Origin: Cytophagales bacterium
GTDB taxonomy: Bacteria; Bacteroidota; Bacteroidia; Cytophagales; Cyclobacteriaceae
Length of the DNA stretch: 64,000 bases
Direction of reading: 5' to 3'
Assembly (NCBI GenBank): GCA_020402945.1
Contig: JADBYQ010000024.1
Location: 1-64,000, forward strand
Below, piece by piece: positions 1 to 64,000 of this stretch; the first letter of the stretch is position 1, and the number at the start of each line of letters is the position of its first letter. Under the pieces are notes generated by a model. That model did no database searches, had not been told where the DNA came from, and saw only the letters and a program-made list of their open reading frames with translations. The translations under genes and the position numbers were made by a program.

Positions 1-75
1 ACTGTTATTATTATTGAAATCAATACCGAACCCACTTTGGGTAAGGGAGACTACGTCAGAACCATAACAAATTGA
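1..75 (+). CDS. 3' end of an unidentified CDS
   Basis: Frame 1 is open from the window edge to a TGA and gives 24 residues ending in GKGDYVRTITN. The piece IEINTEPT faintly recalls the Rossmann-fold end of sirtuin deacylases (IEIN.EPT), but a sirtuin would normally continue further, so I do not assign a function. It is co-directional with the flavoprotein that follows 43 bases later. It could also be a chance open frame; the upstream sequence would settle this. Confidence 0.35.
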   Translation, partial: TVIIIEINTEPTLGKGDYVRTITN

Positions 76-118
76 ACCGAAAACGAAAAAATCAAAACAA
101 AGAAATACACATGAAAAA

Positions 119-790
119 ATGGTTGATGGCTACCCGTTCATCTCTCATCAGCGAGAGGTTTACCCACCTGCAAAAATGATTGAGTTAAGTCAGCAGTTCT
201 ACCGCTGGATGAACGAACGGAGAACCGTCAGAGATTTTTCTGACAAAGTAATTCCCAAGGAAGTCATTGAAAATATTCTTTTAGCTGCTTCCACGGCCCC
301 TTCAGGTGCTCATAAGCAGCCCTGGACATTTTGTGTGGTGTCCAATCCTGAAATTAAAACTAAGATTAGAATTGAGGCTGAGAAAGAAGAACAAGAAAGC
401 TATGCAAGCAGAATGAGCGATGAGTGGATCAATGACTTGCGCCCGCTGCAAACCGATTGGAAAAAGCCATTTCTGGAAATTGCTCCCTACTTAATTATTG
501 TCTTCAAAAAAGCGTACGACATTACGCCTGATGGCAAAAAGAGGAACAACTACTATGTAAATGAATCTGTAGGTATCGCATGCGGATTTTTATTAGCAGC
601 CATTCATAAAGCCGGCCTGGTCGCACTAACACATACGCCTAGTCCAATGAATTTTCTTTCGAAAATTTTGGATAGGCCGGAGAATGAAAGGCCATTTCTA
701 TTAATACCTGTTTGTTATCCAACAGAAGAAACCTTTGTGCCTAAACTGGAAAGAAAATCACTCAAAGAAATTTCTGACTGGTACGAGTAA
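119..790 (+). CDS. Iodotyrosine deiodinase-like nitroreductase-fold flavoprotein
   Basis: A 223-residue FMN-dependent protein of the nitroreductase superfamily, closest to the iodotyrosine deiodinase (IYD) branch, which reductively dehalogenates halotyrosines. The FMN-phosphate motif RRTVRDFS is at residues 34-41 and TAPSGAHKQPW at 59-69. The IYD-specific lid is present: E91, Y95 and K116 have the same spacing as human E157, Y161 and K182, which clamp the substrate zwitterion. A Thr in THTPSP (171-176) fits the residue that hydrogen-bonds flavin N5. Bacterial IYDs are known, including one from the Bacteroidota genus Haliscomenobacter. It is soluble with no signal peptide. An ATG at 111 is in another frame and soon meets a stop, so 119 is the start. 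It is convergent with topA. An ordinary nitroreductase is the alternative, but the lid argues against it. Confidence 0.85.
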   Translation: MVDGYPFISHQREVYPPAKMIELSQQFYRWMNERRTVRDFSDKVIPKEVIENILLAASTAPSGAHKQPWTFCVVSNPEIKTKIRIEAEKEEQESYASRMSDEWINDLRPLQTDWKKPFLEIAPYLIIVFKKAYDITPDGKKRNNYYVNESVGIACGFLLAAIHKAGLVALTHTPSPMNFLSKILDRPENERPFLLIPVCYPTEETFVPKLERKSLKEISDWYE

Positions 791-809
791 TAAGCTGCTT
801 GTTAAAAAG

Positions 810-3146
810 CTAGGCCTTTTTCTTTTTGAAGAATCGTCCCTTTTTCTCAGGAGCACTTTCAGCAAGCGTAACACACTCTTCCAGCGTCAATTCAGTAGGT
901 TCTTTGCCCTTGGGTATTTTTACGTTTTTCTTTCCTGCCTTGATGTATGGACCAAAACGCCCGTTAAGAATTTGAATGTCTGGGTTTGTATCAAAAAGCT
1001 TTATAGTGCGATTAGCATCTGTCACTCTCTTCGCTTCAATCAACTCGATGGCACGTTCAGGGGAAATGGTATAGGGGTCCTCTCCTTTCGGAATGGATAC
1101 GAATTTCTTGTCGTGCAAAACATATGGCCCAAAGCGCCCGATATTGGCTACTACTGGCTTCTGTTCAAAATCACCCAGGCCGCGGGGCATCTTGATCAAT
1201 TCCAATGCATCAGCTAAAGTTACATTCTCGATAAACTGTCCCGGACGTAAGCTGGCAAACTTTGGCTTTTCTCCCCCATCATCATCAGGGTTCTCTCCAA
1301 CTTGGATGTATGCGCCAAATTTTCCAAGTTTTACATAAACGTTTTTGCCGCTCTTTGGATCTACTCCCAACTCTTTACTTCTATTCTGAACGGATGATCG
1401 TTCGACCAATTCTGTTTTAGAAACTGTTTTATGAAAAGGCGTATAAAACTGCTTAATCATTTTTTGCCACTTCAAGTTGCCGTTGGCAATCTCATCAAAC
1501 TCTTGTTCAATCTGTGCGGTGAACGAGTAATTAGTAATATCCGGAAAGTGTTCGACTAAAAAGTCGTTTACGATCATTGCAATATTTGTGGGGAAAAGCT
1601 TATTGCTTTCCGCTCCTGTTATTTCGGATTCTGTTTTAGAAGTAATTTTCCCGGAAGCCAACTGAAGGGTTCTGTACTTCCTTTCAACTCCCTCTCTAGC
1701 TTCCTTAACAACATATCCTCTTTTTTGAACAGTGGAGATCGTTGGGGCGTAAGTAGAAGGACGCCCGATTCCAAGTTCATCCAATTGTTTTACTAAACTA
1801 GGTTCCGTGTAGCGAGACGGATGGCGGGTGAACGTCTGCGTGGCGTTCAACTCTTTTAAATCGAGTGCTTGCCCTACCTTCAATGGCGGCAACACCTTGC
1901 TACTCTCTTCATCTTCTTCCTGATCGTCATCCTTTGACTCCATGTATACTTTCAGGAATCCTTCGAATTTCACTACTTCGCCAGACGCGGTAAGTTTTTT
2001 ATCGCTTGTAGAAATTTGTATGGAAGCAGTAGTTCGTTCCAATTCAGCATCTGCCATTTGGGATGCGATTGCTCTTTTCCAAATCAATTCATACAATCGC
2101 TTCGCATTTCGATCCATTCCTGGATCTAACATAGCAAAGTCTGTTGGTCGAATGGCTTCGTGAGCTTCTTGCGCGTTGTCTGATTTGCTTTTGTATTTTC
2201 TAAGCTGAATAAACTCTTTACCATAAGCACTCTTAATCTGCTTGGTCGCACCTTCTACAGCTTCATTAGACAAATTAACCGAGTCAGTTCTCATATAGGA
2301 GATGTTTCCCGATTCATATAACTTCTGAGCTACCAGCATTGTCTGGGCTACTGAAAATCCTAGTTTTCTACCAGCCTCTTGCTGCATAGTAGAAGTAGTG
2401 AACGGAGGTGCTGGTGATTTCTTCGCAGGTTTCTTTTGCAGATCACCAATCGAGAACTTTGCCCCCTTACAAGTTTCCAAAAACTCCAGCGCCTTTTTCT
2501 CGTCAGTGAACTTTTCAGAAAGCTCCGCAATCAATTGTTTCCCTTTTCCTAAATCAAAAATGGCATTGATACGAAAAGAAGATTTGGATTCAAACTTTTC
2601 AATCTCACGTTCTCGCTCAACAACCAAACGTACGGCCACTGATTGAACACGGCCAGCTGACAGGCCTGTTCTTATTTTTTTCCAAAGAATCGGTGATAGC
2701 TCAAAACCAACCAAACGATCCAGTACTCTACGAGCTTGTTGAGCATTGACCAGGTTAATATCAATACCGCGTGGTGTTTTGATGGCGTTCAAGATCGCGT
2801 TCTTAGTTATTTCTGTAAAGACAATCCGCCTTGTCTTTTTGTCATTGAGGTCCAGCACCTCTTTCAAATGCCACGAAATCGCTTCACCTTCTCGGTCTTC
2901 ATCAGTCGCCAAGTAAACTACATCTGCCGCTTTTGCTAATCCCTTTAAGTTCTTGATAATGTCTTTTTTATCAACAGACACCTCATATTTGGGTTCAAAA
3001 TTATTTTTAACATCGATTGCTCCGTTTCCCTTTTGCAAATCACGAATATGCCCCATACTTGAAGCCACCTTATAATCTTTGCCTAAAAAGCTTTCTATCT
3101 TTTTTATTTTAGAAGGAGATTCAACAATAACCAGATTCTTCGACAT
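810..3146 (-). CDS. topA: DNA topoisomerase I (type IA)
   Basis: Relaxes negatively supercoiled DNA through a 5'-phosphotyrosine link. From the chosen start (MSKNLVIVESPSK) the protein has 778 residues. A TOPRIM domain fills the first ~110 residues, with E9 in VESPSK and the acidic ATDEDREGE motif near 80-88. The core carries the catalytic tyrosine Y284 in GNISYMRTDS. The C-terminus has about three copies of the Topo_C repeat (GRFGPYI..KKNVKIPKG type) and ends in a lysine-rich tail, with no zinc-finger cysteines, as usual in Bacteroidota. The frame extends 8 codons upstream only to a TTG; the ATG with AAAAGGA just before it matches the family N-terminus. It is monocistronic and convergent with the IYD-like gene. 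Confidence 0.97.
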   Translation of the reverse strand: MSKNLVIVESPSKIKKIESFLGKDYKVASSMGHIRDLQKGNGAIDVKNNFEPKYEVSVDKKDIIKNLKGLAKAADVVYLATDEDREGEAISWHLKEVLDLNDKKTRRIVFTEITKNAILNAIKTPRGIDINLVNAQQARRVLDRLVGFELSPILWKKIRTGLSAGRVQSVAVRLVVEREREIEKFESKSSFRINAIFDLGKGKQLIAELSEKFTDEKKALEFLETCKGAKFSIGDLQKKPAKKSPAPPFTTSTMQQEAGRKLGFSVAQTMLVAQKLYESGNISYMRTDSVNLSNEAVEGATKQIKSAYGKEFIQLRKYKSKSDNAQEAHEAIRPTDFAMLDPGMDRNAKRLYELIWKRAIASQMADAELERTTASIQISTSDKKLTASGEVVKFEGFLKVYMESKDDDQEEDEESSKVLPPLKVGQALDLKELNATQTFTRHPSRYTEPSLVKQLDELGIGRPSTYAPTISTVQKRGYVVKEAREGVERKYRTLQLASGKITSKTESEITGAESNKLFPTNIAMIVNDFLVEHFPDITNYSFTAQIEQEFDEIANGNLKWQKMIKQFYTPFHKTVSKTELVERSSVQNRSKELGVDPKSGKNVYVKLGKFGAYIQVGENPDDDGGEKPKFASLRPGQFIENVTLADALELIKMPRGLGDFEQKPVVANIGRFGPYVLHDKKFVSIPKGEDPYTISPERAIELIEAKRVTDANRTIKLFDTNPDIQILNGRFGPYIKAGKKNVKIPKGKEPTELTLEECVTLAESAPEKKGRFFKKKKA

Positions 3147-3356
3147 TCCTTTTTTCTTTAAGAGCCGCAAATATCAGTAAAATTTCATAACCGCAAGTTC
3201 TCAACTCCACAGAGTACGTGTAGACCTACTGCAAAATTCTTAAAAAACATAGATTGTTTCACGCTCATCCATCTGATTAACATTATCTTGCACCCAACTA
3301 TAGAAGTTTAAAATAAACACACACTCGTTCTTTCGATGGATCTTGCTTCCGAAAAC

Positions 3357-3851
3357 ATGACACGCACTATTTACCTCATCCGCCACGCAGAAGCTGCTAG
3401 TAAAGAACCCATGCAAACCGATCTGCAGAGGGAATTGACAACAAACGGGAAACAGGATGCACAAATGGCAGGGATTTATTTAAAAAATAAAGGTGTGATC
3501 TTTGATTTATTGCTTTGTAGCCCTGCCATTCGCACTCAGACGACAGCACAGTTAATTACTATCAACATGTCTGATTCATCCACTAACGTAACTATAGTGC
3601 CATCTATATATCATGCCACGGACGATGATCTCTTTACTATTTTGCGCAACCTTCCTCTCGGGAAAAAAAGCGTTGCGCTCATTGGCCATAATCCAAGTAT
3701 CAGTTGGTTTGCAAGTAGCCTCACAAACTCGAAAATTGAAGCTTTCTCTCCCTGCACTATAGCCGCCTTTCAATTTGAGATTGAAAATTGGACTGAGTTA
3801 AGACTACAGACAGGGCGCCTTGACTTTATTCATTCACCTTCCATTTTTTGA
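3357..3851 (+). CDS. SixA-like histidine phosphatase (phosphoglycerate mutase fold)
   Basis: A short histidine-phosphatase domain of about 164 residues. The catalytic RH motif is in TIYLIRHAEA (R9, H10); the second-half arginine is in CSPAIRT and the second histidine in ALIGHNPS. The size and the single compact domain match SixA, which removes phosphate from histidine phosphotransfer domains or from the PTS protein NPr. The substrate here is not evident because no histidine kinase is adjacent. An in-frame ATG lies seven codons upstream at 3336; I prefer the internal ATG because SixA proteins begin right before the first beta strand. The 210-base region between it and topA carries no convincing -7 box. 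It is followed closely by another plus-strand gene. Confidence 0.8.
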   Translation: MTRTIYLIRHAEAASKEPMQTDLQRELTTNGKQDAQMAGIYLKNKGVIFDLLLCSPAIRTQTTAQLITINMSDSSTNVTIVPSIYHATDDDLFTILRNLPLGKKSVALIGHNPSISWFASSLTNSKIEAFSPCTIAAFQFEIENWTELRLQTGRLDFIHSPSIF

Positions 3852-3890
3852 TTCGCCACATTTTCTTTTACTTTAGGGTTTAAATCTCAT

Positions 3891-4457
3891 ATGGAGCTTA
3901 CTCCTGCTGCTTTCTATCCGCAAAACATCGACCAACAAAGAATTTTGGTAACTGGAAATCAAAGGTCTCGTATTGTGAAGTTTATCACCGGCATGCTGGA
4001 AGCAAATCATCGCCCCTACAATCATTTCGCAGATGGCAAGCTCGCTCAGATGGCGGCAGCACCTGTCACCATTATCGAATCAACGGTTTCCCATGAAGCA
4101 CTCTTTTACAAACATCATGTAGTGCTTGTTTCTCCTGTTGAAATTGAACTCGCCAAATTGGGAGAGCTTCTCGATGCAACACCAAAAAGTGGAATGATTA
4201 TTTACCCAGAGAAAGAACCTACTATCAAAGTACTGGCGGCCAAAGAAAGAACAGACGTACAAACACTGTCCTACAAGACTATTCCTCACGAAGTAAAGGA
4301 TGGCAAAATTTTTTTAGTGAGTAGCACCAACGAGAAATTTCCAATTAAAATAAGTGCAGCCACGGATCTTGTATTGCTGGCCGCTGCCAAAGAATTAGTT
4401 CGGAAAATTGGGGTATCGTCCAGTCAATTTTACAAAGCTGCTTCAACACTCGAATAG
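3891..4457 (+). CDS. Conserved hypothetical protein, possibly a degenerate Mur-ligase-like fold
   Basis: A 188-residue soluble protein with no signal peptide. I do not recognise a named family. The order of elements (ILVTGNQRSRIVKFITGMLEA, then TIIEST, then HHVVLVSPVEIEL) resembles the P-loop, acidic and substrate strands of the Mur-ligase central domain, but the Walker A glycine/lysine signature is missing, so it would not bind ATP in the usual way. The rest is rich in short hydrophobic strands typical of an alpha/beta fold. It lies 39 bases after the SixA-like gene and 63 before the exonuclease gene, all on the plus strand, so the three may be cotranscribed. The Mur-ligase link is inference. 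Confidence 0.6.
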   Translation: MELTPAAFYPQNIDQQRILVTGNQRSRIVKFITGMLEANHRPYNHFADGKLAQMAAAPVTIIESTVSHEALFYKHHVVLVSPVEIELAKLGELLDATPKSGMIIYPEKEPTIKVLAAKERTDVQTLSYKTIPHEVKDGKIFLVSSTNEKFPIKISAATDLVLLAAAKELVRKIGVSSSQFYKAASTLE

Positions 4458-4520
4458 CAATTATATGCCTATGCGCGTGAAGGCAACCCATTAGTTAACG
4501 CCCTCATAGACCAGAAAAAA

Positions 4521-5333
4521 ATGAAACTAAATTTAAAAATACCTCTGTGCTTTTTTGATCTGGAGACGACTGGAATAAATGTTTCGCAGGATCGAATCAT
4601 CGAAATAGCAATGATCAAATTGATGCCCAATGGAGAGACCTTCCGCAAAAGCAATTTAATTAATCCAACGATACCCATTAGTGCCGAATCCACGGCTATT
4701 CATGGTATTACCAATCAAGATGTAGCCGACAAACCTACTTTTAAAGAAGTGGCAAAAGAATACATTAAGTTTCTTGAGGGTGCCGACCTGGCCGGGTTTA
4801 ATATCTTGAAATTTGATATGCCCATGTTGGTGGAAGAATTCTTGAGAGCTGAATTGGACTTCGACTACAGTCGCAAGAAAATTATTGACGCACAACGTAT
4901 TTTCCATATGATGGAAAAAAGAACGCTTTCTGCAGCTGTCCAATTCTATTGTGGAAAAGCACTTGATAGCGCTCACTCTGCGGAAGCCGACACACAGGCC
5001 ACGATGGATGTGTTACTGGCACAAGTGGAACGCTATGAAAACAAAGAGGTGACTGATAGCCTGGGAAAGAAAGTGGGCATGATTACGAATAGCGCGGAAA
5101 CGCTCAGTCAACTTACCGCTGCCGACTTAGTTGACCTGGCGGGGCGTATGATAAAAAATGCGCAAGGTGAAGCGGTGTTTAATTTTGGAAAACACAAAGG
5201 CAAACCAGTACTGAAAGTTTTCAAAGATGAGCCTGCCTATTACGATTGGATGATGAATGGAGACTTTGCGCTCGATACAAAACGTTGGCTTACTAAAATT
5301 AAGCTCAGCATTCTGACTTCAAAAATGAATTGA
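4521..5333 (+). CDS. DEDDh 3'-5' exonuclease (DnaQ/ExoX-like)
   Basis: A 270-residue exonuclease of the DnaQ/RNase T superfamily. All DEDDh residues are visible: D13 and E15 in FFDLETTG, D99 in FNILKFDMPML, and H152 and D157 in SAHSAEADTQ. After the nuclease domain, residues ~213-260 form a small C-terminal domain (FNFGKHKGKPVLKV...YYDWMMNGDF) like that of exodeoxyribonuclease X-type proteins. There is no polymerase PHP or clamp-binding partner nearby, so a stand-alone repair or proofreading nuclease is likelier than the replicative epsilon subunit. The start codon follows an A-rich stretch with no clear Shine-Dalgarno site, normal for this phylum. Confidence 0.9.
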   Translation: MKLNLKIPLCFFDLETTGINVSQDRIIEIAMIKLMPNGETFRKSNLINPTIPISAESTAIHGITNQDVADKPTFKEVAKEYIKFLEGADLAGFNILKFDMPMLVEEFLRAELDFDYSRKKIIDAQRIFHMMEKRTLSAAVQFYCGKALDSAHSAEADTQATMDVLLAQVERYENKEVTDSLGKKVGMITNSAETLSQLTAADLVDLAGRMIKNAQGEAVFNFGKHKGKPVLKVFKDEPAYYDWMMNGDFALDTKRWLTKIKLSILTSKMN

Positions 5334-5345
5334 ATTCCCCCTTTT

Positions 5346-5376
5346 TTGTATTAGATTGTAATTGAAATTATCTTAT
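5346..5376 (+). promoter_or_regulatory. Candidate promoter of the AAA/DUF4276 cassette
   Basis: A TTG (5346-5348) and a TATCTTAT (5369-5376) are separated by 20 bases, close to the Bacteroidota arrangement TTG-N19/20-TAnnTTTG with the last two bases weak. The predicted transcript would start just upstream of the ATG at 5401 and downstream of the TTG that opens the longer frame. This agrees with the later start. It is a sequence match only. Confidence 0.35.
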
Positions 5377-5400
5377 GCGACCAAACTGGCAAAGAAAGCA

Positions 5401-6585
5401 ATGAGGATAGAGAGTATAAAAATAAAAAACTACAAGGCGTTTCAAGACATTGATTTATCAAATCTACCTGAACTCGCAATATTCGTAGGAGCAAATGGGG
5501 TGGGCAAGACTACGCTTTTTGATGTTTTCGGATTTCTAAGTGATGCCCTTAGGAACAATATTCGTCAAGCTCTTGTCAAAAGAGGGGGATATAAAGAAGT
5601 TATAAGTAGAGGACAAAAGGGATTAATAGAAATCGAATTGCAATTTCGACTAATCATTGCAAATAAAGACAGGCTAGTAACATACCGGCTAGAAGTTGGT
5701 GAGGAGTCTGGGAAACCCTTCATTCAACGAGAAATATTAAGATATAAGAGAGGAGCGTATGGGTCACCCTATCACTTCCTAGATTTCTCCAAAGGGCATG
5801 GGTATGCGATAACAAATGAAGAAGATTTTGATAAAAAAGATGAAGAACTCTCACGGGAAGAACAAACATTAGGATCTCCTGATATTCTGGCAATTAAAGG
5901 CTTGGGTCAATTTGAACGATTCAAGGCTGCGAACGCTTTTAGGTCTTTCATAGAAAACTGGCATGTTTCAGATTTTCATATAGCAGAGGCAAAGCCAAGT
6001 AGAGAAGCTGGATATGCTGAACACTTATCTCAAACAGGTGAAAATTTACCCTTGGTAGCTCAGTTCATGTTTGAAAATCATCGAAAAAGGTTCAACACCA
6101 TCCTAAAAAAGATGAAGCAGAGAGTTCCTGGGGTCAGTGACGTAACGGCTGAGCCGACAGTTGACGGTAGGATTGTCCTGAGATTTCAAGATGGATCATT
6201 TAAAGATCCATTTATTTCAAACTATGTTTCAGACGGAACAATAAAAATGTTTGCATATCTCCTGTTACTGCATGATCCCCACCCTCACCCATTGTTGTGC
6301 ATAAAAGAACCAGAAAATCAACTCTATCCAAGTTTATTGATAGAACTGTTGGAAGAGTTCAGACTTTACGCGCAAAACGGAGGTCAAGTATTTGTTTCTT
6401 CTCATTCTCCAGACTTATTGAACGGAGCAACTCCGGATGAAGTATTTTGGCTTGTTAAGGACAAAGGCTATTCAAAAATAAAAAGAGCAAGTGATCACAA
6501 TGAAATAGTTGCACTTTTTAAAGCGGGTGACAAGCTGGGATATCTCTGGAAAGAAAATTATTTCATTGGAAGTAACCCCCTTTAG
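5401..6585 (+). CDS. AAA_21-type ATPase (SMC/OLD-like), defence-island type
   Basis: A 394-residue ATPase of the AAA_21 / RecF-like ABC class. The N-terminus IKIKNYKAFQDIDL and Walker A GANGVGKT (residues 30-37) are typical. A charged helical insertion runs ~130-250, a signature-like NYVSDGTIKMFAYLLLL follows, then the Walker B region and SSHSPDLL with the switch histidine. The Walker B strand reads LLCIKEPEN: the first acidic position is Lys (K302, codon AAA) while E303 remains; relatives usually have D or E there. Codon use is unlike the neighbours (many AGA, AGG, ATA), suggesting transfer. It lies six bases before a DUF4276 gene. In known OLD and PARIS-type defence systems such ATPases work with a TOPRIM-type nuclease; that role here is inference. 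The frame upstream starts only with TTG. Confidence 0.85.
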   Translation: MRIESIKIKNYKAFQDIDLSNLPELAIFVGANGVGKTTLFDVFGFLSDALRNNIRQALVKRGGYKEVISRGQKGLIEIELQFRLIIANKDRLVTYRLEVGEESGKPFIQREILRYKRGAYGSPYHFLDFSKGHGYAITNEEDFDKKDEELSREEQTLGSPDILAIKGLGQFERFKAANAFRSFIENWHVSDFHIAEAKPSREAGYAEHLSQTGENLPLVAQFMFENHRKRFNTILKKMKQRVPGVSDVTAEPTVDGRIVLRFQDGSFKDPFISNYVSDGTIKMFAYLLLLHDPHPHPLLCIKEPENQLYPSLLIELLEEFRLYAQNGGQVFVSSHSPDLLNGATPDEVFWLVKDKGYSKIKRASDHNEIVALFKAGDKLGYLWKENYFIGSNPL

Positions 6586-6591
6586 TTTCAA

Positions 6592-7170
6592 ATGTTGAAA
6601 GAAATCTGGGTTGAGATTTTGACTGAGGAACCCTCAATGGAGAATTTTTTGCGAGGAATTCTGCCGCATATATTACCTCTAGGATATGTACTGGATCAAA
6701 ATTGTTTTATACGACCTCATGAAGGCAAAAGCCATTTAAAAAAATCAATCCCAAGAAAAGTTAAGGCATTTGTCAATTACCAATGGCCTGTTAAGTTAAT
6801 TGTAATTCATGACCAAGACTCAAACGACTGTATAGAATTAAAAGCCGAATTAAAGAAGCTTTCAAAAAACGAAATTAATACACCAACACTAATTCGCATT
6901 GCATGCAGGGAACTTGAAAATTGGTACTTGGGAGATCTTCATGCGCTAAATAGAATATACCCAGATATGGGGGCTCTAAATCAAGTCAACATAAAAAAGT
7001 ATTCAGATGCAGATAGAGTATATGGAGCGTTTGAACTAGAGAAGCTATATCGGAAGTTTTCAAAATCTCACGCATCGAGAGAGATTCCACAGTTCATGAA
7101 TATCGATTCTAACACATCGTTAAGCTTCAAACATTTGATATCAGGAATCAAGTTGTTTCTTTCCAATTAA
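6592..7170 (+). CDS. DUF4276 family protein, putative TOPRIM-like effector partner of the ATPase
   Basis: A 192-residue protein matching the DUF4276 pattern: an N-terminal strand with acidic residues (WVEILTEEPS, E8/E12/E13), a central IVIHDQDSND motif (D74, D76), and IACRELENWYLGD (E107, E109, W111). This set of acidic positions after strands is what is expected of a TOPRIM-like nuclease or primase fold. It overlaps no other gene, follows the ATPase by six bases and shares its AT-rich codon use, so the two form one unit. Genes of this type commonly accompany AAA ATPases in defence islands. I cannot match the pair to a named system. Activity against phage is inference. Confidence 0.75.
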   Translation: MLKEIWVEILTEEPSMENFLRGILPHILPLGYVLDQNCFIRPHEGKSHLKKSIPRKVKAFVNYQWPVKLIVIHDQDSNDCIELKAELKKLSKNEINTPTLIRIACRELENWYLGDLHALNRIYPDMGALNQVNIKKYSDADRVYGAFELEKLYRKFSKSHASREIPQFMNIDSNTSLSFKHLISGIKLFLSN

Positions 7171-7184
7171 ATCTCGATTCTTTA

Positions 7185-7973
7185 TTATACTTCCTTCCAT
7201 GTATGGTCGGCTAACAACCTTACAGCTGCTACAAAACTTTTGTAGGGATTTTTAGCTCCCCATTCTTTAGGGCCAATCATAGAAAGCAAATGAGAGTCGT
7301 CTTTATTTTGATACAAATAATATAACTGTCCGATCACCGGGCTAAAGCTCAACTTGGCATCATAGATAATCATGCTCAGTTCTTTGCGCTGGTAGATTTC
7401 CTTCGCCTGTATCGCAAGCAACTCAATCTGCTGGCGAATCTGCGTAAGTTGCATATTCGTCTGCTCCTCCATGGCGGTTAGCGCATGGTGGCGAATAAGC
7501 CCCGCTTCATTGGGCTTGATCACAGCGCCTGACACAGACGATGAATAGGGCAAAACACTCATCTGTTTGTGGTAAACCTCGGTGTTCGTCAAAACCAGTC
7601 CATCGGCCTGATGATGCTTTTGAGTAATTTTAAGAAGCCCTTTTGGTGTAATCTCGTGCTGCACGACCAACACTAACTTTCCTTCTTTAAAAAAATGAGT
7701 TTCAAAGTTAATCGAATCGATAATGACACATTTCATTGAATCACCAATAGGTGAATCCAAAAATGGTTGCTCCTCGCCATTCGGCTCAATAATATAACTA
7801 GACTCAAATGCCTGGTCCTCCATAGAGACCCAATTCATGCTAATCCGCAACTGCTTAGAATTTTCACCCATTTGGATTCGGTAGATTCCAGACCGAGGGC
7901 GCATTCCCAGTTCATAAGTACCTTTTTCAGGGAAAAGCTGCCAGGAAGCAATAAAATTATACGCGTCAATCAT
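7185..7973 (-). CDS. DUF2452 domain protein with N-terminal lipocalin-like half
   Basis: A 262-residue soluble protein. The C-terminal ~125 residues fit the DUF2452 family: a charged helix (EQTNMQLTQIRQQIELLAIQA), then IYDAKLSFSPVIGQLYYLY and LSMIGPKEWG. This domain is also found in eukaryotic C1orf50-like proteins and has no established biochemical role. The N-terminal half is rich in beta strands (ending SINFETHFFKEGKLVLVVQHEI) and looks like a small beta barrel that could bind a ligand; that is inference. It is convergent with the DUF4276 gene, with 14 bases between their stops, and lies 72 bases downstream of the M48 protease gene. Confidence 0.75.
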   Translation of the reverse strand: MIDAYNFIASWQLFPEKGTYELGMRPRSGIYRIQMGENSKQLRISMNWVSMEDQAFESSYIIEPNGEEQPFLDSPIGDSMKCVIIDSINFETHFFKEGKLVLVVQHEITPKGLLKITQKHHQADGLVLTNTEVYHKQMSVLPYSSSVSGAVIKPNEAGLIRHHALTAMEEQTNMQLTQIRQQIELLAIQAKEIYQRKELSMIIYDAKLSFSPVIGQLYYLYQNKDDSHLLSMIGPKEWGAKNPYKSFVAAVRLLADHTWKEV

Positions 7974-8045
7974 GAAGAGAAGGACAAAATGGTTTTAAAG
8001 CAAAGCAAAAAGCGCTGCCTCGTATTTAAACCCCAAAAACCGGAA

Positions 8046-8846
8046 TTAGTTTGGCTTGTAGTAACCTAAAGCCTCTGGCATCCATCCTTGCAAATCCTTT
8101 ATCCTTGTTTCATCGGATGGGTGAGTCGACATAAATTCAGGTGGCTTTTGACCACCGCTCAACGAGGTCATGCGTTCCCAAAACTTTGGTGCTTGGGTGG
8201 GATCGTAACCGGCCATCGACATAAAAATCAAACCTATGTGATCAGCTTCTGATTCGTGTTGGCGGGAGAATTTTAGCGCACCCAAATTTGCGCCCATACC
8301 CACTGCTTCTAAAAATATCTGCTTGGTCGCTGTTGGATTTTGCCCCATTGCTGCACCGAGCGTTGATAAACCAAATTGTTGAATAAGACCTTGGCTCATT
8401 CGCTCACGACCATGGTTAGCAATGGCATGGGCAACCTCGTGGCCCATAACAACAGCAACGCCCGTTTCGTCTTTGCATATTGGCAAGATGGCTGTATAAA
8501 AAGCAACTTTCCCCCCTGGCATGCACCAGGCGTTCACTGTTTTATCATCTTGTATTAAATTGAACTCCCAAGCAAAACCAGCCAATTGATCAGATGCGCC
8601 CTTTTCGGCCATATATTGTTCAACTGACTTTTGAATCTTACTTCCAACCCTTTTGATCATTGCGACTTGCTCCTGATTTGTAGAAAGCGGACCCGTCTTG
8701 ATCACTTCCTGGTATTGTGTAGCAGCCATTCCATTGATTTCTGAACTTGAGACTAAGCTCAATTGACTGCGACCGGTTACTGGCACGTTAGCACAACGAA
8801 ATAGTAGCAAAGCACAAATAAAAAAAGAGCTGATTCTTACAATCAT
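8046..8846 (-). CDS. M48-family zinc metalloprotease, lipoprotein (BepA/LoiP-like)
   Basis: A 266-residue peptidase. The N-terminus is a lipoprotein signal (ICALLLFRC, Cys18), so it is anchored in the envelope. The zinc site is complete: HEVAH at H136/E137/H140 and the third ligand E198 in RQHESEAD. The region before the site (VNAWCMPGGKVAFYTAIL) is characteristic of bacterial M48C proteases that degrade misfolded outer-membrane proteins. There are no TPR repeats, so it resembles LoiP/YcaL more than full BepA. It is divergent from the FAH gene, with a -7 box 24 bases upstream of its ATG. Role in envelope quality control is inferred from family. Confidence 0.92.
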   Translation of the reverse strand: MIVRISSFFICALLLFRCANVPVTGRSQLSLVSSSEINGMAATQYQEVIKTGPLSTNQEQVAMIKRVGSKIQKSVEQYMAEKGASDQLAGFAWEFNLIQDDKTVNAWCMPGGKVAFYTAILPICKDETGVAVVMGHEVAHAIANHGRERMSQGLIQQFGLSTLGAAMGQNPTATKQIFLEAVGMGANLGALKFSRQHESEADHIGLIFMSMAGYDPTQAPKFWERMTSLSGGQKPPEFMSTHPSDETRIKDLQGWMPEALGYYKPN

Positions 8847-8869
8847 AAAAGAGTTGTTTTAATGAAGTT

Positions 8870-8877
8870 CAAAGATA
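8870..8877 (-). promoter_or_regulatory. -7 box of the M48 protease gene
   Basis: On the minus strand this reads TATCTTTG, an exact match to the Bacteroidota TAnnTTTG consensus, 24 bases upstream of the ATG. A TTTTTG lies only 13 bases further upstream, shorter than the usual -33 spacing, so the -33 element is uncertain. Confidence 0.45.
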
Positions 8878-8941
8878 AAGCCGATAATCACAAAAATTAA
8901 AAATTAGGGGCAAAAAAGGGGTTTTCCCCTTAGAATGTTTA

Positions 8942-8949
8942 TAAATTTG
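8942..8949 (+). promoter_or_regulatory. -7 box of the FAH-family gene
   Basis: TAAATTTG matches the TAnnTTTG consensus 20 bases before the ATG of the FAH gene. About ten bases upstream is a GC stem, AAGGGG-TTTT-CCCCTT (8916-8931), which covers the place where a -33 element would be. It could form a hairpin on either strand or bind a regulator. No clear TTG is seen at the ideal distance. Confidence 0.45.
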
Positions 8950-8969
8950 CAGGTTATTAAATCATTACT

Positions 8970-9584
8970 ATGAGAATTTTTGCTATCGGCCGAAACTATG
9001 CTGAGCATATTCAGGAATTAAACAATGAAAGGCCTGATGAGCCCGTTATTTTCACAAAACCCGACACGGCCATTCTGCGCAATAACGCGCCTTTTTACTA
9101 TCCCTCCTTTTCGAGTGATATTCACCATGAAGTAGAACTCGTTCTACGGATCTGTAAAGAGGGTAAGAATATTGAGGAAAAATTCGCGTCTAAGTATTAT
9201 GATGCTATGGGGATTGGTATTGACTTTACGGCCAGAGACATTCAGTCGAAACTAAAGGCAAAGGGCCTTCCTTGGGACATCGCAAAAGGGTTTAACGGCT
9301 CTGCGCCAATTTCTGATAAGTTTATTGCCATCGATCAATTTGCAGACAAAAAAAATATCAACTTTAAACTGGAAGTGAATGGAGAGCTAAAGCAAACGGG
9401 CAATACCAGTTTGCTGCTTTTTTCGTTTGACTACATCATCTCCTATTTGTCAAAGTTTTTCACATTGAGAACGGGAGATTTGATTTTTACAGGAACTCCA
9501 AAAGGAGTTGGCCCGGTTGTTATTGGAGATAAGTTAACCGCATACATCGAAGATGAGAAGTTGCTGGAGTTTGAGGTTAAGTAG
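8970..9584 (+). CDS. Fumarylacetoacetate hydrolase-family protein (FAHD1-like)
   Basis: A 204-residue single-domain enzyme of the FAH superfamily, which cleaves or decarboxylates 2-keto acids such as acylpyruvates and oxaloacetate. Metal ligands are recognisable as E54 and E56 in HHEVELVLR and D85 in GIDFTARD. The 2- and 29-residue spacings equal those of human FAHD1 (E71, E73, D102). DLIFTGTPKGVGPV near the C-terminus is the conserved substrate-loop motif. It is a short cytosolic form lacking the N-terminal domain of true fumarylacetoacetase. Its last 32 bases overlap the start of the M23 peptidase gene, so the two are probably translated from one message together with the peroxiredoxin. Confidence 0.9.
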   Translation: MRIFAIGRNYAEHIQELNNERPDEPVIFTKPDTAILRNNAPFYYPSFSSDIHHEVELVLRICKEGKNIEEKFASKYYDAMGIGIDFTARDIQSKLKAKGLPWDIAKGFNGSAPISDKFIAIDQFADKKNINFKLEVNGELKQTGNTSLLLFSFDYIISYLSKFFTLRTGDLIFTGTPKGVGPVVIGDKLTAYIEDEKLLEFEVK

Positions 9585-11514
9585 TTTTTCTTTTGCTGTC
9601 ATCTGTTTGGCATTTGCGCACTTTTCTAATGCGCAATTCAGTTTGCCAAATGAAATCATCCTTAACAAGGCTCCCGATCTTGAACCCTACCTATTCCCTG
9701 TTAACCCCGGTCAACCAAATTTTTTAGCCGGAACAATGGGTGAATTGCGTACCACGCACTTTCATGCAGGCATTGACGTCCGAACAAATAGTATGATTGG
9801 CGTGCCCATATTGGCTACGCAGCAAGGCTATGTATCTAGGATTATTGTTGGATCCTATGGCTATGGACATGCCCTCATGATTAAACATCCGGACGGCAAT
9901 ACCTCATTGTATGGCCATTTAGACAAATTCAAGGGGCCAATTGCTCGCTACGTATTGGAAGAGCAATACAAGCGAAAGTCATTCGATCTGGACATCAACT
10001 TTGAGGTTAGTCAATTTCCAGTTCAGCGAGGTGATACGATTGGCCTATCCGGTAACACGGGTGGATCAAGTGGCCCCCATCTGCACTTTGAAATAAGGGA
10101 TCAAAACAATGAAGCTCTTAACCCACTATCGTTTGGATTTACAGAAGTAAAAGATAAGTATGCCCCCATTGCATTGAAAGTTGCATTGGTAACGATGGAT
10201 AAAAATTCGAGGGTAAACGATCGTTTCGGGCGATTTGAGTTCAGCCTTGTTCGGTCTGGCAATAGCTACAAGTTGCCCTTTCCTATTTTAGCCACTGGAA
10301 AAATAGGAGTTGAAATTCTGGCCCATGATAAGATTGATCTCTCACAGTTTCGTTGCGGCATCAGTCAAATAGAAATGCGAGTCGATAGTGCCAGTGTCTT
10401 TTCTCAGGAAATTAAAAAATTCAATTTTGAAGACAGTTACGATATCGTCACATTGATGGATTTCAAAACGCTGAAAACAAAAGGTGCCCGCTTTAACAAA
10501 CTCTATGTAGGCGATGGAAATGCACTGAAGTTTTATGACGGAGTTGTTTCAAAAGGAATAATACAAGTAACAGAAGGTCAGCGAAAGATAGCGATCACTC
10601 TCCGCGATTTTTCAGGAAACACTAGCATTGTAAGCTTGAACCTAAAATCAGATCCACTTACAACCGATGCTCGATTCCTTGAGGCGATGCAAAAGCCAAT
10701 TGACTTTGATATTGTCGAAAACACACTCGTCATAAATTCTAAACCATGTTCTAGCCTAAAAGATAGAAAGGCAGTCATCCACTTGAATGGAACTCAAAAC
10801 ACTGTTTCACCCAGTTATTCTAACTCGCTTCGAAACGTATACCTGATTGACCTACGCAATGGGCTTCCCGACTCGGTCCAAACCTGCTCTGGCACAGTTC
10901 CACTATCCTTCAAGGGCGTAATTCCTTCCGGCACCGACTACGACTACTATAGTGACCTCATTGACATCAAATTTAAAAATGGCAATCTATATGATACCTT
11001 GTATCTTAATACCCGTCATGAAGTTACCGGAAAGAGCCGCGAGAAATTCACGATCGCTACTCTTACTACTCCACTACACAACACCATATCCGTCACGTTA
11101 AAACCAACCCTCTCTTACCCAAAAACAGAAAAGACGTTTGCTTACCATATGGAGGGAAACCGATTTGAATTTGTGGGAGGCGATTGGGTAAATGGCCGTA
11201 TCCAGTTTAGCACAAAAGAACTAGGACAGTTTACTGTTTTGACGGATTCTACGCCACCAAGTATTGGTAGAATTTATTGTAATTCACGCACTGCCCGTTT
11301 TCGAATTTATGATAACCTGTCAGGAATTGCGAAGTATGAAGCAAACATAAATGGTGAGTGGTTGTTAATGAAGTATGATTATAAAACAGGTATAATTCAA
11401 TCCGAACGTCTCGACTCAAAGAAACCATTGAAGGGCGACTTTCAATTAAAGGTTACAGATCGTGCAGGCAATGAACGAATACACACACAAAAGATACTTG
11501 AACAAAAACGTTAA
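9553..11514 (+). CDS. M23-family peptidoglycan endopeptidase, secreted
   Basis: A 653-residue exported protein with a signal sequence ending near FAHFSNAQF. The LytM/M23 domain is at residues ~55-190: first zinc motif HAGID (H71, D75), YGHL near 120, and HLH (H176, H178) in SGPHLHFEIRD. These are all residues needed for the zinc-dependent cleavage of peptide cross-links. Residues ~200-650 are a long beta-rich extension with Ig-like segments (ending KVTDRAGNERIH), common in Bacteroidota members of this family. The ATG overlaps the previous gene by 32 bases; a TTG at 9571 would give a shorter, more standard signal peptide and is an alternative start. The next gene begins five bases after the stop. 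Confidence 0.92.
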   Translation: MRSCWSLRLSSFSFAVICLAFAHFSNAQFSLPNEIILNKAPDLEPYLFPVNPGQPNFLAGTMGELRTTHFHAGIDVRTNSMIGVPILATQQGYVSRIIVGSYGYGHALMIKHPDGNTSLYGHLDKFKGPIARYVLEEQYKRKSFDLDINFEVSQFPVQRGDTIGLSGNTGGSSGPHLHFEIRDQNNEALNPLSFGFTEVKDKYAPIALKVALVTMDKNSRVNDRFGRFEFSLVRSGNSYKLPFPILATGKIGVEILAHDKIDLSQFRCGISQIEMRVDSASVFSQEIKKFNFEDSYDIVTLMDFKTLKTKGARFNKLYVGDGNALKFYDGVVSKGIIQVTEGQRKIAITLRDFSGNTSIVSLNLKSDPLTTDARFLEAMQKPIDFDIVENTLVINSKPCSSLKDRKAVIHLNGTQNTVSPSYSNSLRNVYLIDLRNGLPDSVQTCSGTVPLSFKGVIPSGTDYDYYSDLIDIKFKNGNLYDTLYLNTRHEVTGKSREKFTIATLTTPLHNTISVTLKPTLSYPKTEKTFAYHMEGNRFEFVGGDWVNGRIQFSTKELGQFTVLTDSTPPSIGRIYCNSRTARFRIYDNLSGIAKYEANINGEWLLMKYDYKTGIIQSERLDSKKPLKGDFQLKVTDRAGNERIHTQKILEQKR

Positions 11515-11519
11515 TTAAG

Positions 11520-12056
11520 ATGGCTTTAACAGTTGGTACCTCCGCACCCAATTTCAAGACGACCGATCAAGATGGTAATACAGTAACACTCTCCAGCTTG
11601 CGTGGAAAAAAGGTAGTGCTCTACTTCTATCCGAAGGATATGACTCCGGGTTGTACGGCAGAATCTTGCAATCTGCGTGACAACTACAAAGCACTTCAAA
11701 AGGCAGGTTTCGAAGTCTTAGGAATTAGTTCTGATGACGAGAAATCTCACAAAAAATTCATTACCAAAGAAAAACTTCCGTTTCAACTGCTTGCTGATGT
11801 CGATAAATCGGTCCACCACCTCTATGGAACGTGGGTAGAAAAATCAATGTATGGAAGAAAATATATGGGTACTGCCCGTACCACTTACGTCATTGACGAA
11901 AAAGGAATCATCACGGAAGTGATTGAAAAGGTAGACACCAAAAACCACGCAGAGCAAATTTTGGGAGGTAAAACTATTGCCGCTACCAAACCCGCTAAAA
12001 CAAAAAAGGTGGCAGTAAAAAAGGTGGTTAAACCGGCAAAAAAAGCCCAGAAATGA
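11520..12056 (+). CDS. bcp: Peroxiredoxin of the BCP/PrxQ type with Lys-rich tail
   Basis: A thiol peroxidase that reduces hydrogen peroxide and organic peroxides. The peroxidatic cysteine C45 and the resolving C50 are in MTPGCTAESCNLRD, the five-residue spacing of atypical 2-Cys BCP/PrxQ enzymes. The catalytic domain ends near residue 152 (HAEQIL). The last ~25 residues are an added basic tail made almost wholly of Lys, Ala, Val, Pro and Thr, like bacterial histone-H1-type tails. Such a tail is not needed for the enzyme and could contact nucleic acid; that is inference. It follows the M23 gene by five bases in an apparent three-gene operon. Confidence 0.93.
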   Translation: MALTVGTSAPNFKTTDQDGNTVTLSSLRGKKVVLYFYPKDMTPGCTAESCNLRDNYKALQKAGFEVLGISSDDEKSHKKFITKEKLPFQLLADVDKSVHHLYGTWVEKSMYGRKYMGTARTTYVIDEKGIITEVIEKVDTKNHAEQILGGKTIAATKPAKTKKVAVKKVVKPAKKAQK

Positions 12057-12062
12057 CTCAAA

Positions 12063-12086
12063 AGAGATAAAGTTTATTCTATCTCT
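12063..12086. terminator. Weak hairpin between convergent genes
   Basis: AGAGATA and TATCTCT form a 7-bp stem around a 10-base loop between the peroxiredoxin stop and the convergent MG2/plug gene. On the minus strand TTTT follows; on the plus strand there is no T-tract. It may be a weak terminator for the minus-strand operon. The stem is AT-rich, so this is tentative. Confidence 0.25.
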
Positions 12087-12121
12087 CTAAAAAAAAAGGT
12101 ACTGCACTGAAAAAATGGTGA

Positions 12122-14443
12122 TCATTGTTGATTGCCCGTTAGAGTAACTTTAAATTTAGCTGTCGTAGAAAAGGGTATGCCCGAATTTGTAACTCCTTGA
12201 ACTTTTATCGTCATCTCGCCCAGATCGTCAGAAGTTACAAATTCAAACTTTGTCTTCTCAGATAAATTAGTTTTGTTCAAGGGACTCCAGAATATCGTTG
12301 ATCTGAAATCTGGTTTCGCCTTTTCATTCGCGTTACCATCAATAGGTCGGAATGCTATTGGCCTAGTAATTCCTTTAAATTTTTTGTTTGGATCAACAGG
12401 CTCTCTGATTCCTCCCTTCTTCGAATTTACGACTACGACACCGTTACTCCCAAGGCGACCAAGCGGCAAAAGTTTTTTCGGGTGATTAATGATTGCTATG
12501 CTGGCAAGGTCAACTGGCTTTAACGCTAGAAAGAAGTTAGTATCATTAGTTGCAATGCCGTCAATTATGTAAATGGGATCTCCGGTAGCATTCATAGGTG
12601 CCGGCAAAGAAACACGGACAACCGTTCCTTGTCTGAGCTTCCGATGTTGCAATGATGGCACCACTTCCTTGATCAATCCCTCCATATCCGGGAAGGAATT
12701 ATAGTTGGATAAATTGATCATAATATCAGGGGCTGAACCTATATTATATTCTAAATCGCCTTTCTCGGGTAGTTTATTCAAGATATCAAACGAATTGAAT
12801 GATTTGTCAATTACGTTTTTATTTAATTTAAATGATGAATAGGGATCAGGTGAAGGTATTTCTGTAACCGAGGGTAGTTGAAACCAAGTATTCACTTCCT
12901 CAGCCCATTCGATACCAAACTTAGGAATCTGATCGGTGGAACTTGTCAAATCAGAATCTACCTCACCTATATACAATAGCTCCTCATCATCAAAAAAATC
13001 TGCAGCCAACAAAAGAACTTTGCCATCATCTATGGTAACCTTATACATTTTTCTACTTTTCTGCAGATAGAAAAATATTGCCGAGATAGAGTTTGACAAT
13101 TTCCTGTTTTCAAAAAGACTAATTGTCCCTATCTTGTATAAATTGTTTTTTGGAGTTGCATTTCTCGTATTTTGGTTTGTCCGTTCCGTTTGTTTCCATG
13201 GATCAGGCGAAGTTCTTGATAAGACAATATTGTCAGCCAAACTCGGATCACCTGCCGAAAATTCCTGAATATAAAACTCGTCATCACTTAAAGGTATCTG
13301 TGGGTAGAAGTCGGTGGGCATGATGTCTTTTACATTACCAATAATAGCAGTGTTCGTTACACTCATCGCATATTCCGATTGTAACGGCTTTCCGCTTGGG
13401 TCAGTTATTTTTACAAACCCAGTCACTTTCTCGCGTGGCCTGTACTGTTTCGTTTGTAAATCAATTTCGGCAATGACACTTTCCTCACCGGGTGAGAAAA
13501 AGTTTCTGTAAGCCACTACATTAGAGTTTCGATCCAGAATTGATATTCGGGCTACTCCCAATGGAAGTTTAGGTTGGATTATTAGTTCTACAGAATCCTG
13601 ATCTAGGGAGAATTCCTCAATCTGAACCAATTGCTGCCTTACTGTTAAGGTCATCCACAACTTCTGCTGCCGAAATTGAGAGTTTCTTAAGGTCTTTGCC
13701 CATACGGAATTGGGCTTGTTGAGTCTGAAACTCAATCTTAGGTTTATACCATCAACCAAAACTGCAGGAAGTGGTCTGTTGATATTCTCATCTTGTATCT
13801 TCACAAAGTACCCAACGTCTCTTTTTGCAAAAAATGAGAAACGACAAAATCCAGAATGATCTGTTTTAGATTTTTTAAGTAGGCTACCGCTACCATCAAT
13901 TAGTGCAATATCAGTATCTGGGCTAGTCGAAATCAGAATTTCGCTTCTTGTATCGGGAATTAAATTGCCCCCCTCAACTGAAACCTTGTAGGGCCTTTCA
14001 TTTGGAACGATGATGTTTTTTGTAACGATCGGAAAGACCTTAAAGAAAGTACCAGGCGATGCAGTAGAATTGTGCCCATAGAGCCGCGCTACCATTGTGT
14101 ATAATCCTGCTGATATATATGTAGGCACCACGAATTGCCCAAACCCAAGGCCATCTTTTATTCTAAATATATGGTGAGAAATTTGTGTTGCCTTACTATC
14201 AACAAAATAAAAATCTAACATGCGACTACCTGCAATACTTTTAAGGCTATTTGAAAGAATATATACCTTGAAGAAAGCGGTGTCTCCTGGCGAGAATTTA
14301 TCTTGATTAAAAACTAGATGAACTTTGGGATCATCGCTAGAATAAGGATCATACTTCTTACGCCATTTTTCGATAGATGTCTGAGCGACTATCGTATGAA
14401 CGCTAGCCCCAACAAGCAACAGGAATAGGAGCCCCCTGATCAT
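12122..14443 (-). CDS. Exported MG2-like protein with a barrel-less TonB plug domain
   Basis: A 773-residue exported protein with signal peptide MIRGLLFLLLVGASVHTIVAQ. Residues ~25-130 resemble the MG2-type N-terminal domain (VHLVFNQDKFSPGDTAFFKVY). A second Ig-like region near 320-370 has ITDPSGKPLQSEYAMSVTN. The C-terminal third carries a TonB plug-like segment (DPIYIIDGI ... GSNGVVVVNSKKGG), but the chain ends soon after and there is no 22-strand barrel. The ATG forms an ATGA overlap with the stop of the DUF4249 gene, which fixes this start over the upstream TTG. Such proteins are widespread in Bacteroidota near TonB receptors and may be surface or periplasmic partners. Function unknown. 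Confidence 0.8.
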   Translation of the reverse strand: MIRGLLFLLLVGASVHTIVAQTSIEKWRKKYDPYSSDDPKVHLVFNQDKFSPGDTAFFKVYILSNSLKSIAGSRMLDFYFVDSKATQISHHIFRIKDGLGFGQFVVPTYISAGLYTMVARLYGHNSTASPGTFFKVFPIVTKNIIVPNERPYKVSVEGGNLIPDTRSEILISTSPDTDIALIDGSGSLLKKSKTDHSGFCRFSFFAKRDVGYFVKIQDENINRPLPAVLVDGINLRLSFRLNKPNSVWAKTLRNSQFRQQKLWMTLTVRQQLVQIEEFSLDQDSVELIIQPKLPLGVARISILDRNSNVVAYRNFFSPGEESVIAEIDLQTKQYRPREKVTGFVKITDPSGKPLQSEYAMSVTNTAIIGNVKDIMPTDFYPQIPLSDDEFYIQEFSAGDPSLADNIVLSRTSPDPWKQTERTNQNTRNATPKNNLYKIGTISLFENRKLSNSISAIFFYLQKSRKMYKVTIDDGKVLLLAADFFDDEELLYIGEVDSDLTSSTDQIPKFGIEWAEEVNTWFQLPSVTEIPSPDPYSSFKLNKNVIDKSFNSFDILNKLPEKGDLEYNIGSAPDIMINLSNYNSFPDMEGLIKEVVPSLQHRKLRQGTVVRVSLPAPMNATGDPIYIIDGIATNDTNFFLALKPVDLASIAIINHPKKLLPLGRLGSNGVVVVNSKKGGIREPVDPNKKFKGITRPIAFRPIDGNANEKAKPDFRSTIFWSPLNKTNLSEKTKFEFVTSDDLGEMTIKVQGVTNSGIPFSTTAKFKVTLTGNQQ

Positions 14444-15579
14444 CTCCAAAGTTTCGGTTTTGTAGTTGACGAAAATGGAACCGTTGTGCAAGGCAAGGTA
14501 TTTAGATTTGCCACTGGGAGTGGATAGGGTATATCGGATTTTTCAATAAATACATGCTGCGCAGTAATTGAAGTAGCCCAGAACAAGCCGATAACTAAGT
14601 CATTATTGTTCATGGCTTTGACATTTCCTCTGATCTCCGCTGCTGGAGGCTGGAATAAACTGGAGGCCTCCTCCTTCTGCTTCCTAACCAGTTTAAAAAA
14701 ATCGAAAGCGTTTTTTGTTAGGCTCATCTGCTCAATTTCCACTAAATACTTGTCATAAAATGTTTGACTATTTATGGATACCTCTGCAACCTTTACGTTC
14801 CTAAACTGATTACCAGCTACCAGACTGGCATCGGCAATCTGCGGAATCGTTTCAAAATTATTTGCCCAACATGTACAACATGTACACTGACCCACTTGTG
14901 CTAATAATCCACCGCTACCTATAGGGCCTTCCCTAAGCACATAGCCACTACATGGAAATGGATCTTTGTAGGGTGTATATGGTGGTATCGATCTTAAAAA
15001 AAACTGAGGATAGGTAACAACTAAGTATGTCCCCTTAAACCTCCAACGCACATAAACTTCAGATGCTTTTCCAGCACCAGCGTCTAAAAATACATTGAAA
15101 ACATCATTGTCTGTTTCGTAAAAATTCTTTCGAATAATTCTTTTTTCATATTCAAATCTGATTTCGTCAATCTTACCCACGGGGTTGATCATCTCTGGCT
15201 GAGATTCGAAAATCTTACCCTCAATGGTCTTTATACTTATATAGTAGGAATGTCCAGTTTGCCCTCGTATAACACCTTTCGTCTGATAGACACCAGGACT
15301 ACTTTCATTGAAACTCTCATTCACTCCATTGACTTCATGAAGTGTTACCGCGAGCCGTTGAACCGGTGTATACAAAATCGAATCTTCATCAACGTCAAAA
15401 CCATTCGTAATTGTAACTGTGTAGGGTCCAGGGTCGGTACTAATTAACCCGTCAACAACCATCAATGTTCGGGCGGGAGGCGTATTGAACTCAATACGAT
15501 CAATACAAGAGGCAACAACAATAAACACAGCTACCCATCTGAGCCTCGCAAAAATATTTGTTGTAGCCGCAGTAGTCAT
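14440..15579 (-). CDS. DUF4249 lipoprotein
   Basis: A 379-residue predicted lipoprotein (VFIVVASC, Cys25) of the DUF4249 family, which in Bacteroidota is typically encoded directly after a TonB-dependent receptor. Visible family features are the N-terminal IEFNTPPARTLMVVDGLISTD, a beta-rich Ig-like region (VTLHEVNGVNESF...GVYQT) and a cysteine cluster GQCTCCTCW near residue 235. The ATG overlaps the receptor's stop by one base (TAATG) and its own stop overlaps the next ATG, so the three genes are translationally coupled. It probably acts as the surface accessory of this receptor. The ligand is unknown. Confidence 0.85.
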   Translation of the reverse strand: MTTAATTNIFARLRWVAVFIVVASCIDRIEFNTPPARTLMVVDGLISTDPGPYTVTITNGFDVDEDSILYTPVQRLAVTLHEVNGVNESFNESSPGVYQTKGVIRGQTGHSYYISIKTIEGKIFESQPEMINPVGKIDEIRFEYEKRIIRKNFYETDNDVFNVFLDAGAGKASEVYVRWRFKGTYLVVTYPQFFLRSIPPYTPYKDPFPCSGYVLREGPIGSGGLLAQVGQCTCCTCWANNFETIPQIADASLVAGNQFRNVKVAEVSINSQTFYDKYLVEIEQMSLTKNAFDFFKLVRKQKEEASSLFQPPAAEIRGNVKAMNNNDLVIGLFWATSITAQHVFIEKSDIPYPLPVANLNTLPCTTVPFSSTTKPKLWR

Positions 15580-18293
15580 TAAAATTTTAAATTATAACTG
15601 ATGGATGGAAAAACGGTACCTACGATAGAAAGCTGATATGGAACTGGAACACCTTTTGTAGAGTTCTGAAAAAATATCGTGTAGGGATTTTGCCTACCAT
15701 AAACATTGTAAACAGAAATGACCCAAGTCCCCTCCGCTATTTTCTTACGTTTATGATTTCCTTCGATCGACAATGCCAAATCTAATCTATGGTAGTCTGG
15801 TATTCTGTATTGATTGCGATCTGAAAAATAGGTAACCGTAGTATTCTCCAATTGGAATCCCGCAAGTGGAATGGTAATGGGCCGGCCTGTACGATACGTA
15901 AAGATTCCCGTGAAGAAAATACGTTTTGACAAACTATATTTCCACGAATAATTTATAATGTGAGGTTGGTCAAAATTAGATGCATATTCCCTTCCGCCAT
16001 TTATTGACTCTTGCCGTGTAGCCCCAGAAATTTGTCGTAAGCTCCTTGAAAAAGTGTAATTGAGCGACCAACTAAAACGGCCGCTATTCTTGCCAAAAGT
16101 TGTCTCGAAACCGAATGATCTTCCTTTCCCTTGCAAGAGTTCAGTTTCCAGCGTAGAATTCAAAATCAATTTTGCCCCATCCTTAAAATCGGTAATATTA
16201 CTAATGTCTTTGTAAAATGCCTCCACTGATGTTGTGTACTTTTCCCCTCCAATATTCTTAAAATAGCCAAGAGATACTTGATCGGCATATTGCGGCTTAA
16301 AGTGATAGCCACTTGGTTGCCAGATATCAACAGGTGTTACTGCGGTTGTATTTGTGACCAGATGAAGATATTGATAAATTCGGTTATACCCGAATTTCAA
16401 CGAGGATGACGCATTAAAAGCCCAACGCAGTGATATTCGAGGTTCCAAACCAGCAAATAGTTTTATAATTTCCCCGCTCGCAAAATTCAACGTATCTATT
16501 ACTCCTGTGGTGCTTTTCGGCTCATTGTCCTTATAAACATTTACATGTGCCGGGCCAAAATTGAAAAAGGTAGGAATCCGTAAACCAGCATCAATGAAAA
16601 ATCGATTTTTCAATGCCCAATCTCGCGATACATAAAAAGCATTTTCCAGTGCAAACTGCTTCTCAATATCAACGGGCTTGGCATTTGATATTGTTGATTT
16701 AGGTTCTAGTCTACCCGGATTAAATTGATAGTGCAATATCTGCCAACCAAAACTAGCACTACCATTTTTGAGCAAATAATCAAAATCGGCCTTTATGGAT
16801 ATGGTGTTAATCTTGTATGAGAGCTCTGATGCAGTTAAAAAATCATTATTTACCACGTTATATCCATATGAGCTCGCTCCAAATAAGAATTCCGAGTCGA
16901 GTGTCTCAGAAAACTTATGCTTCAATTTCAACAACCCCTGAAGGTTAGTCCACCCATAGGTAGAATCACCAAACAGTCGAAAAGAGTCCTTTGTTGAATA
17001 GCCTGCCAGCGAAAGCTCGGTTCGGTTGTTAACTTTGTGTGTTATCTTTAGAGTTGCATCGTAAAAAAAAACCGAACTCTTGCTTAGATCTGCATAATTG
17101 GTTTTTATGGAATTCAACAACCAATCAGAATAGGTGGACCTCATAGAAGCAATGACCGATGTTTTCCCTTTTTTGATTGGACCATTCAACATAATGTTTC
17201 CGGTTATCATTCCTATTCCTACTTTTCCATTCCATTTTTCATAATCGCCATCTTTGGATTGAATATCTAAAACCGAGGATATTCTGCCTCCATATCGGGC
17301 AGGCATTCCTCCATTGTAAAATGAGACTTCCCGAATGGCCTCAGAATTAAATGAGGTGAGGAAACCAAACGCATGCGAGCTATTAAAAACAGGTAGTCCA
17401 TCATAGAGCACTAAATTTTGATCTACACTCCCTCCCCGTACATTGAACCCCGTAGCAGCTTCACCTGCTGTTGTTACACCGGGTAGAAGTTGAACTTGTT
17501 TTACCAAATCTACTTCCCCAAGAAAAGCAGGAGCTCGTTTCATCTCCTTCATAGCCAAATCAACCTGCCCAATTCTGCTCAACGACACATCTTGCGTAGA
17601 ACGACTTTCAACAACTACTTCATCCAGAATCATAACTTCTTTTTCTAATTCAACATTGAGTTCTCCGCTTTCGTTGGCAACCAAGCTGATTGCCTTTGAC
17701 TCATAGTTAATAGAACTAAAGTTTAGCAGGTAGGTGCCTCGGGTCAGTACGATCTTAAAGGACCCTAAACCATCGGTAGAGGTGCTGTACTTTGACTCGC
17801 TGACTTGAATATTCACCTGAGGTATCGGCTCTCCGGTTCTGGAATCTACAATCCTCCCCGATATCACTAACCCTCCATCTATTTTTTTCGACCTAGAGGT
17901 GCCTAAAACAATTTGCGAAATCGATATTTTTTCAGCAACCGCCCTCTTAACCGATTCTTTATGCCTGATCAGATTCGTTGGATCTTTAACGATGACTAGT
18001 GTACCACTATCCATTTCCAGATAAGTCAAGTCAGTACCCCTAAAGATCGAGCTGAGAACAGTTGATAGATTAGTGTCCTCGCTGATTTCAGGAACTGTTA
18101 GTGTCTCAATCCACTCAGGAATAAAAAAGAAACGAGCCTTATTTTTTTGTTCGATCTCGGTTAATAAAACCGCTAATAATTTTCCTGAATCCGCGTGAGT
18201 TACATTAATATTTGTCACCTGCTGTGCAGCAACCGGCTTATGAAGGGACAGCAAAACGGCTACAAATAAAATGATAGAAAAAGTCTTAAACAT
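15579..18293 (-). CDS. TonB-dependent outer-membrane receptor with STN domain
   Basis: A 904-residue outer-membrane transporter. The signal peptide ends near HKPVAAQQ. Residues ~25-110 form an STN (secretin/TonB N-terminal) domain, the part that in FecA-type receptors signals to an anti-sigma factor. A carboxypeptidase-regulatory-like domain is at ~145-230 (ISGRIVDSRTGEPIPQVNI). The plug is at ~240-350 (LLPGVTTAGEAATGFNVRGGSVDQNLVLYDG) and the beta barrel runs to the terminal aromatic (YNLKF). No anti-sigma or ECF sigma gene lies next to it in this window, so the signalling partner, if any, is elsewhere. The frame extends one GTG codon upstream; the ATG is preferred. It is first of a three-gene coupled operon. 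Confidence 0.92.
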   Translation of the reverse strand: MFKTFSIILFVAVLLSLHKPVAAQQVTNINVTHADSGKLLAVLLTEIEQKNKARFFFIPEWIETLTVPEISEDTNLSTVLSSIFRGTDLTYLEMDSGTLVIVKDPTNLIRHKESVKRAVAEKISISQIVLGTSRSKKIDGGLVISGRIVDSRTGEPIPQVNIQVSESKYSTSTDGLGSFKIVLTRGTYLLNFSSINYESKAISLVANESGELNVELEKEVMILDEVVVESRSTQDVSLSRIGQVDLAMKEMKRAPAFLGEVDLVKQVQLLPGVTTAGEAATGFNVRGGSVDQNLVLYDGLPVFNSSHAFGFLTSFNSEAIREVSFYNGGMPARYGGRISSVLDIQSKDGDYEKWNGKVGIGMITGNIMLNGPIKKGKTSVIASMRSTYSDWLLNSIKTNYADLSKSSVFFYDATLKITHKVNNRTELSLAGYSTKDSFRLFGDSTYGWTNLQGLLKLKHKFSETLDSEFLFGASSYGYNVVNNDFLTASELSYKINTISIKADFDYLLKNGSASFGWQILHYQFNPGRLEPKSTISNAKPVDIEKQFALENAFYVSRDWALKNRFFIDAGLRIPTFFNFGPAHVNVYKDNEPKSTTGVIDTLNFASGEIIKLFAGLEPRISLRWAFNASSSLKFGYNRIYQYLHLVTNTTAVTPVDIWQPSGYHFKPQYADQVSLGYFKNIGGEKYTTSVEAFYKDISNITDFKDGAKLILNSTLETELLQGKGRSFGFETTFGKNSGRFSWSLNYTFSRSLRQISGATRQESINGGREYASNFDQPHIINYSWKYSLSKRIFFTGIFTYRTGRPITIPLAGFQLENTTVTYFSDRNQYRIPDYHRLDLALSIEGNHKRKKIAEGTWVISVYNVYGRQNPYTIFFQNSTKGVPVPYQLSIVGTVFPSISYNLKF

Positions 18294-18404
18294 CACATCA
18301 TAACGACCCCAGAAAAAAGATCGGTTAAAAATACACTTATTTCAGCTAGTTAGAATGCGCGGCAAGCACCAAATGCAAACAAAGGAGAAAGTGTCCGTTT
18401 TCGA

Positions 18405-19898
<1,494 letters not shown>

Positions 19899-19905
19899 TT
19901 AAGTA

Positions 19906-19927
19906 GTAAGACAAAAGACGTAAGACA
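19906..19927. repeat. Heptamer tandem repeat between glpF and glpK
   Basis: The spacer holds three 7-base units, GTAAGAC AAAAGAC GTAAGAC, followed by A. Units one and three are identical and the middle differs at two bases. This is a short tandem repeat of the kind scattered in intergenic DNA of some Bacteroidota and cyanobacteria. A role is not visible; it lies about 20 bases upstream of the glpK start on the minus strand. Confidence 0.6.
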
Positions 19928-19940
19928 GTTTGGTGGAAAA

Positions 19941-20648
19941 CTATACGAACAGCGTTCGGTAAAGCAAAGCTCCAAGAATCCCACCAATGACTGGACCAAT
20001 CACAGGTATCCAAGCGTAACTCCAATCAGATTTTCCTTTGCCATGTATCGGCAAAACAAAATGAGCAATCCGTGGCCCTAAATCGCGAGCAGGATTAATA
20101 GCAAAACCAGTAGTGCCTCCTAGACTTAATCCAATGGAAATAATCAAAAGGCCTACCACAATCGGATTGAGACCTTTGGTAAACTCATTGGCGCCAATAA
20201 ACAATAATGCCATGATCAATACCATTGTTGCAATAACCTCGCTTATCAAATTAGCAAATACATTTCGAATGGCTGGGGCATTGCAAAACACGCCCAATTT
20301 TACACCCGGGTCTGCCGTTTCCTTCCAATGAGGAAGATAGTGTAGCCATACTAACGTAGCACCAACTATTGCTCCACCAAATTGAGCTAGAATATACCAG
20401 AGGATCAAGTCAGGCGCAAAGCTTCCATTCATTGCTAAAGCAATCGTGACAGCGGGATTGAGATGAGCTCCGCTAACATTTCCAACAGCATAAATGGCAA
20501 GCATCACTGCTAGTCCCCATCCTATTGTAATCATGAGCCATCCTCCATTTTCAGATTTCGACTTTCTTAATGAAACAGCCGCATTTACTCCACCTCCAAG
20601 AAGAATAAGCAAAAGGGTTCCGAAAAATTCCGCTACATAAGGGCTCAT
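19941..20648 (-). CDS. glpF: Glycerol uptake facilitator (MIP/aquaporin family)
   Basis: A 235-residue six-helix channel protein. Both NPA boxes are present: GAHLNPAVTIALAM and GFAINPARDLGPR. The Asp directly after the second NPA-R (NPARD) is the mark of aquaglyceroporins rather than water-only aquaporins, and the neighbouring glpK supports glycerol as substrate. Hydrophobic spans include AEFFGTLLLILLGGGVNAAVSL, TMVLIMALLFIGA and WIPVIGPVIGGILGALLYRTLF. It lies 29 bases after the MFS gene, so it is probably on the same transcript as the upstream sugar genes. Confidence 0.95.
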   Translation of the reverse strand: MSPYVAEFFGTLLLILLGGGVNAAVSLRKSKSENGGWLMITIGWGLAVMLAIYAVGNVSGAHLNPAVTIALAMNGSFAPDLILWYILAQFGGAIVGATLVWLHYLPHWKETADPGVKLGVFCNAPAIRNVFANLISEVIATMVLIMALLFIGANEFTKGLNPIVVGLLIISIGLSLGGTTGFAINPARDLGPRIAHFVLPIHGKGKSDWSYAWIPVIGPVIGGILGALLYRTLFV

Positions 20649-20677
20649 AGGAAATGGATTATGTTTGATTAAAGAAA

Positions 20678-22162
20678 TTAGTGACCTGTAGATGTTAACT
20701 GAATTTCGTGATCAGTTGATTTTGCCTTTATCAACAAAGTTGCTAGCGCAGCAAGTAACAATAAAACACCCGCAAAGAGTATTGCATTACCACTATCGTT
20801 TCCTAAAAAGTTCTTTAATATGTATCCAAAAGATACTGTTTGCAAAATCATTGGTACTACTATCATCATATTGATGATACCCATGTAAACTCCATAACGC
20901 TCCTTTGGAATATTGCCCACCACCAATAAATAAGGAATACCCATCATACTCGCCCAGCCAATACCAAAACCTGTGATGGCGGGAAACAATAAGTACTTAT
21001 TTTCGATAAATGGAAAAAGTAAAAATCCTGTTGCTGCCAAAAGCAGACATGCAAAATGAACCATTTTCGCAGATGACTTCTTAACAAAGTATACCAATGC
21101 AAAGGCGGAAAGAAAGGTAACCACGTTATACCAGCCATTGACCAGGCCCGTCCAACTTACAGCTTGTTCATATAGTTCAGGATTCGTAGATGGTGTAGCA
21201 TTCCAAACAGAAAGGCCAATACTCTTAGACGCGTTTTGCCAATAACAAAATAACGCATACCATTGAAACAGATAGACCAACGCCAGTTGCCACATCACTT
21301 TTGGCATCTCCAAGATTGCCTCTACAATCTCAATATTTTGAGCAAAAAGTATTTTGGTGGTTGAATTGTTTTTTATCGCATCCAAGACTTTCCTGAATAG
21401 AGATTTATGAAACAGAGATGGCAAGAATAAAACAAGCATCATCGTATAAGCAAGAACAGAAGTGATGATTGAAATGAAAAACTGAATAATCAAATGAGGC
21501 TGACCTTCATTTTTCTTGTTAATCTCGTCTATTTCTTCTTTAGTGGGTGGAATTTCTGGAGTGGTGTGCATGCTCCACCAAATAGTTCCAATAGAACAAA
21601 CCGCACCTAAAAAGAAAGAGGCAAACACCCAATTGGGGATGGCGCCAGTTCTACCAATAATTAAAAGGGGAAAAATGAAAAGGGAAACATTAGCAAGGGT
21701 TTGGCCTAGACCAGTGAAAAAGCTTTGCGTTTGAAAGCCAGTCGGTCGCTGATCGTCATTTAATTTATCGGCAATAAATGCGCGATAAGGTTCCATGGCT
21801 GTATTGTTTCCAACATCCAAAATCCAAAGCAATCCGGCTGCCATCCAGAGGGCACTACTGAAAGGAAAAAAGAACAGACAAATGCTACATAAAATCGCTC
21901 CGATAAAAAAGTATGGTTTCCTTCTGCCAAAGCGCGGGTCCCAAGTTTTATCACTCAGGGCTCCAATAATAGGTTGTATTAAAAGTCCTGTTACGGGGCC
22001 CGCTAAATTCAAAAGTGGAATTTCATCTGGGCTGGCACCCAAAAAATCATAAATGGGATTCACAGCACTTTGCTGCAAACCAAAACTATATTGGATTCCG
22101 AAGAACCCTACATTCATATTAATGATCTGCGAGAAGGTAAGTTGGGGTTTGGGAATAGTCAT
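20678..22162 (-). CDS. MFS sugar transporter, SLC45 / maltose-sucrose type
   Basis: A 494-residue integral membrane protein with about 12 hydrophobic spans. The N-terminal helix ([18 protein letters not shown]) and the RFGRRKPY loop after helix 2 are typical of the SLC45/GPH-like sugar:proton symporters. In Bacteroidota these genes usually sit beside alpha-amylases and import maltose or other disaccharides across the inner membrane. Here it follows a periplasmic GH13 by 75 bases, which fits import of the released oligosaccharides. An inverted repeat lies just upstream of its ATG. Substrate is inferred from context; sucrose or trehalose is possible. Confidence 0.88.
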
Positions 22163-22167
22163 TCAGA

Positions 22168-22195
22168 TTTCGTTAACCGATTAAAGTTGACGAAA
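22168..22195. promoter_or_regulatory. Inverted repeat just upstream of the MFS transporter gene
   Basis: Two 10-base arms, TTTCGTTAAC and GTTGACGAAA, face each other across an 8-base AT-rich spacer and match at 9 of 10 positions. The element ends five bases before the MFS start codon on the minus strand. It could be a repressor operator or an RNA hairpin controlling translation. No regulator of a matching type is identified in the window. Confidence 0.4.
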
Positions 22196-22237
22196 GGAAA
22201 TGGAACAAGCAAGCGGTCTTTTACTAAATTGAACTAG

Positions 22238-24085
22238 CTACTTTATTCGTTTCAAAATCATAGCCTCCATCGACCCCAATATCAGCTGGCCAGGAATAGG
22301 TTTCCTTTTAGAAAGAAGATCAGTATATGCTGCTTCCGAAGGGACCGAAAACGTATATGGCTTTTCATCCAAATTAAATAATACAATGACTTCATTCTTG
22401 CCATCAAATCTCCGATAACCCAAATGTTTTCCCTGCGATTGAATAAACTCTATTTCTCCCGAAATCAATACTGGATTACTCTTTCGAATAGCAATGAGCT
22501 TTTTGTAAAAATCAAAATGCGCTTGATTAAAAGCGATCGGGTCATACTCAGTTGGTCCGGGTTGAAAGTTGTTTCTTGGCTCCGCTTGAAAAGTAAATTC
22601 TTTCCACATCAACGGTTTTCTTGGATAGGGGTCATCCGCCCCCCACATGCCCATTTCTTCTCCGTTCCAGATATGCGGTGCGCCTATTGAAGTATATGAA
22701 TGTACCAGATACAGACGAAGCCGTTTATACGTTTCATCATCAGGTTTGCCGGTTTTATAAAGAGGATTATCACCGGGTGACGCGCTGAATTTGTACTTGT
22801 TCGGATTATAAAAATCGGTGAGCAATCTGGGTGCATCGTGACTGGAGGCCACATTCATCATCGCATACCGATTTGATTTATTTAATCGGTTCCATTGAAA
22901 CTCTAAACTATCTTTTAGCGTCTGTGCATCAATGGCGTTGTCGTTTTTCGCAAAGAAATACCGAGCGGGTCGATAGGCCTGGTAAAACATCACTGCATCG
23001 AACACATCTCCTTTAGTATAGGGCACGGGATTCATTAATCGATCAGGCCAAGCTTCCCACCAAATTTCTCCAATTAAATACGCGTTGGGCTGAATGGTAC
23101 GTACCTGTTTCCTAAAGTCACGCCAAAAACCCAGTCCAATTTGATCGGCCACATCCAACCGATATCCATCAATTCCTTGTGACGCATCTCCGTCTGGAGC
23201 AAGCCAACGTTTGGTCACTGCAAAAATATGTGCCTTCGCCCCTTCGTTGATGTTTCCTTCGTACGGATGCCCCGCCTGCTTGAAGGTAGTAACATTCACT
23301 TTCTTTAACTCGGGCAATGAAGGAATATTTAACCATCCATTATAAGAGAATTCGTTCTCAGAAGTAGCCGGATTATCGAATGATTTAATATCGAACCAAT
23401 CTTTGTAAGGGGAAGCCTGTTGGTTTTTTAACACATCCAGCCATGCCCAGAATGTGGTACCTACATGATTCCAGGAATAATCAAGGATAATCTTCATCTT
23501 ACGCTTATGAACTTCAGCGATCAGCTTTAGAAACAATTTATCGGCACTTGTCCATTTCCACGTGGCTGGATCAGCAGGATTTTCACTGGCAATGATTTTA
23601 TTGTCACCTACCGGATCTGGGCCAAAGTTTACATCTACATGATGATAATTGCGCGCATCATACTTATGTAGTGAAGGCGCATCGTTAATAGGATTAATAA
23701 AAAGAGCCGTAACGCCCAAGTCCTGAAGGTAATCTAACTTGTTGAGCACACCTTGCAAATCTCCGCCATATCTTCTGTATTGAAGCATCTCTCCAAAAGA
23801 CTTACCCGGTAGTTTTGCCCAACTTTCTTGGTCAAACCAATTGTTTGTCCAGGGTGTAACGGACCATCCTTTAGGTGCATGCAAATTCAACGGTGCAATG
23901 TCAATATCGGTTGGCGTTGGGTCATTGGCCTTGTCTCCATTATTAAAACGTTCTACAAAAATTTGGTACCAAATAACTTCTTTCGACCATGCCGGTGGCT
24001 CATTATATGGAGTGGTTGATTGCGCACTCGAGTTAAACGAGTTCAAAAAAAATAGTAGAAACAAAAGTCGTGCATTTTCTCTCAT
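22238..24085 (-). CDS. GH13 alpha-amylase family enzyme, exported
   Basis: A 615-residue exported glycoside hydrolase. The signal peptide is LLFLLFFLNSFNSSAQS. The catalytic barrel starts at VIWYQIFVERFNNGD. All four GH13 regions are present: DYSWNHVG (I), DGYRLDVADQ (II, nucleophile Asp), LIGEIWWEAW (III, acid/base Glu) and NVASSHDAPR (IV, stabiliser Asp). A small beta domain (VIVLFNLDEKPYTFSVPSE) closes the chain. There is no CBM and no T9SS tail, and the signal is not a lipoprotein type, so a periplasmic location is likely. It is four bases from the esterase gene and upstream of the sugar transporter. Likely acts on maltodextrins or pullulan fragments; exact specificity cannot be read. Confidence 0.93.
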   Translation of the reverse strand: MRENARLLFLLFFLNSFNSSAQSTTPYNEPPAWSKEVIWYQIFVERFNNGDKANDPTPTDIDIAPLNLHAPKGWSVTPWTNNWFDQESWAKLPGKSFGEMLQYRRYGGDLQGVLNKLDYLQDLGVTALFINPINDAPSLHKYDARNYHHVDVNFGPDPVGDNKIIASENPADPATWKWTSADKLFLKLIAEVHKRKMKIILDYSWNHVGTTFWAWLDVLKNQQASPYKDWFDIKSFDNPATSENEFSYNGWLNIPSLPELKKVNVTTFKQAGHPYEGNINEGAKAHIFAVTKRWLAPDGDASQGIDGYRLDVADQIGLGFWRDFRKQVRTIQPNAYLIGEIWWEAWPDRLMNPVPYTKGDVFDAVMFYQAYRPARYFFAKNDNAIDAQTLKDSLEFQWNRLNKSNRYAMMNVASSHDAPRLLTDFYNPNKYKFSASPGDNPLYKTGKPDDETYKRLRLYLVHSYTSIGAPHIWNGEEMGMWGADDPYPRKPLMWKEFTFQAEPRNNFQPGPTEYDPIAFNQAHFDFYKKLIAIRKSNPVLISGEIEFIQSQGKHLGYRRFDGKNEVIVLFNLDEKPYTFSVPSEAAYTDLLSKRKPIPGQLILGSMEAMILKRIK

Positions 24086-24089
24086 AGCT

Positions 24090-25010
24090 TTACTTTTTTA
24101 GTAAAAACAATAGGGGAATAGCCAGGCGCTTATTCCATGCCTTTTCAGAATGGTTCTCACCCGGGAAAAACTTTGTCATCCAATTCTTAGCAGAATATCC
24201 TTTGGACTTGATCACTTCGTCTGCCTTCTTTTGCAAAGGAGGATAGAGAGCGTCTAACGTTTGATCACCGTAATCGAAGTACAACTTGTGCGACTTAGGA
24301 TTTGGCAGATTTTTGGCTAGGTAATTGAAGAAGGCCTCTGGAATTGGGTTGCCCTCTACTTTAAAAGTGCCTGGCCAATGGGTGCTTAAGCAAGCCGCTC
24401 CGCCAAACACGTTAGGATACTCGCATATGGCGTACATGGAAATCAATCCACCCATACTCGAGCCCGCCACGAAAGTATTTTTTGTGTCTATCTTCGTTGA
24501 AAAGTTTTTATCGATAAAAGGCTTCAACTCCTCCACTAAAAACTTTAAGTAATTATCTGATATTGGCTTAAATATCTCCTTTGTCCTACCCATTTTTTGC
24601 AGCTGTGCAGTAATGGTATCTCTTTCTACTTGAGATAAACTCTCATATGGCTTCTGCGGAAAATACTCGGGGTGGCGCGTGCCTTCAGAATTCCAGGCAC
24701 CTACTACGATACAGTTCTTTACTTTCCCTTCTTTTAACAATCTACCCAAGACCTCATCTACTCCCCACTCCTGCTTGTTCCACATAATAGCGGAATCATA
24801 AAGACCCTTCCCATCGTGCATATACAACACCGCATACTTCTTTTTGGTGTCATAACCATCCGGAAGCCAGACGTCCACATTACGAGGAACCACATATTTT
24901 GATTCAAACTTTTCGTAGTGTTTGATGGTTCCTGAAGAAACCTTGGGCACTTGTGAAATCGACACGAGATGACAACATACAAATAGAGTGATTATGAATA
25001 TCGGTTTCAT
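24090..25010 (-). CDS. Exported alpha/beta-hydrolase, putative esterase (esterase D/Fes type)
   Basis: A 306-residue exported protein with signal peptide MKPIFIITLFVCCHLVSISQ. It matches the putative-esterase family: the nucleophile S185 in AGSSMGGLISMY, an acidic residue near DYGDQTLDALYP and the histidine in PGENHSEKAWNKR. Members include feruloyl and acetyl esterases and enterochelin esterases. Flanking GH92 and GH13 genes suggest removal of acyl groups from a glycan, but that is inference. It is four bases upstream of the GH13 gene and 43 downstream of GH92. Confidence 0.88.
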   Translation of the reverse strand: MKPIFIITLFVCCHLVSISQVPKVSSGTIKHYEKFESKYVVPRNVDVWLPDGYDTKKKYAVLYMHDGKGLYDSAIMWNKQEWGVDEVLGRLLKEGKVKNCIVVGAWNSEGTRHPEYFPQKPYESLSQVERDTITAQLQKMGRTKEIFKPISDNYLKFLVEELKPFIDKNFSTKIDTKNTFVAGSSMGGLISMYAICEYPNVFGGAACLSTHWPGTFKVEGNPIPEAFFNYLAKNLPNPKSHKLYFDYGDQTLDALYPPLQKKADEVIKSKGYSAKNWMTKFFPGENHSEKAWNKRLAIPLLFLLKK

Positions 25011-25053
25011 CTGTTTGAGTTAACTTTCTTGCACTTGTTACGCGGTCATAATA

Positions 25054-27225
25054 CTATCGATTTTCACTGACAAACTCAAGTTTTCCACCTGTGATAAGAG
25101 TCGAATAGGCTACAGAATGATCTAAAATTTCCTTACCATTTAACTGTACTTCAAAAACCGAAACGTTCTGTTTGTTCGAAGTTAAACTGATAATTAACTC
25201 TTTGCTCTTAGCTAGTTTAACAACTATCTTTTTTGCCTGAGGAACTCCAAACACAAAAGTGCCATTTCCCGGGTTAACCGGATAAAAACCTAGCGTTGAA
25301 AAAATGTACCATGCACTCATCTGTCCGCAATCATCATTGCCTATCATTCCTGTGGGTGTGTTGTTATAAAATTGATTGCATATTTGCGTGATCAATTCTC
25401 TGCCTCTTTGGGGCTTTTCTGAATAGGCATATAGGTAGGCAATATGATGACTTGGTTCATTGCCATGCGCATATTGCCCAATCATTGCTTCTTGTCCTAG
25501 GTGTTTATTTGGGTTGAGTGCGCGGATGGTAAAAAAACTATCCAATTGTGCAGTAAAATTTCTTTTGCCACCTAACAAACGCATAAGCCCCTCCGCATCA
25601 TATTGGGCAGGTGTCCAAAAATATTGCCATGCATTTGCTTCTGTATAATCACCCGGGTTGTTCATGGGCGATGTTGCCATCAGCGGATTGAAGGGGGTTC
25701 GCCATTTAGCCAAGCTATTCTTCCCCCGCATTTGCCTGGTTGTGCTGTCGTATAGGTTTTTGTAAAAAGAAGCACGCTTAAAATATTGTGTCGCAATATC
25801 TCGTTTACCCAACTGTTCGGCCATGGTGGCAACAAAATAATCATCTACTCCATGTTCTAATGTTCTTGAAACGGCTTCGTTGTCAAGGCTATCAAAAGGA
25901 TAATAGCCATACTTGTTCAACAAAGGCCAATTACTGTTGATGTGTTTTTCGGATGTGGTTTTAACCATCTCGCTCAAGGCAGCATTTGCATCAAAACCTG
26001 TAAAACCTTTCTTGTATGCATCGGCCATCACCGGAATGGAATGATTGCCGATCATACAGTAGTTATCCTGACCCCATGCTGTCCAGATCGGTAAGAAACC
26101 GGCAGCCTTGGAATGAGCGATCATCGATTGCACAAACCCGTTGACTTTCTCAGGAGCGATCAGCGTATAGAGTGGGTGAGCCGCGCGGTAAGTATCCCAC
26201 AAGGAGAGTGTAGAATAGTACTCATTGTTTTCCGCTTGACGGACGACATCGTCTGCACCCCTGTACTTTCCATCTACATCTGCAATGTTGGACGGCTGAA
26301 TAAACAATCGATACATACAGCTATAGAAAATCTCTTTTTGTTTTTGATCTGCTTCTATTTCAATACGAGATAAATATTCATTCCATTTTCGTTTGGCTTG
26401 TGCTACAGTCCCATCAAAATCCCATTCAGGAATTTCAGCTTTTAGATTTGTTATTGCACCCTCTACGCTTACGGTCGACAAAGCAACTTTCGTTTTAAGC
26501 ACTTTGTCCTTAAGTTCAAACTCCAAAAAGTATCTTGGCGCTTTCTCCTTAGGTTTCTTAACCAATTCGGTGTTGATGACAAATGGTTGATCAAACTGGA
26601 TAAAAAAGAAATACTTTCGATCCACCCAATTTTTGGTGTGGCAAAAACCCGAAATACTATTTTGATTGCTCAATCTTACGTCACTCTCTAACACTAACGA
26701 ATCCGTAAGAAAACGAAGTCCATGTTGTAAATCTACCAATAGCTTTGCTCGGTTGGACGGATAGGTGTATTGATGAAAAGCAACCCGTTCACTGGCAGAT
26801 AACTCGACCCTGACTTGATTACGGAGCGTAACAGAATAATAACCTGGCGTTGCGCGTTCTGATTGTTTGTTGTAACCCTCACCAAATTTCTCAATCCTGG
26901 AATCGGTAACTGGCTGCAAGAGCACATCACCAAACTCACTGATGCCAGTGCCATTGGCACGTGTCTGAGAAAATCCAATAATGGTTGAATCCTGATATTG
27001 ATATCCACTGGTGTAGTCCCAACCTTGGTCTCTGTTATCCGGTCCCGGTTGAACCATCCCAAACGGCAAACAAGGGCCGGGAAAGGTATGACCCGTTCCT
27101 TCTGTGCCAATGAATGGATCTACAAATTGAGTAAAATCCTTGTCATCATTTGCTTGATTCTGGCAAGCAAAAAACAAAACAACCAACCCAATCGATACCA
27201 AAAGTCTATTTACCAATTTATTCAT
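25054..27225 (-). CDS. GH92 alpha-mannosidase, lipoprotein
   Basis: A 723-residue protein of glycoside hydrolase family 92, calcium-dependent exo-alpha-mannosidases. The lipoprotein signal is GLVVLFFAC (Cys21). Family motifs are PFIGTEGTGHTFPGPCLPFGM at the N-terminus, WTAWGQDNYCMIGNHS in the middle, HGNEPSHHIAYLYAY with the general-acid Glu, and GNDDCGQMSAWYIFSTLGFYPVNPG with the general-base Asp, so it looks active. GH92 enzymes trim alpha-1,2, -1,3 or -1,4 mannose from N-glycans or yeast mannan; linkage cannot be read here. It suggests that the neighbouring genes do not serve starch alone. Confidence 0.95.
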   Translation of the reverse strand: MNKLVNRLLVSIGLVVLFFACQNQANDDKDFTQFVDPFIGTEGTGHTFPGPCLPFGMVQPGPDNRDQGWDYTSGYQYQDSTIIGFSQTRANGTGISEFGDVLLQPVTDSRIEKFGEGYNKQSERATPGYYSVTLRNQVRVELSASERVAFHQYTYPSNRAKLLVDLQHGLRFLTDSLVLESDVRLSNQNSISGFCHTKNWVDRKYFFFIQFDQPFVINTELVKKPKEKAPRYFLEFELKDKVLKTKVALSTVSVEGAITNLKAEIPEWDFDGTVAQAKRKWNEYLSRIEIEADQKQKEIFYSCMYRLFIQPSNIADVDGKYRGADDVVRQAENNEYYSTLSLWDTYRAAHPLYTLIAPEKVNGFVQSMIAHSKAAGFLPIWTAWGQDNYCMIGNHSIPVMADAYKKGFTGFDANAALSEMVKTTSEKHINSNWPLLNKYGYYPFDSLDNEAVSRTLEHGVDDYFVATMAEQLGKRDIATQYFKRASFYKNLYDSTTRQMRGKNSLAKWRTPFNPLMATSPMNNPGDYTEANAWQYFWTPAQYDAEGLMRLLGGKRNFTAQLDSFFTIRALNPNKHLGQEAMIGQYAHGNEPSHHIAYLYAYSEKPQRGRELITQICNQFYNNTPTGMIGNDDCGQMSAWYIFSTLGFYPVNPGNGTFVFGVPQAKKIVVKLAKSKELIISLTSNKQNVSVFEVQLNGKEILDHSVAYSTLITGGKLEFVSENR

Positions 27226-27292
27226 TTGCTATTTCTTTCATTCTGAAATTAACTCAGGAAATTCCTTTCTATTGTATTCCTCAAGTAAGTTA

Positions 27293-28129
27293 CTAGTAAC
27301 GAGAGTCAAATTCATGTTGTAAGTAATCTTTCATTCTTACATTAATTTTCCATTGGTCGCCCAACGGCTTTTGTGTGACCGGCATTGTTGGCATATAAGG
27401 TACAGGCCCAAATTCCGGACAAATTGTAAAAACGTCTTCGGTCATTTTTCGCGCACTCATTATTTTTCTCCACCAAACCATGAAAGCCTCTAGAGTTGAC
27501 TTCCATTGAGGAGCAAAAGGATCATTCACTTGTGGCGAATGTTCATAGCCCACGCGGGCATGAAGATGGTAAACGAAAGGAATTACTTTCTCAACAATTT
27601 CATTTTGATCGCTCAAAAGGCTTTCGGAGACAGTGCACCAATGTGAAAAGTCTGCGGTTAGTTTAAGTTGTGGAAATCGTTCTAAGTAGGGAAGCAATGA
27701 AGCCGCATGATAAGTAAAACGTCCGCGGTGAGTCTCATGTAAAATTTGTATTCCCGACTGCTGTGCTATGTTTTCAACCATTTCAATAATCCTACAATTA
27801 TCATCAAATGAAAAATAATCTTTTCCTGTGTGACTATTGATGAAATTTGGCTTGAGCGCAACAATAGTATCAAGTCGCTTTTTTAAGCAAGCTGCATATT
27901 CCTTAACGCTCTCTTGCCGTAAAGGGAGAACTTGTTGTGCAATGAAGACAAAGTTCTTGTCCATTTTACGCGCGTATTCCAATTCAATTTGAAATTCCTT
28001 TGTAAAATCCGATGACTCGGGCATGTTTATCTCCACACCGTCATAACCCTCTTGAAGAATACGCCTGAAAAAGTCGGAAGGTGATGTTCCCTCTCGACCC
28101 CAATACGGACAGACAAACTTGATCTCCAT
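27293..28129 (-). CDS. Sugar phosphate isomerase/epimerase-like TIM-barrel protein
   Basis: A protein of about 278 residues of the AP-endonuclease-2 / xylose-isomerase-like TIM-barrel family. Probable metal ligands follow the family order: Glu in LHETHRGR, Asp and His in TADFSHW, His in HLHARVG, and Glu in CPEFGP. There is no signal peptide, so it is cytosolic. It begins five bases after the PhyH-type dioxygenase gene; this pairing recurs in Bacteroidota and Planctomycetes sugar loci and suggests a joint role on an unusual sugar or inositol derivative (inference). The frame opens with a TTG one codon earlier; the ATG (MEIKFVCPY) is preferred. Confidence 0.85.
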   Translation of the reverse strand: MEIKFVCPYWGREGTSPSDFFRRILQEGYDGVEINMPESSDFTKEFQIELEYARKMDKNFVFIAQQVLPLRQESVKEYAACLKKRLDTIVALKPNFINSHTGKDYFSFDDNCRIIEMVENIAQQSGIQILHETHRGRFTYHAASLLPYLERFPQLKLTADFSHWCTVSESLLSDQNEIVEKVIPFVYHLHARVGYEHSPQVNDPFAPQWKSTLEAFMVWWRKIMSARKMTEDVFTICPEFGPVPYMPTMPVTQKPLGDQWKINVRMKDYLQHEFDSRY

Positions 28130-28134
28130 CAATA

Positions 28135-29010
28135 CTAGCGTTGATAAATGATCGGGTTAATCGGGCTGTTAATTACTTCTCCGACAGTTGCCCCAGGGCA
28201 CCATGTATTCCAGTCGTTAATTTGATTTTTGTTTTCCGGTGCCTTCAACTTCATGTCTTTGTCCATAAAAATAATGGTCATCACCTTGCGCATTTGATTA
28301 GTCACATTGGCTCCTGCTCGATGAAACACCCATCCCGAATGAAAACTTATTTCACCAGCATCAAAAGGTTCAATCACATGTTTGAAATCCGTAACCCGTA
28401 GTTTTTGTTGAATAACGGCTTCACTTTCATCGCCTATTTCAAGTTCTCTTCCTTCCACGATCTGATGGCTTGCTGCACTAAATTCAAGCGATCCTAGCTC
28501 CAGTGGGGTCGCTTGTAATGGCATCCAGGCAGTAACTGTTTTATCAGTTTCCAATGGCCAATAATATTGATCGGCATGCCAGGGCGTAATTCCGCCACCA
28601 CCCTCTTTAAAAAGTGCTTGATCGTGGTAAATTCTAACCCCATCAGTCTGCATCAAATCGGAAGCGATTTTTCCCAAACGCTTACCAAATATCAACTTCT
28701 TCACGACTTCATCTTCGCACCAAAGATTGAATAACTGCAAAAATGCTTTTCCATAAGTGCTTCGTTGCTCCAGAGGGGTGTCAATTGCTTTCATCTGATT
28801 TACCCTATCGGTAATTGCTTTGTTGAAGAAATCAAGTGTTTCTTCATTCAGCACTTGTTTCAATTTGATGTATCTATTTTTTTGATAAAAAGATACCTGA
28901 TCGGCCGTTAACGGATAAGGCTCATCTAGAAACTTTAAAATAGAATCTGAAGGTTGCATAGCTGGTTTGTTTTCATCAAAATTACGTTGATTGTTCAATT
29001 GCACATTCAT
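28135..29010 (-). CDS. Phytanoyl-CoA dioxygenase (PhyH) family protein
   Basis: A 2-oxoglutarate/Fe(II)-dependent oxygenase-like protein of about 291 residues. The double-stranded beta-helix iron motif is visible as HAD in GITPWHADQYYWP and the distal His in HSGWVFHRAGAN; the 2-oxoglutarate-binding Arg would be the one in HRAG. The substrate is unknown; family members hydroxylate lipids, ectoine, halogenated or sugar-derived compounds. The longer frame starts with GTG; ATGs at 29010 and 28959 are both possible, the latter placing the start just before DSILKFLDEPYPLT. It is likely cotranscribed with the TIM-barrel gene. A palindrome lies upstream. Confidence 0.88.
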   Translation of the reverse strand: MNVQLNNQRNFDENKPAMQPSDSILKFLDEPYPLTADQVSFYQKNRYIKLKQVLNEETLDFFNKAITDRVNQMKAIDTPLEQRSTYGKAFLQLFNLWCEDEVVKKLIFGKRLGKIASDLMQTDGVRIYHDQALFKEGGGGITPWHADQYYWPLETDKTVTAWMPLQATPLELGSLEFSAASHQIVEGRELEIGDESEAVIQQKLRVTDFKHVIEPFDAGEISFHSGWVFHRAGANVTNQMRKVMTIIFMDKDMKLKAPENKNQINDWNTWCPGATVGEVINSPINPIIYQR

Positions 29011-29035
29011 CGTAATGGCAAATACCGACACTATA

Positions 29036-29047
29036 TTGACATGTCAA
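29036..29047. promoter_or_regulatory. Perfect 12-bp palindrome TTGACATGTCAA upstream of PhyH
   Basis: The site is a perfect dyad 26 bases upstream of the PhyH start, in a 169-base spacer that otherwise shows only AT-rich sequence. On the minus strand the site is followed by TATAG. The spacing and symmetry fit an operator for a dimeric regulator. No cognate regulator is identified. Confidence 0.4.
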
Positions 29048-29179
29048 GTCTTATAGTTGTTTTAATAAGTCCAGTATGTCTTAGTTTTAAGCAGTTGTAT
29101 CTTGTATCACACAATTACGAAAGCTTAGTCAACGAGGTGTTTGAAAGCCAAGCGTTAATAATTGTATTTTGGCACTATT

Positions 29180-31027
29180 CTATTTTTTTAACTCCAGCAC
29201 CCACATGGTTTTAGTGGGGATTTTGGTCTTTGTGGAGAGGTCAAATGAATTACTACCCAATACATCGATAGCCCTAGAGAATTTGGACGTCCGCTCGCCA
29301 TAGTTAGCAAAGTCTACATACATTGGCTTATCACTTGTATTCATCACACACATCACCGTCTGTTGGTCATCATAGCGGAAATAAACATACAGCCCATCTT
29401 TAGGAATATATTGCATCATCTTACCGGTTTTCAAAGCGGTTGACTGCTTTCGGTAGTTTGCCAATTTCTTAACCAGGGCCTGCACACTGGCTTCATTATC
29501 GGTCAAGCCTGCGCCTGTAAATGCATTTTTCTTATCTCCTACCCATCCACCCGGAAAATCCAATCGCACCCATCCATCCGGGTTGGTAAAGCCTTTCATG
29601 ATGATCTCAGTTCCATAGTACATCTGCGGAATGCCTCTGCAGGTGAGCAGCCATTGAATCCCCATTTTCTGTTTCGCTACATCCTCTCCTACCACTGAAA
29701 AGAATCTGCTTACATCGTGATTATCTAAAAACAAAACATTGCGGTAAGCATCTTTGTACAGGTAATCAAACGCAAGCGTAGTGTACAATTTATTTACACC
29801 TTCGGTCCAGCCAAAGGGTTGGGTTAAAGCAGGTACAATACCATAGTCATGAGTTTGAAAATCAGTTGCCCCCTGCAAATTGCTTTTGAATGGCGCGTCT
29901 ACGTTATTCTCCACGAAATAGGATTGTGAGGGTACGCCATGTACCCACAGTTCGCCAAAAATGGTAAGCTTCGGATATTCTGCATACAAGGTCGCATTAC
30001 AGCGATTCATAAAATTCAAATCGTTATACAAATAGGTGTCCACCCGCCAACCGTCCACGCCAAATTCTTCTACCGACCAGACTGCATTTTGAATCAGATA
30101 ATTGGCGACATAGGGATTGGTCTGATCAAGATCAGGCATCAGCTTTGTGAACCAGCCATCAGTCGTGATCTTTCTATCGGCCATTGCACTATATGGATCG
30201 AACAGTGGCTGATCCTTATAAGCTGTACCCGTATAAGACGGCCAATTATGAAACCAATCTTTTGCGGGCTTTTCCTTGAAAAGAATATGATCAATATCTA
30301 CGTGATTGTACACGGCATCCTGAATCAACTTCAAGCCATGTTTATGCAATGAGTCGCTGAGCTGCTTATAGGCCACAAGCCCGCCCAAGCGAGGCTCAAT
30401 TTTGTATTGATTCGTAAAGCCATATCCGTGCTCGGTACGTTCTGTTCGATCATTTTCTAAAACCGGCATTGACCATAAAGCCGTGACACCTAAATCTTTG
30501 AGGTAGTCGATATGATTTGATATCCCTTTGAGATCACCACCATGCCGATGAAAGATAGAATCTCTATTGAGTGTTTGATCACGCATCCCTGCAATTTTAT
30601 CATTCTTCGGGTCGCCATTGCTAAATCGATCGGGCATGATAAGATAAATGAAATCGCTGGAGGTAACACCAACCGCAAAAGCTGAACCATTTCCAGGTCT
30701 GCGAGCATTTAACTGCCAGGTAATTTTGCTTTTCTTTTTTCCATCTACTCCAAAAAACGTAACGACCCCAGGCTTCGCTTCAGCCGAAATGACCACATCC
30801 AGCGCCTGGTATTTCCCATTTTCAAATAAATGGCTTTTAACAATCGATACGCCTGGATAATTAACAGTAAAGGTTTGCTTGTTAAATGTCGGATCTGTGC
30901 TCCTCAACAAAACCTGAACCGTATTCAACTTCATGTCCACCCACCAATGTGGAGGAGACACTTCTACTGATTGAGCGTGGGACGAAAAACATAAAAAACA
31001 GGCGGCTAAAAAAAACGAAAATCTCAT
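29180..31027 (-). CDS. GH13 cyclomaltodextrinase/neopullulanase-type enzyme (SusA-like)
   Basis: A 615-residue exported enzyme with signal MRFSFFLAACFLCFSSHAQS. Residues ~20-115 are the N-terminal cyclomaltodextrinase domain (VSPPHWWVDMKLNTVQVLL). The catalytic barrel follows from SDFIYLIMPDRFSNGD. GH13 regions are complete: QDAVYNHV (I), DGWRVDTYLYN (II, nucleophile Asp), FGELWVHG (III, acid/base Glu), FLDNHDVSR (IV). It ends in a small beta domain. This architecture is that of SusA-type periplasmic neopullulanases that convert maltodextrins to small sugars. It lies 93 bases downstream of the GH127 gene. Periplasmic location is inferred from the plain signal peptide. Confidence 0.93.
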   Translation of the reverse strand: MRFSFFLAACFLCFSSHAQSVEVSPPHWWVDMKLNTVQVLLRSTDPTFNKQTFTVNYPGVSIVKSHLFENGKYQALDVVISAEAKPGVVTFFGVDGKKKSKITWQLNARRPGNGSAFAVGVTSSDFIYLIMPDRFSNGDPKNDKIAGMRDQTLNRDSIFHRHGGDLKGISNHIDYLKDLGVTALWSMPVLENDRTERTEHGYGFTNQYKIEPRLGGLVAYKQLSDSLHKHGLKLIQDAVYNHVDIDHILFKEKPAKDWFHNWPSYTGTAYKDQPLFDPYSAMADRKITTDGWFTKLMPDLDQTNPYVANYLIQNAVWSVEEFGVDGWRVDTYLYNDLNFMNRCNATLYAEYPKLTIFGELWVHGVPSQSYFVENNVDAPFKSNLQGATDFQTHDYGIVPALTQPFGWTEGVNKLYTTLAFDYLYKDAYRNVLFLDNHDVSRFFSVVGEDVAKQKMGIQWLLTCRGIPQMYYGTEIIMKGFTNPDGWVRLDFPGGWVGDKKNAFTGAGLTDNEASVQALVKKLANYRKQSTALKTGKMMQYIPKDGLYVYFRYDDQQTVMCVMNTSDKPMYVDFANYGERTSKFSRAIDVLGSNSFDLSTKTKIPTKTMWVLELKK

Positions 31028-31090
31028 GGCGATAAGAGTTAATTAATGGCAACTTGTGCCCACCAATATACCAATTTATCGATAACTGAA

Positions 31091-31110
31091 AACGAGCTTT
31101 TAGTCTCGCT
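31091..31110 (-). terminator. Weak hairpin after the GH127 gene
   Basis: On the minus strand AGCGAG-ACTAAAAG-CTCGTT gives a 6-bp stem including one G-U pair, starting 10 bases after the GH127 stop and followed by TTC. Stem and T-tract are both short, so partial termination at most. Confidence 0.25.
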
Positions 31111-31120
31111 GTTTCCAAGC

Positions 31121-33076
31121 CTATTCTTTTTGAAAAGTAACCTGCCGCAGAATCGTCTTGCCCATCGGTACTAACTCACGATTTTCCTGTTTTTGGGTTT
31201 TTTCGTTCAGAAAAATACCTGTGATTTTGGAGTCATCGGCCGCCAAATTTGACGCGGCTGACAACAGGTATCTTGCAAAACCGATTGGGCTATATTGGTA
31301 ATCATGAAATCCCGATACGGGGAAATTCTTACTGATTGTCCCTTGACTGGAAATTGGCAATGCGTAGACCAATGATCCATAGGTGAAATAAACCTCATCT
31401 TCCTTAAATGAGTGCTCTTTGATGCTTGTTTTGAAAGCAACTTCAAAGTCCATTAACTCCTTTTCAGATCTGAAGACAAGTAAATCACCTTCCTTTTGGT
31501 AATCTACAGAAGAAGTAATTTCATCCGCCCAGGCAGGTTTACGGATTTTAAGAGTTAGTGTCTTTTTCCCATTTTTTTCAACCACAAATCGGATGGAATT
31601 ACTGTAGGGATATTCCGTTATTGCTTTGACCGATATGTTTTCACCATTGATTTGAGTGTTTACTTCGGATGGGCCCAATAAAGTGGCAACCAAGCCCTCA
31701 GTGTCTTTCATCCACATACTTTGAACATAGTAGGGTCCTATACGGCCAGCATTAGGCACACAACAAACTGCAGCATCCTGATGAGCCGGGGAATACTTAT
31801 AACGGGTTTGTTTTGGCTGAGTGGTATCATCATTACGCTTACCGTTCATAGAGAAAGAGTTATCTGTTTTCAAATAAGCAATCGCGCTGTGCTCTGGGTG
31901 TCGGGCACCCTGCGCGGCATTAAAAAATACGCGTTCCACTTTTTCTGCGTAATCCATCGCGCCAGTCTTTCCAAGGAGACTTATGTAGGAATGCATCAAC
32001 TCATGAGTAGAACAAAATTCATAGCCGGTAGTAGTCGCATCCGCTTGTCGTTGTCCAATCCATTCGTCTCCTATCGGCCCACCTGAGGGAGCTGTTGTGC
32101 CAGCTATTTTCTTAAGGAAGTTATCCAATGCATTCATTAATTCAGTATCTTCGGATGAATAAGCCGCTGCCGACAATGCACGGAGGTGCTCATACGTATG
32201 CGCGCCATGCCCGCGAAGTTTATAAGCACTGTCCATCAATTTCGGTATCTGTGCATCTTCGTTCAGTTTATTCGCAGAAAAATCTTTATAAAGGAAAACA
32301 CAATAGGATTTGTACTCACTCTTTTTAGTGAGTTGGAATAGTCGTTCAAATATGTCTGTAATCATTAACCCATGTGTCAGTCCACTGGCATCGGGGTTAG
32401 TAGAGTAGAATGGATGAGACGCATTGATTGGATAGTTGTTTATAATATTTTGGGTAGCTTTTTCTATTGCGTCTAGCACTTTCTCGTCCTGGGTATATTC
32501 ATACCAACCTAAAAGTCCCCTGAGCAACGTTGCTTTGGACCAAAGCTCTCCGTTTTCATTGTCAAATTTATACCTTAGTTCCTGATCATAGATCCCTAAG
32601 TAACCATCCTCATCTTGCGTCTGAAGTATTTTGTTTACATATTTTTCTGCTCTTGCCAGGTGATAAGCATTGCCCGTTAGAATTGCGTTACGTATGTAGC
32701 CGTCCCACCAATTGCTTTGGGTTTCTGAGTTCCACCAAAGAAATTGAACCTGCCACAGGCCGTCATCAGTGATAGCCCCTACGTCTTTCGTTTTCACGCT
32801 TTTTGAAAGTCTGTCCTCTCCATAAATATCGTCTTTCAAAATCAAGTCGGGCACGATGCTATCCAAATGCCCGGTGAAGCCATCCAAATCGCCAACCATT
32901 TGCTTCTCGAGCCAACCGGTTGGTTTAATTTCTGAAAGGCGTAAGAGCTGAAGTTTTTCAGAGAGACTTTGGTGTTGTTCAGTTTCTTGAAGTTGTCCTG
33001 AGCGTTGTTTAGAGCAGCTTGTGACAAGAACAGTGCCTAAAAAAACAAAGGTTAATAGATTAAGTGCTTTAGCCAT
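31121..33076 (-). CDS. GH127-type (DUF1680) putative beta-L-arabinofuranosidase, lipoprotein
   Basis: A protein of about 651 residues in the DUF1680/GH127 family. The start chosen gives MAKALNLLTFVFLGTVLVTSC, a clean lipoprotein signal; the longer frame opens only with TTG, and a consensus -7 box lies 18 bases upstream of this ATG. The zinc-cysteine cluster known from HypBA1 is conserved in pattern: E-x-C in YEFCSTHELM and, about 83 residues later, CC in AVCCVPN. The (alpha/alpha)6 barrel is visible as repeated helical segments. GH127 removes terminal beta-L-arabinofuranose; relatives in GH146 and GH142 are alternatives. It is divergent from the AraC gene and heads the carbohydrate block. Confidence 0.88.
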   Translation of the reverse strand: MAKALNLLTFVFLGTVLVTSCSKQRSGQLQETEQHQSLSEKLQLLRLSEIKPTGWLEKQMVGDLDGFTGHLDSIVPDLILKDDIYGEDRLSKSVKTKDVGAITDDGLWQVQFLWWNSETQSNWWDGYIRNAILTGNAYHLARAEKYVNKILQTQDEDGYLGIYDQELRYKFDNENGELWSKATLLRGLLGWYEYTQDEKVLDAIEKATQNIINNYPINASHPFYSTNPDASGLTHGLMITDIFERLFQLTKKSEYKSYCVFLYKDFSANKLNEDAQIPKLMDSAYKLRGHGAHTYEHLRALSAAAYSSEDTELMNALDNFLKKIAGTTAPSGGPIGDEWIGQRQADATTTGYEFCSTHELMHSYISLLGKTGAMDYAEKVERVFFNAAQGARHPEHSAIAYLKTDNSFSMNGKRNDDTTQPKQTRYKYSPAHQDAAVCCVPNAGRIGPYYVQSMWMKDTEGLVATLLGPSEVNTQINGENISVKAITEYPYSNSIRFVVEKNGKKTLTLKIRKPAWADEITSSVDYQKEGDLLVFRSEKELMDFEVAFKTSIKEHSFKEDEVYFTYGSLVYALPISSQGTISKNFPVSGFHDYQYSPIGFARYLLSAASNLAADDSKITGIFLNEKTQKQENRELVPMGKTILRQVTFQKE

Positions 33077-33093
33077 GTGAGTTAAATTATCAA

Positions 33094-33101
33094 CAAACAT
33101 A
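33094..33101 (-). promoter_or_regulatory. -7 box of the GH127 gene
   Basis: The minus strand reads TATGTTTG, an exact TAnnTTTG match 18 bases upstream of the GH127 ATG. Possible -33 TTG elements upstream are at non-ideal distances. The rest of the spacer to the divergent AraC start is AT-rich and could hold that regulator's site. Confidence 0.4.
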
Positions 33102-33201
33102 TCCATTCTCAAGCAACTGAGTCGAAACAAAACAATCGAATATTAGCACTATATTGTACTTAAATATCTAATAATTGCAATATTCTTAACCATTCTGTAC
33201 C

Positions 33202-34053
33202 ATGAAGGCTTCCTTTGAAGATATCCAATCGAAGAAGAAAGATCAATCGTTTTTAGCCTATTCATTTAGTACCAAACAATTTAAATTCAAATGGCACTAT
33301 CATCCGGAATACGAATTGACTCTGATTACCAGGGGCAGCGGAAAACGATTTGTTGGAGATAGCTATCAGGACTTTAGTTCTGGTGACTTGGTATTGATAG
33401 GGACAAACCTCCCCCACACGTGGGTTAGTGAACTGACAGACTCCCGCCTATCATCAGCTGTTGTCATACAGTTCTCTTGCAATTTAATTGAGCCTTTGCT
33501 CGAATTGTCGGAATTTCAGTCTATCAAAAAAATGCTGTCTCTTGCGAATCGTGGTTTGCATTTTTCCACAAAGAAAGCAGATGGAATAGTCACAAAAATA
33601 AGTAAGCTGACAGAAAAGACAGGCGTTGAAAAGATTTCAAATCTCTTGCTGGTTTTGAGCGAATTGGCGGAACGAAAAGCAGCCTTCCTTTCCTCAGCTA
33701 AGTTTGAGCCAGCCATCGGTGGCAAAAATGAAAAGCGGATCAATACGGTATGCGAATACATTCAAAAGAATTCAACTAAAAAATTTACGCTAGGTCAAAT
33801 CGCTCAGCTTATTTATCTTTCAGAAAGCGCTTTCTGTAAATTTTTTAAAAGGTTGACCGGAAAAACGTTTTCAGATTACGTGAATGAAGTACGAATAGGT
33901 CACGCGTGCCAAATGCTAATTGAAACTGACAAACCTATTGCAGAGGTAGCATGGGAGACTGGCTTTGAAAGCCTCACTTATTTTAATCGAGTTTTCCTAA
34001 AAAAGAAAAAAATGAGACCCAAGGAATTCCGGTCGAAACATTTTTCAGGATAA
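33202..34053 (+). CDS. AraC-family transcriptional regulator with N-terminal cupin
   Basis: A 283-residue regulator. Residues ~15-110 form a cupin sensor (KWHYHPEYELTLITRGSGKRFVGD, then SGDLVLIGTNLPHTW). The C-terminal ~100 residues carry the two AraC helix-turn-helix motifs (FTLGQIAQLIYLSESAFCKFFKRLTG and IAEVAWETGFESLTYFNRVFLKKKKMRPKEFR). It is divergent from the GH127 operon and convergent with the haloperoxidase-like gene (five bases between stops). The position suggests that it controls the GH127-GH13 block, activating in response to a sugar; this is inferred from position only. It is the only DNA-binding regulator seen in the window. Confidence 0.93.
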   Translation: MKASFEDIQSKKKDQSFLAYSFSTKQFKFKWHYHPEYELTLITRGSGKRFVGDSYQDFSSGDLVLIGTNLPHTWVSELTDSRLSSAVVIQFSCNLIEPLLELSEFQSIKKMLSLANRGLHFSTKKADGIVTKISKLTEKTGVEKISNLLLVLSELAERKAAFLSSAKFEPAIGGKNEKRINTVCEYIQKNSTKKFTLGQIAQLIYLSESAFCKFFKRLTGKTFSDYVNEVRIGHACQMLIETDKPIAEVAWETGFESLTYFNRVFLKKKKMRPKEFRSKHFSG

Positions 34054-34058
34054 CCATT

Positions 34059-35378
34059 CTACTTTCTAGTGACCACTCGTTGAGCAATCAACTCACCTAC
34101 AGCCCTACCCTGTTTCCCGCCCACCTCAAAGGCAGGACGGTAGTGTATGCCGCCATACATTCTGCTAATACCTGCTTCTTCTGCCGCTTGGTAAAAGGAA
34201 GTAAACTTTCTTGCGCCCATACCAAACTCAACTTCTGTTGAATCGGTAAAGGCATAGTTATCGCCAAACAATTTTGTCAACGCTACTGAAGCCGATGAAG
34301 AAATGACGCTGTGACCACTGGTATATTCCGGAAATGGAGGGGTCTGCAAGATAGGCACCCATTCTTCGTTAATGTATTGATTGATATACGTCTCTGGACG
34401 GATGACGCGACTTCTATACTTTTCGTCCCAGCAACTGATGAAACCATCTACCAGAGATAAAGAAACTCTAACATAAGCTTCTGTCGATTGCACCATCGTG
34501 GCTTTTGTTTGTGCACATACGGTTCTGGTAATATTGATCCAATGGCCTCCGGGAGAAATCTTTTTGGTGGCGAACATCACATGGCCTCGCACGTTCATAG
34601 CAAACGGATTGCAGTCCCAAAAGCTGGCAATCGCTCGTTGCTCCTCAGTAATATTCTTTACCACTTCAAAAACTTCAAAAGCCTCTTTATAGAACTGGCT
34701 AGTCTTCTCAATCGAAAATGGCGTTGGAGAAACCGGTTTAAACTGGGCAGCTGAATCAATTACAAATGTTCTGATCTTGTTCCAGTGAGGTTCAACTGCA
34801 TCCATATAAGCAGGTGGCGTTGGCTTCCAGGTGGCGGGGTTGTTTTCTATTGAATACTTTGGGAAACTCCGTGACTGCTTATAGTTATCTTTTGACGACC
34901 AAGTTAGAATATGTGCCGCCACTTGATCACCATAAGCCACCGATCTTTCAAAAATATCGTCAGGAATACCAGTTGCCTTATATTCTTTCATGACCTGTTC
35001 AATAAAAATATCCAAGTCTGCCTCCGAAAATATCAACGTTCTACCAACTTTTAACATGGCTTGCGTGGCCGCCAAGTCAAAACTATATTCTAATGCGCGG
35101 TCTGGCTTGGGCACCACTTCCAATCCATGTAATTGGCCAGCCAAAGTTCTGTAACTAGAGTCCTGCTGGATAGCGGCTTCATACGCGGCAACGCTAACAT
35201 AGGTATAGATTCTGCTCGCCACGGGCGGAGAAAATATGTCATGCACGATTCGGTCCGTGATTGCTTTCATGGATCGGTGAAGGAACTCTGGGTTCTTAGC
35301 TTTTTCCTTATACTCACTATTGTTCGAAGCGCAACTGGTTATAACCAACAGCAAAAAACCAAAACCTATTAATCTCAT
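34059..35378 (-). CDS. Vanadium-dependent haloperoxidase / PAP2-family lipoprotein
   Basis: A 439-residue helical protein with lipoprotein signal GFLLLVITSC (Cys16). The C-terminal third carries the phosphatase/haloperoxidase signature: a basic segment (DEKYRSRVIRPETYI), PPFPEYTSGHSVIS with the acid-base His, and RMYGGIHYRPAFEVGG with the His that would bind vanadate or form the phospho-intermediate. Sequence alone does not separate a haloperoxidase from an acid phosphatase. It lies six bases after the DUF2442 gene and may be the last gene of the GH65/CRTAC1 transcript. Anchored on the envelope. Confidence 0.85.
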   Translation of the reverse strand: MRLIGFGFLLLVITSCASNNSEYKEKAKNPEFLHRSMKAITDRIVHDIFSPPVASRIYTYVSVAAYEAAIQQDSSYRTLAGQLHGLEVVPKPDRALEYSFDLAATQAMLKVGRTLIFSEADLDIFIEQVMKEYKATGIPDDIFERSVAYGDQVAAHILTWSSKDNYKQSRSFPKYSIENNPATWKPTPPAYMDAVEPHWNKIRTFVIDSAAQFKPVSPTPFSIEKTSQFYKEAFEVFEVVKNITEEQRAIASFWDCNPFAMNVRGHVMFATKKISPGGHWINITRTVCAQTKATMVQSTEAYVRVSLSLVDGFISCWDEKYRSRVIRPETYINQYINEEWVPILQTPPFPEYTSGHSVISSSASVALTKLFGDNYAFTDSTEVEFGMGARKFTSFYQAAEEAGISRMYGGIHYRPAFEVGGKQGRAVGELIAQRVVTRK

Positions 35379-35384
35379 CTCTTC

Positions 35385-35729
35385 TTATTTAACAACGTAT
35401 AAAACTTCCTCCGCTTGTTCAGAAACAAAATCATAGAGTACATCAATTGAAAATATTACGTCCTCGTTTTTTCCCCAAAAAATATTCCCGTTTTGCACAT
35501 TGAATTTCTTAAACTTCTCTATGGCAAAGTATTTGAGGTTTGCCCCCTTAACGTATCGATGAAACAAGGGTAGAAAATCAACCACTTTAACTTCACCTGT
35601 ACTGAATTTTATTGAAATCACGAAGTCATGGACGTAGCTGGCCGAGAGAACCAAAACTACTTTCTCTTTAGTTTTAGTCTTATTACCTCGCAGGTTACGT
35701 CTTGTTGATAAATGAACACTTTTTGCCAT
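35385..35729 (-). CDS. DUF2442 family protein
   Basis: A 114-residue protein. The DUF2442 core runs from VVLVLSASYVHDFVISIKFSTGEVKVVDFLPLF to DVLYDFVSE. The first ~25 residues are basic (STRRNLRGNKTKTKEK) and overlap the end of the DUF4160 gene by 73 bases in another frame. DUF4160 and DUF2442 genes are commonly neighbours and are suspected toxin-antitoxin-like or regulatory pairs; a mechanism has not been seen here. A later non-ATG start would shorten the overlap. Confidence 0.75.
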   Translation of the reverse strand: MAKSVHLSTRRNLRGNKTKTKEKVVLVLSASYVHDFVISIKFSTGEVKVVDFLPLFHRYVKGANLKYFAIEKFKKFNVQNGNIFWGKNEDVIFSIDVLYDFVSEQAEEVLYVVK

Positions 35730-35968
35730 TTCTCGATTATTTTTACTTTGTAAGCCTTTAAAAAAACTGATACTTCGTTTACTTGAGTTTGGCTCAAAGG
35801 TCTTTTACCCTTCACTTTCCTAAACAACAAAATTAAGTCATTCTCGTGAATCAAAAAATCAACTTTACACTCTTGCTCTCGACCTACTTGAACATGCACA
35901 TGGATTGGAAGATGATCATTGGAATAGAATCGAATCACATAATTCAGATATTGAAATATCTTAGGCAT
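35657..35968 (-). CDS. DUF4160 family protein
   Basis: A 103-residue protein with the DUF4160 pattern at its N-terminus: VIRFYSNDHLPIHVHVQVG, where Asp, His and the HVHV histidines are the conserved residues, followed by a helical stretch (SQTQVNEVSVFLKAYKVKIIEKWQKVF). The last part, where the frame overlaps DUF2442, is beyond the core. It begins 15 bases after the GH65 stop, and a possible -7 box lies directly upstream, so it may be transcribed separately as well as by read-through. Confidence 0.8.
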   Translation of the reverse strand: MPKIFQYLNYVIRFYSNDHLPIHVHVQVGREQECKVDFLIHENDLILLFRKVKGKRPLSQTQVNEVSVFLKAYKVKIIEKWQKVFIYQQDVTCEVIRLKLKRK

Positions 35969-35978
35969 AGGTAAGTTC

Positions 35979-35986
35979 CAAAACTA
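35979..35986 (-). promoter_or_regulatory. Possible -7 box for the DUF4160/DUF2442 pair
   Basis: The minus strand reads TAGTTTTG (TAnnTTTG) 10 bases upstream of the DUF4160 ATG and overlaps the GH65 stop codon. No TTG is seen at the normal -33 distance, so this may be chance. Confidence 0.25.
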
Positions 35987-38011
35987 CTTCACTGAAAAAC
36001 TGACTTTCGTCACCCCTACCCCTTTAATCTCCAATGATTTCCAGGTCTTTGGCAGTTTGGTTTTTATTTGCGTGATGCCTGCATCAGAAATGGTTAATCC
36101 ACCAAATCCATTCATGACGGCCTGTAAAAATCCGCCTGCTCCGGTCGCAAAATAAGGATTAGTACCACCAGCTGTTTCCGATAAAACACCAAATGGTGGC
36201 ACCTCGTTTGGTTTGTACGATTTCGCAAACAGCTCCGTTGCCTTCTCCAGATTCCCGATGCGAGAATAGATAGCAGATAAAGCTGAATGCCCCATTGCAG
36301 GTCCTTCGGGTGAGTAGCGCGGTTCATAGTACTTCAGATCCTTTTCGATCTGGGCTTTGTCCGAAATGAAGTCTAAGGGAAATGCCAACAAGTTTACGTC
36401 TCCTTGCTTGATAGTTACACCATCATAAGTTGCATTTTCCTTTGTCGTACCATCGGGAAATTTCAAGATCGGTATATTCTGCGCGACCACTTCCCAATCC
36501 GGATTTGGTGCAAGGCCCATCTCCTTGGCTGCTTGGGTCGCATACCGAAGTACAGTAATAGCCATGCCATTGGTGAACGCATTGTTGTCAATATTTTCTT
36601 GCCATTCGTTTGCACCAATTACATTGTTGATCTCAAATTTCCCTGGACCTTTCCTCTCTACACGGCTGGCCCAAAAATCAGCTACTTCTTTTAGCACAGG
36701 ATAACCACGTTCTTTCAACCACGTTTTATCTTTGGTTACCTGATAGTATTTCCAAAACGCCCAACCCACGCAGCCAGTAATGTGGTGTTGAAATGGTCCA
36801 GTAAGAGCCCACACTGGAGTATCCTCGGTGCCTTCAGACGATGACTCCCAAGGGAACATTGCGCCTTTGTAACCATGCGAAAATGCATTCTGCTTCGCAG
36901 CTGCCAGGCGATTGTAGCGATACTCTAAAATTGATTTGGCAATCTCTGGTTGCAGCATAAGGATAGGTGGATACATCCACAACTCCGTATCCCAAAACAC
37001 ATGACCATTATAACCCAAACCAGAAAGACCCATAGGCGAAAGGCTCAAGCCCGTCCCCTCCCTGGCGAACGAGTAGAGATGGTATAGTGCAAATCGAACA
37101 TCTTTTTGAGTTTGCAAATCACCCTCAATTACAATATCGCTCTTCCACAACTTTTCCCATTCTGCCACGTGGCGTTGGAGCAATCGTTCCGTTCCTTCCA
37201 ATCGCGCGAAAATGGTGAGCCGTTCCGCTTCATTTAGCGGATCTTGAAAGTTGGCCGTGGAAGTTGCTGACGATACAACGCTAAATGAATAGCTCTCTCC
37301 CGTTTTCAAACTCTTGTTGAATTTCGCGAGATGCATACTGTAATCCCAATCTTCATGAATGAGATCAGGTTCTTGTCCATGGGACTCCGAAAAAATAATG
37401 CTATTGCTAGCCGCAACTGTGTGCTTACCAGAGGGGCTTTTTCCTACTGAAGATAACAAGGGCAACTTCACATGAGGCCGATCTATTTCGCTATAGGTAT
37501 TGCGCACATCAGCCAAATGATTAGGGGCTTCAATGACACTCATCGGTGTCACCTTCACATCCTTCTTCGCTTTGAGCTCTACGATCGACATCGCTGTATA
37601 GGGCAAGTGACGAAGCGCCATCATCGAGTGCTTCACTGATAATTTATCACCCACATCAAAGGTTGTAACCAAAATCGCCTTCTTCATATCCAGTGTTTGG
37701 CGGTAGTTTGTAATATCTTTTATTCCTATTCGTCTACCATCAACATCCAAATTCATATTGGCATGGTTAAACGTTTTGAGGATATTAGAAACACGCCCAC
37801 GTTGATAGTAGTCGTAGACACCATTCAATACCACGTCTCTCACTTTCATGGGTTCAGGCGAAGAGACCAAACCGACCATGCCATTGGCTACAGTCACTCC
37901 GTAATAACTGTTTGGGTCAATGGCTTTGGCTTCGATGAGCCACGGGTCGCTTTGCTGAGAAAAAACTTCAACTCCGCACAGAATTAAGATCAACGTGAGC
38001 AAATGCTTCAT
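35984..38011 (-). CDS. GH65-family glycoside hydrolase, exported (kojibiose/trehalose-hydrolase type)
   Basis: A 675-residue exported protein with signal MKHLLTLILILCGVEVFSQQ. An N-terminal beta-sandwich (to ~residue 260) precedes an (alpha/alpha)6 barrel. The GH65 general acid is E469 in GANEWQENIDNNAFTN. A second candidate carboxylate, E612 in VLSETAGG, lies where Bacteroidota GH65 hydrolases place their general base. Most bacterial GH65 enzymes are cytosolic phosphorylases; export and this Glu argue for a hydrolase, as in the kojibiose hydrolase described from Flavobacterium johnsoniae. Substrate (alpha-1,2-glucosides or trehalose) is inference. Its ATG overlaps the preceding CRTAC1 stop (ATGA), so it is coupled to that gene. 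Confidence 0.88.
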   Translation of the reverse strand: MKHLLTLILILCGVEVFSQQSDPWLIEAKAIDPNSYYGVTVANGMVGLVSSPEPMKVRDVVLNGVYDYYQRGRVSNILKTFNHANMNLDVDGRRIGIKDITNYRQTLDMKKAILVTTFDVGDKLSVKHSMMALRHLPYTAMSIVELKAKKDVKVTPMSVIEAPNHLADVRNTYSEIDRPHVKLPLLSSVGKSPSGKHTVAASNSIIFSESHGQEPDLIHEDWDYSMHLAKFNKSLKTGESYSFSVVSSATSTANFQDPLNEAERLTIFARLEGTERLLQRHVAEWEKLWKSDIVIEGDLQTQKDVRFALYHLYSFAREGTGLSLSPMGLSGLGYNGHVFWDTELWMYPPILMLQPEIAKSILEYRYNRLAAAKQNAFSHGYKGAMFPWESSSEGTEDTPVWALTGPFQHHITGCVGWAFWKYYQVTKDKTWLKERGYPVLKEVADFWASRVERKGPGKFEINNVIGANEWQENIDNNAFTNGMAITVLRYATQAAKEMGLAPNPDWEVVAQNIPILKFPDGTTKENATYDGVTIKQGDVNLLAFPLDFISDKAQIEKDLKYYEPRYSPEGPAMGHSALSAIYSRIGNLEKATELFAKSYKPNEVPPFGVLSETAGGTNPYFATGAGGFLQAVMNGFGGLTISDAGITQIKTKLPKTWKSLEIKGVGVTKVSFSVK

Positions 38012-41000
38012 TGTGATACTATTTTAAATCCTACGATGGACTGATCATTCCTTGAAACTAAGATAATTTTCTCATTTTTGAAATTACTGAGTACCTGAAT
38101 ATGCCGTGTTTCTCCCTTCACCACAAATCCGGATTCTTGCGCGTCCACAGGCTTCCAGTTACCCATTCCGTCACCCAGCATAATCAGACCGATACTCGCA
38201 TCATACCTACCAAAATCGGGCTGCACCGCATCTAAATTTCCGCCTAGGAGCAAGTCGTTGAAGCCATCCTTGTTAACATCTTCCATGGCGATCGCATAAA
38301 CTGGAGCGAGTTGTGCTTCGGCTGGCAAATTCACTAGGGTTAATTTGCCTTTATCATTTCTTAGATAGGATGAACTGAGCGTTTCCACCTGCATGCGCGC
38401 TGAGTTTCCCTTTTGTTGGGGAGTGACAATGTCTTCCAGATTTACATTGCGGTAATCTTGGTAACGAAGGAATTTCCTTTTCAAACCTGGAAGCTGCTTT
38501 ATCAACTGATCGCGCGAGGCAAACGGGTAACTTTTGTCTCCATTGTAGTAAACCAAAATATGGTCTGACCCACCGTTGCTATCAAAGTCACCTAAGTACA
38601 AGGATAAAGGCTGTTCGGTAGAAACTTTTAATCGGGAGTTCTGACCTAAGTTGCCAAGCACATAATCGTCATCTCCATCATTGTCGAAATCAGATGCCTC
38701 GATTGCGTTCCACAAGCCGCTAGTAAAAGTAAGGCCAAACTGTTCGGTCTGGTTTTCAAATTGATGATTCTGATTTTGGATTAAAGCGGTAATGGGCATC
38801 CACTCCCCCACTAAAATCAAGTCAACACGGCCATCCTTATTCACATCCGTCCAGGCAGCATCCTTCACTAAGCCTGGTCGTATTTGCGTTGGATTATTAA
38901 ACCGGCTATTGCCAAGCCAATTCGGCACATCCGAAAAATCACCTTTACCGTCATTTCGCAATAAATAGCTTTGGGGAGCCATTCCGTACAAAAAAGGTAT
39001 TACACTTGCCCCGATAAAAACATCTGTATCTCCGTCTCCATCATAATCAAATGGCTTGATACATGATGCATTCAAAATTATTCTTGGAATTGAATTATTG
39101 TCTCGTTGAAAATTTCCGCGTCCATCGTTTTTGTAAAGTCTAGGTCGCAAAGCCTCCGGTTTGTTGCTTGGGTCTTGCCCACCAGCCGCTACCAATAAAT
39201 CCAAATCATGATCACCGTCTACATCGATAAACTCGGCTGCTATGTCCTCGGTAAACGAATCAGAAAAAAAGTCTTTATTGCGTTTCTCAATCCACCCACC
39301 TTGCTTTGTTTGAATAAAAATTGAAGCAGACTGATCTTTGCCACCGCCTACAAAAATATCTGTTAAGGCATCCCCATCCACATCACCTTGGGCTAACGGT
39401 GGTCCCTGGGTCGTTAGCATGTGGGGTATCAAGCCTTCGTTGTTGAACGAATTGTAATCATCTTCTTGGTGAACAAAATTTGGGACTGATGATTTCGGTA
39501 GCGGCTCAACCATCCGCTTACTTGGCAGCAGGCGCTGATAATCAAATCTTTCTTTTGCGTCTGACTGTTTTGCGGAGATAGTCTTACCTGCCTCAACACT
39601 ATTCAATTTCTGGAAAGTTCCTTTCGGCCAAACAATAAGAATTGAATCAGCTTTGACAGAATTTCCTAAACCAACAATTATTCTCGTATCGGAAGAAGAA
39701 CTAAATCCACGTGTAGCCGAAACTTCGCAGGATTGAAAGTCAGTACCTGTGTAAGTTAAAACTTTAGCTCCTATGCCGAATGAATTTGGTTTACTTCCAA
39801 TTAAACTGATTCTTATGCTTTGCGATCGGGTATTATTTTGATATACGAAAGCCGGTTGATTGATGTTATTTACGACCACATCCAAATCTCCATCATTGTC
39901 CAAATCAGCGTACGCGCTTCCATTTGAAAAAGACGGAGTGTTGACTCCCCACTCCGTTGAAACGTCCTTAAAATGAATACCATCTACATTTTTAAAAACA
40001 AAGTTAGAAACCTTGCCATCCGGCATTGTATTCAAGATATTCAAGTCGGATGATTCGATGGTTTGAAGCGAATCTTGAATCGCTTGATTAGAAATGAAGT
40101 TGATATAGTCGAGGTCATTAGGCCTACGAACGATACCATTCGAAACAAATAAGTCTTTCAGTCCATCGTTGTCAAAATCTGCCATCAAAGGAGACCAACT
40201 CCAATCGGTAGCTTCCACTCCCGCCAAAGGCGCGACATCACTAAAAGTAAGCAATGAGTCTGTGATGTACCGATTGAGTTGAAGGCAATTACGAGCTACT
40301 TGATAATGGTATCCGAATTTTAATTTGTATTTGTAAACTTCGTATGCATCCTCACCCGCAGAAGTTTTAATTACTGATTCATCCCTTGGTAGCATATCCG
40401 TTGTAATGATATCAGGCCGCCCATCGTTATTGATGTCCGATATATCATTGCCCATGGAAAAGCGGCTTGAGTGAGCCAATGATTTTTCAAGAATCTGTTT
40501 AAACGTTCCATCTTTCTGGTTGATATACAAATAATCGTTTTCCTGAAAATCGTTCGATACGTAGATATCAGGATATCCGTCAAGATTAACATCTGAAACA
40601 CCTACACCTAAGCCATACCCCAATCGACTGCTCAATATTCCAGCCTCACTGGTGACGTTTACAAACTTGATCAATCCAGTATTTCTTCCGTTGCTTAGCA
40701 ATTCGTTTCTAAAAAGCTGATCACCACTCAGCGAATCAGACCTCACCCGGTTGGATATCGAAACATATGAGCTTGCACTATGTACAGAATGATTGAGCAA
40801 ATAACAATCTAAATCACCATCTAAATCATAGTCAAAAAAAATAGTTTGGGTTGAAAATCCTTTAAACTTCAACCCAAACTCCTCCGTTTTATCGGAAAAA
40901 GTTAAATCACCATTGTTGATCAGCAACTGGTTTTGAGAATTGAAACTTTTGTAATTGCCCACTCCACAAACATAGATATCCAAGAAGCCATCTCCGTTGA

Positions 41001-41367
41001 CATCGGCCATAGTAACTCCCGTCTTCCAATTCCCAATTCCCTTTGCGCCCGATTTTTCGGTAATATCTTCAAACCTAAAACCACCTTTATTGAGATAGAG
41101 CCTATTTGAATACTGATTAGAAGAAAAATAAATATCCAATAGCCCGTCATTGTTGATATCGCCACAGGCAACGCCACCCCCATTGTAAAAATAGAGATAC
41201 TCGATAATGTTGAAACTCTTGTCCTCGGTCAGTTGATTGGTAAACTTAATACCTGTCTCTGTCGGTTGCTTTAATAAAAACAACGGAGATGACTTTTTCT
41301 CATCTTTACATTGTAAAAATAAAAGGGCAGCGAACAAGCTAGCACATCGTACCCACTGTTTATTCAT
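38008..41367 (-). CDS. CRTAC1-type VCBS/ASPIC-UnbV lipoprotein (paralogue A)
   Basis: A 1119-residue lipoprotein (ALLFLQC, Cys20). Residues ~30-505 contain many FG-GAP/VCBS calcium-loop repeats (DVNGDGFLDIYV, DYDLDGDLDCYL, DLDNDGDLDVVV), expected to form a beta-propeller. An ASPIC/UnbV domain follows at ~515-590 (IGAKVLTYTGTDFQSCEVSATRGFSSSSDTRI). A second propeller runs to ~1100. The protein is predicted to be on the cell surface or periplasmic face. It overlaps paralogue B's stop by eight bases and the GH65 start by four, so it is part of a tightly coupled string. Function is unknown; glycan binding or a SusCD accessory role is inference. Automatic labels such as RNA-binding protein have no support here. 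Confidence 0.88.
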   Translation of the reverse strand: MNKQWVRCASLFAALLFLQCKDEKKSSPLFLLKQPTETGIKFTNQLTEDKSFNIIEYLYFYNGGGVACGDINNDGLLDIYFSSNQYSNRLYLNKGGFRFEDITEKSGAKGIGNWKTGVTMADVNGDGFLDIYVCGVGNYKSFNSQNQLLINNGDLTFSDKTEEFGLKFKGFSTQTIFFDYDLDGDLDCYLLNHSVHSASSYVSISNRVRSDSLSGDQLFRNELLSNGRNTGLIKFVNVTSEAGILSSRLGYGLGVGVSDVNLDGYPDIYVSNDFQENDYLYINQKDGTFKQILEKSLAHSSRFSMGNDISDINNDGRPDIITTDMLPRDESVIKTSAGEDAYEVYKYKLKFGYHYQVARNCLQLNRYITDSLLTFSDVAPLAGVEATDWSWSPLMADFDNDGLKDLFVSNGIVRRPNDLDYINFISNQAIQDSLQTIESSDLNILNTMPDGKVSNFVFKNVDGIHFKDVSTEWGVNTPSFSNGSAYADLDNDGDLDVVVNNINQPAFVYQNNTRSQSIRISLIGSKPNSFGIGAKVLTYTGTDFQSCEVSATRGFSSSSDTRIIVGLGNSVKADSILIVWPKGTFQKLNSVEAGKTISAKQSDAKERFDYQRLLPSKRMVEPLPKSSVPNFVHQEDDYNSFNNEGLIPHMLTTQGPPLAQGDVDGDALTDIFVGGGKDQSASIFIQTKQGGWIEKRNKDFFSDSFTEDIAAEFIDVDGDHDLDLLVAAGGQDPSNKPEALRPRLYKNDGRGNFQRDNNSIPRIILNASCIKPFDYDGDGDTDVFIGASVIPFLYGMAPQSYLLRNDGKGDFSDVPNWLGNSRFNNPTQIRPGLVKDAAWTDVNKDGRVDLILVGEWMPITALIQNQNHQFENQTEQFGLTFTSGLWNAIEASDFDNDGDDDYVLGNLGQNSRLKVSTEQPLSLYLGDFDSNGGSDHILVYYNGDKSYPFASRDQLIKQLPGLKRKFLRYQDYRNVNLEDIVTPQQKGNSARMQVETLSSSYLRNDKGKLTLVNLPAEAQLAPVYAIAMEDVNKDGFNDLLLGGNLDAVQPDFGRYDASIGLIMLGDGMGNWKPVDAQESGFVVKGETRHIQVLSNFKNEKIILVSRNDQSIVGFKIVSQ

Positions 41368-44300
41368 TCACTTTCAGGAAAATAGGTGTGTCATTGTTAC
41401 GTGCAACCAGAATTAAGTTATTCTTTCCTACTTTAATTCGCTTGATGTCGCGAACCTCACCATCAATCATCAATCCGCAATCTTTGTTAGGTACTACTTT
41501 AAATTTTCCTTTCCCATCACCCTTTAGAAATGTTCCGTAGCTTGCGTCATAACGCCCTGCTTCAGGTTTGACTCTATACAAGTTACCCCCCATCAAAATA
41601 TCTTTATTACCATCTTTGTCAATATCTTCAATATGAACGGCATAAACAGGGGAGATCTGCGCTTCTATTGGAAGTGCCTCAAGTGTGAAGTTTCCATTTC
41701 CCTGATTGAACATGATACTTGTCGAAAAATTAAATGCATCTAACCGTTGGGCTGCTTTTAATTGTTCGGGACCAAAAATTTCAGAAATTGTTGCGTTCTT
41801 ATAATCTTCATACTTTAGAAACTTCTTTTTTAATGAAGGTATTTGAGAAAGAAGGTCATGACGGAGTACCATGGGGTAACTTTTATTTCCAATAAAAGTT
41901 GTAATGATTTGTTCCATCATTCCGTTTTGATCAAAGTCACTTACCCACATTGTTACAGGTTTGTCAATACTAGCTCTGAACCGTGAATTCCAACCATGGT
42001 TACCGATTACAAAATCGAGATCTCCATCATTGTCAAGGTCTGCTGACGCAATCGTATTCCACCATCCGTTAGAGTTGATCAAGGGTATTGACCTTTCTAA
42101 CTTTCCGTGGTTATTGATATACACACTAACTGGCATCCACTCACCCACAATAACAAGGTCATCATCGCGATCTGAATCAACGTCTGCCCAAATGGCGCTG
42201 GTTATCATTCCAATGTTTTCTATAATCTGGGCAATAGCAAAAAAACCTTTGCCATCGTTCTTTAGCAGGTAGCCATTGACGGGCATACCATAACTGAATG
42301 GTGCTAACCTTACACCAACAAATAGATCTTGATCGCCATCGGAATCAACATCAGATGCAACAACGCAAGAAGTGCTCTCAAATTTACCAGATGGGAGACT
42401 TTGCTCTGATTTGATCAACCCACCTTTACCATCGTTAAAATAAAGTCGATCTAAAAAAGCCGAAGAGCTTGGCGAGAATTCGTTGCCTCCGCTGCACACA
42501 TAAAGATCTTGGTCACCATCGGCATCAGCATCAAAGAAAATACTACCTGTGTCTTCTGAGGTTCTTTCATTCAAAAAATGATCAATCTTTTTAACAAAAC
42601 TTCCACTCTGCTGCTGTAGGTATATTGCACTTATTTGATCTTTTGCACCACCTATAAAAAAGTCGTTCAATCCATCTCCATTTACATCTGCAACAGAAAC
42701 TTTGGGGCCCTCGGTACTCAGCATATGATAGATTAGTCGATCGCGATCAAAATCTACAAAATCGTTCTCTACATGCTTCTCGATAGCGGGAATAACAAAA
42801 CCCTTTGAGAAAATCTTCTTTATTGTACCATCGTTTGAACGCTTAGCCAAAGCAACTCCTTCTGGCTCTTGTAACTTTAACGTTTGATTCGTGGCAACAT
42901 TCGTCAAAGTTGTTTTCACTCCCGAGGGCCACTCTACCAAGACTTCATCTACGTTATCGACCTGTCCAACACCCAAATTGGGTCTTGGATCTACCGAAGA
43001 TTCAAAACCACGATTAGGCAAGTGCTCTAAATAATAGGCCATCTCTCCAATTTTTGCAGTAATTTTTGTCCCGATAGCACTTGAATTTGACCCTAGGCCG
43101 TGCAGCTCGAACTTTAAATATCTATTGTTTCGATTTAGGATATTGCTTTCGTTGCGAAGGATCGAAGCCTGTTCATTTACACGATTAATAACTAGATCCA
43201 TGTCTCCATCATTGTCAAGATCAGCGTACGCGCTTCCATTCGAAAAATTTAACTCATCAAGCCCCCAGGCAACTGTCATATTTTCAAATCGCAATGAACC
43301 CAAATTACGAAAAGCAAAATCCGAAACAGGTGTTGAAGGAATCAATTCAACCAGTTTTTTGTAGTCGACTTGATTATTAGACACAATCGACTTGACAACC
43401 TCTCCACTTGAGACATACTGAAGGTAATCTTGATTAGTGAGATCCTGGTAAATTCCGTTGGCAACAAAAACATCCTTGAGTCCATCGTTGTCCATGTCGA
43501 AAATTAACGCACCCCAACTCCATTCTGTTGCCTCCATTCCTGTCAATCTTCCTATTTCACTAAACGAATTATTGCCATTGTTTAGTTGTAGCATGTTGCG
43601 CGTAAACTGGTGGTAAAAATCGTTGTTCAAATTGTTTTGATATCGATCCCAGTTTTCGAAAGTAGTTACTGTCTTTAATCGTTGGTTTGACTCTGGCAAC
43701 ATCTCGGTAACGAAAATATCCGGATAAGCGTCATTGTTAACATCTGCCAAATCCGCACCCATGGAAGCTCCACTGACCGATTTCATTTGTTCTGTGAGGC
43801 ACTCACGAAAACTGCCGTCTTGTTTGTTGATATACAGATAATCTCGCTCGAAAAAATCGTTTGATACATAGATATCCAACCATCCATCCTTGTTTATATC
43901 CCCTACTGACGCCCCTAAGCCAAATCCGATAACGCTTCCATAAATACCAGCTTGCTCACTAACGTCAATGAAATGTCCATTTTCATTACGCATTAACTTA
44001 TCGCCACCCAACAAGTCGCGTTTAGGACGTTCATTCTTTTGAAGATTAAAACTTCCTATTGCCCTATAAGAGTTATTCAAAATATAAACATCGAGATCAT
44101 TGTCTCTGTCATAGTCGAAAAAAATCGCATGGGTTGTAAAGCCTTTGTCAGCCAACCCATACTCTTTTGCCCGTTCGGTAAATGTCAAATCTCCATTGTT
44201 GATAAACAGCTCATTTTCCTTATTATCACCCTTTACATCACCCGAATTGCAAATATAAATATCTAGCCAACCGTCACCGTTTACGTCAGCCATACTTACA

Positions 44301-44683
44301 CCTGTTGACCATGACTTGCTTCCACCCACACCTGCTGTGCGCGTAATGTCTTCAAACTTAAAATTACCTTTGTTAATGAAAAGCTTGTTAGGTGCCTGAT
44401 TTGCAACTAAGTACACATCAATTAGTCCATCGTTATTGACATCTCCAATTCCGACCCCTCCTCCATTGTAAAAATTTCGGTAGGTATAAATATTGAATTC
44501 CTGACTAAATGCCAATTTGTTAGAAAAGGAAATGCCGGTGGAATCTGGACTTAAGGCAGAAAAAAGCTTCCGAACCGGCTTTTCGGCTGGCTCGCAACAA
44601 GAAACTGAAAACAGCACAATAGAAAATAATGCTAGCCTCCAGCATTGTTGCTCAAATGCAAATCTAGCTTTACTTATCTTCAC
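41360..44683 (-). CDS. CRTAC1-type VCBS/ASPIC-UnbV lipoprotein (paralogue B)
   Basis: 1107 residues with the same layout as paralogue A: lipoprotein signal (IVLFSVSC), the N-terminal motif TGISFSNKL...YRNFYNGGGVGIGDVNNDGL, a propeller with DVNGDGWLDIYI-type loops, an ASPIC/UnbV domain at ~535-600 (IGTKITAKIGEMAYYLEHLPNRGFESS), and a second propeller. The start codon is GTG and there is no in-frame ATG before the signal peptide. The first 14 bases overlap the end of the small lipoprotein gene. Order and overlaps imply joint translation. Confidence 0.87.
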   Translation of the reverse strand: MKISKARFAFEQQCWRLALFSIVLFSVSCCEPAEKPVRKLFSALSPDSTGISFSNKLAFSQEFNIYTYRNFYNGGGVGIGDVNNDGLIDVYLVANQAPNKLFINKGNFKFEDITRTAGVGGSKSWSTGVSMADVNGDGWLDIYICNSGDVKGDNKENELFINNGDLTFTERAKEYGLADKGFTTHAIFFDYDRDNDLDVYILNNSYRAIGSFNLQKNERPKRDLLGGDKLMRNENGHFIDVSEQAGIYGSVIGFGLGASVGDINKDGWLDIYVSNDFFERDYLYINKQDGSFRECLTEQMKSVSGASMGADLADVNNDAYPDIFVTEMLPESNQRLKTVTTFENWDRYQNNLNNDFYHQFTRNMLQLNNGNNSFSEIGRLTGMEATEWSWGALIFDMDNDGLKDVFVANGIYQDLTNQDYLQYVSSGEVVKSIVSNNQVDYKKLVELIPSTPVSDFAFRNLGSLRFENMTVAWGLDELNFSNGSAYADLDNDGDMDLVINRVNEQASILRNESNILNRNNRYLKFELHGLGSNSSAIGTKITAKIGEMAYYLEHLPNRGFESSVDPRPNLGVGQVDNVDEVLVEWPSGVKTTLTNVATNQTLKLQEPEGVALAKRSNDGTIKKIFSKGFVIPAIEKHVENDFVDFDRDRLIYHMLSTEGPKVSVADVNGDGLNDFFIGGAKDQISAIYLQQQSGSFVKKIDHFLNERTSEDTGSIFFDADADGDQDLYVCSGGNEFSPSSSAFLDRLYFNDGKGGLIKSEQSLPSGKFESTSCVVASDVDSDGDQDLFVGVRLAPFSYGMPVNGYLLKNDGKGFFAIAQIIENIGMITSAIWADVDSDRDDDLVIVGEWMPVSVYINNHGKLERSIPLINSNGWWNTIASADLDNDGDLDFVIGNHGWNSRFRASIDKPVTMWVSDFDQNGMMEQIITTFIGNKSYPMVLRHDLLSQIPSLKKKFLKYEDYKNATISEIFGPEQLKAAQRLDAFNFSTSIMFNQGNGNFTLEALPIEAQISPVYAVHIEDIDKDGNKDILMGGNLYRVKPEAGRYDASYGTFLKGDGKGKFKVVPNKDCGLMIDGEVRDIKRIKVGKNNLILVARNNDTPIFLKVNE

Positions 44684-45278
44684 TCCTACTAGCGTGCTTA
44701 AATACTGGATTCAGAATATCCTGAACTTCAACTGATACACTCTTCATATCCCATGTGTAAACGAGTATTCTTCTATTTCCATCCAATTTAACAGGCATCT
44801 GCTTACCTCCTACGTTTGCTAAAATAAAGTTGTTCCCACCATACCAATTCATGAGTATTTTCTCGGTTTTACCAAGCAGTGAATCTGATTGCATATCCCT
44901 GTTCCAGGGAGCCCATGCCCTATAACTAAATTGCATCTTCATATTTATGATTTTGTCGTTTTGATCAAACGAAGGATAAAAGAGCAAGCTTATGTTGGTC
45001 GGATTACGATGAAACAATGAATCAGAAAAAACATATTCCACATTGTTCCCCGCCCCCGCAGTTACCAACTGCTGCTTGTTTAAATCAAAACATTTTCCAT
45101 AAAATTCATTTCGAGTGTCTCCGAATCGAATTCCGAAAAGAAGTGAATCATTTCTAACCCCTTTGGCCAATTCTGCCTTTACTAATCGTGTATACTCCGA
45201 CTGAAAACAGCCTGACAACGTCACACAAATTGACAGATAACTAATGCTGTACTTCAAAAACTTCCAGTTTGCTCCCAT
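44670..45278 (-). CDS. Small lipoprotein with WAPWN motif, unknown family
   Basis: About 202 residues. The lipoprotein signal is ISYLSICVTLSGC. The mature part has SLLFGIRFGDTRNEFYGKCFDLNK, a beta-rich centre (NISLLFYPSF, IINMKMQFSYRAWAPWN), ILMNWYGGNNF and LDGNRRILVYTWD. I do not recognise a named domain. The position between two 1107-residue CRTAC1 genes, overlapping both (38 bases upstream, 14 downstream), makes it likely that it belongs to the same complex. The start is the ATG of MGANWKF; the frame itself opens with TTG three codons earlier. A TTG at 45257 would give an even more compact signal peptide. Confidence 0.75.
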   Translation of the reverse strand: MGANWKFLKYSISYLSICVTLSGCFQSEYTRLVKAELAKGVRNDSLLFGIRFGDTRNEFYGKCFDLNKQQLVTAGAGNNVEYVFSDSLFHRNPTNISLLFYPSFDQNDKIINMKMQFSYRAWAPWNRDMQSDSLLGKTEKILMNWYGGNNFILANVGGKQMPVKLDGNRRILVYTWDMKSVSVEVQDILNPVFKHASRSEDK

Positions 45279-48200
45279 ATTTTGCAAAAAAAATATATTT
45301 TATTCCTTCGCGTTCAATATACTCTATTCCTCTAATTTCGCCTTCAACTCCTAAGTCAATACCTTTATCAAATTCAAAAATTCCTTTTTTCAGCTTACCA
45401 AGAAACAGCCAACCACCTGACGCGCTATTTGGACCAAATTGTGGTTTTACATTATCTTGGTTTCCACCCGCAATTAAATCAATTACCCCGTCATTGTTAA
45501 CATCAACAAGCCGCATGGCGTAAACGGAAGAAAACTGAGCTTCCTTTGGCAACGGAACTTTTTTGTAATCGCTATGATCTGAAATTAAGAGCACCGATCG
45601 AAGTTCATTTACTTGATAGATAATAGATTTTTCTAGTATCTCCCTTGGAAAAAGATCAGTCATTGATTTCGTGGCATAATCTCTATAATACAAAAGCTGC
45701 TTCTTTAGTCCCGGCAGCTGAGACAATAACTCATCTTTATCCAACAACGGGTAGTACCTACCGTTGAGTTCTGTGCAGAATATTTGCTCAATAGATCCAT
45801 TTTGATCAAAATCATTAACGTACATCCTGTCTTTGCTACGAAAAAATGAATTCAATCCATTGTTTCCAACAACAAAATCCACTTTCCCATCTTTGTTCAA
45901 ATCCCCTGATTCAATCTCATGCCACCAGCCTTCCGAGTCAATAAGCCCGAATAATTCTTTGTCATTTACAAAGTGTCCTTTTACATTTTTGAGAAAGATG
46001 ATGGGCATCCAGTCACCAACTACCATTAGGTCTTGCCACCCGTCATGATCTACATCCTGAACCTCGATGTCAGTAATCATTCCGAGTTTGTTAAGATCAG
46101 GGGCATAAAACATCGTTACGTCCTTAAACCTTCCCATACCGTCATTTTGAAACAAGAAGCCTCGCCCCCCCACCCCGTAGCTAAACGGGTCAAAACGTTC
46201 TCCAATACAGAGATCCAAATCTCCGTCATTGTCAAAATCAATGGGCTTCACTACACTGGTAGAGGTGAATTCTGAAAATGGTAATCGATTCGGTGAAACC
46301 GAAAACTTCCCAAATCCGTCATTGAGCAGGACAACATCCAACAAATTGGTTGAACTTTTTGGATAGGAACGCCCTCCAAAAGCAAGATAAAGATCAATAT
46401 CACCATCTTTATCGGCATCAAAGAAGGTGCCTTTGGTTTCTTCAGAACCGACAAACGACTCCATGATTGGCATGTCTTGTGCTACGATTTTACCAGCCTT
46501 GAAATCCAAGAAAATACCAGATTGCCCCTTCCCTCCACCAATATACAATTCATCCTTTCCATCTCTATTGATGTCACCTTTTAGAACAGAGGGCATTTCA
46601 TTGGAATACATCATCGGTAGCAAACGATCTCTGTCAAAGTCGTTTAGCCCGTTCGTAGCATGGGTGAACTGAACCAACTCAATACTTCTTAATAGTGGCG
46701 AACTCGGGCTACCTGATTTAGGAAAATCCAAAACTCTCAGACTGTCTTTTTGAATTCGAATTACTTGGTTTGGTTTAACGTTCACAAGCTTCGAATACCC
46801 TCTAGTTGGCCATGAAAAAACTACTGAATCAATCAAAGTAACGTTTTCACCCAACCCAATGACCACTCTGTTTGACACACAGCTCTGGTAGCCGCGCACC
46901 ACGAAGTTATCGGACAGAAAAACCCTTGAACCCACATACGCTTTCACGTGCGTCCCTGTGCTAAATGTATTATCTGATTGAGAGGTAATCAAAAAACTAA
47001 TATTCTTAAACCGGGATGTATCCGTTTGGTTCTGAAACACGCCTGATGGCGCATTGACATTATTGACAACCAGATCCAGATCACCATCATTATCCAGGTC
47101 GCCATAAGCACTTCCACTTGAATACATGGGTTCACCTAGACCCCACCCGCTAGCTTTATTTTCAAACTGAAGATTACCTTTGTTTTCAAAAGCATAATTC
47201 GGAAATTTTGATGATGGCATAGAATTGACCAGCTTAATAATTGCCTTCTTTTCTTGTTGGATCAGTGCGCGAACATTTTCGTCAGATCCTGTGTAGGTCA
47301 AATAGTCTCGGTCTAATAGGTCTTTATAGATGCCATTAGCTACAAAAATATCTCGTTTGCCATCACTGTCCATATCAAAGAGCAAGGCTCCCCAACTCCA
47401 CTCCGAAGCGGCAACGCCCCCGTATCGCCCCACTTCTAAATAGCGCCCAGGGCTGATTTGCTTTTGAAGGACGTTCCTCGCAAACTGGTGGTGATATCCC
47501 TGTTGCAGATTGAATTGATATTTATTCCAAGACTCAAAGACTATCTTTGATTTCCTTCTCGCCAAGGAATCTGGAAGCATCTCAGTAACAAAGAGATCCG
47601 CCAAACCATCATTATCCAAGTCGGCAAAATCAGCCCCCATAGAACCCATGCTAATAGACTTAAAATACGTTGGCAGTGATTCGGTAAACGCTCCTTTTTG
47701 ATTATTGATATATAAGTAGTCCCGTTCAAAAAAATCATTAGAAATAAAAACATCAATCCAAGTATCATTATTAAAATCTCCCAAGGTGATGCCTAAACCG
47801 AAGCCGATACTACTGCGGTAGATTCCCGACTGTAGTGAGTGGTCTTTAAAATACCCCCCCTCATTTATAAAAAATCTATTTCCTCCACCCATTTCATCTG
47901 GCACTTGGCGCTGTTCTTTCACCAATTCAAAATTTCCAACGGGTTTAAATGAATTAGTTAATAAATAACAATCCAGGTCACCATCTTTATCATAATCGAA
48001 GAAAGCTGCTTGCACAGATAACCCAATTATATCTAATCCGTATTCTTTGGCGCTTTCGGTAAAGGTGAGATTGTGATTATTGATAAATAGTGCATTGTGT
48101 CTGTTGGAAGAATTGGGATCTCCAGATTTACAAACATAAATATCCAAATATCCATCGGCATTGACATCAGCAAAAACAACACCCGTTGACCAAGAACCAC

Positions 48201-48516
48201 CACAACCAACGCCTGCCGAGGAGGTGATATCCTCAAATTGAAACCCACCCTTGTTTTTAAACAATTTGTTTTCCCCTTGGTTGGAAGCAAAATAAACGTC
48301 TTCCAAACCATCATTGTTAAGGTCGCCAATAGCTACACCTGCGCCATTATAGAAATTACGATATGTATAAGGATTAAGTTGCTCGGTATATACAAGCGAA
48401 TTATTGAATGTAATTCCACTTTTACCAACAAGATTTTTAAAAAGCTCAGTAGGCGGTTTCTCCCGATCGCTACAAGCCGCCAGCAAAGCAGAAAAGATCA
48501 AAAAATAGTACCTCAT
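45241..48516 (-). CDS. CRTAC1-type VCBS/ASPIC-UnbV lipoprotein (paralogue C)
   Basis: About 1091 residues from the chosen ATG, which gives MRYYFLIFSALLAAC, a clean lipoprotein signal. Architecture as in paralogues A and B: TGITFNNSL-like motif, YRNFYNGAGVAIGDLNNDGL, first propeller, ASPIC/UnbV at ~520-585 (STGTHVKAYVGSRVFLSDNFVVRGYQSCVSNRV), second propeller. An upstream in-frame ATG at 48561 would place a perfect terminator hairpin inside the coding region, so the later ATG is preferred. The hairpin's T-tract ends about five bases before this start, so no promoter can lie between them. Confidence 0.87.
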   Translation of the reverse strand: MRYYFLIFSALLAACSDREKPPTELFKNLVGKSGITFNNSLVYTEQLNPYTYRNFYNGAGVAIGDLNNDGLEDVYFASNQGENKLFKNKGGFQFEDITSSAGVGCGGSWSTGVVFADVNADGYLDIYVCKSGDPNSSNRHNALFINNHNLTFTESAKEYGLDIIGLSVQAAFFDYDKDGDLDCYLLTNSFKPVGNFELVKEQRQVPDEMGGGNRFFINEGGYFKDHSLQSGIYRSSIGFGLGITLGDFNNDTWIDVFISNDFFERDYLYINNQKGAFTESLPTYFKSISMGSMGADFADLDNDGLADLFVTEMLPDSLARRKSKIVFESWNKYQFNLQQGYHHQFARNVLQKQISPGRYLEVGRYGGVAASEWSWGALLFDMDSDGKRDIFVANGIYKDLLDRDYLTYTGSDENVRALIQQEKKAIIKLVNSMPSSKFPNYAFENKGNLQFENKASGWGLGEPMYSSGSAYGDLDNDGDLDLVVNNVNAPSGVFQNQTDTSRFKNISFLITSQSDNTFSTGTHVKAYVGSRVFLSDNFVVRGYQSCVSNRVVIGLGENVTLIDSVVFSWPTRGYSKLVNVKPNQVIRIQKDSLRVLDFPKSGSPSSPLLRSIELVQFTHATNGLNDFDRDRLLPMMYSNEMPSVLKGDINRDGKDELYIGGGKGQSGIFLDFKAGKIVAQDMPIMESFVGSEETKGTFFDADKDGDIDLYLAFGGRSYPKSSTNLLDVVLLNDGFGKFSVSPNRLPFSEFTSTSVVKPIDFDNDGDLDLCIGERFDPFSYGVGGRGFLFQNDGMGRFKDVTMFYAPDLNKLGMITDIEVQDVDHDGWQDLMVVGDWMPIIFLKNVKGHFVNDKELFGLIDSEGWWHEIESGDLNKDGKVDFVVGNNGLNSFFRSKDRMYVNDFDQNGSIEQIFCTELNGRYYPLLDKDELLSQLPGLKKQLLYYRDYATKSMTDLFPREILEKSIIYQVNELRSVLLISDHSDYKKVPLPKEAQFSSVYAMRLVDVNNDGVIDLIAGGNQDNVKPQFGPNSASGGWLFLGKLKKGIFEFDKGIDLGVEGEIRGIEYIEREGIKYIFFAKYGSKLEVFEVQH

Positions 48517-48520
48517 TGGA

Positions 48521-48556
48521 TCAAAAAAATAGCGCCTAACAAAGTTAGGCGCTATT
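48521..48556 (-). terminator. Strong intrinsic terminator/attenuator between SusD and CRTAC1-C
   Basis: AATAGCGCCTAAC and GTTAGGCGCTATT are perfect 13-bp inverted arms (48528-48540, 48544-48556) around a 3-base loop. On the minus strand the stem is followed by seven consecutive Ts. It starts 26 bases after the SusD stop and ends just before the next gene's ATG. The stem, loop and T-tract are textbook for Rho-independent termination of the SusCD transcript. Confidence 0.85.
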
Positions 48557-48581
48557 AACATCAAATTTTAATCTCTTTCTA

Positions 48582-50129
48582 TTATTGGTAACCCGGATTT
48601 TGAGTAAGCTTATTTACCCCATCTCCAGAAGTCGCATTGATTTGCTCGATAGGTATAGGCATTAAATTTTTAAAAGCATCTGAGTGTGCAGGCTTTTCCC
48701 ACCAAGCATTACCCCAAGCGCCAAAACGTATCAAATCTGTTCTTCTCAAACTTTCAATAAATAACTCACGACCACGCTCTGCCAAAAGAGTGCCGGCTGT
48801 AAGGCTACTAAAAGCTGGAACTCCTGCACGTGTTCTTATTTGATTTACCAACGTCAAGGCTGTTGCATCACCATATCCATTTTTCCTTGCGAGCGCCTCT
48901 GCCTTATTCAGCAACACTTCCGCGTATCGCAAAAGAGGATAGTCATTATCCATATTCTGAAATTGCCCTAGTTTAAATGAAAACTTACCGAGACGTGCAC
49001 CAGCCTGACGAGACCCATTTGGGGACAACATGTTAATCTTGGGAGTATAATTAATTGCAGCCCCGTCTTCATCGCCTTTATCAAATGCCAAGTCCAAAAT
49101 TGGGCTTCCATTCGCATCAAACTGTGGTCCCACAATAAAGTTATTCGCCTTCCTTTCATCTGCCGTTTCGTACGAATTGTAAAACTCTTCCAATGTGGAG
49201 TAACCATTCCACGGTTGCTCAGCTAGCTTAAAAGTGAGCTGACTTGGGTAATGAAGTGTCATCTGGGCTAAATTCATACCTTGGCCAGTGGCTTCATCGA
49301 AGGGAGCCACAAAAATATGTTCTGGGTTTTCAACATTTGAAGGTGAAAATACATCTTTATACTTAACCCCGGTTATAGTATAAAGCCCTGAATTGATAAC
49401 CGCATCAGCCGCAGCAATTGCTTTGTCATAATCAGCGTTGTCTGGAGCCGTTCCTTTATAAATGTTCGCATTCAAATACAAGCGAGACAAAAGCGCATTG
49501 GCTCCACTTTTGTTGAAACGACCATATTCCTGTTTGCCAGACGGAAGGTCTGGTAAAGCCGCAAGTAATTCTGACTCCACGAATGCATATACAACAGGAC
49601 GCTCTGATTGGGGGAATTTTGCTGTTGAAGTGGCTAAGGGCACTCTTCCAAAAACATCCAACAACCTCCAGAAGAAATAAGCTCTCAGAGTCCGCAGTTG
49701 AGCGACATTTCCAGCTGTCTGAGTTTTTGACAACAAATCGTTACACTGAAAAATACCCGCGTTCGCATCAGTCCAAGCATTATTTATTCCACCAACAGTA
49801 GAACTAAAGGTATGCTTGTGCATATTTAGCCAAATGCCACCATCAAACCAGTCACCGCCTTTTTGGGTAATTACTGCCTCATCGGTAGATACTTCTTGCA
49901 CCGAAAAGTAGCTGTTATGGCCAGCCGTTCCATTCAATACGCGTGTAAATGCAGCACCCAGACCATCATTTGGACTCGGCTTGTTAACGTTGTTCTTCTC
50001 ACCAACACCTTTGTTGAGCGGAACTCCGGGCTTGGTAAAATCACCCTTGATCTCCTCATCCAGGTTGGTACATGCTGCACCACCCAGTAGAAGGGACGTA
50101 ACCAGACAATATTTTACTAAGTTTTTCAT
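48582..50129 (-). CDS. SusD/RagB-family nutrient-binding lipoprotein
   Basis: A 515-residue surface lipoprotein (LLLGGAAC, Cys20) that caps its SusC partner and captures glycan. The TPR-helical SusD fold is supported by the N-terminal ACTNLDEEI, the RAYFFWRLLDVFGRVPL helix near residue 155, and the C-terminal family signatures LRYAEVLLNKAEALAR and LLAERGRELFIESLRRTDLIRFG. It is encoded 30 bases after its SusC gene. The glycan is unknown; the nearby GH65 suggests alpha-glucosides. A terminator follows. Confidence 0.96.
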   Translation of the reverse strand: MKNLVKYCLVTSLLLGGAACTNLDEEIKGDFTKPGVPLNKGVGEKNNVNKPSPNDGLGAAFTRVLNGTAGHNSYFSVQEVSTDEAVITQKGGDWFDGGIWLNMHKHTFSSTVGGINNAWTDANAGIFQCNDLLSKTQTAGNVAQLRTLRAYFFWRLLDVFGRVPLATSTAKFPQSERPVVYAFVESELLAALPDLPSGKQEYGRFNKSGANALLSRLYLNANIYKGTAPDNADYDKAIAAADAVINSGLYTITGVKYKDVFSPSNVENPEHIFVAPFDEATGQGMNLAQMTLHYPSQLTFKLAEQPWNGYSTLEEFYNSYETADERKANNFIVGPQFDANGSPILDLAFDKGDEDGAAINYTPKINMLSPNGSRQAGARLGKFSFKLGQFQNMDNDYPLLRYAEVLLNKAEALARKNGYGDATALTLVNQIRTRAGVPAFSSLTAGTLLAERGRELFIESLRRTDLIRFGAWGNAWWEKPAHSDAFKNLMPIPIEQINATSGDGVNKLTQNPGYQ

Positions 50130-50159
50130 ATTTTTTATCTTTTCAATTAAAATAAACTA

Positions 50160-53126
50160 TTAAAGACCAAACGTTAGACCAAATGTAAATGTTCTGGGGG
50201 TAAAGAAACTATTTCTTCTGTCAATTCCAGGAGACAATACATCTTGCTCAGCAACTGGAGGAGCAAATCCACCATTGTCAAATGCTCCTGGATCTTGTAA
50301 CACCGGCTCAGGATCAACACCAGTATAGCTGGTAATAACGAACGCATTTTGAACGCTGGCATAAAGCCTTATGTTTTTGAACGTCCCGTTAGGGTTACTG
50401 CGTTTTACAGTATACCCCAATGTAGCGTTATCCAACTTGAAGAAATCAGCTTTCTCCACATACAATGAGCTAAACTTTGCCTCTGTTAATCCAGCTACCG
50501 CTTTGCTGGTAATCACGCGATTATATGAATTGATCGCGCCTGCGTCCAACGGTTCATAAAAACCTCTGAAGCTATTTACCAGACTATGGCCAAAGGCTGA
50601 ACGGAAAAACACGTTCAAATCCCAATTTTTGTACGATAGCTGGTTTCTCCAGCCTATTTCCATTGTTGGTATACCACTTCCTAATTTCCTGTAGTCACCG
50701 TTTGCCAGCAATGCAGAACCCGGCTCAGCCAAAATAGTTCCGTCTCCGTTCAGGTCAGCAAATCTAACAGTTCCATCAGGATTTGCCCCCGCAAAAACAG
50801 GACCCCATATTTGGCCAATCTCTTCGCCAACACCCACCCGAATCACTGGCGTACTGTTTTGTCCTGGTGCGCCAAAATTAGACCTTACTTGCACGGGTGC
50901 TCCCACGAAAGACTCAAGCGTAGACTTATAACTACTTAACACCAGACCCGGAGTCCATCTAACTTGGCCAAATTGTAGGGCATCATAATTCAAATTGAAT
51001 TCAAACCCTGTGGTGTTCAAAGAACCTGCATTCCTAAACTGGAAATTTGCCCCCACCTCTGCAAAGACAGCAGGTACTCTTTGTATGAAATCTTTAATGT
51101 CGCGAGAATATACATCAACAGAACCCGTGAACTTACCTCCGATACTAAAGTCCAAACCGAAATTGGTCTCTCTCTTCTCTTCCCATCGCAAATTTGCATT
51201 TGCTGCTCTATCTGGGCCAATCGACCCGCCAAGTTGGTTATTATACAAATAAAGTCCCTGAGACAAACCAGCATCGGTAGGTATAGACCCAGTAACGCCA
51301 TAACCTACCCTCAATTTCAGATTATCAATTTTCTTGATCTGCAAATACCTGTTTAAATCTACTCCTAAACCAAAAGCAGGGAACAAGCCATACCTGTTAT
51401 TTGCTCCAAACCTCGTAGAACCCTCATTTCGAACAGAAGCATTGAAGAATATCGCCTTGTCGTAGGTAAGACTGACTCTCGCAAATTGCGCAATAATCTT
51501 ATTTGTTGGAGATGCACTACTTTGTATGTTAATGTTGTTAGCACCAGTGATGCCTGAAAGCAAGTCACCAGACTGCTCTAGCGCATTGTAGCCAAGTAAA
51601 TCACTTGGAAAATTGCCCAAGGAAATGAAGATATCCTCAAAATTGTCCTGTTGATAAGAATAACCTGCATTAGCACTTAAGTCAATCTTTCCAAACTGCT
51701 TTGTATAAGTCGCATAAGCCTCAAATAAGGTAGCACTTCTGTCAGAAGTATATCTTCTCGCCAAGCCACCTCTGTTCAAACCTCTAAACAAAGAATTTCT
51801 TGAATAGTACTCACCATTCAACTGGTTTTCATACTGCTGACCATAGTTAACAGTAAACGTTAGGTCATTGGTTATACTATAATCGATTTTTGCGTTGTAG
51901 TTTAGATTCCTCCGCTTACCCTCATTGATATTTTGTTCCAAAATAGCGACCGGATTAAAATTATCAAAAAGGATGGCTTGAAAAAACTCTCCATTGGCGA
52001 ACCTTTTAGGGGCTGTTGGATTGTAGACTGAAGCGTAACGCAGTGCCTCAGAAAACGAAAAATTACTATTTCGATTAGTGAAGGACATATTTACATCAAT
52101 TTTTAACTTATCATTCAACGCAGAATGAGTAAGATTTGCCCGGGCATTGATTTGATCAAAGCCCTGCTTCTTCAAAATACCTTGAACCTCCCTGATGTTA
52201 GTTGATAACCGGAAAGTGGTATTTTGGTTGCCCCCAGAAATACCTAAGTTATGTACTTGGGTAATGCCTGTTCTCGTTACCTCTTTTTGCCAATCTGTGT
52301 TTCCACCCAAATTGTTACCACCCGCAGCAATGAATTGGCTTGCAGACATTACCGGAACTCGGGTCAATACTTCGGCAGCAGCCACATAACCATTGTATGT
52401 AACGGACAAACCACCACCTTTTGAGGATCCTCGTTTTGTTGTAACAAGAATAACACCGCTTGATCCTCGGCTACCATAAATAGCTGCGGCAGAACCATCC
52501 TTTAGTACGTTGATTGACTCGATATCGCTAGGGTCAACGTTATCCAGAGACGCGCCCAATACACCATCAATAACAACTAAAGGCTGAACGTTCGCACCTA
52601 TCGTAGAAATACCACGGAGTCGAATTACCGCACTAGCGTTTGGGTCGCCACCACGGTTATAAATACTTAAGCCCGCTACCTTGCCTTGCAATAACTGTGT
52701 AGGGTCGTTAACGTTACCTTGGTTAAAATCCTTTGGAGACAATGCAACAACCGAACTTGTAATCTCCTTTTTATCTTGTGTTCCATAACCTACAACCACC
52801 ACCTCAGATAAGGAAGTGATATCAGATTTTAAAGAAACGTCCAAAGAGGTTTGAGACCCCACAGCTACTTCCTGCGTTGCGTATCCCACAAACGAGAAAA
52901 CAAGTGTGGCGTTGGCACCTACGCTGATGGTAAAGCTACCATCTGCATCCGTTACCGTACCATTAGTGGTTCCTTTTTCTAGGATGTTTACTCCTGGAAT
53001 TCCCGAGCCATCGTCAGATGACTTTACTTTACCTGACACGGAACGCTCCTGTGCGAAACCCACCAGGGTTGCGAACATCAGAACCACCGCGAGATACCTG
53101 CGAACAAACAGATACAATTTGGTCAT
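50160..53126 (-). CDS. SusC/RagA-family TonB-linked outer-membrane transporter
   Basis: A 988-residue TonB-dependent glycan importer. The signal peptide ends near TLVGFAQE. A carboxypeptidase-D regulatory-like domain is at ~28-100 (VSGKVKSSDDGSGIPGVNILEKGT). The SusC-type TonB-box region LSEVVVVGYGTQ is followed by the plug (LLQGKVAGLSIYNRGGDPNAS ... SAAAIYGSRGSSGVILVTTKRG) and the barrel, ending in the expected aromatic-rich FTFGLTFGL. There is no STN domain, so there is no direct anti-sigma coupling. It is first in the second PUL; a palindrome of LacI-operator type is 117 bases upstream. Confidence 0.97.
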   Translation of the reverse strand: MTKLYLFVRRYLAVVLMFATLVGFAQERSVSGKVKSSDDGSGIPGVNILEKGTTNGTVTDADGSFTISVGANATLVFSFVGYATQEVAVGSQTSLDVSLKSDITSLSEVVVVGYGTQDKKEITSSVVALSPKDFNQGNVNDPTQLLQGKVAGLSIYNRGGDPNASAVIRLRGISTIGANVQPLVVIDGVLGASLDNVDPSDIESINVLKDGSAAAIYGSRGSSGVILVTTKRGSSKGGGLSVTYNGYVAAAEVLTRVPVMSASQFIAAGGNNLGGNTDWQKEVTRTGITQVHNLGISGGNQNTTFRLSTNIREVQGILKKQGFDQINARANLTHSALNDKLKIDVNMSFTNRNSNFSFSEALRYASVYNPTAPKRFANGEFFQAILFDNFNPVAILEQNINEGKRRNLNYNAKIDYSITNDLTFTVNYGQQYENQLNGEYYSRNSLFRGLNRGGLARRYTSDRSATLFEAYATYTKQFGKIDLSANAGYSYQQDNFEDIFISLGNFPSDLLGYNALEQSGDLLSGITGANNINIQSSASPTNKIIAQFARVSLTYDKAIFFNASVRNEGSTRFGANNRYGLFPAFGLGVDLNRYLQIKKIDNLKLRVGYGVTGSIPTDAGLSQGLYLYNNQLGGSIGPDRAANANLRWEEKRETNFGLDFSIGGKFTGSVDVYSRDIKDFIQRVPAVFAEVGANFQFRNAGSLNTTGFEFNLNYDALQFGQVRWTPGLVLSSYKSTLESFVGAPVQVRSNFGAPGQNSTPVIRVGVGEEIGQIWGPVFAGANPDGTVRFADLNGDGTILAEPGSALLANGDYRKLGSGIPTMEIGWRNQLSYKNWDLNVFFRSAFGHSLVNSFRGFYEPLDAGAINSYNRVITSKAVAGLTEAKFSSLYVEKADFFKLDNATLGYTVKRSNPNGTFKNIRLYASVQNAFVITSYTGVDPEPVLQDPGAFDNGGFAPPVAEQDVLSPGIDRRNSFFTPRTFTFGLTFGL

Positions 53127-53242
53127 AGTTTAATTGATTTAAGGTTTTAGTTAAGTTGTCTAAACAGGATTTATTAAAAAATCCCTCTCAATGTTATCGA
53201 TTTATTACAAAACAACCTAAATAAAAATTGGAAAACGGTATC

Positions 53243-53254
53243 GCAAACGTTTGC
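53243..53254. promoter_or_regulatory. LacI-type operator palindrome GCAAACGTTTGC
   Basis: A perfect 12-base palindrome with the central CG and GCAAA half-sites typical of LacI/GalR-family operators. It lies 117 bases upstream of the SusC start, downstream of the previous operon's terminator and therefore in the promoter region of the second PUL. A weak -7-like TAACATTG (53189-53196, minus) would put it near position -60, more suited to activation than to blocking. No LacI-family gene is in the window. Confidence 0.55.
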
Positions 53255-53265
53255 AAAAACAAAGA

Positions 53266-53304
53266 TTTTTGAAAAAGGCTGTTACAAGATAGAAAACAGC
53301 CTTT
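53266..53304 (-). terminator. Intrinsic terminator after CRTAC1-D
   Basis: AAAGGCTGTT and AACAGCCTTT (53274-53283, 53295-53304) form a 10-bp stem with an 11-base loop, starting 15 bases after the CRTAC1-D stop. On the minus strand the stem runs into TTTTTC and a further T-rich stretch. It closes the upstream Sus operon. Confidence 0.75.
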
Positions 53305-53318
53305 ATGAACGCGTTCAC

Positions 53319-56300
53319 TCACTTTTTCGAGCTACCGGATGTTTGTGCATCAGTCTGTCTCACGACCCTTAAGCTGCTGTTGTTCCTTCCTATTAGAAAA
53401 TAGTCCCTTCCGCCTTTTCTCTTCAGTGTGCCAATGGTTCGAATATCACCGGTCAGCCAAAGGCCGTTAGTTGTCTGAGTCAGTTCTTCAAAATGTCCAA
53501 TGGGATTCCTACTTAGTAGCTTGCCATTTCCAGCATCTAGATTTCCAAACTGACTCCGGTACGCATAATTATTACCGGCAACGAGAAGATCAAGCTTGCC
53601 ATCATCAGTAAAGTCATCTGCAACAATACTATTGACACTGGAGATCTGAGCCGCCATCGGCAATGGCGAAAGTGTAAATCGCTCGTCCCCCAGATTTTCC
53701 AGATATGAGGAAGCCAGTGTACGTACGCTTAGCTGCCTGGGGTTGCCTGTCCCAAGCTTTGAAAAAATCTCTGCAGATGTTGCTCTACCATATGAAGCAT
53801 AATCACCAAATGTTTTTCGTAATGGATTGAGTTGATTTAGCAATTCATCGCGCGAAGCAATGGGATAACTTTCTGCTCCATTAAAACAGGAAATGATGGG
53901 ATCCATTTTTCCATCACCATTGAAGTCGCCTACAGCAAGATGGAGGGGATGTGCATCAGAGGCTTTCCAAGGCAGGGTCAATCCTTCATTACCTACTACA
54001 AAATCAATGTCACCGTCACTATCAATGTCAGCCGCAATCACCCGGTTCCAAAGGCCGCCAGATGTCGATAAAGTTTCATTATTTGACTCGATTAATTTGC
54101 CTTTCGCGTCATTGTAATAAATGCGAATCGGCATCCAGTGACCCACCACGATCAAATCCAGCCAGCCATCTTTATTAACATCTGCCCATAGCGCATCTCG
54201 CACCACTCCTAACTCTCGCAAATCCGGATTGACTTCTTTGGTGGCAACCACTAGCTTGAATTTTCCGGTCAATGGATCCGACTCATTTCGTAAGATGGCT
54301 CCAGCTGAAGGAAGAGGAAATTTACCCGGCAACGAACTTCCTCCCACGAATAAATCAAGGTCGCCATCGCGATCGTAATCTCCAGCAACTACGCAACTGC
54401 CACTTACATGGTCAACAGGCGTACTGCCCTCAATGGCTTTTTGAAAATCTCCGTTCCCATTGTTAATATAGAGTCTGTCTTCTTGTTCAGTGGTTCCATT
54501 TTCAAATTCGTTTCCACCACTTACCACAAACAAATCTTGGTCACCATCGCCATCCACATCAAAAAAAGTGGCTCCCACGTCTTCTGTTGCAGCATCCATC
54601 TGCCAGGGCCGATGAGTCGCTTTGTCGAATCTTCCCTTGTTATTGCTGAGGAACAATTCTCCCGACTGACCTGCGGCACCACCAATGTAAAAATCATCAT
54701 CTCCATCACCATTAACGTCAGCAACTGCAAGGGGAGGACCAATCATCGACAATCGATAGGGCAACAACGGCTCTCGATCAAAGTCAACAAATGAATTTTC
54801 CTGATGAACAAAGTCAACGTTAAGTTCCTTGGTCACATCTTCAAAATAGGGCTTTGCCACAGCTGCCGATTTTGATAAATCAACAATCGAGCGACCATAG
54901 TCAATTTCCAGTAGTTGATTGGAGGTTTGCTTTTCCACCACGGAAATTTTCCCATCTGGCCAAGTGACCCTTATCTGGTCAATCTTTTTTTGATCGCCTA
55001 CACCAAACAACAGCAAAGCATCCACTGCAGATTGATAGCCACGCGTGAGCATTAACTCCTGCACCTGCGTCCTGTCTCCCGTTTGTACCTCAACGCGCGC
55101 ACCAACCCCAATCCTATTGTTCTCCGAGCCCTTCAGTTTAATTTTTAAAAAATTTTTGTTCAATTGATCGCTTGCATGATTTTCCCAAATAGTCGCGTGC
55201 TCGTTTGTGTTATTCGTAATCAGTTCCACATCTCCATCATTATCCAGATCGGCATAGGTAGCACCGAAAGACAAGTTTGGCTGATAGATCCCCCACTCTT
55301 TGGAACGATCAGTGAACGTCAGATCTCCATTGTTTTGAAACAAGTAATCGCTGGTTTTGGTAGAGGACATCTGGCTAATAAGTTTATACAATTCCAACTC
55401 TTTACCTTCCTTTTGCGCTTTCTGTTTTTCATCCTCCACCGTATATTTCAAAAAATCCATACTAGTAAAATCGCGCAGGTATCCATTGGTAACAAACAAG
55501 TCTTTATACCCGTCATTATCCACATCCACCCAAAGCGGAGCCCAACTCCAATCAGTGGAAGATACATTCGCCAACTGACCAATTTCAGAAAATAGTGGGA
55601 ACCCATCAGGTCCAACTCCATTATTAAGTTGGAGTGTATTTCTCATTTGTTGATGATGGAATCCGCTGTCCAACATCAACTGATACCGTTGATAATCATC
55701 TGGCCCTCGTAGTAACTTCTGCCGGAAGTTATCTTCTGGCCACATGTCTACCTCAATCAAATCAAGTTTCCCATCATTATTAAAGTCAGCTAAATCCGTT
55801 CCCATTCCATTTCTGGACAAATGACCGAATGACTTTTTAGTCGCATCCGTAAACGTACCATCTCGGTTGTTGAGATAGAAATAATCTTGCTCTTCATAGT
55901 CGTTGGTAACATAAATATCTGGCCACCCATTACTATCTACGTCTCCTATTGAAACACCCAAACTGAAATTGAGCCCTCCACCATGTATGCCGGCTTCCTT
56001 ACTTACTTCAGTGAAAAACCGCTTCTGTGAACTTTGTTTTGTAGAATCAACTACAAGATCATTGCGATACAATCTGTTTCCAAAATTGGGGTGTCGCTCG
56101 TTTCGTAGTTTATTGGTGTTGATAAATGGAGAATAAAAATGAACCCCGTGATTGATTAAAAACATATCCAGATCCCCATCGCGATCATAATCAAAAAAAG
56201 CAGCTTGTGTAGAAAAAGTACCTGGCGCATCCAACCCATACGAAGCAGCTTGCTCCTCGAAAACAGGAATGGATCCGGTAGATGAACCTCCATTAACATA

Positions 56301-56753
56301 CAGTTCGTTGGAAAGGATGTTTTTTGAATCCGGGCCTGAGTAGCAAACATAAATATCCAGCCAGCCATCGTTGTTAATATCGACAACGGTTACACCCGTT
56401 TTCCAAAGGTTTCTTCCGGCTACTTTCGCTTCTTTGGTTACGTCTTTGAACCGCAGGTTACCCTGATTGAGATAGAGGCGATTGCTAACGGTATTACCCG
56501 TAAAATAAAGATCACAGAAACCATCGTTATTAAAATCTCCCGCAGCTACTCCCCCACCATTGTAGGTATACTCATAGGTAAGAATATTGATCTCTGGTGT
56601 TTCTACTATAGAATTTTCAAAATCAATTCCTGATGCAGCAGATTCTAATCGGGTAAACAACGAGGCATCTTTCTTGTCGCAACTCTGACAGAAAAACAAC
56701 AAAAGAGATCCTATTGCTGCACTATACCATGACGAAGCCCAACGCGGTTTCAA
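53319..56753 (-). CDS. CRTAC1-type VCBS/ASPIC-UnbV lipoprotein (paralogue D)
   Basis: About 1144 residues of the same family as paralogues A-C, with TGNTVSNRLYLN, YNGGGVAAGDFNNDGF, two propellers rich in DVNGDGDDDF-type loops and ASPIC/UnbV at ~580-650 (IGVGARVEVQTGDRTQVQELMLTRGYQSA). No in-frame ATG precedes the signal peptide. The frame is open back to a TTG at 56861, but the TTG at 56753 yields MKPRWASSWYSAAIGSLLLFFCQSC, a normal lipoprotein signal, so I place the start there. It is downstream of the T9SS amylase in the Sus operon, which makes it an accessory of the starch system by position. A terminator follows. Confidence 0.83.
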   Translation of the reverse strand: MKPRWASSWYSAAIGSLLLFFCQSCDKKDASLFTRLESAASGIDFENSIVETPEINILTYEYTYNGGGVAAGDFNNDGFCDLYFTGNTVSNRLYLNQGNLRFKDVTKEAKVAGRNLWKTGVTVVDINNDGWLDIYVCYSGPDSKNILSNELYVNGGSSTGSIPVFEEQAASYGLDAPGTFSTQAAFFDYDRDGDLDMFLINHGVHFYSPFINTNKLRNERHPNFGNRLYRNDLVVDSTKQSSQKRFFTEVSKEAGIHGGGLNFSLGVSIGDVDSNGWPDIYVTNDYEEQDYFYLNNRDGTFTDATKKSFGHLSRNGMGTDLADFNNDGKLDLIEVDMWPEDNFRQKLLRGPDDYQRYQLMLDSGFHHQQMRNTLQLNNGVGPDGFPLFSEIGQLANVSSTDWSWAPLWVDVDNDGYKDLFVTNGYLRDFTSMDFLKYTVEDEKQKAQKEGKELELYKLISQMSSTKTSDYLFQNNGDLTFTDRSKEWGIYQPNLSFGATYADLDNDGDVELITNNTNEHATIWENHASDQLNKNFLKIKLKGSENNRIGVGARVEVQTGDRTQVQELMLTRGYQSAVDALLLFGVGDQKKIDQIRVTWPDGKISVVEKQTSNQLLEIDYGRSIVDLSKSAAVAKPYFEDVTKELNVDFVHQENSFVDFDREPLLPYRLSMIGPPLAVADVNGDGDDDFYIGGAAGQSGELFLSNNKGRFDKATHRPWQMDAATEDVGATFFDVDGDGDQDLFVVSGGNEFENGTTEQEDRLYINNGNGDFQKAIEGSTPVDHVSGSCVVAGDYDRDGDLDLFVGGSSLPGKFPLPSAGAILRNESDPLTGKFKLVVATKEVNPDLRELGVVRDALWADVNKDGWLDLIVVGHWMPIRIYYNDAKGKLIESNNETLSTSGGLWNRVIAADIDSDGDIDFVVGNEGLTLPWKASDAHPLHLAVGDFNGDGKMDPIISCFNGAESYPIASRDELLNQLNPLRKTFGDYASYGRATSAEIFSKLGTGNPRQLSVRTLASSYLENLGDERFTLSPLPMAAQISSVNSIVADDFTDDGKLDLLVAGNNYAYRSQFGNLDAGNGKLLSRNPIGHFEELTQTTNGLWLTGDIRTIGTLKRKGGRDYFLIGRNNSSLRVVRQTDAQTSGSSKK

Positions 56754-56879
56754 AAAGTCAAAACGAGCTAACAAATTTAGTAGCACAGAAAAGATGCGAT
56801 TACACAAAAGTAATAAAAGTCGTGTCAGCGCAAGGAACTCGATCAATGGCCTCTCAAACAAACTTCAACCCCTACTCAA

Positions 56880-59735
56880 CTATTTTTTGATTACTCGCTT
56901 TCGCACTAGACCTCCCTCTGTTCTAATTTCCGCGATGTACAATCCGGTAGCGATTGAGGCAACATCCCAACTTGTGTTGTCAATTCGAGTCAACGGCAGC
57001 TTATTCCCCTGCGTTGAAACAAGACTAACTGAAATGATTTGTTCTGGCGCCTCGATTTTGAGTATGTTATTTGTTGGGTTCGGGAAAAGTTGAATAGCCA
57101 ATTCGTCATTTTCTTCAGTTCCGGTAACTACTTGCGCTCCTCCAATATTGACATCCGTATACAACTTGTATTGACCCGGCTGCAATTCAATCGTAAAAGA
57201 AGTACTGCCAACAGTAATTGTCTGGCCTCCTCCATAATAGTCATACCATGTGCCTGTGTGAGAAAACGTAACCTGTGGCGATTGTACTGTAACATCAAAA
57301 TTGGCCACTGCTACTACATTCATAGTCGCAGTTGTAGTTGGGGCGGAATTGAACGGTTTGTTTTTGATTGAGACTTGCTTTACAAAACCACTGCCTGAAC
57401 CAACGGTTGCATCACCATTGGTGAATACCGTATGCGTCTTTCGTAACTTGATCAGGTCAGCTGTCACATCATACAAACTCTTTCGGGCAGGGTCTAATCG
57501 GTACTCCCACTTTACAGGCTTTGGGGAAACGCGGCAGTTTGAATTGACCGACAAATCTTGGCAGGTGTTGATGCTAAACTCATATCCTAGCTCTCCAAAC
57601 TGCCATAGCATTTTAGGTCCGGGAATTGAATAAAAAATCAAACTTGCTGCTTTTATCCGATCCAGCGCAGTGCCAAGAGTTTTGATATTGTAGCTTCCAT
57701 TTGAACGTCCTGACTGAAGGTTACCATACATCAACCGTTCTTCGTCATGGCTTTCCATGTAGCCGATATTGTGTGCCACTGTCCAACCACGATTGGCAAA
57801 ATATATTCCACTGATATCTGTATTAGAGGACTCACCTTTTGTGCTTTGACCAAAAGCACCATGAAAGCCAGACCAAAGCATCATACCCTTACCTTCGCTC
57901 GCTTTGTATTCGGCTAATTCCTTTTCCTCCGAATTATCTGCAAAATGTTCTAACATCACGTAAGCGTTTGGAGTGTGTGACCATATCTTATCGGACATGC
58001 GTTTGAGAAGGGCAATGCGTGACGCATCATACGCACCCCATGCTCCTACATTACTTGGGTTATTTGTTTGCGTAAATCCTTTTGACAAATCATACCGATA
58101 CCCATCAATCTTATACTCATTCAACCAATAGTGGTTGACCGTATCTAGGTACTTTTTAGTATAGCTACTCTCATGGTTCATATCAAAAAAGACATTGAAA
58201 GGATGCCGCGCATCAGTATTAAACCATTTATTATTTGCCGTTGGCTTGAACGCAGTGAAGTCAAAATCCATCATCACATAGGGGTTAGGTACGTCATGGT
58301 GGTTCATTACCATATCTAAAATGACTGCAATGCCATTTTGATGACACTTGTCAATAAATTCTTTCAGTTTGCTTTTAGTACCGTAATATTTATCGGGCGC
58401 AAACATGAACGTAGGATTATATCCCCAACTTTCATTGCCATTGAACTCGGTAAAGGGCATTAGCTCGATGGCATTCACACCCAAGCGCTTAAAGTAGGCT
58501 AGCGTATCAATCAGGTTCTGGTAGTTTCGCCCATTCGATCCAAAAAAATCACGAACCAATAATTCATAAATCACTAACTTCTCTTTTGCGGGCTTTTGAA
58601 AATTCGCGACTTGCCAAACGTAGGGTGTTTGGCCTGTTTGCAGCACTGCTAATCTGTTAAAATACCATTTATCAGAAACTGCCTTCGAAGGGAAAGTCTT
58701 TAGTGATGGATAAGTAGCTGCTGGAATAAACGAGTCATCCGGATCTAACACCTTATCAGTATAGGGATCTGCAATTCGAAGACTTTCGTCTACCAAGTAT
58801 TGAAAGGCATATTCAACGCCTGACGTCAACCCAGTAATCTCTAACCAAAACCGCTCGCCATCTTTTTTCATTAAGTAGTTTGCGTTGATATCCCAATTGG
58901 TAAAGTCACCAATCACGTACACTGAACTTTTCCCTGGCGCCCACAAGCACAAGGTAGCTTTCGTGGGATCTGCCGAATAATTGATACCATCTTTTAGTCC
59001 TGACGGACGAGGTTGAGTGACAGTAGTTGATCGAATGGTGTAACTAAATCCAATTGTTTTGGATTGCGCTCCTGCGACTGCCTCGCAAGTAACTTGTGTG
59101 GTTCCGGAGGTCTCCGTAACTGTATGAGTATAGCTGAGTGTGGTAGCACCTGCCTGTGACGATACCGTTGATCCATTGACCTTGATGGTAAGGGTTGCAC
59201 TTTCAGATGCATTCACCGTAATAGGAATTTGATCGTCCTTATTTTTGAAAAAAGAAGATTCCGTTGGCGATGCAAATGAGGCGTTGAAACCGGTCGAAAA
59301 ATCAATAAATTTATCTACACCACTCTTTCTCGAAAAATCAATATTTTTTGCGAGCACGCCTATTCTAGGAATTTCCGAAGCGGGTTTACCAAAGAAAAGA
59401 GTTGGCGTGATCGTTATCTCATATTTGTTGTTATTGCCCGCTACCCTATTCATTTTCGCGGGCGCAGCTGCTGCGGTTGCAGGGTTTACATTGGTGGGTG
59501 CATCAAAAGTCGGAATCCCTGTGCGGGGCGGTATCCAAGTCCATAAATAGACTGGATTTGTGTTATTGTCCCATGCAAAATTCTCTAAACCATTTGTTGT
59601 TCCTGCAACATCTATGGTGATCGTTACTGGTTGATTGGGCACCGGAAAGGCTGGTACCGTTGTAACTACTTGGGCATTACCACCTAGGGAAAAAAGCAAC
59701 CCACCGACTACAAACAATACAATCCTTCTCAACAT
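56880..59735 (-). CDS. GH13 alpha-amylase with CBM48-like domain and T9SS sorting tail
   Basis: A 951-residue secreted amylase. The signal is LFVVGGLLFSLGGNAQ. Two beta-sandwich modules occupy ~22-240, then a CBM48/E-set domain (ATLCLWAPGKSSVYVIGDFTNWD) at ~255-345. The GH13 barrel is at ~385-760 with DMVMNHHD (I), DGYRYDLSKGF (II, nucleophile Asp), MLEHFADN (III, acid/base Glu) and YMESHDEERL (IV). A C-terminal type IX secretion sorting domain ends the chain (LFPNPTNNILKIEAP ... GLYIAEIRTEGGLVRKRVIKK). It should be on the cell surface or released, giving the first cut of starch, as SusG does in Bacteroides, but using T9SS instead of a lipid anchor. Confidence 0.94.
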   Translation of the reverse strand: MLRRIVLFVVGGLLFSLGGNAQVVTTVPAFPVPNQPVTITIDVAGTTNGLENFAWDNNTNPVYLWTWIPPRTGIPTFDAPTNVNPATAAAAPAKMNRVAGNNNKYEITITPTLFFGKPASEIPRIGVLAKNIDFSRKSGVDKFIDFSTGFNASFASPTESSFFKNKDDQIPITVNASESATLTIKVNGSTVSSQAGATTLSYTHTVTETSGTTQVTCEAVAGAQSKTIGFSYTIRSTTVTQPRPSGLKDGINYSADPTKATLCLWAPGKSSVYVIGDFTNWDINANYLMKKDGERFWLEITGLTSGVEYAFQYLVDESLRIADPYTDKVLDPDDSFIPAATYPSLKTFPSKAVSDKWYFNRLAVLQTGQTPYVWQVANFQKPAKEKLVIYELLVRDFFGSNGRNYQNLIDTLAYFKRLGVNAIELMPFTEFNGNESWGYNPTFMFAPDKYYGTKSKLKEFIDKCHQNGIAVILDMVMNHHDVPNPYVMMDFDFTAFKPTANNKWFNTDARHPFNVFFDMNHESSYTKKYLDTVNHYWLNEYKIDGYRYDLSKGFTQTNNPSNVGAWGAYDASRIALLKRMSDKIWSHTPNAYVMLEHFADNSEEKELAEYKASEGKGMMLWSGFHGAFGQSTKGESSNTDISGIYFANRGWTVAHNIGYMESHDEERLMYGNLQSGRSNGSYNIKTLGTALDRIKAASLIFYSIPGPKMLWQFGELGYEFSINTCQDLSVNSNCRVSPKPVKWEYRLDPARKSLYDVTADLIKLRKTHTVFTNGDATVGSGSGFVKQVSIKNKPFNSAPTTTATMNVVAVANFDVTVQSPQVTFSHTGTWYDYYGGGQTITVGSTSFTIELQPGQYKLYTDVNIGGAQVVTGTEENDELAIQLFPNPTNNILKIEAPEQIISVSLVSTQGNKLPLTRIDNTSWDVASIATGLYIAEIRTEGGLVRKRVIKK

Positions 59736-59760
59736 AACATAAAACTTTAGGTACGTAAAA

Positions 59761-59786
59761 TAAAAATCAGAGGCCTTGCGGCCCCT
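59761..59786 (-). terminator. Attenuator-like hairpin with GCAA tetraloop between SusF and GH13
   Basis: The minus strand forms AGGGGCC-GCAA-GGCCTCT: a 7-bp GC-rich stem with one G-U pair and a GNRA-type loop, followed by GATTTTTATTTTA. It sits in the 72-base gap after the SusF-like gene. It resembles an intrinsic terminator that would lower amylase transcription relative to the Sus binding proteins, or a 3' stabiliser of the upstream message. Confidence 0.6.
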
Positions 59787-59807
59787 AATGAAAACTTAAA
59801 CAACTAT

Positions 59808-61508
59808 CTATTTTGTGAAACTAAACTCCCTGGTAGCGGAATTGTAGGTAATTTGATACGTACCTGCCGAAGCTATTTTTATGTTGTTGTTATTTTCTGT
59901 GTTAGCTATTCCAATTGGAAACACAGTTGCATTCCCCCAACTGAGCCCCCAATCTGTATTTGCTCTAAACTTAGCTTCCTTAGCTGTCAATACAACCTTT
60001 CCTGACCATTTAAACGGGTTTGAAGGATTTTGAATTAGAAAGGTATCAGTGCTCCATCCACCAGGTGTTGCATCTCCTATAATTCCAAGCTTGGTGTATG
60101 AGGTTGAATTGCTGGTATTTCCAAAGAAATATTCACCTGTGGCAATGTTAATCCATGCAAAGTAAGAACCAGCAGTGTTAATTTTGATGTTTCCACCTCC
60201 GCCTTTACCCCAAGCAGATGGGTAGTTGGCCGGATCATTATCACCAGCAGGTCCTCCCCAGTTGATATTCCAGTCTCCGGTGTGTCTGAACTTTACTGAA
60301 CCAACTGTCAAACTCACTGTTCCAGTATAGACATTTGGATTAGTTGGGCTCTGGGTAAGATTAGTATCTACTCCCCATCCACCAATTCCATCGCCAGTCA
60401 GGCTTAGCCCATTAGGAATTGATGGAACTGTCAATGGAGTAAAGCTATACACCCCAGTCGCCACATTTAACTTGGCTCTATAAAAGCCACTATTGGCAAT
60501 TGGAATATTGGCTCCGCCTTTTCCACCGACTCCCCACTTAGTGCCCCACAAATCATCTTCTCTGAACAACACTTCTTTTCCTCCAATTAAATAGACAACA
60601 ACCTCCCACTCAGATGGCTTGCTGGCGTCTGGGCGATACAAATCAGTATCGGTTCCCCAACTTCCGGGTGTTGCATCACCAATGATTCCAACTGAGTTAA
60701 TGGCAATGTAAGGAGTAATGGCAACAGTTGAAGTAGACGAGTATGAAATTGCTCCCAGTTCGTTAGTCGCTTTCATTCTGAATTGAACATTGCCAGCCAC
60801 AGATGGCGCCACATCATAGCCAAGTGCAATAGAATTCAACTCAAGATGAGTAAACGCTCTGGTGAAGCCAGTAACAGCAACCACCGTTGGTGTGGCGAAC
60901 GAAGTTCCGTTTTTGGCATGCTGTAATTCATATGTAATTACGCCTGTAAAACCACTAAACGCTTTGTTCCAAGAAAAGGTAACGCCTGTAGCGGAAGGAG
61001 TTGCAGGATTGGTTGTGATAGTAGCAGGCGAGGCGGCTAGACCAAAACCTGAGAACGCTGTTACGCTTACTGGTATAACAGCTGATTTCTTAGGCTCATT
61101 GTTGTTTGCCTGAGAGGCAACAACCATCATTTCCAAAGCTACTGGCTGCCCAATCACACCACCAAACTTCAGCGCCATTCCGTTTAACTCTTTGCCTGTT
61201 AAATCGCCTGATAGTGTGTTGGCGAACTCCTTGGCTGAGAAAGTCGTAAAATTGGCTCCTGCCTTGCCGACCATCACGGTGAACTTACTGTTCTTCAAAC
61301 CAACCGAAAACTTAGGGTCATTCCAGGTAACAGTAAGTGCCGCTTTGGTTGAGTCGGCTGCGGCCGCTGCGACCGTAGTGGCAGAAGCGGATGCACTAAA
61401 TGCTACTGTACTAGGCGCAAAACTGGGCGTTGGTTCAATTAACTTGACGCATCCCACGGCTACTGCCATCAAGGCAACAACCGCTATTAACTTAAATCCG
61501 ATCTTCAT
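59808..61508 (-). CDS. SusE/SusF-type lipoprotein with three tandem C-terminal modules
   Basis: A 566-residue surface lipoprotein (ALMAVAVGC, Cys20). A Ser/Ala/Thr-rich linker (~38-53) precedes a SusE-like Ig domain (to ~155) and an FnIII-like domain (158-268). Three related beta modules follow at ~274-358, 369-463 and 474-566. Each begins with a (I/L)xGD..PGGW.TDT motif and contains conserved Trp in a WG(T/I)xWG-type segment, the aromatic platform expected of SusE/F starch-binding domains. By position it is SusF of the starch operon, 17 bases after SusE. Binding of alpha-glucan is inferred from family. Confidence 0.88.
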   Translation of the reverse strand: MKIGFKLIAVVALMAVAVGCVKLIEPTPSFAPSTVAFSASASATTVAAAAADSTKAALTVTWNDPKFSVGLKNSKFTVMVGKAGANFTTFSAKEFANTLSGDLTGKELNGMALKFGGVIGQPVALEMMVVASQANNNEPKKSAVIPVSVTAFSGFGLAASPATITTNPATPSATGVTFSWNKAFSGFTGVITYELQHAKNGTSFATPTVVAVTGFTRAFTHLELNSIALGYDVAPSVAGNVQFRMKATNELGAISYSSTSTVAITPYIAINSVGIIGDATPGSWGTDTDLYRPDASKPSEWEVVVYLIGGKEVLFREDDLWGTKWGVGGKGGANIPIANSGFYRAKLNVATGVYSFTPLTVPSIPNGLSLTGDGIGGWGVDTNLTQSPTNPNVYTGTVSLTVGSVKFRHTGDWNINWGGPAGDNDPANYPSAWGKGGGGNIKINTAGSYFAWINIATGEYFFGNTSNSTSYTKLGIIGDATPGGWSTDTFLIQNPSNPFKWSGKVVLTAKEAKFRANTDWGLSWGNATVFPIGIANTENNNNIKIASAGTYQITYNSATREFSFTK

Positions 61509-61525
61509 ACATCAAATGTTTTAGA

Positions 61526-62359
61526 TTATTCAAATGAATACCTTCCTGTTTTAAAATTAACTGTGATCTTATAAGCTCTCGAAGCCGCAGGTCCGATAAA
61601 GTTATTGCCTTCAGGCTTAAAAGAATCACCAGACGGGTTATTTTTTGCCCCTTCGCCTGTAAAACCAAATTTGTTAGCCCAGTTTCCGTAAACTGGAACC
61701 AACAAAAACTCCTTCCCGCCATTTATTTGTAGGCTATTAATCTGAAAAGTATATGAATTTATTTGAGTAAATTTTTGAGTTAAGACTGCGGTTTCACCAT
61801 CATCCATCCATCCATCCCCATTTGAAGTAGGCGCTGGTGCCGCTGGGCCAGTAATAAACAAGTTTGCGGGTACAGGAAATACCACATCCAAATAAGTAGT
61901 GATTTTAATCTTCACGACATTTGAATAAACAGGAACACTGTTATTCGATAGCGTTGCTTTGATTCTAAATTCAAAATCCTGAGGTACAAAATCCGCCAAT
62001 TCGAGCCCCGATAGTGTATTGTTTAGTTCCCTCACAGTAAATGACCTGGACACTGCATTTGTAAATCCGAGTCCAATCTGCTTAGCACTTCCAAAATCCT
62101 TTCCAGCTTGGTCTATTTGAAGCACATAACTTACGTTTTGTGTGTTTACTCCATTGGAGAATTCAAATGTTGGATTGGTCCATTGAAATTGCAAAGAACT
62201 AAAATTCTCTTGCGCCTTATTCAACACCAAATTAGCTGTGCTGGAGACCACCAATTCGGGTGGCGTGCTCTTCAAAAAAGTGACCTTTGTCTCCTCTTTA
62301 TCGCAGGAGAAAACCAAAAAGGCACTTACTAGAAAAAAGATATACTTTAGGTTTTTCAT
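61526..62359 (-). CDS. SusE-type starch-binding lipoprotein
   Basis: About 277 residues from the ATG giving MKNLKYIFFLVSAFLVFSC. The N-terminal SusE domain is visible as SSTANLVLNKAQENFSSLQFQWTNPTFEF ... YVLQIDQAGKDF and RELNNTLSGLEL. The C-terminal part contains one module (VFPVPANLFITGPAAPAP ... KEFLLVPVYGNWANKFGF) ending in an FKTGRYSFE strand, like the SusF modules. The longer frame opens inside the SusD gene; this start leaves a 22-base gap. It is the third gene of the starch operon. Confidence 0.85.
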   Translation of the reverse strand: MKNLKYIFFLVSAFLVFSCDKEETKVTFLKSTPPELVVSSTANLVLNKAQENFSSLQFQWTNPTFEFSNGVNTQNVSYVLQIDQAGKDFGSAKQIGLGFTNAVSRSFTVRELNNTLSGLELADFVPQDFEFRIKATLSNNSVPVYSNVVKIKITTYLDVVFPVPANLFITGPAAPAPTSNGDGWMDDGETAVLTQKFTQINSYTFQINSLQINGGKEFLLVPVYGNWANKFGFTGEGAKNNPSGDSFKPEGNNFIGPAASRAYKITVNFKTGRYSFE

Positions 62360-62381
62360 AGTATAATTAATTATTTGATTG

Positions 62382-63944
62382 TTAATACCCATCACTTTGT
62401 TTCAAATTAGGATTCGTTCCCAAATCGCTGGAAGGAATAGGGAAAATCTTGTACTTATCGTCAATGGCTGTACCATTTTTGATACCACCCTTCCAAGGCC
62501 ATAGGTAAGAGCCACCCGTGAATTTGCCAAAGCGAATCAAATCCATTCTTCTGTGTCCTTCCCAGTACAACTCTCTCGCACGCTCATCTAATATAAAATC
62601 CAACGTCATCTGAGAGTCTGTGATCACGCCTGGAGCATTTCCAGCGATCACATCAGCAGATCTTGATCGAATGGCGTTTATGTAACTAAGTGCATTGGCG
62701 CGTGTGCCTCCAGCACCGCCACGTAGTACTGCTTCCGCATACATTAAGTAAGCATCCGCCAAGCGGAACATGGGGTAGTCGGTATCAGGGAAACCGGTTG
62801 AATTATTCGGTGCATCAACCCCAGCAGCCGTAATGTTTCTAAATTTAAATACGCCATAGCCTTGCGTACTTACATTCACCGCGTCAATTTCAAGGCTTTG
62901 CCCTTTACTTTCCGTAGCAAAAATAGCGCGCGCCTCTGTTAAAACAGGGAATTTGCCGACAAATGCTGACGTTGTGCGCAAGCCGGCCCAGCCGCCATTG
63001 CCAGCATTACCGTTGATCATCACCTGGGTCATTGAATAAGCTTGTGATCTGGCTCCATCAAACGCCTGTGCAAAAATGATTTCACTGTTGTTCTTGTCAT
63101 TGTCTGCACGGAACAAGTTGGCGTACCGAGGAGAAAGCACGTAACCGGCCGCAATCACTTCGTTCAATTCAGTCAGTGCTTCGGTGTATTTTGGCTGCGC
63201 GATGTAAACTTCTGCATTCAAATAAAGTTTTGCCAACAACATCGCACAAGCTGCCTTATCTGCGCGTCCATACTCAAAACGAGGGGCACCCATGTCTGGC
63301 TTAATCGCTTTCAACTCCTTCTCGATGTAATCAAACAAAGCCGCCCGTTGGATCATAGGAGGGAAAAATGAACCTGGTAGATCCTTTTCAGTCAAGAAAG
63401 GCAAACGGCCATACAGGTCCATTCCATAGAAGTAAGCCAAGGCTCTCAAAAAACGCGCTTCTGCCTGGAAGTTCTTAAAATCCGGATCGTCTGTTTTCCC
63501 TGCCGTGACGCGAATAAACTCATTGCTCAAAGCAGCCACATTGGCGATACGCGCATACAACGCTTCTGGAATACCATCTGAAGGCAACCATGTATTGAAG
63601 TGTAAATTGAAGATGGTTCCGTTTGCGTCATTGCCATACGTCCAAACCGCCTCATCGGTGGTCAACTCCTGCATATACCAAAGCGAGCGGACGAAACTAC
63701 TGAACCCTTCATCCACGCCACCTACATCTTGATTTCCAGCTGGACCTCGTTGGCCTGTAAGCCCAAAGGTTGCATACAACTTCGCCAGACCTTCCTTGTA
63801 CAAATCCTTGGTTGTATAAACCTTATCTGCACTCTTCACAAATGGGTCAATCGGTTTTACGTCCAGATCGCTGACACACGACATCATCAGAACCACTAGC
63901 GTGAGTGTTCCGATGGAATAGCGATTAAAATATTGTTTTTTCAT
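62382..63944 (-). CDS. SusD/RagB-family starch-operon lipoprotein
   Basis: A protein of about 520 residues with lipoprotein signal (TLVVLMMSC). SusD features include the N-terminal CVSDLDVKPIDP, the FLRALAYFYGMDLYGRLPFL helix, LFDYIEKELKAIKPDMG, and C-terminal FRLADAYLMYAEAVLRG and FILDERARELYWEGHRRMDLIRFGKF. It is encoded 18 bases after the SusC stop at the window edge, and followed by SusE, SusF and a GH13, which makes this a starch-type Sus locus. The ATG giving MKKQYFNRYS is preferred over the upstream one. Confidence 0.95.
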   Translation of the reverse strand: MKKQYFNRYSIGTLTLVVLMMSCVSDLDVKPIDPFVKSADKVYTTKDLYKEGLAKLYATFGLTGQRGPAGNQDVGGVDEGFSSFVRSLWYMQELTTDEAVWTYGNDANGTIFNLHFNTWLPSDGIPEALYARIANVAALSNEFIRVTAGKTDDPDFKNFQAEARFLRALAYFYGMDLYGRLPFLTEKDLPGSFFPPMIQRAALFDYIEKELKAIKPDMGAPRFEYGRADKAACAMLLAKLYLNAEVYIAQPKYTEALTELNEVIAAGYVLSPRYANLFRADNDKNNSEIIFAQAFDGARSQAYSMTQVMINGNAGNGGWAGLRTTSAFVGKFPVLTEARAIFATESKGQSLEIDAVNVSTQGYGVFKFRNITAAGVDAPNNSTGFPDTDYPMFRLADAYLMYAEAVLRGGAGGTRANALSYINAIRSRSADVIAGNAPGVITDSQMTLDFILDERARELYWEGHRRMDLIRFGKFTGGSYLWPWKGGIKNGTAIDDKYKIFPIPSSDLGTNPNLKQSDGY

Positions 63945-63962
63945 ACTGATATGAATCATTGG

Positions 63963-64000
63963 TTAAAAAGTAAAATTAACACCTAACAAAAACGTGCGAG
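63963..64000 (-). CDS. 3' end of a SusC-type TonB-linked transporter gene
   Basis: Only the last codons are in the window: the minus-strand frame reads RTFLLGVNFTF and stop. This is the canonical SusC C-terminus with alternating aromatic residues and a terminal Phe, and the SusD gene follows 18 bases later. The body of the gene lies beyond the window edge. Confidence 0.85.
   Translation of the reverse strand, partial: RTFLLGVNFTF

Follow-up and report, generated by a model that had tools for sequence, protein, structure and literature searches.

SusCD PULs, such as the starch Sus and FjDexUL of Flavobacterium johnsoniae, are the nearest described relatives of the locus considered here, which has in common with them a SusC-SusD pair, surface lipoproteins and, in the window (the whole 64,000-nucleotide stretch of Cytophagales bacterium contig JADBYQ010000024.1 that was analysed), a GH65 of the FjGH65A type. 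The catalytic residues of GH65 enzymes are named in PMC8626586. Iodine uptake by Arenibacter C-21 requires glucose, oxygen and calcium, a haloperoxidase has been proposed for it, and the genome of this strain holds at least five PAP2 genes homologous to the Zobellia iodoperoxidase (PMC5064120). No paper in the searches made links the genes discussed below to each other. None was found that joins UnbV, FG-GAP or VCBS proteins with SusC/SusD, or iodoperoxidase, Bacteroidetes and TonB-dependent transport; CRTAC1 with SusC/SusD returned human-subject papers only, judged by title, and iodoperoxidase or haloperoxidase with SusD returned only PMC5064120, a paper that draws no connection between them. 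The gene context of the Zobellia enzyme may be described in Fournier 2014.

The gene string in the window is one copy of a conserved cassette that is widespread in Bacteroidota and apparently unnamed (Table 1). An earlier note on this DNA had described SusC, SusD, three CRTAC1 lipoproteins (C, B and A; about 1,110 residues, PF07593 and FG-GAP), the small WAP lipoprotein and GH65 as a single string, with overlaps of 38, 14, 8 and 4 bases from C onward; all of these genes were found, on the minus strand, and the overlaps were reproduced exactly. The extent given there, 35984..53126, ends one partner short, leaving out the vanadium haloperoxidase-type lipoprotein (VIPO) at 34059-35378. Two small ORFs between GH65 and VIPO, at 35385-35968, were also missed. 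DhiT is the toxin of a toxin-antitoxin pair, and the DhiT-like ORF is probably an insertion; in the GH65-VIPO gap of five related loci (L096, L098, L099, L126 and L138) there is no same-strand ORF of more than 90 aa.

Table 1. Features of the cassette and its immediate surroundings in the window
Feature	Coordinates	Strand	Basis
SusC-type TonB-dependent transporter, 988 aa, first cassette gene	50160..53126	-	TIGR04056 635.8 bits (cut-off 368.25); Plug and barrel Pfam domains
SusD-type lipoprotein, 515 aa	48582..50129	-	PF07980 7.2e-24, PF14322 1.9e-11
CRTAC1 paralogue C (clade C)	45241..48564	-	PF07593 36.8 bits (cut-off 23.4), FG-GAP_3; clade by tree and HMM margin of 325 bits; longest ORF with TTG start, true start may be further in
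WAP lipoprotein, about 200 residues	44670..45278	-	ATG start (longest ORF reaches 45287); WAPWN motif; no Pfam/NCBIfam family
CRTAC1 paralogue B (clade B), 1,107 residues	41360..44683	-	PF07593 61.4 bits; clade by tree and HMM
CRTAC1 paralogue A (clade A)	38008..41367	-	PF07593 57.5 bits; clade by tree and HMM
Putative GH65 kojibiose (alpha-1,2-glucoside) hydrolase, signal-peptide-like start	35984..38011	-	NF053734 1118.7 bits (cut-off 800); FjGH65A 7fe3 E 1.3e-234
Small ORF, weak DhiT-like resemblance	35657..35968	-	NF048015 E 4.3e-4, 20.8 bits against cut-off 100
Small ORF, very weak DhiA-like resemblance	35385..35729	-	NF048016 E 0.047, 14.1 bits against cut-off 200
VIPO, vanadium haloperoxidase-type lipoprotein, closes cassette	34059..35378	-	PDB 4cit/4usz E 4.6e-148; 52% identity, vanadate signature intact
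Fourth CRTAC1 paralogue, end of adjoining starch operon, outside cassette	53319..56861	-	PF07593 76.5 bits; best to non-A/B/C model, margin 190 bits

As in SusCD PULs, the SusC and SusD genes (TIGR04056, PF07980) are adjacent, and the window holds four of the five PF07593 matches and two of the three SusD (PF07980) matches of its own genome. Lipobox-like starts, recognised by a simple custom pattern, are present on the cassette proteins; a surface-export signal after the lipid Cys showed no clear pattern, SusD excepted. The Bacteroidota-type promoter pattern had two matches against 3.7 expected, none of them at the cassette.

For the study of conservation, one step retained 80 of 266 relatives, and loci with an identical WAP sequence were pooled (138 to 124). 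SusC/SusD lie upstream in 96 of the 97 distinct WAP loci that have 7 kb upstream in view. The exact order SusC-SusD-C-WAP-B-A-VIPO is found in 49 of 86 loci with both flanks long. The gene order of the string is far beyond chance, recurring in three Bacteroidota groups, in loci titled Cytophagales, Flavobacteriaceae and Saprospiraceae. Measured on longest ORFs in the 82 full triplets, neighbouring genes overlap or lie no more than 30 bases apart at C-WAP in 75, at WAP-B in 81 and at B-A in 73. WAP occurs without SusCD in locus L062, and also on one contig (L049/L145) whose upstream part is too short to enter the 97.

In the taxonomic family, 62 of 148 genomes hold a relative of WAP itself, which is lacking from three genomes of the same genus. 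Its lipid Cys is invariant in an alignment of 69 sequences and its structure is predicted with a pLDDT of 92.7. By sequence there is no match in Pfam, NCBIfam or the PDB, apart from stray weak Pfam matches in one or two members, and a Foldseek comparison of the model with the PDB gave no match at E 0.001. The cassette defines an unannotated lipoprotein family.

All three cassette paralogues score above the curated cut-off of PF07593 and carry FG-GAP repeats, which identifies them as CRTAC1/ASPIC-UnbV proteins; each is predicted to have about 11 calcium loops. In a tree sampling 40 of the 82 full-triplet loci, the proteins at each position fall together: 40 of 40 in clade B (support 0.84), 40 of 40 in clade C (support 1.0), and 40 in clade A together with five CRTAC1 from WAP-free loci (support 0.925). 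By HMM classification WAP is followed by a clade-B CRTAC1 in 108 of 126 cases, and clade B accounts for 0 of 60 among the CRTAC1 of WAP-free loci. C, B and A appear to be non-interchangeable. Recent local duplication was considered as their origin and rejected, each position clade spanning the three groups of loci. The fourth paralogue, with which the neighbouring starch operon ends, as the earlier note had said, also scores above the PF07593 cut-off; it belongs to a different clade and is not a cassette member. Random placement of CRTAC1 genes relative to SusCD, named beforehand as the outcome that would count against a partnership, was not found: among the 51 WAP-free loci whose CRTAC1 is long, 40 have SusC no more than 4 kb away, when about 4.3 are expected (16 genomes; 60 of 63 WAP-free PF07593 clusters were fetched, and nine of the 60 were dropped as having no long CRTAC1). 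Gene order upholds CRTAC1 proteins as genetic partners of SusCD, the part of the earlier proposal that is supported; presentation of an alpha-glucan to GH65 as their general role is unsupported.

The cassette usually ends in VIPO, and not in the GH65 that had been taken for the functional target. Sequence comparison indicates that it is an orthologue of the vanadium iodoperoxidase of Zobellia (PDB 4cit/4usz), to which it is 52% identical over the chain, and it has the vanadate site K-x6-RP, SGH and SR-x5-H. These motifs are complete in 70 of 74 unselected VIPOs, the four misses being truncated by locus ends. VIPO would be expected to oxidise halides with hydrogen peroxide, iodide best. Of 29 VIPO genes of at least 300 bits, 23 lie within 6 kb of a PF07593 match, against 0.35 expected, and six do not, in 18 genomes picked for few contigs, 13 of which carry WAP; when the 10 genes in WAP cassettes are excluded, 13 of 19 still do. 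The association does not extend to every haloperoxidase/PAP2 relative, as none of 14 relatives of 45-99 bits is within 6 kb. These counts use 45 of 54 rows, the nine omitted scoring below 45 bits; one of the omitted rows (G109, contig 3, 21 bits) is within 6 kb of a PF07593 match. Among 18 flavobacterial loci from the upper ranking (at least 73% identity to the PDB protein), all stretches of about 20 kb contain CRTAC1, adjoining VIPO in 12 and 5-13 kb from it in the other six. The gene 99% identical to the PDB enzyme comes directly after three CRTAC1 genes.

Of the 148 genomes of the taxonomic family, 105 have VIPO, and those with WAP have it more often (54 of 62) than those without (51 of 86; p 2e-4); in a flavobacterial family it is found in 174 of 397 genomes. 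At E 1e-90, VIPO is missing from eight of the 62 genomes with WAP, and where 8.5 kb downstream of WAP could be read, 42 of 100 loci show no VIPO there. VIPO and SusCD can also part: in the Zobellia-type genome the nearest SusCD in view is about 11 kb from the start of the CRTAC1-VIPO array and about 21 kb from VIPO, and in six CRTAC1-VIPO loci no SusC is in view.

In our favoured reading, the cassette would be a sugar importer that bears a haloperoxidase at the cell surface. In full, the proposal is of a conserved outer-membrane assembly of SusCD, a scaffold of CRTAC1 C, B and A, WAP and surface VIPO, combining sugar import with peroxide/halide chemistry, and in this form our confidence in it is evenly divided. 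The CRTAC1 proteins, stiffened by their calcium loops, would build a fixed scaffold upon SusCD at the cell surface and keep VIPO there, with WAP probably serving the junction between SusC-SusD and CRTAC1 B. Under LacI-type control, SusCD would take in a sugar or a ligand that bears one, and VIPO would convert hydrogen peroxide and halide, iodide best, to hypohalous acid, most likely using up peroxide met or made during feeding. The kojibiose hydrolase may have joined the operon in the window and a few relatives as an adaptation to alpha-1,2-glucosides.

It could instead be that the locus serves alpha-glucan utilisation, CRTAC1 and WAP binding the glycan and passing an alpha-1,2-branched glucan to SusCD and an exported GH65. 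The window GH65 scores as a kojibiose hydrolase, being above the cut-off of the NF053734 equivalog and having the Glu acid/base pair named in PMC8626586, with E469 and E612 at the apparent catalytic positions in an alignment with FjGH65A read by eye; its gene overlaps that of A by 4 bases, a starch operon adjoins the cassette, and GH13 genes stand beside some relatives. FjGH65A acts in a dextran PUL (PMC10316084). Against this, a GH65 of this kind is absent from most of the cassettes read, and no set of glycoside hydrolases for one glycan is a stable part: of the cassette loci read, the only ones with such a GH65 after the CRTAC1 array are that of the window, L096, L098, L099 (= L037), L126, L138 and the WAP-free L183. 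We accordingly rejected GH65 as part of the cassette core, and it is an occasional passenger. The 20 proteins of the window that were scanned (22-62 kb) include no GH66, GH31 or GH97, and so within this set there is no dextran locus of the FjDexUL type, which has GH66 and GH31 dextranases next to SusCD. Sugar-type neighbours among 128 loci (the 124 pooled WAP loci and four WAP-free loci) are LacI in 27, MFS in eight, FGGY in six, GH13 in five and xylA in three; such flanks are confined to a minority of loci and differ between them, some loci having xylose isomerase/xylulokinase in place of the GH65. Because these flanks are mixed (LacI, xylose isomerase/xylulokinase, GH13, MFS), alpha-glucan is unsupported as the general substrate. 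This explanation also leaves VIPO unaccounted for, and we consider it unlikely.

Halogen capture, in which VIPO oxidises iodide and SusCD with CRTAC1 takes up or retains oxidised iodine or iodinated organics, would account for the way in which certain marine Flavobacteriia are known to accumulate iodine. The orthology of VIPO with the Zobellia enzyme is in its favour, as are, by analogy, the iodine uptake and PAP2 homologues of Arenibacter C-21 (PMC5064120). One carrier, however, is a groundwater MAG (L098), so that not all are marine, and the sugar-metabolism neighbours are left unexplained; we think this quite improbable.

PAP2-fold enzymes include phosphatases, and in the PF01569 superfamily, whose fold VIPO shares, the vanadate and phosphate sites coincide, which would suit a PAP2-type phosphatase acting on a phosphorylated ligand imported by SusCD. 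This seems distinctly doubtful, given that VIPO is 52% identical over the chain to a protein named as an iodoperoxidase, and that the FISCW-E-K segment of the Zobellia enzyme has been retained in the window protein and, for the most part, in 91 aligned VIPOs (the PDB chain included; length was the basis of choice, and in most cases SR-x5-H as well, so that invariance is partly by selection). Finally, a loose neighbourhood of genes co-regulated for a surface life-style, never forming one machine, would fit the loci in which VIPO, SusCD or WAP is found without one of the others, but is very improbable in view of the fixed order, the overlapping genes and the position-specific CRTAC1 clades across three Bacteroidota groups.

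Returning to the importer with a surface haloperoxidase, we raise tentatively the possibility of a new importer class, in which a TonB-dependent SusCD port and a scaffold of three dedicated CRTAC1 propellers and WAP would bear their own vanadium haloperoxidase, placing halogen/peroxide chemistry at the importer mouth. The small subunit would be WAP in some cases and a GyrI-like membrane protein in others, and the assembly might explain as well how marine Flavobacteriia handle iodine. The cassette, or its haloperoxidase-CRTAC1 half, is common in the genomes surveyed; a structurally known iodoperoxidase gains a genetic context, and the roles of bacterial CRTAC1 proteins become testable.

Set against SusCD PULs, the cassette differs in having CRTAC1 and WAP as its surface lipoproteins, not SusE/F, and a haloperoxidase as its recurrent last gene, glycoside hydrolases being optional. 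The window GH65 resembles the kojibiose hydrolase FjGH65A (7fe3) in its NCBIfam equivalog score and in having Glu at both catalytic positions by alignment, whereas the other enzymes of the dextran locus, GH66/GH31 dextranases among them, are absent among the window proteins scanned. B resembles murine CRTAC1 (PDB 9etn), its best match (Foldseek 4.8e-25 with a model of pLDDT 88.1; profile 2.9e-22), in having FG-GAP blades followed by an ASPIC/UnbV domain; it differs in its 1,107 residues against 551 in the solved chain, in having a second FG-GAP half that weakly resembles integrin alpha, and in a bacterial lipoprotein-type start. VIPO is like the Zobellia galactanivorans iodoperoxidase in overall identity, in its vanadate-site residues and in following CRTAC1 genes, but whereas the Zobellia-type array has a GyrI-like gene in place of WAP and is separated from SusCD, the window VIPO lies inside a SusCD-C-WAP-B-A operon.

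The gene positions and overlaps listed in the earlier note were confirmed on the window sequence, with the genes on the minus strand, and the identities of SusC, SusD, GH65 and the three PF07593/FG-GAP proteins (the CRTAC1 paralogues C, B and A) are backed by Pfam and NCBIfam. The small WAPWN-motif lipoprotein, WAP, has no match in either database; all other parts of the cassette are from known families. Absent from that earlier list is a lipoprotein-like protein downstream of GH65 and two small ORFs. It is orthologous to the Zobellia galactanivorans vanadium iodoperoxidase (4cit/4usz, E 4.6e-148; 52% identity to the PDB chain), an enzyme named as such in PMC5064120, and is referred to here as VIPO. 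The two small ORFs weakly resemble DhiT/DhiA (toxin-antitoxin), and no comparable same-strand ORFs occur in the GH65-VIPO gap of five relatives bearing GH65. An NCBIfam equivalog identifies the window GH65 as a kojibiose hydrolase, and alignment places Glu at its two catalytic positions; the enzyme is an addition carried by a few cassette copies. The fourth CRTAC1 paralogue scores best with a CRTAC1 group other than A, B or C. The window holds four of the five PF07593 matches in its own genome and two of only three SusD matches.

Features of the window and of related loci (L-numbers)
Feature	Position	Strand	Context
VIPO	34059-35378	-	downstream of GH65 and two small ORFs
Two small overlapping ORFs	35385-35968	-	GH65-VIPO gap
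GH65	35984-38011	-	
WAP	44670-45278	-	
Fourth CRTAC1 paralogue	53319-56861	-	3' of starch-type set with GH13-like protein and SusE/F proteins
GyrI-like gene	L256:872-1771		CRTAC1-VIPO arrays, sampled Flavobacteriaceae and same-genus genome
GyrI-like gene	L183:11290-12186		as for L256
GMC oxidoreductase and gluconate-2-dehydrogenase subunit 3-like gene	L219:3760-6085		CRTAC1-VIPO gap
3-keto-disaccharide hydrolase and aldo/keto reductase genes	L040:531-3150		immediately 3' of CRTAC1 array

Relatives of WAP were found in 62 of the 148 genomes of the window's taxonomic family. Among named genomes, 266 stretches hold one, and 80 of these stretches were retained as 79 loci (titles Cytophagales, Flavobacteriaceae, Saprospiraceae and others). 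In the 59 + 79 neighbourhoods examined, 124 distinct by WAP sequence, CRTAC1 adjoins WAP in 120 distinct loci, and SusC/SusD lies upstream in 96 of the 97 having at least 7 kb upstream. The exception is L062; SusCD is likewise absent from L049/L145, a single contig with an upstream region shorter than this criterion. The exact order SusC-SusD-CRTAC1-WAP-CRTAC1-CRTAC1-VIPO is present in 49/86 loci with long flanks on both sides. Shortened arrangements, SusC-SusD-WAP-A, occur as well. Genes overlap or lie within 30 bases of one another, by longest ORFs, at C-WAP in 75, WAP-B in 81 and B-A in 73 of 82 full triplets. In one cassette (L068) the SusC, CRTAC1 and VIPO frames are all fragmented, through decay or poor sequencing.

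VIPO lies downstream of WAP in 58 of the 100 loci for which 8.5 kb could be read, and where its distance from the last CRTAC1 was measured (61 loci) it was adjacent in 49, separated by GH65 in four and by another insert or wider gap in eight. Linkage was also counted in 18 genomes of few contigs. Among VIPO genes scoring at least 300 bits, 23 of 29 have a PF07593 gene no more than 6 kb away, against 0.35 expected, as do 2/2 relatives of 100-300 bits and 0/14 of 45-99 bits; nine weaker rows, one of them near PF07593, were excluded from this count. The active site is conserved. Complete vanadate motifs are present in 70/74 proteins, the other four being truncated at locus ends, and an alignment of 91 VIPOs, part-selected for one motif, shows no variation at K332, R339, S366, G367, H368, R418 and H424 (numbered by 4cit chain index). 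All 18 flavobacterial VIPO stretches sampled from a 397-genome search contain CRTAC1 (adjoining VIPO in 12, at 5-13 kb in six), 13 contain SusC and four WAP. Three CRTAC1 genes directly precede a gene 99% identical to the PDB VIPO; the nearest SusCD, accompanied by a LacI-like gene, lies about 11 kb away from that array and 21 kb away from its VIPO. Tandem VIPO gene pairs were also seen (genome and contig: G079 C29, G105 C132, G138 C22, G034 C66, G018 C77, G067 C7, G095 C9).

A tree was built from 167 CRTAC1 proteins, namely those of 40 of the 82 full triplets and 47 others. Position C forms a single clade in it (40/40, support 1.0), as does position B (40/40, support 0.84); the position A clade (support 0.925) also takes in five proteins of WAP-free loci. 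A B-clade protein comes after WAP in 108/126 cases, and none was found among 60 CRTAC1 of WAP-free loci. Sixty WAP-free PF07593 clusters were fetched, and in the 51 with long CRTAC1, SusC lies within 4 kb in 40 (about 4.3 expected), VIPO is present in 16, SusC and VIPO together in 10, and neither in five, two of which have SusC at 4.2-4.7 kb. These counts indicate that CRTAC1 accompanies SusCD, VIPO, or both. ROK-like regulator ORFs, named by eye, adjoin CRTAC1-VIPO pairs in three loci (L195, L227, L231) with no SusCD in view. A GyrI-like (PF06445) protein of about 299 residues, with an N-terminal hydrophobic segment, occupies the WAP slot in some arrays, at 15 loci, none of which belongs to the 143 fetched WAP loci (duplicates included); in one genome of the window's genus (G017) it accompanies VIPO, a GH65 relative and three CRTAC1 genes, and WAP is absent. 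The two genes are not strict alternatives: in the window's family, 15 of the 16 VIPO loci without WAP lack the GyrI-like gene too.

Across 128 loci the flanking genes that recur are those for a divergent LacI regulator (27), FGGY kinase (6), GH65 (6), GH13 (5), an MFS protein weakly matching a sucrose symporter (8), gluconate-2-dehydrogenase subunit 3-like protein (5), GMC oxidoreductase (4) and xylose isomerase (3), each group being named from one or two members or a close relative. These genes point to sugars and to no single glycan. The L219 oxidoreductase pair is a possible peroxide or electron source.

The WAP model (mean pLDDT 92.7, pTM 0.83) has no Foldseek match at E 0.001, with query TM at most 0.26 among the 50 matches listed of 887, and a PDB sequence search with WAP at E 10 finds nothing. 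The CRTAC1-B model (pLDDT 88.1) matches murine CRTAC1 (9etn, E 4.8e-25, target TM 0.72), and the CRTAC1-B sequence profile has weak integrin alpha chain matches, with integrin alpha-V over profile positions 639-778. Each of A, B and C in the window carries 10-13 DxDxDG-type loops (two patterns), which in FG-GAP repeats bind calcium.

We hold with fairly high confidence that the cassette is a functional unit. Its proteins would assemble at the cell surface and import sugar, and VIPO would run peroxide- and halide-dependent chemistry; our confidence in this chemistry is moderate, and in the proposed purpose of the cassette low. No description of the cassette as a set was found in the literature searched, mostly at the level of listings and apart from the 2014 Zobellia enzyme paper. 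Iodine uptake by Arenibacter C-21 requires glucose, oxygen and calcium, and a haloperoxidase has been proposed (PMC5064120). These traits are compatible with a putative sugar-linked, calcium-dependent complex bearing VIPO.
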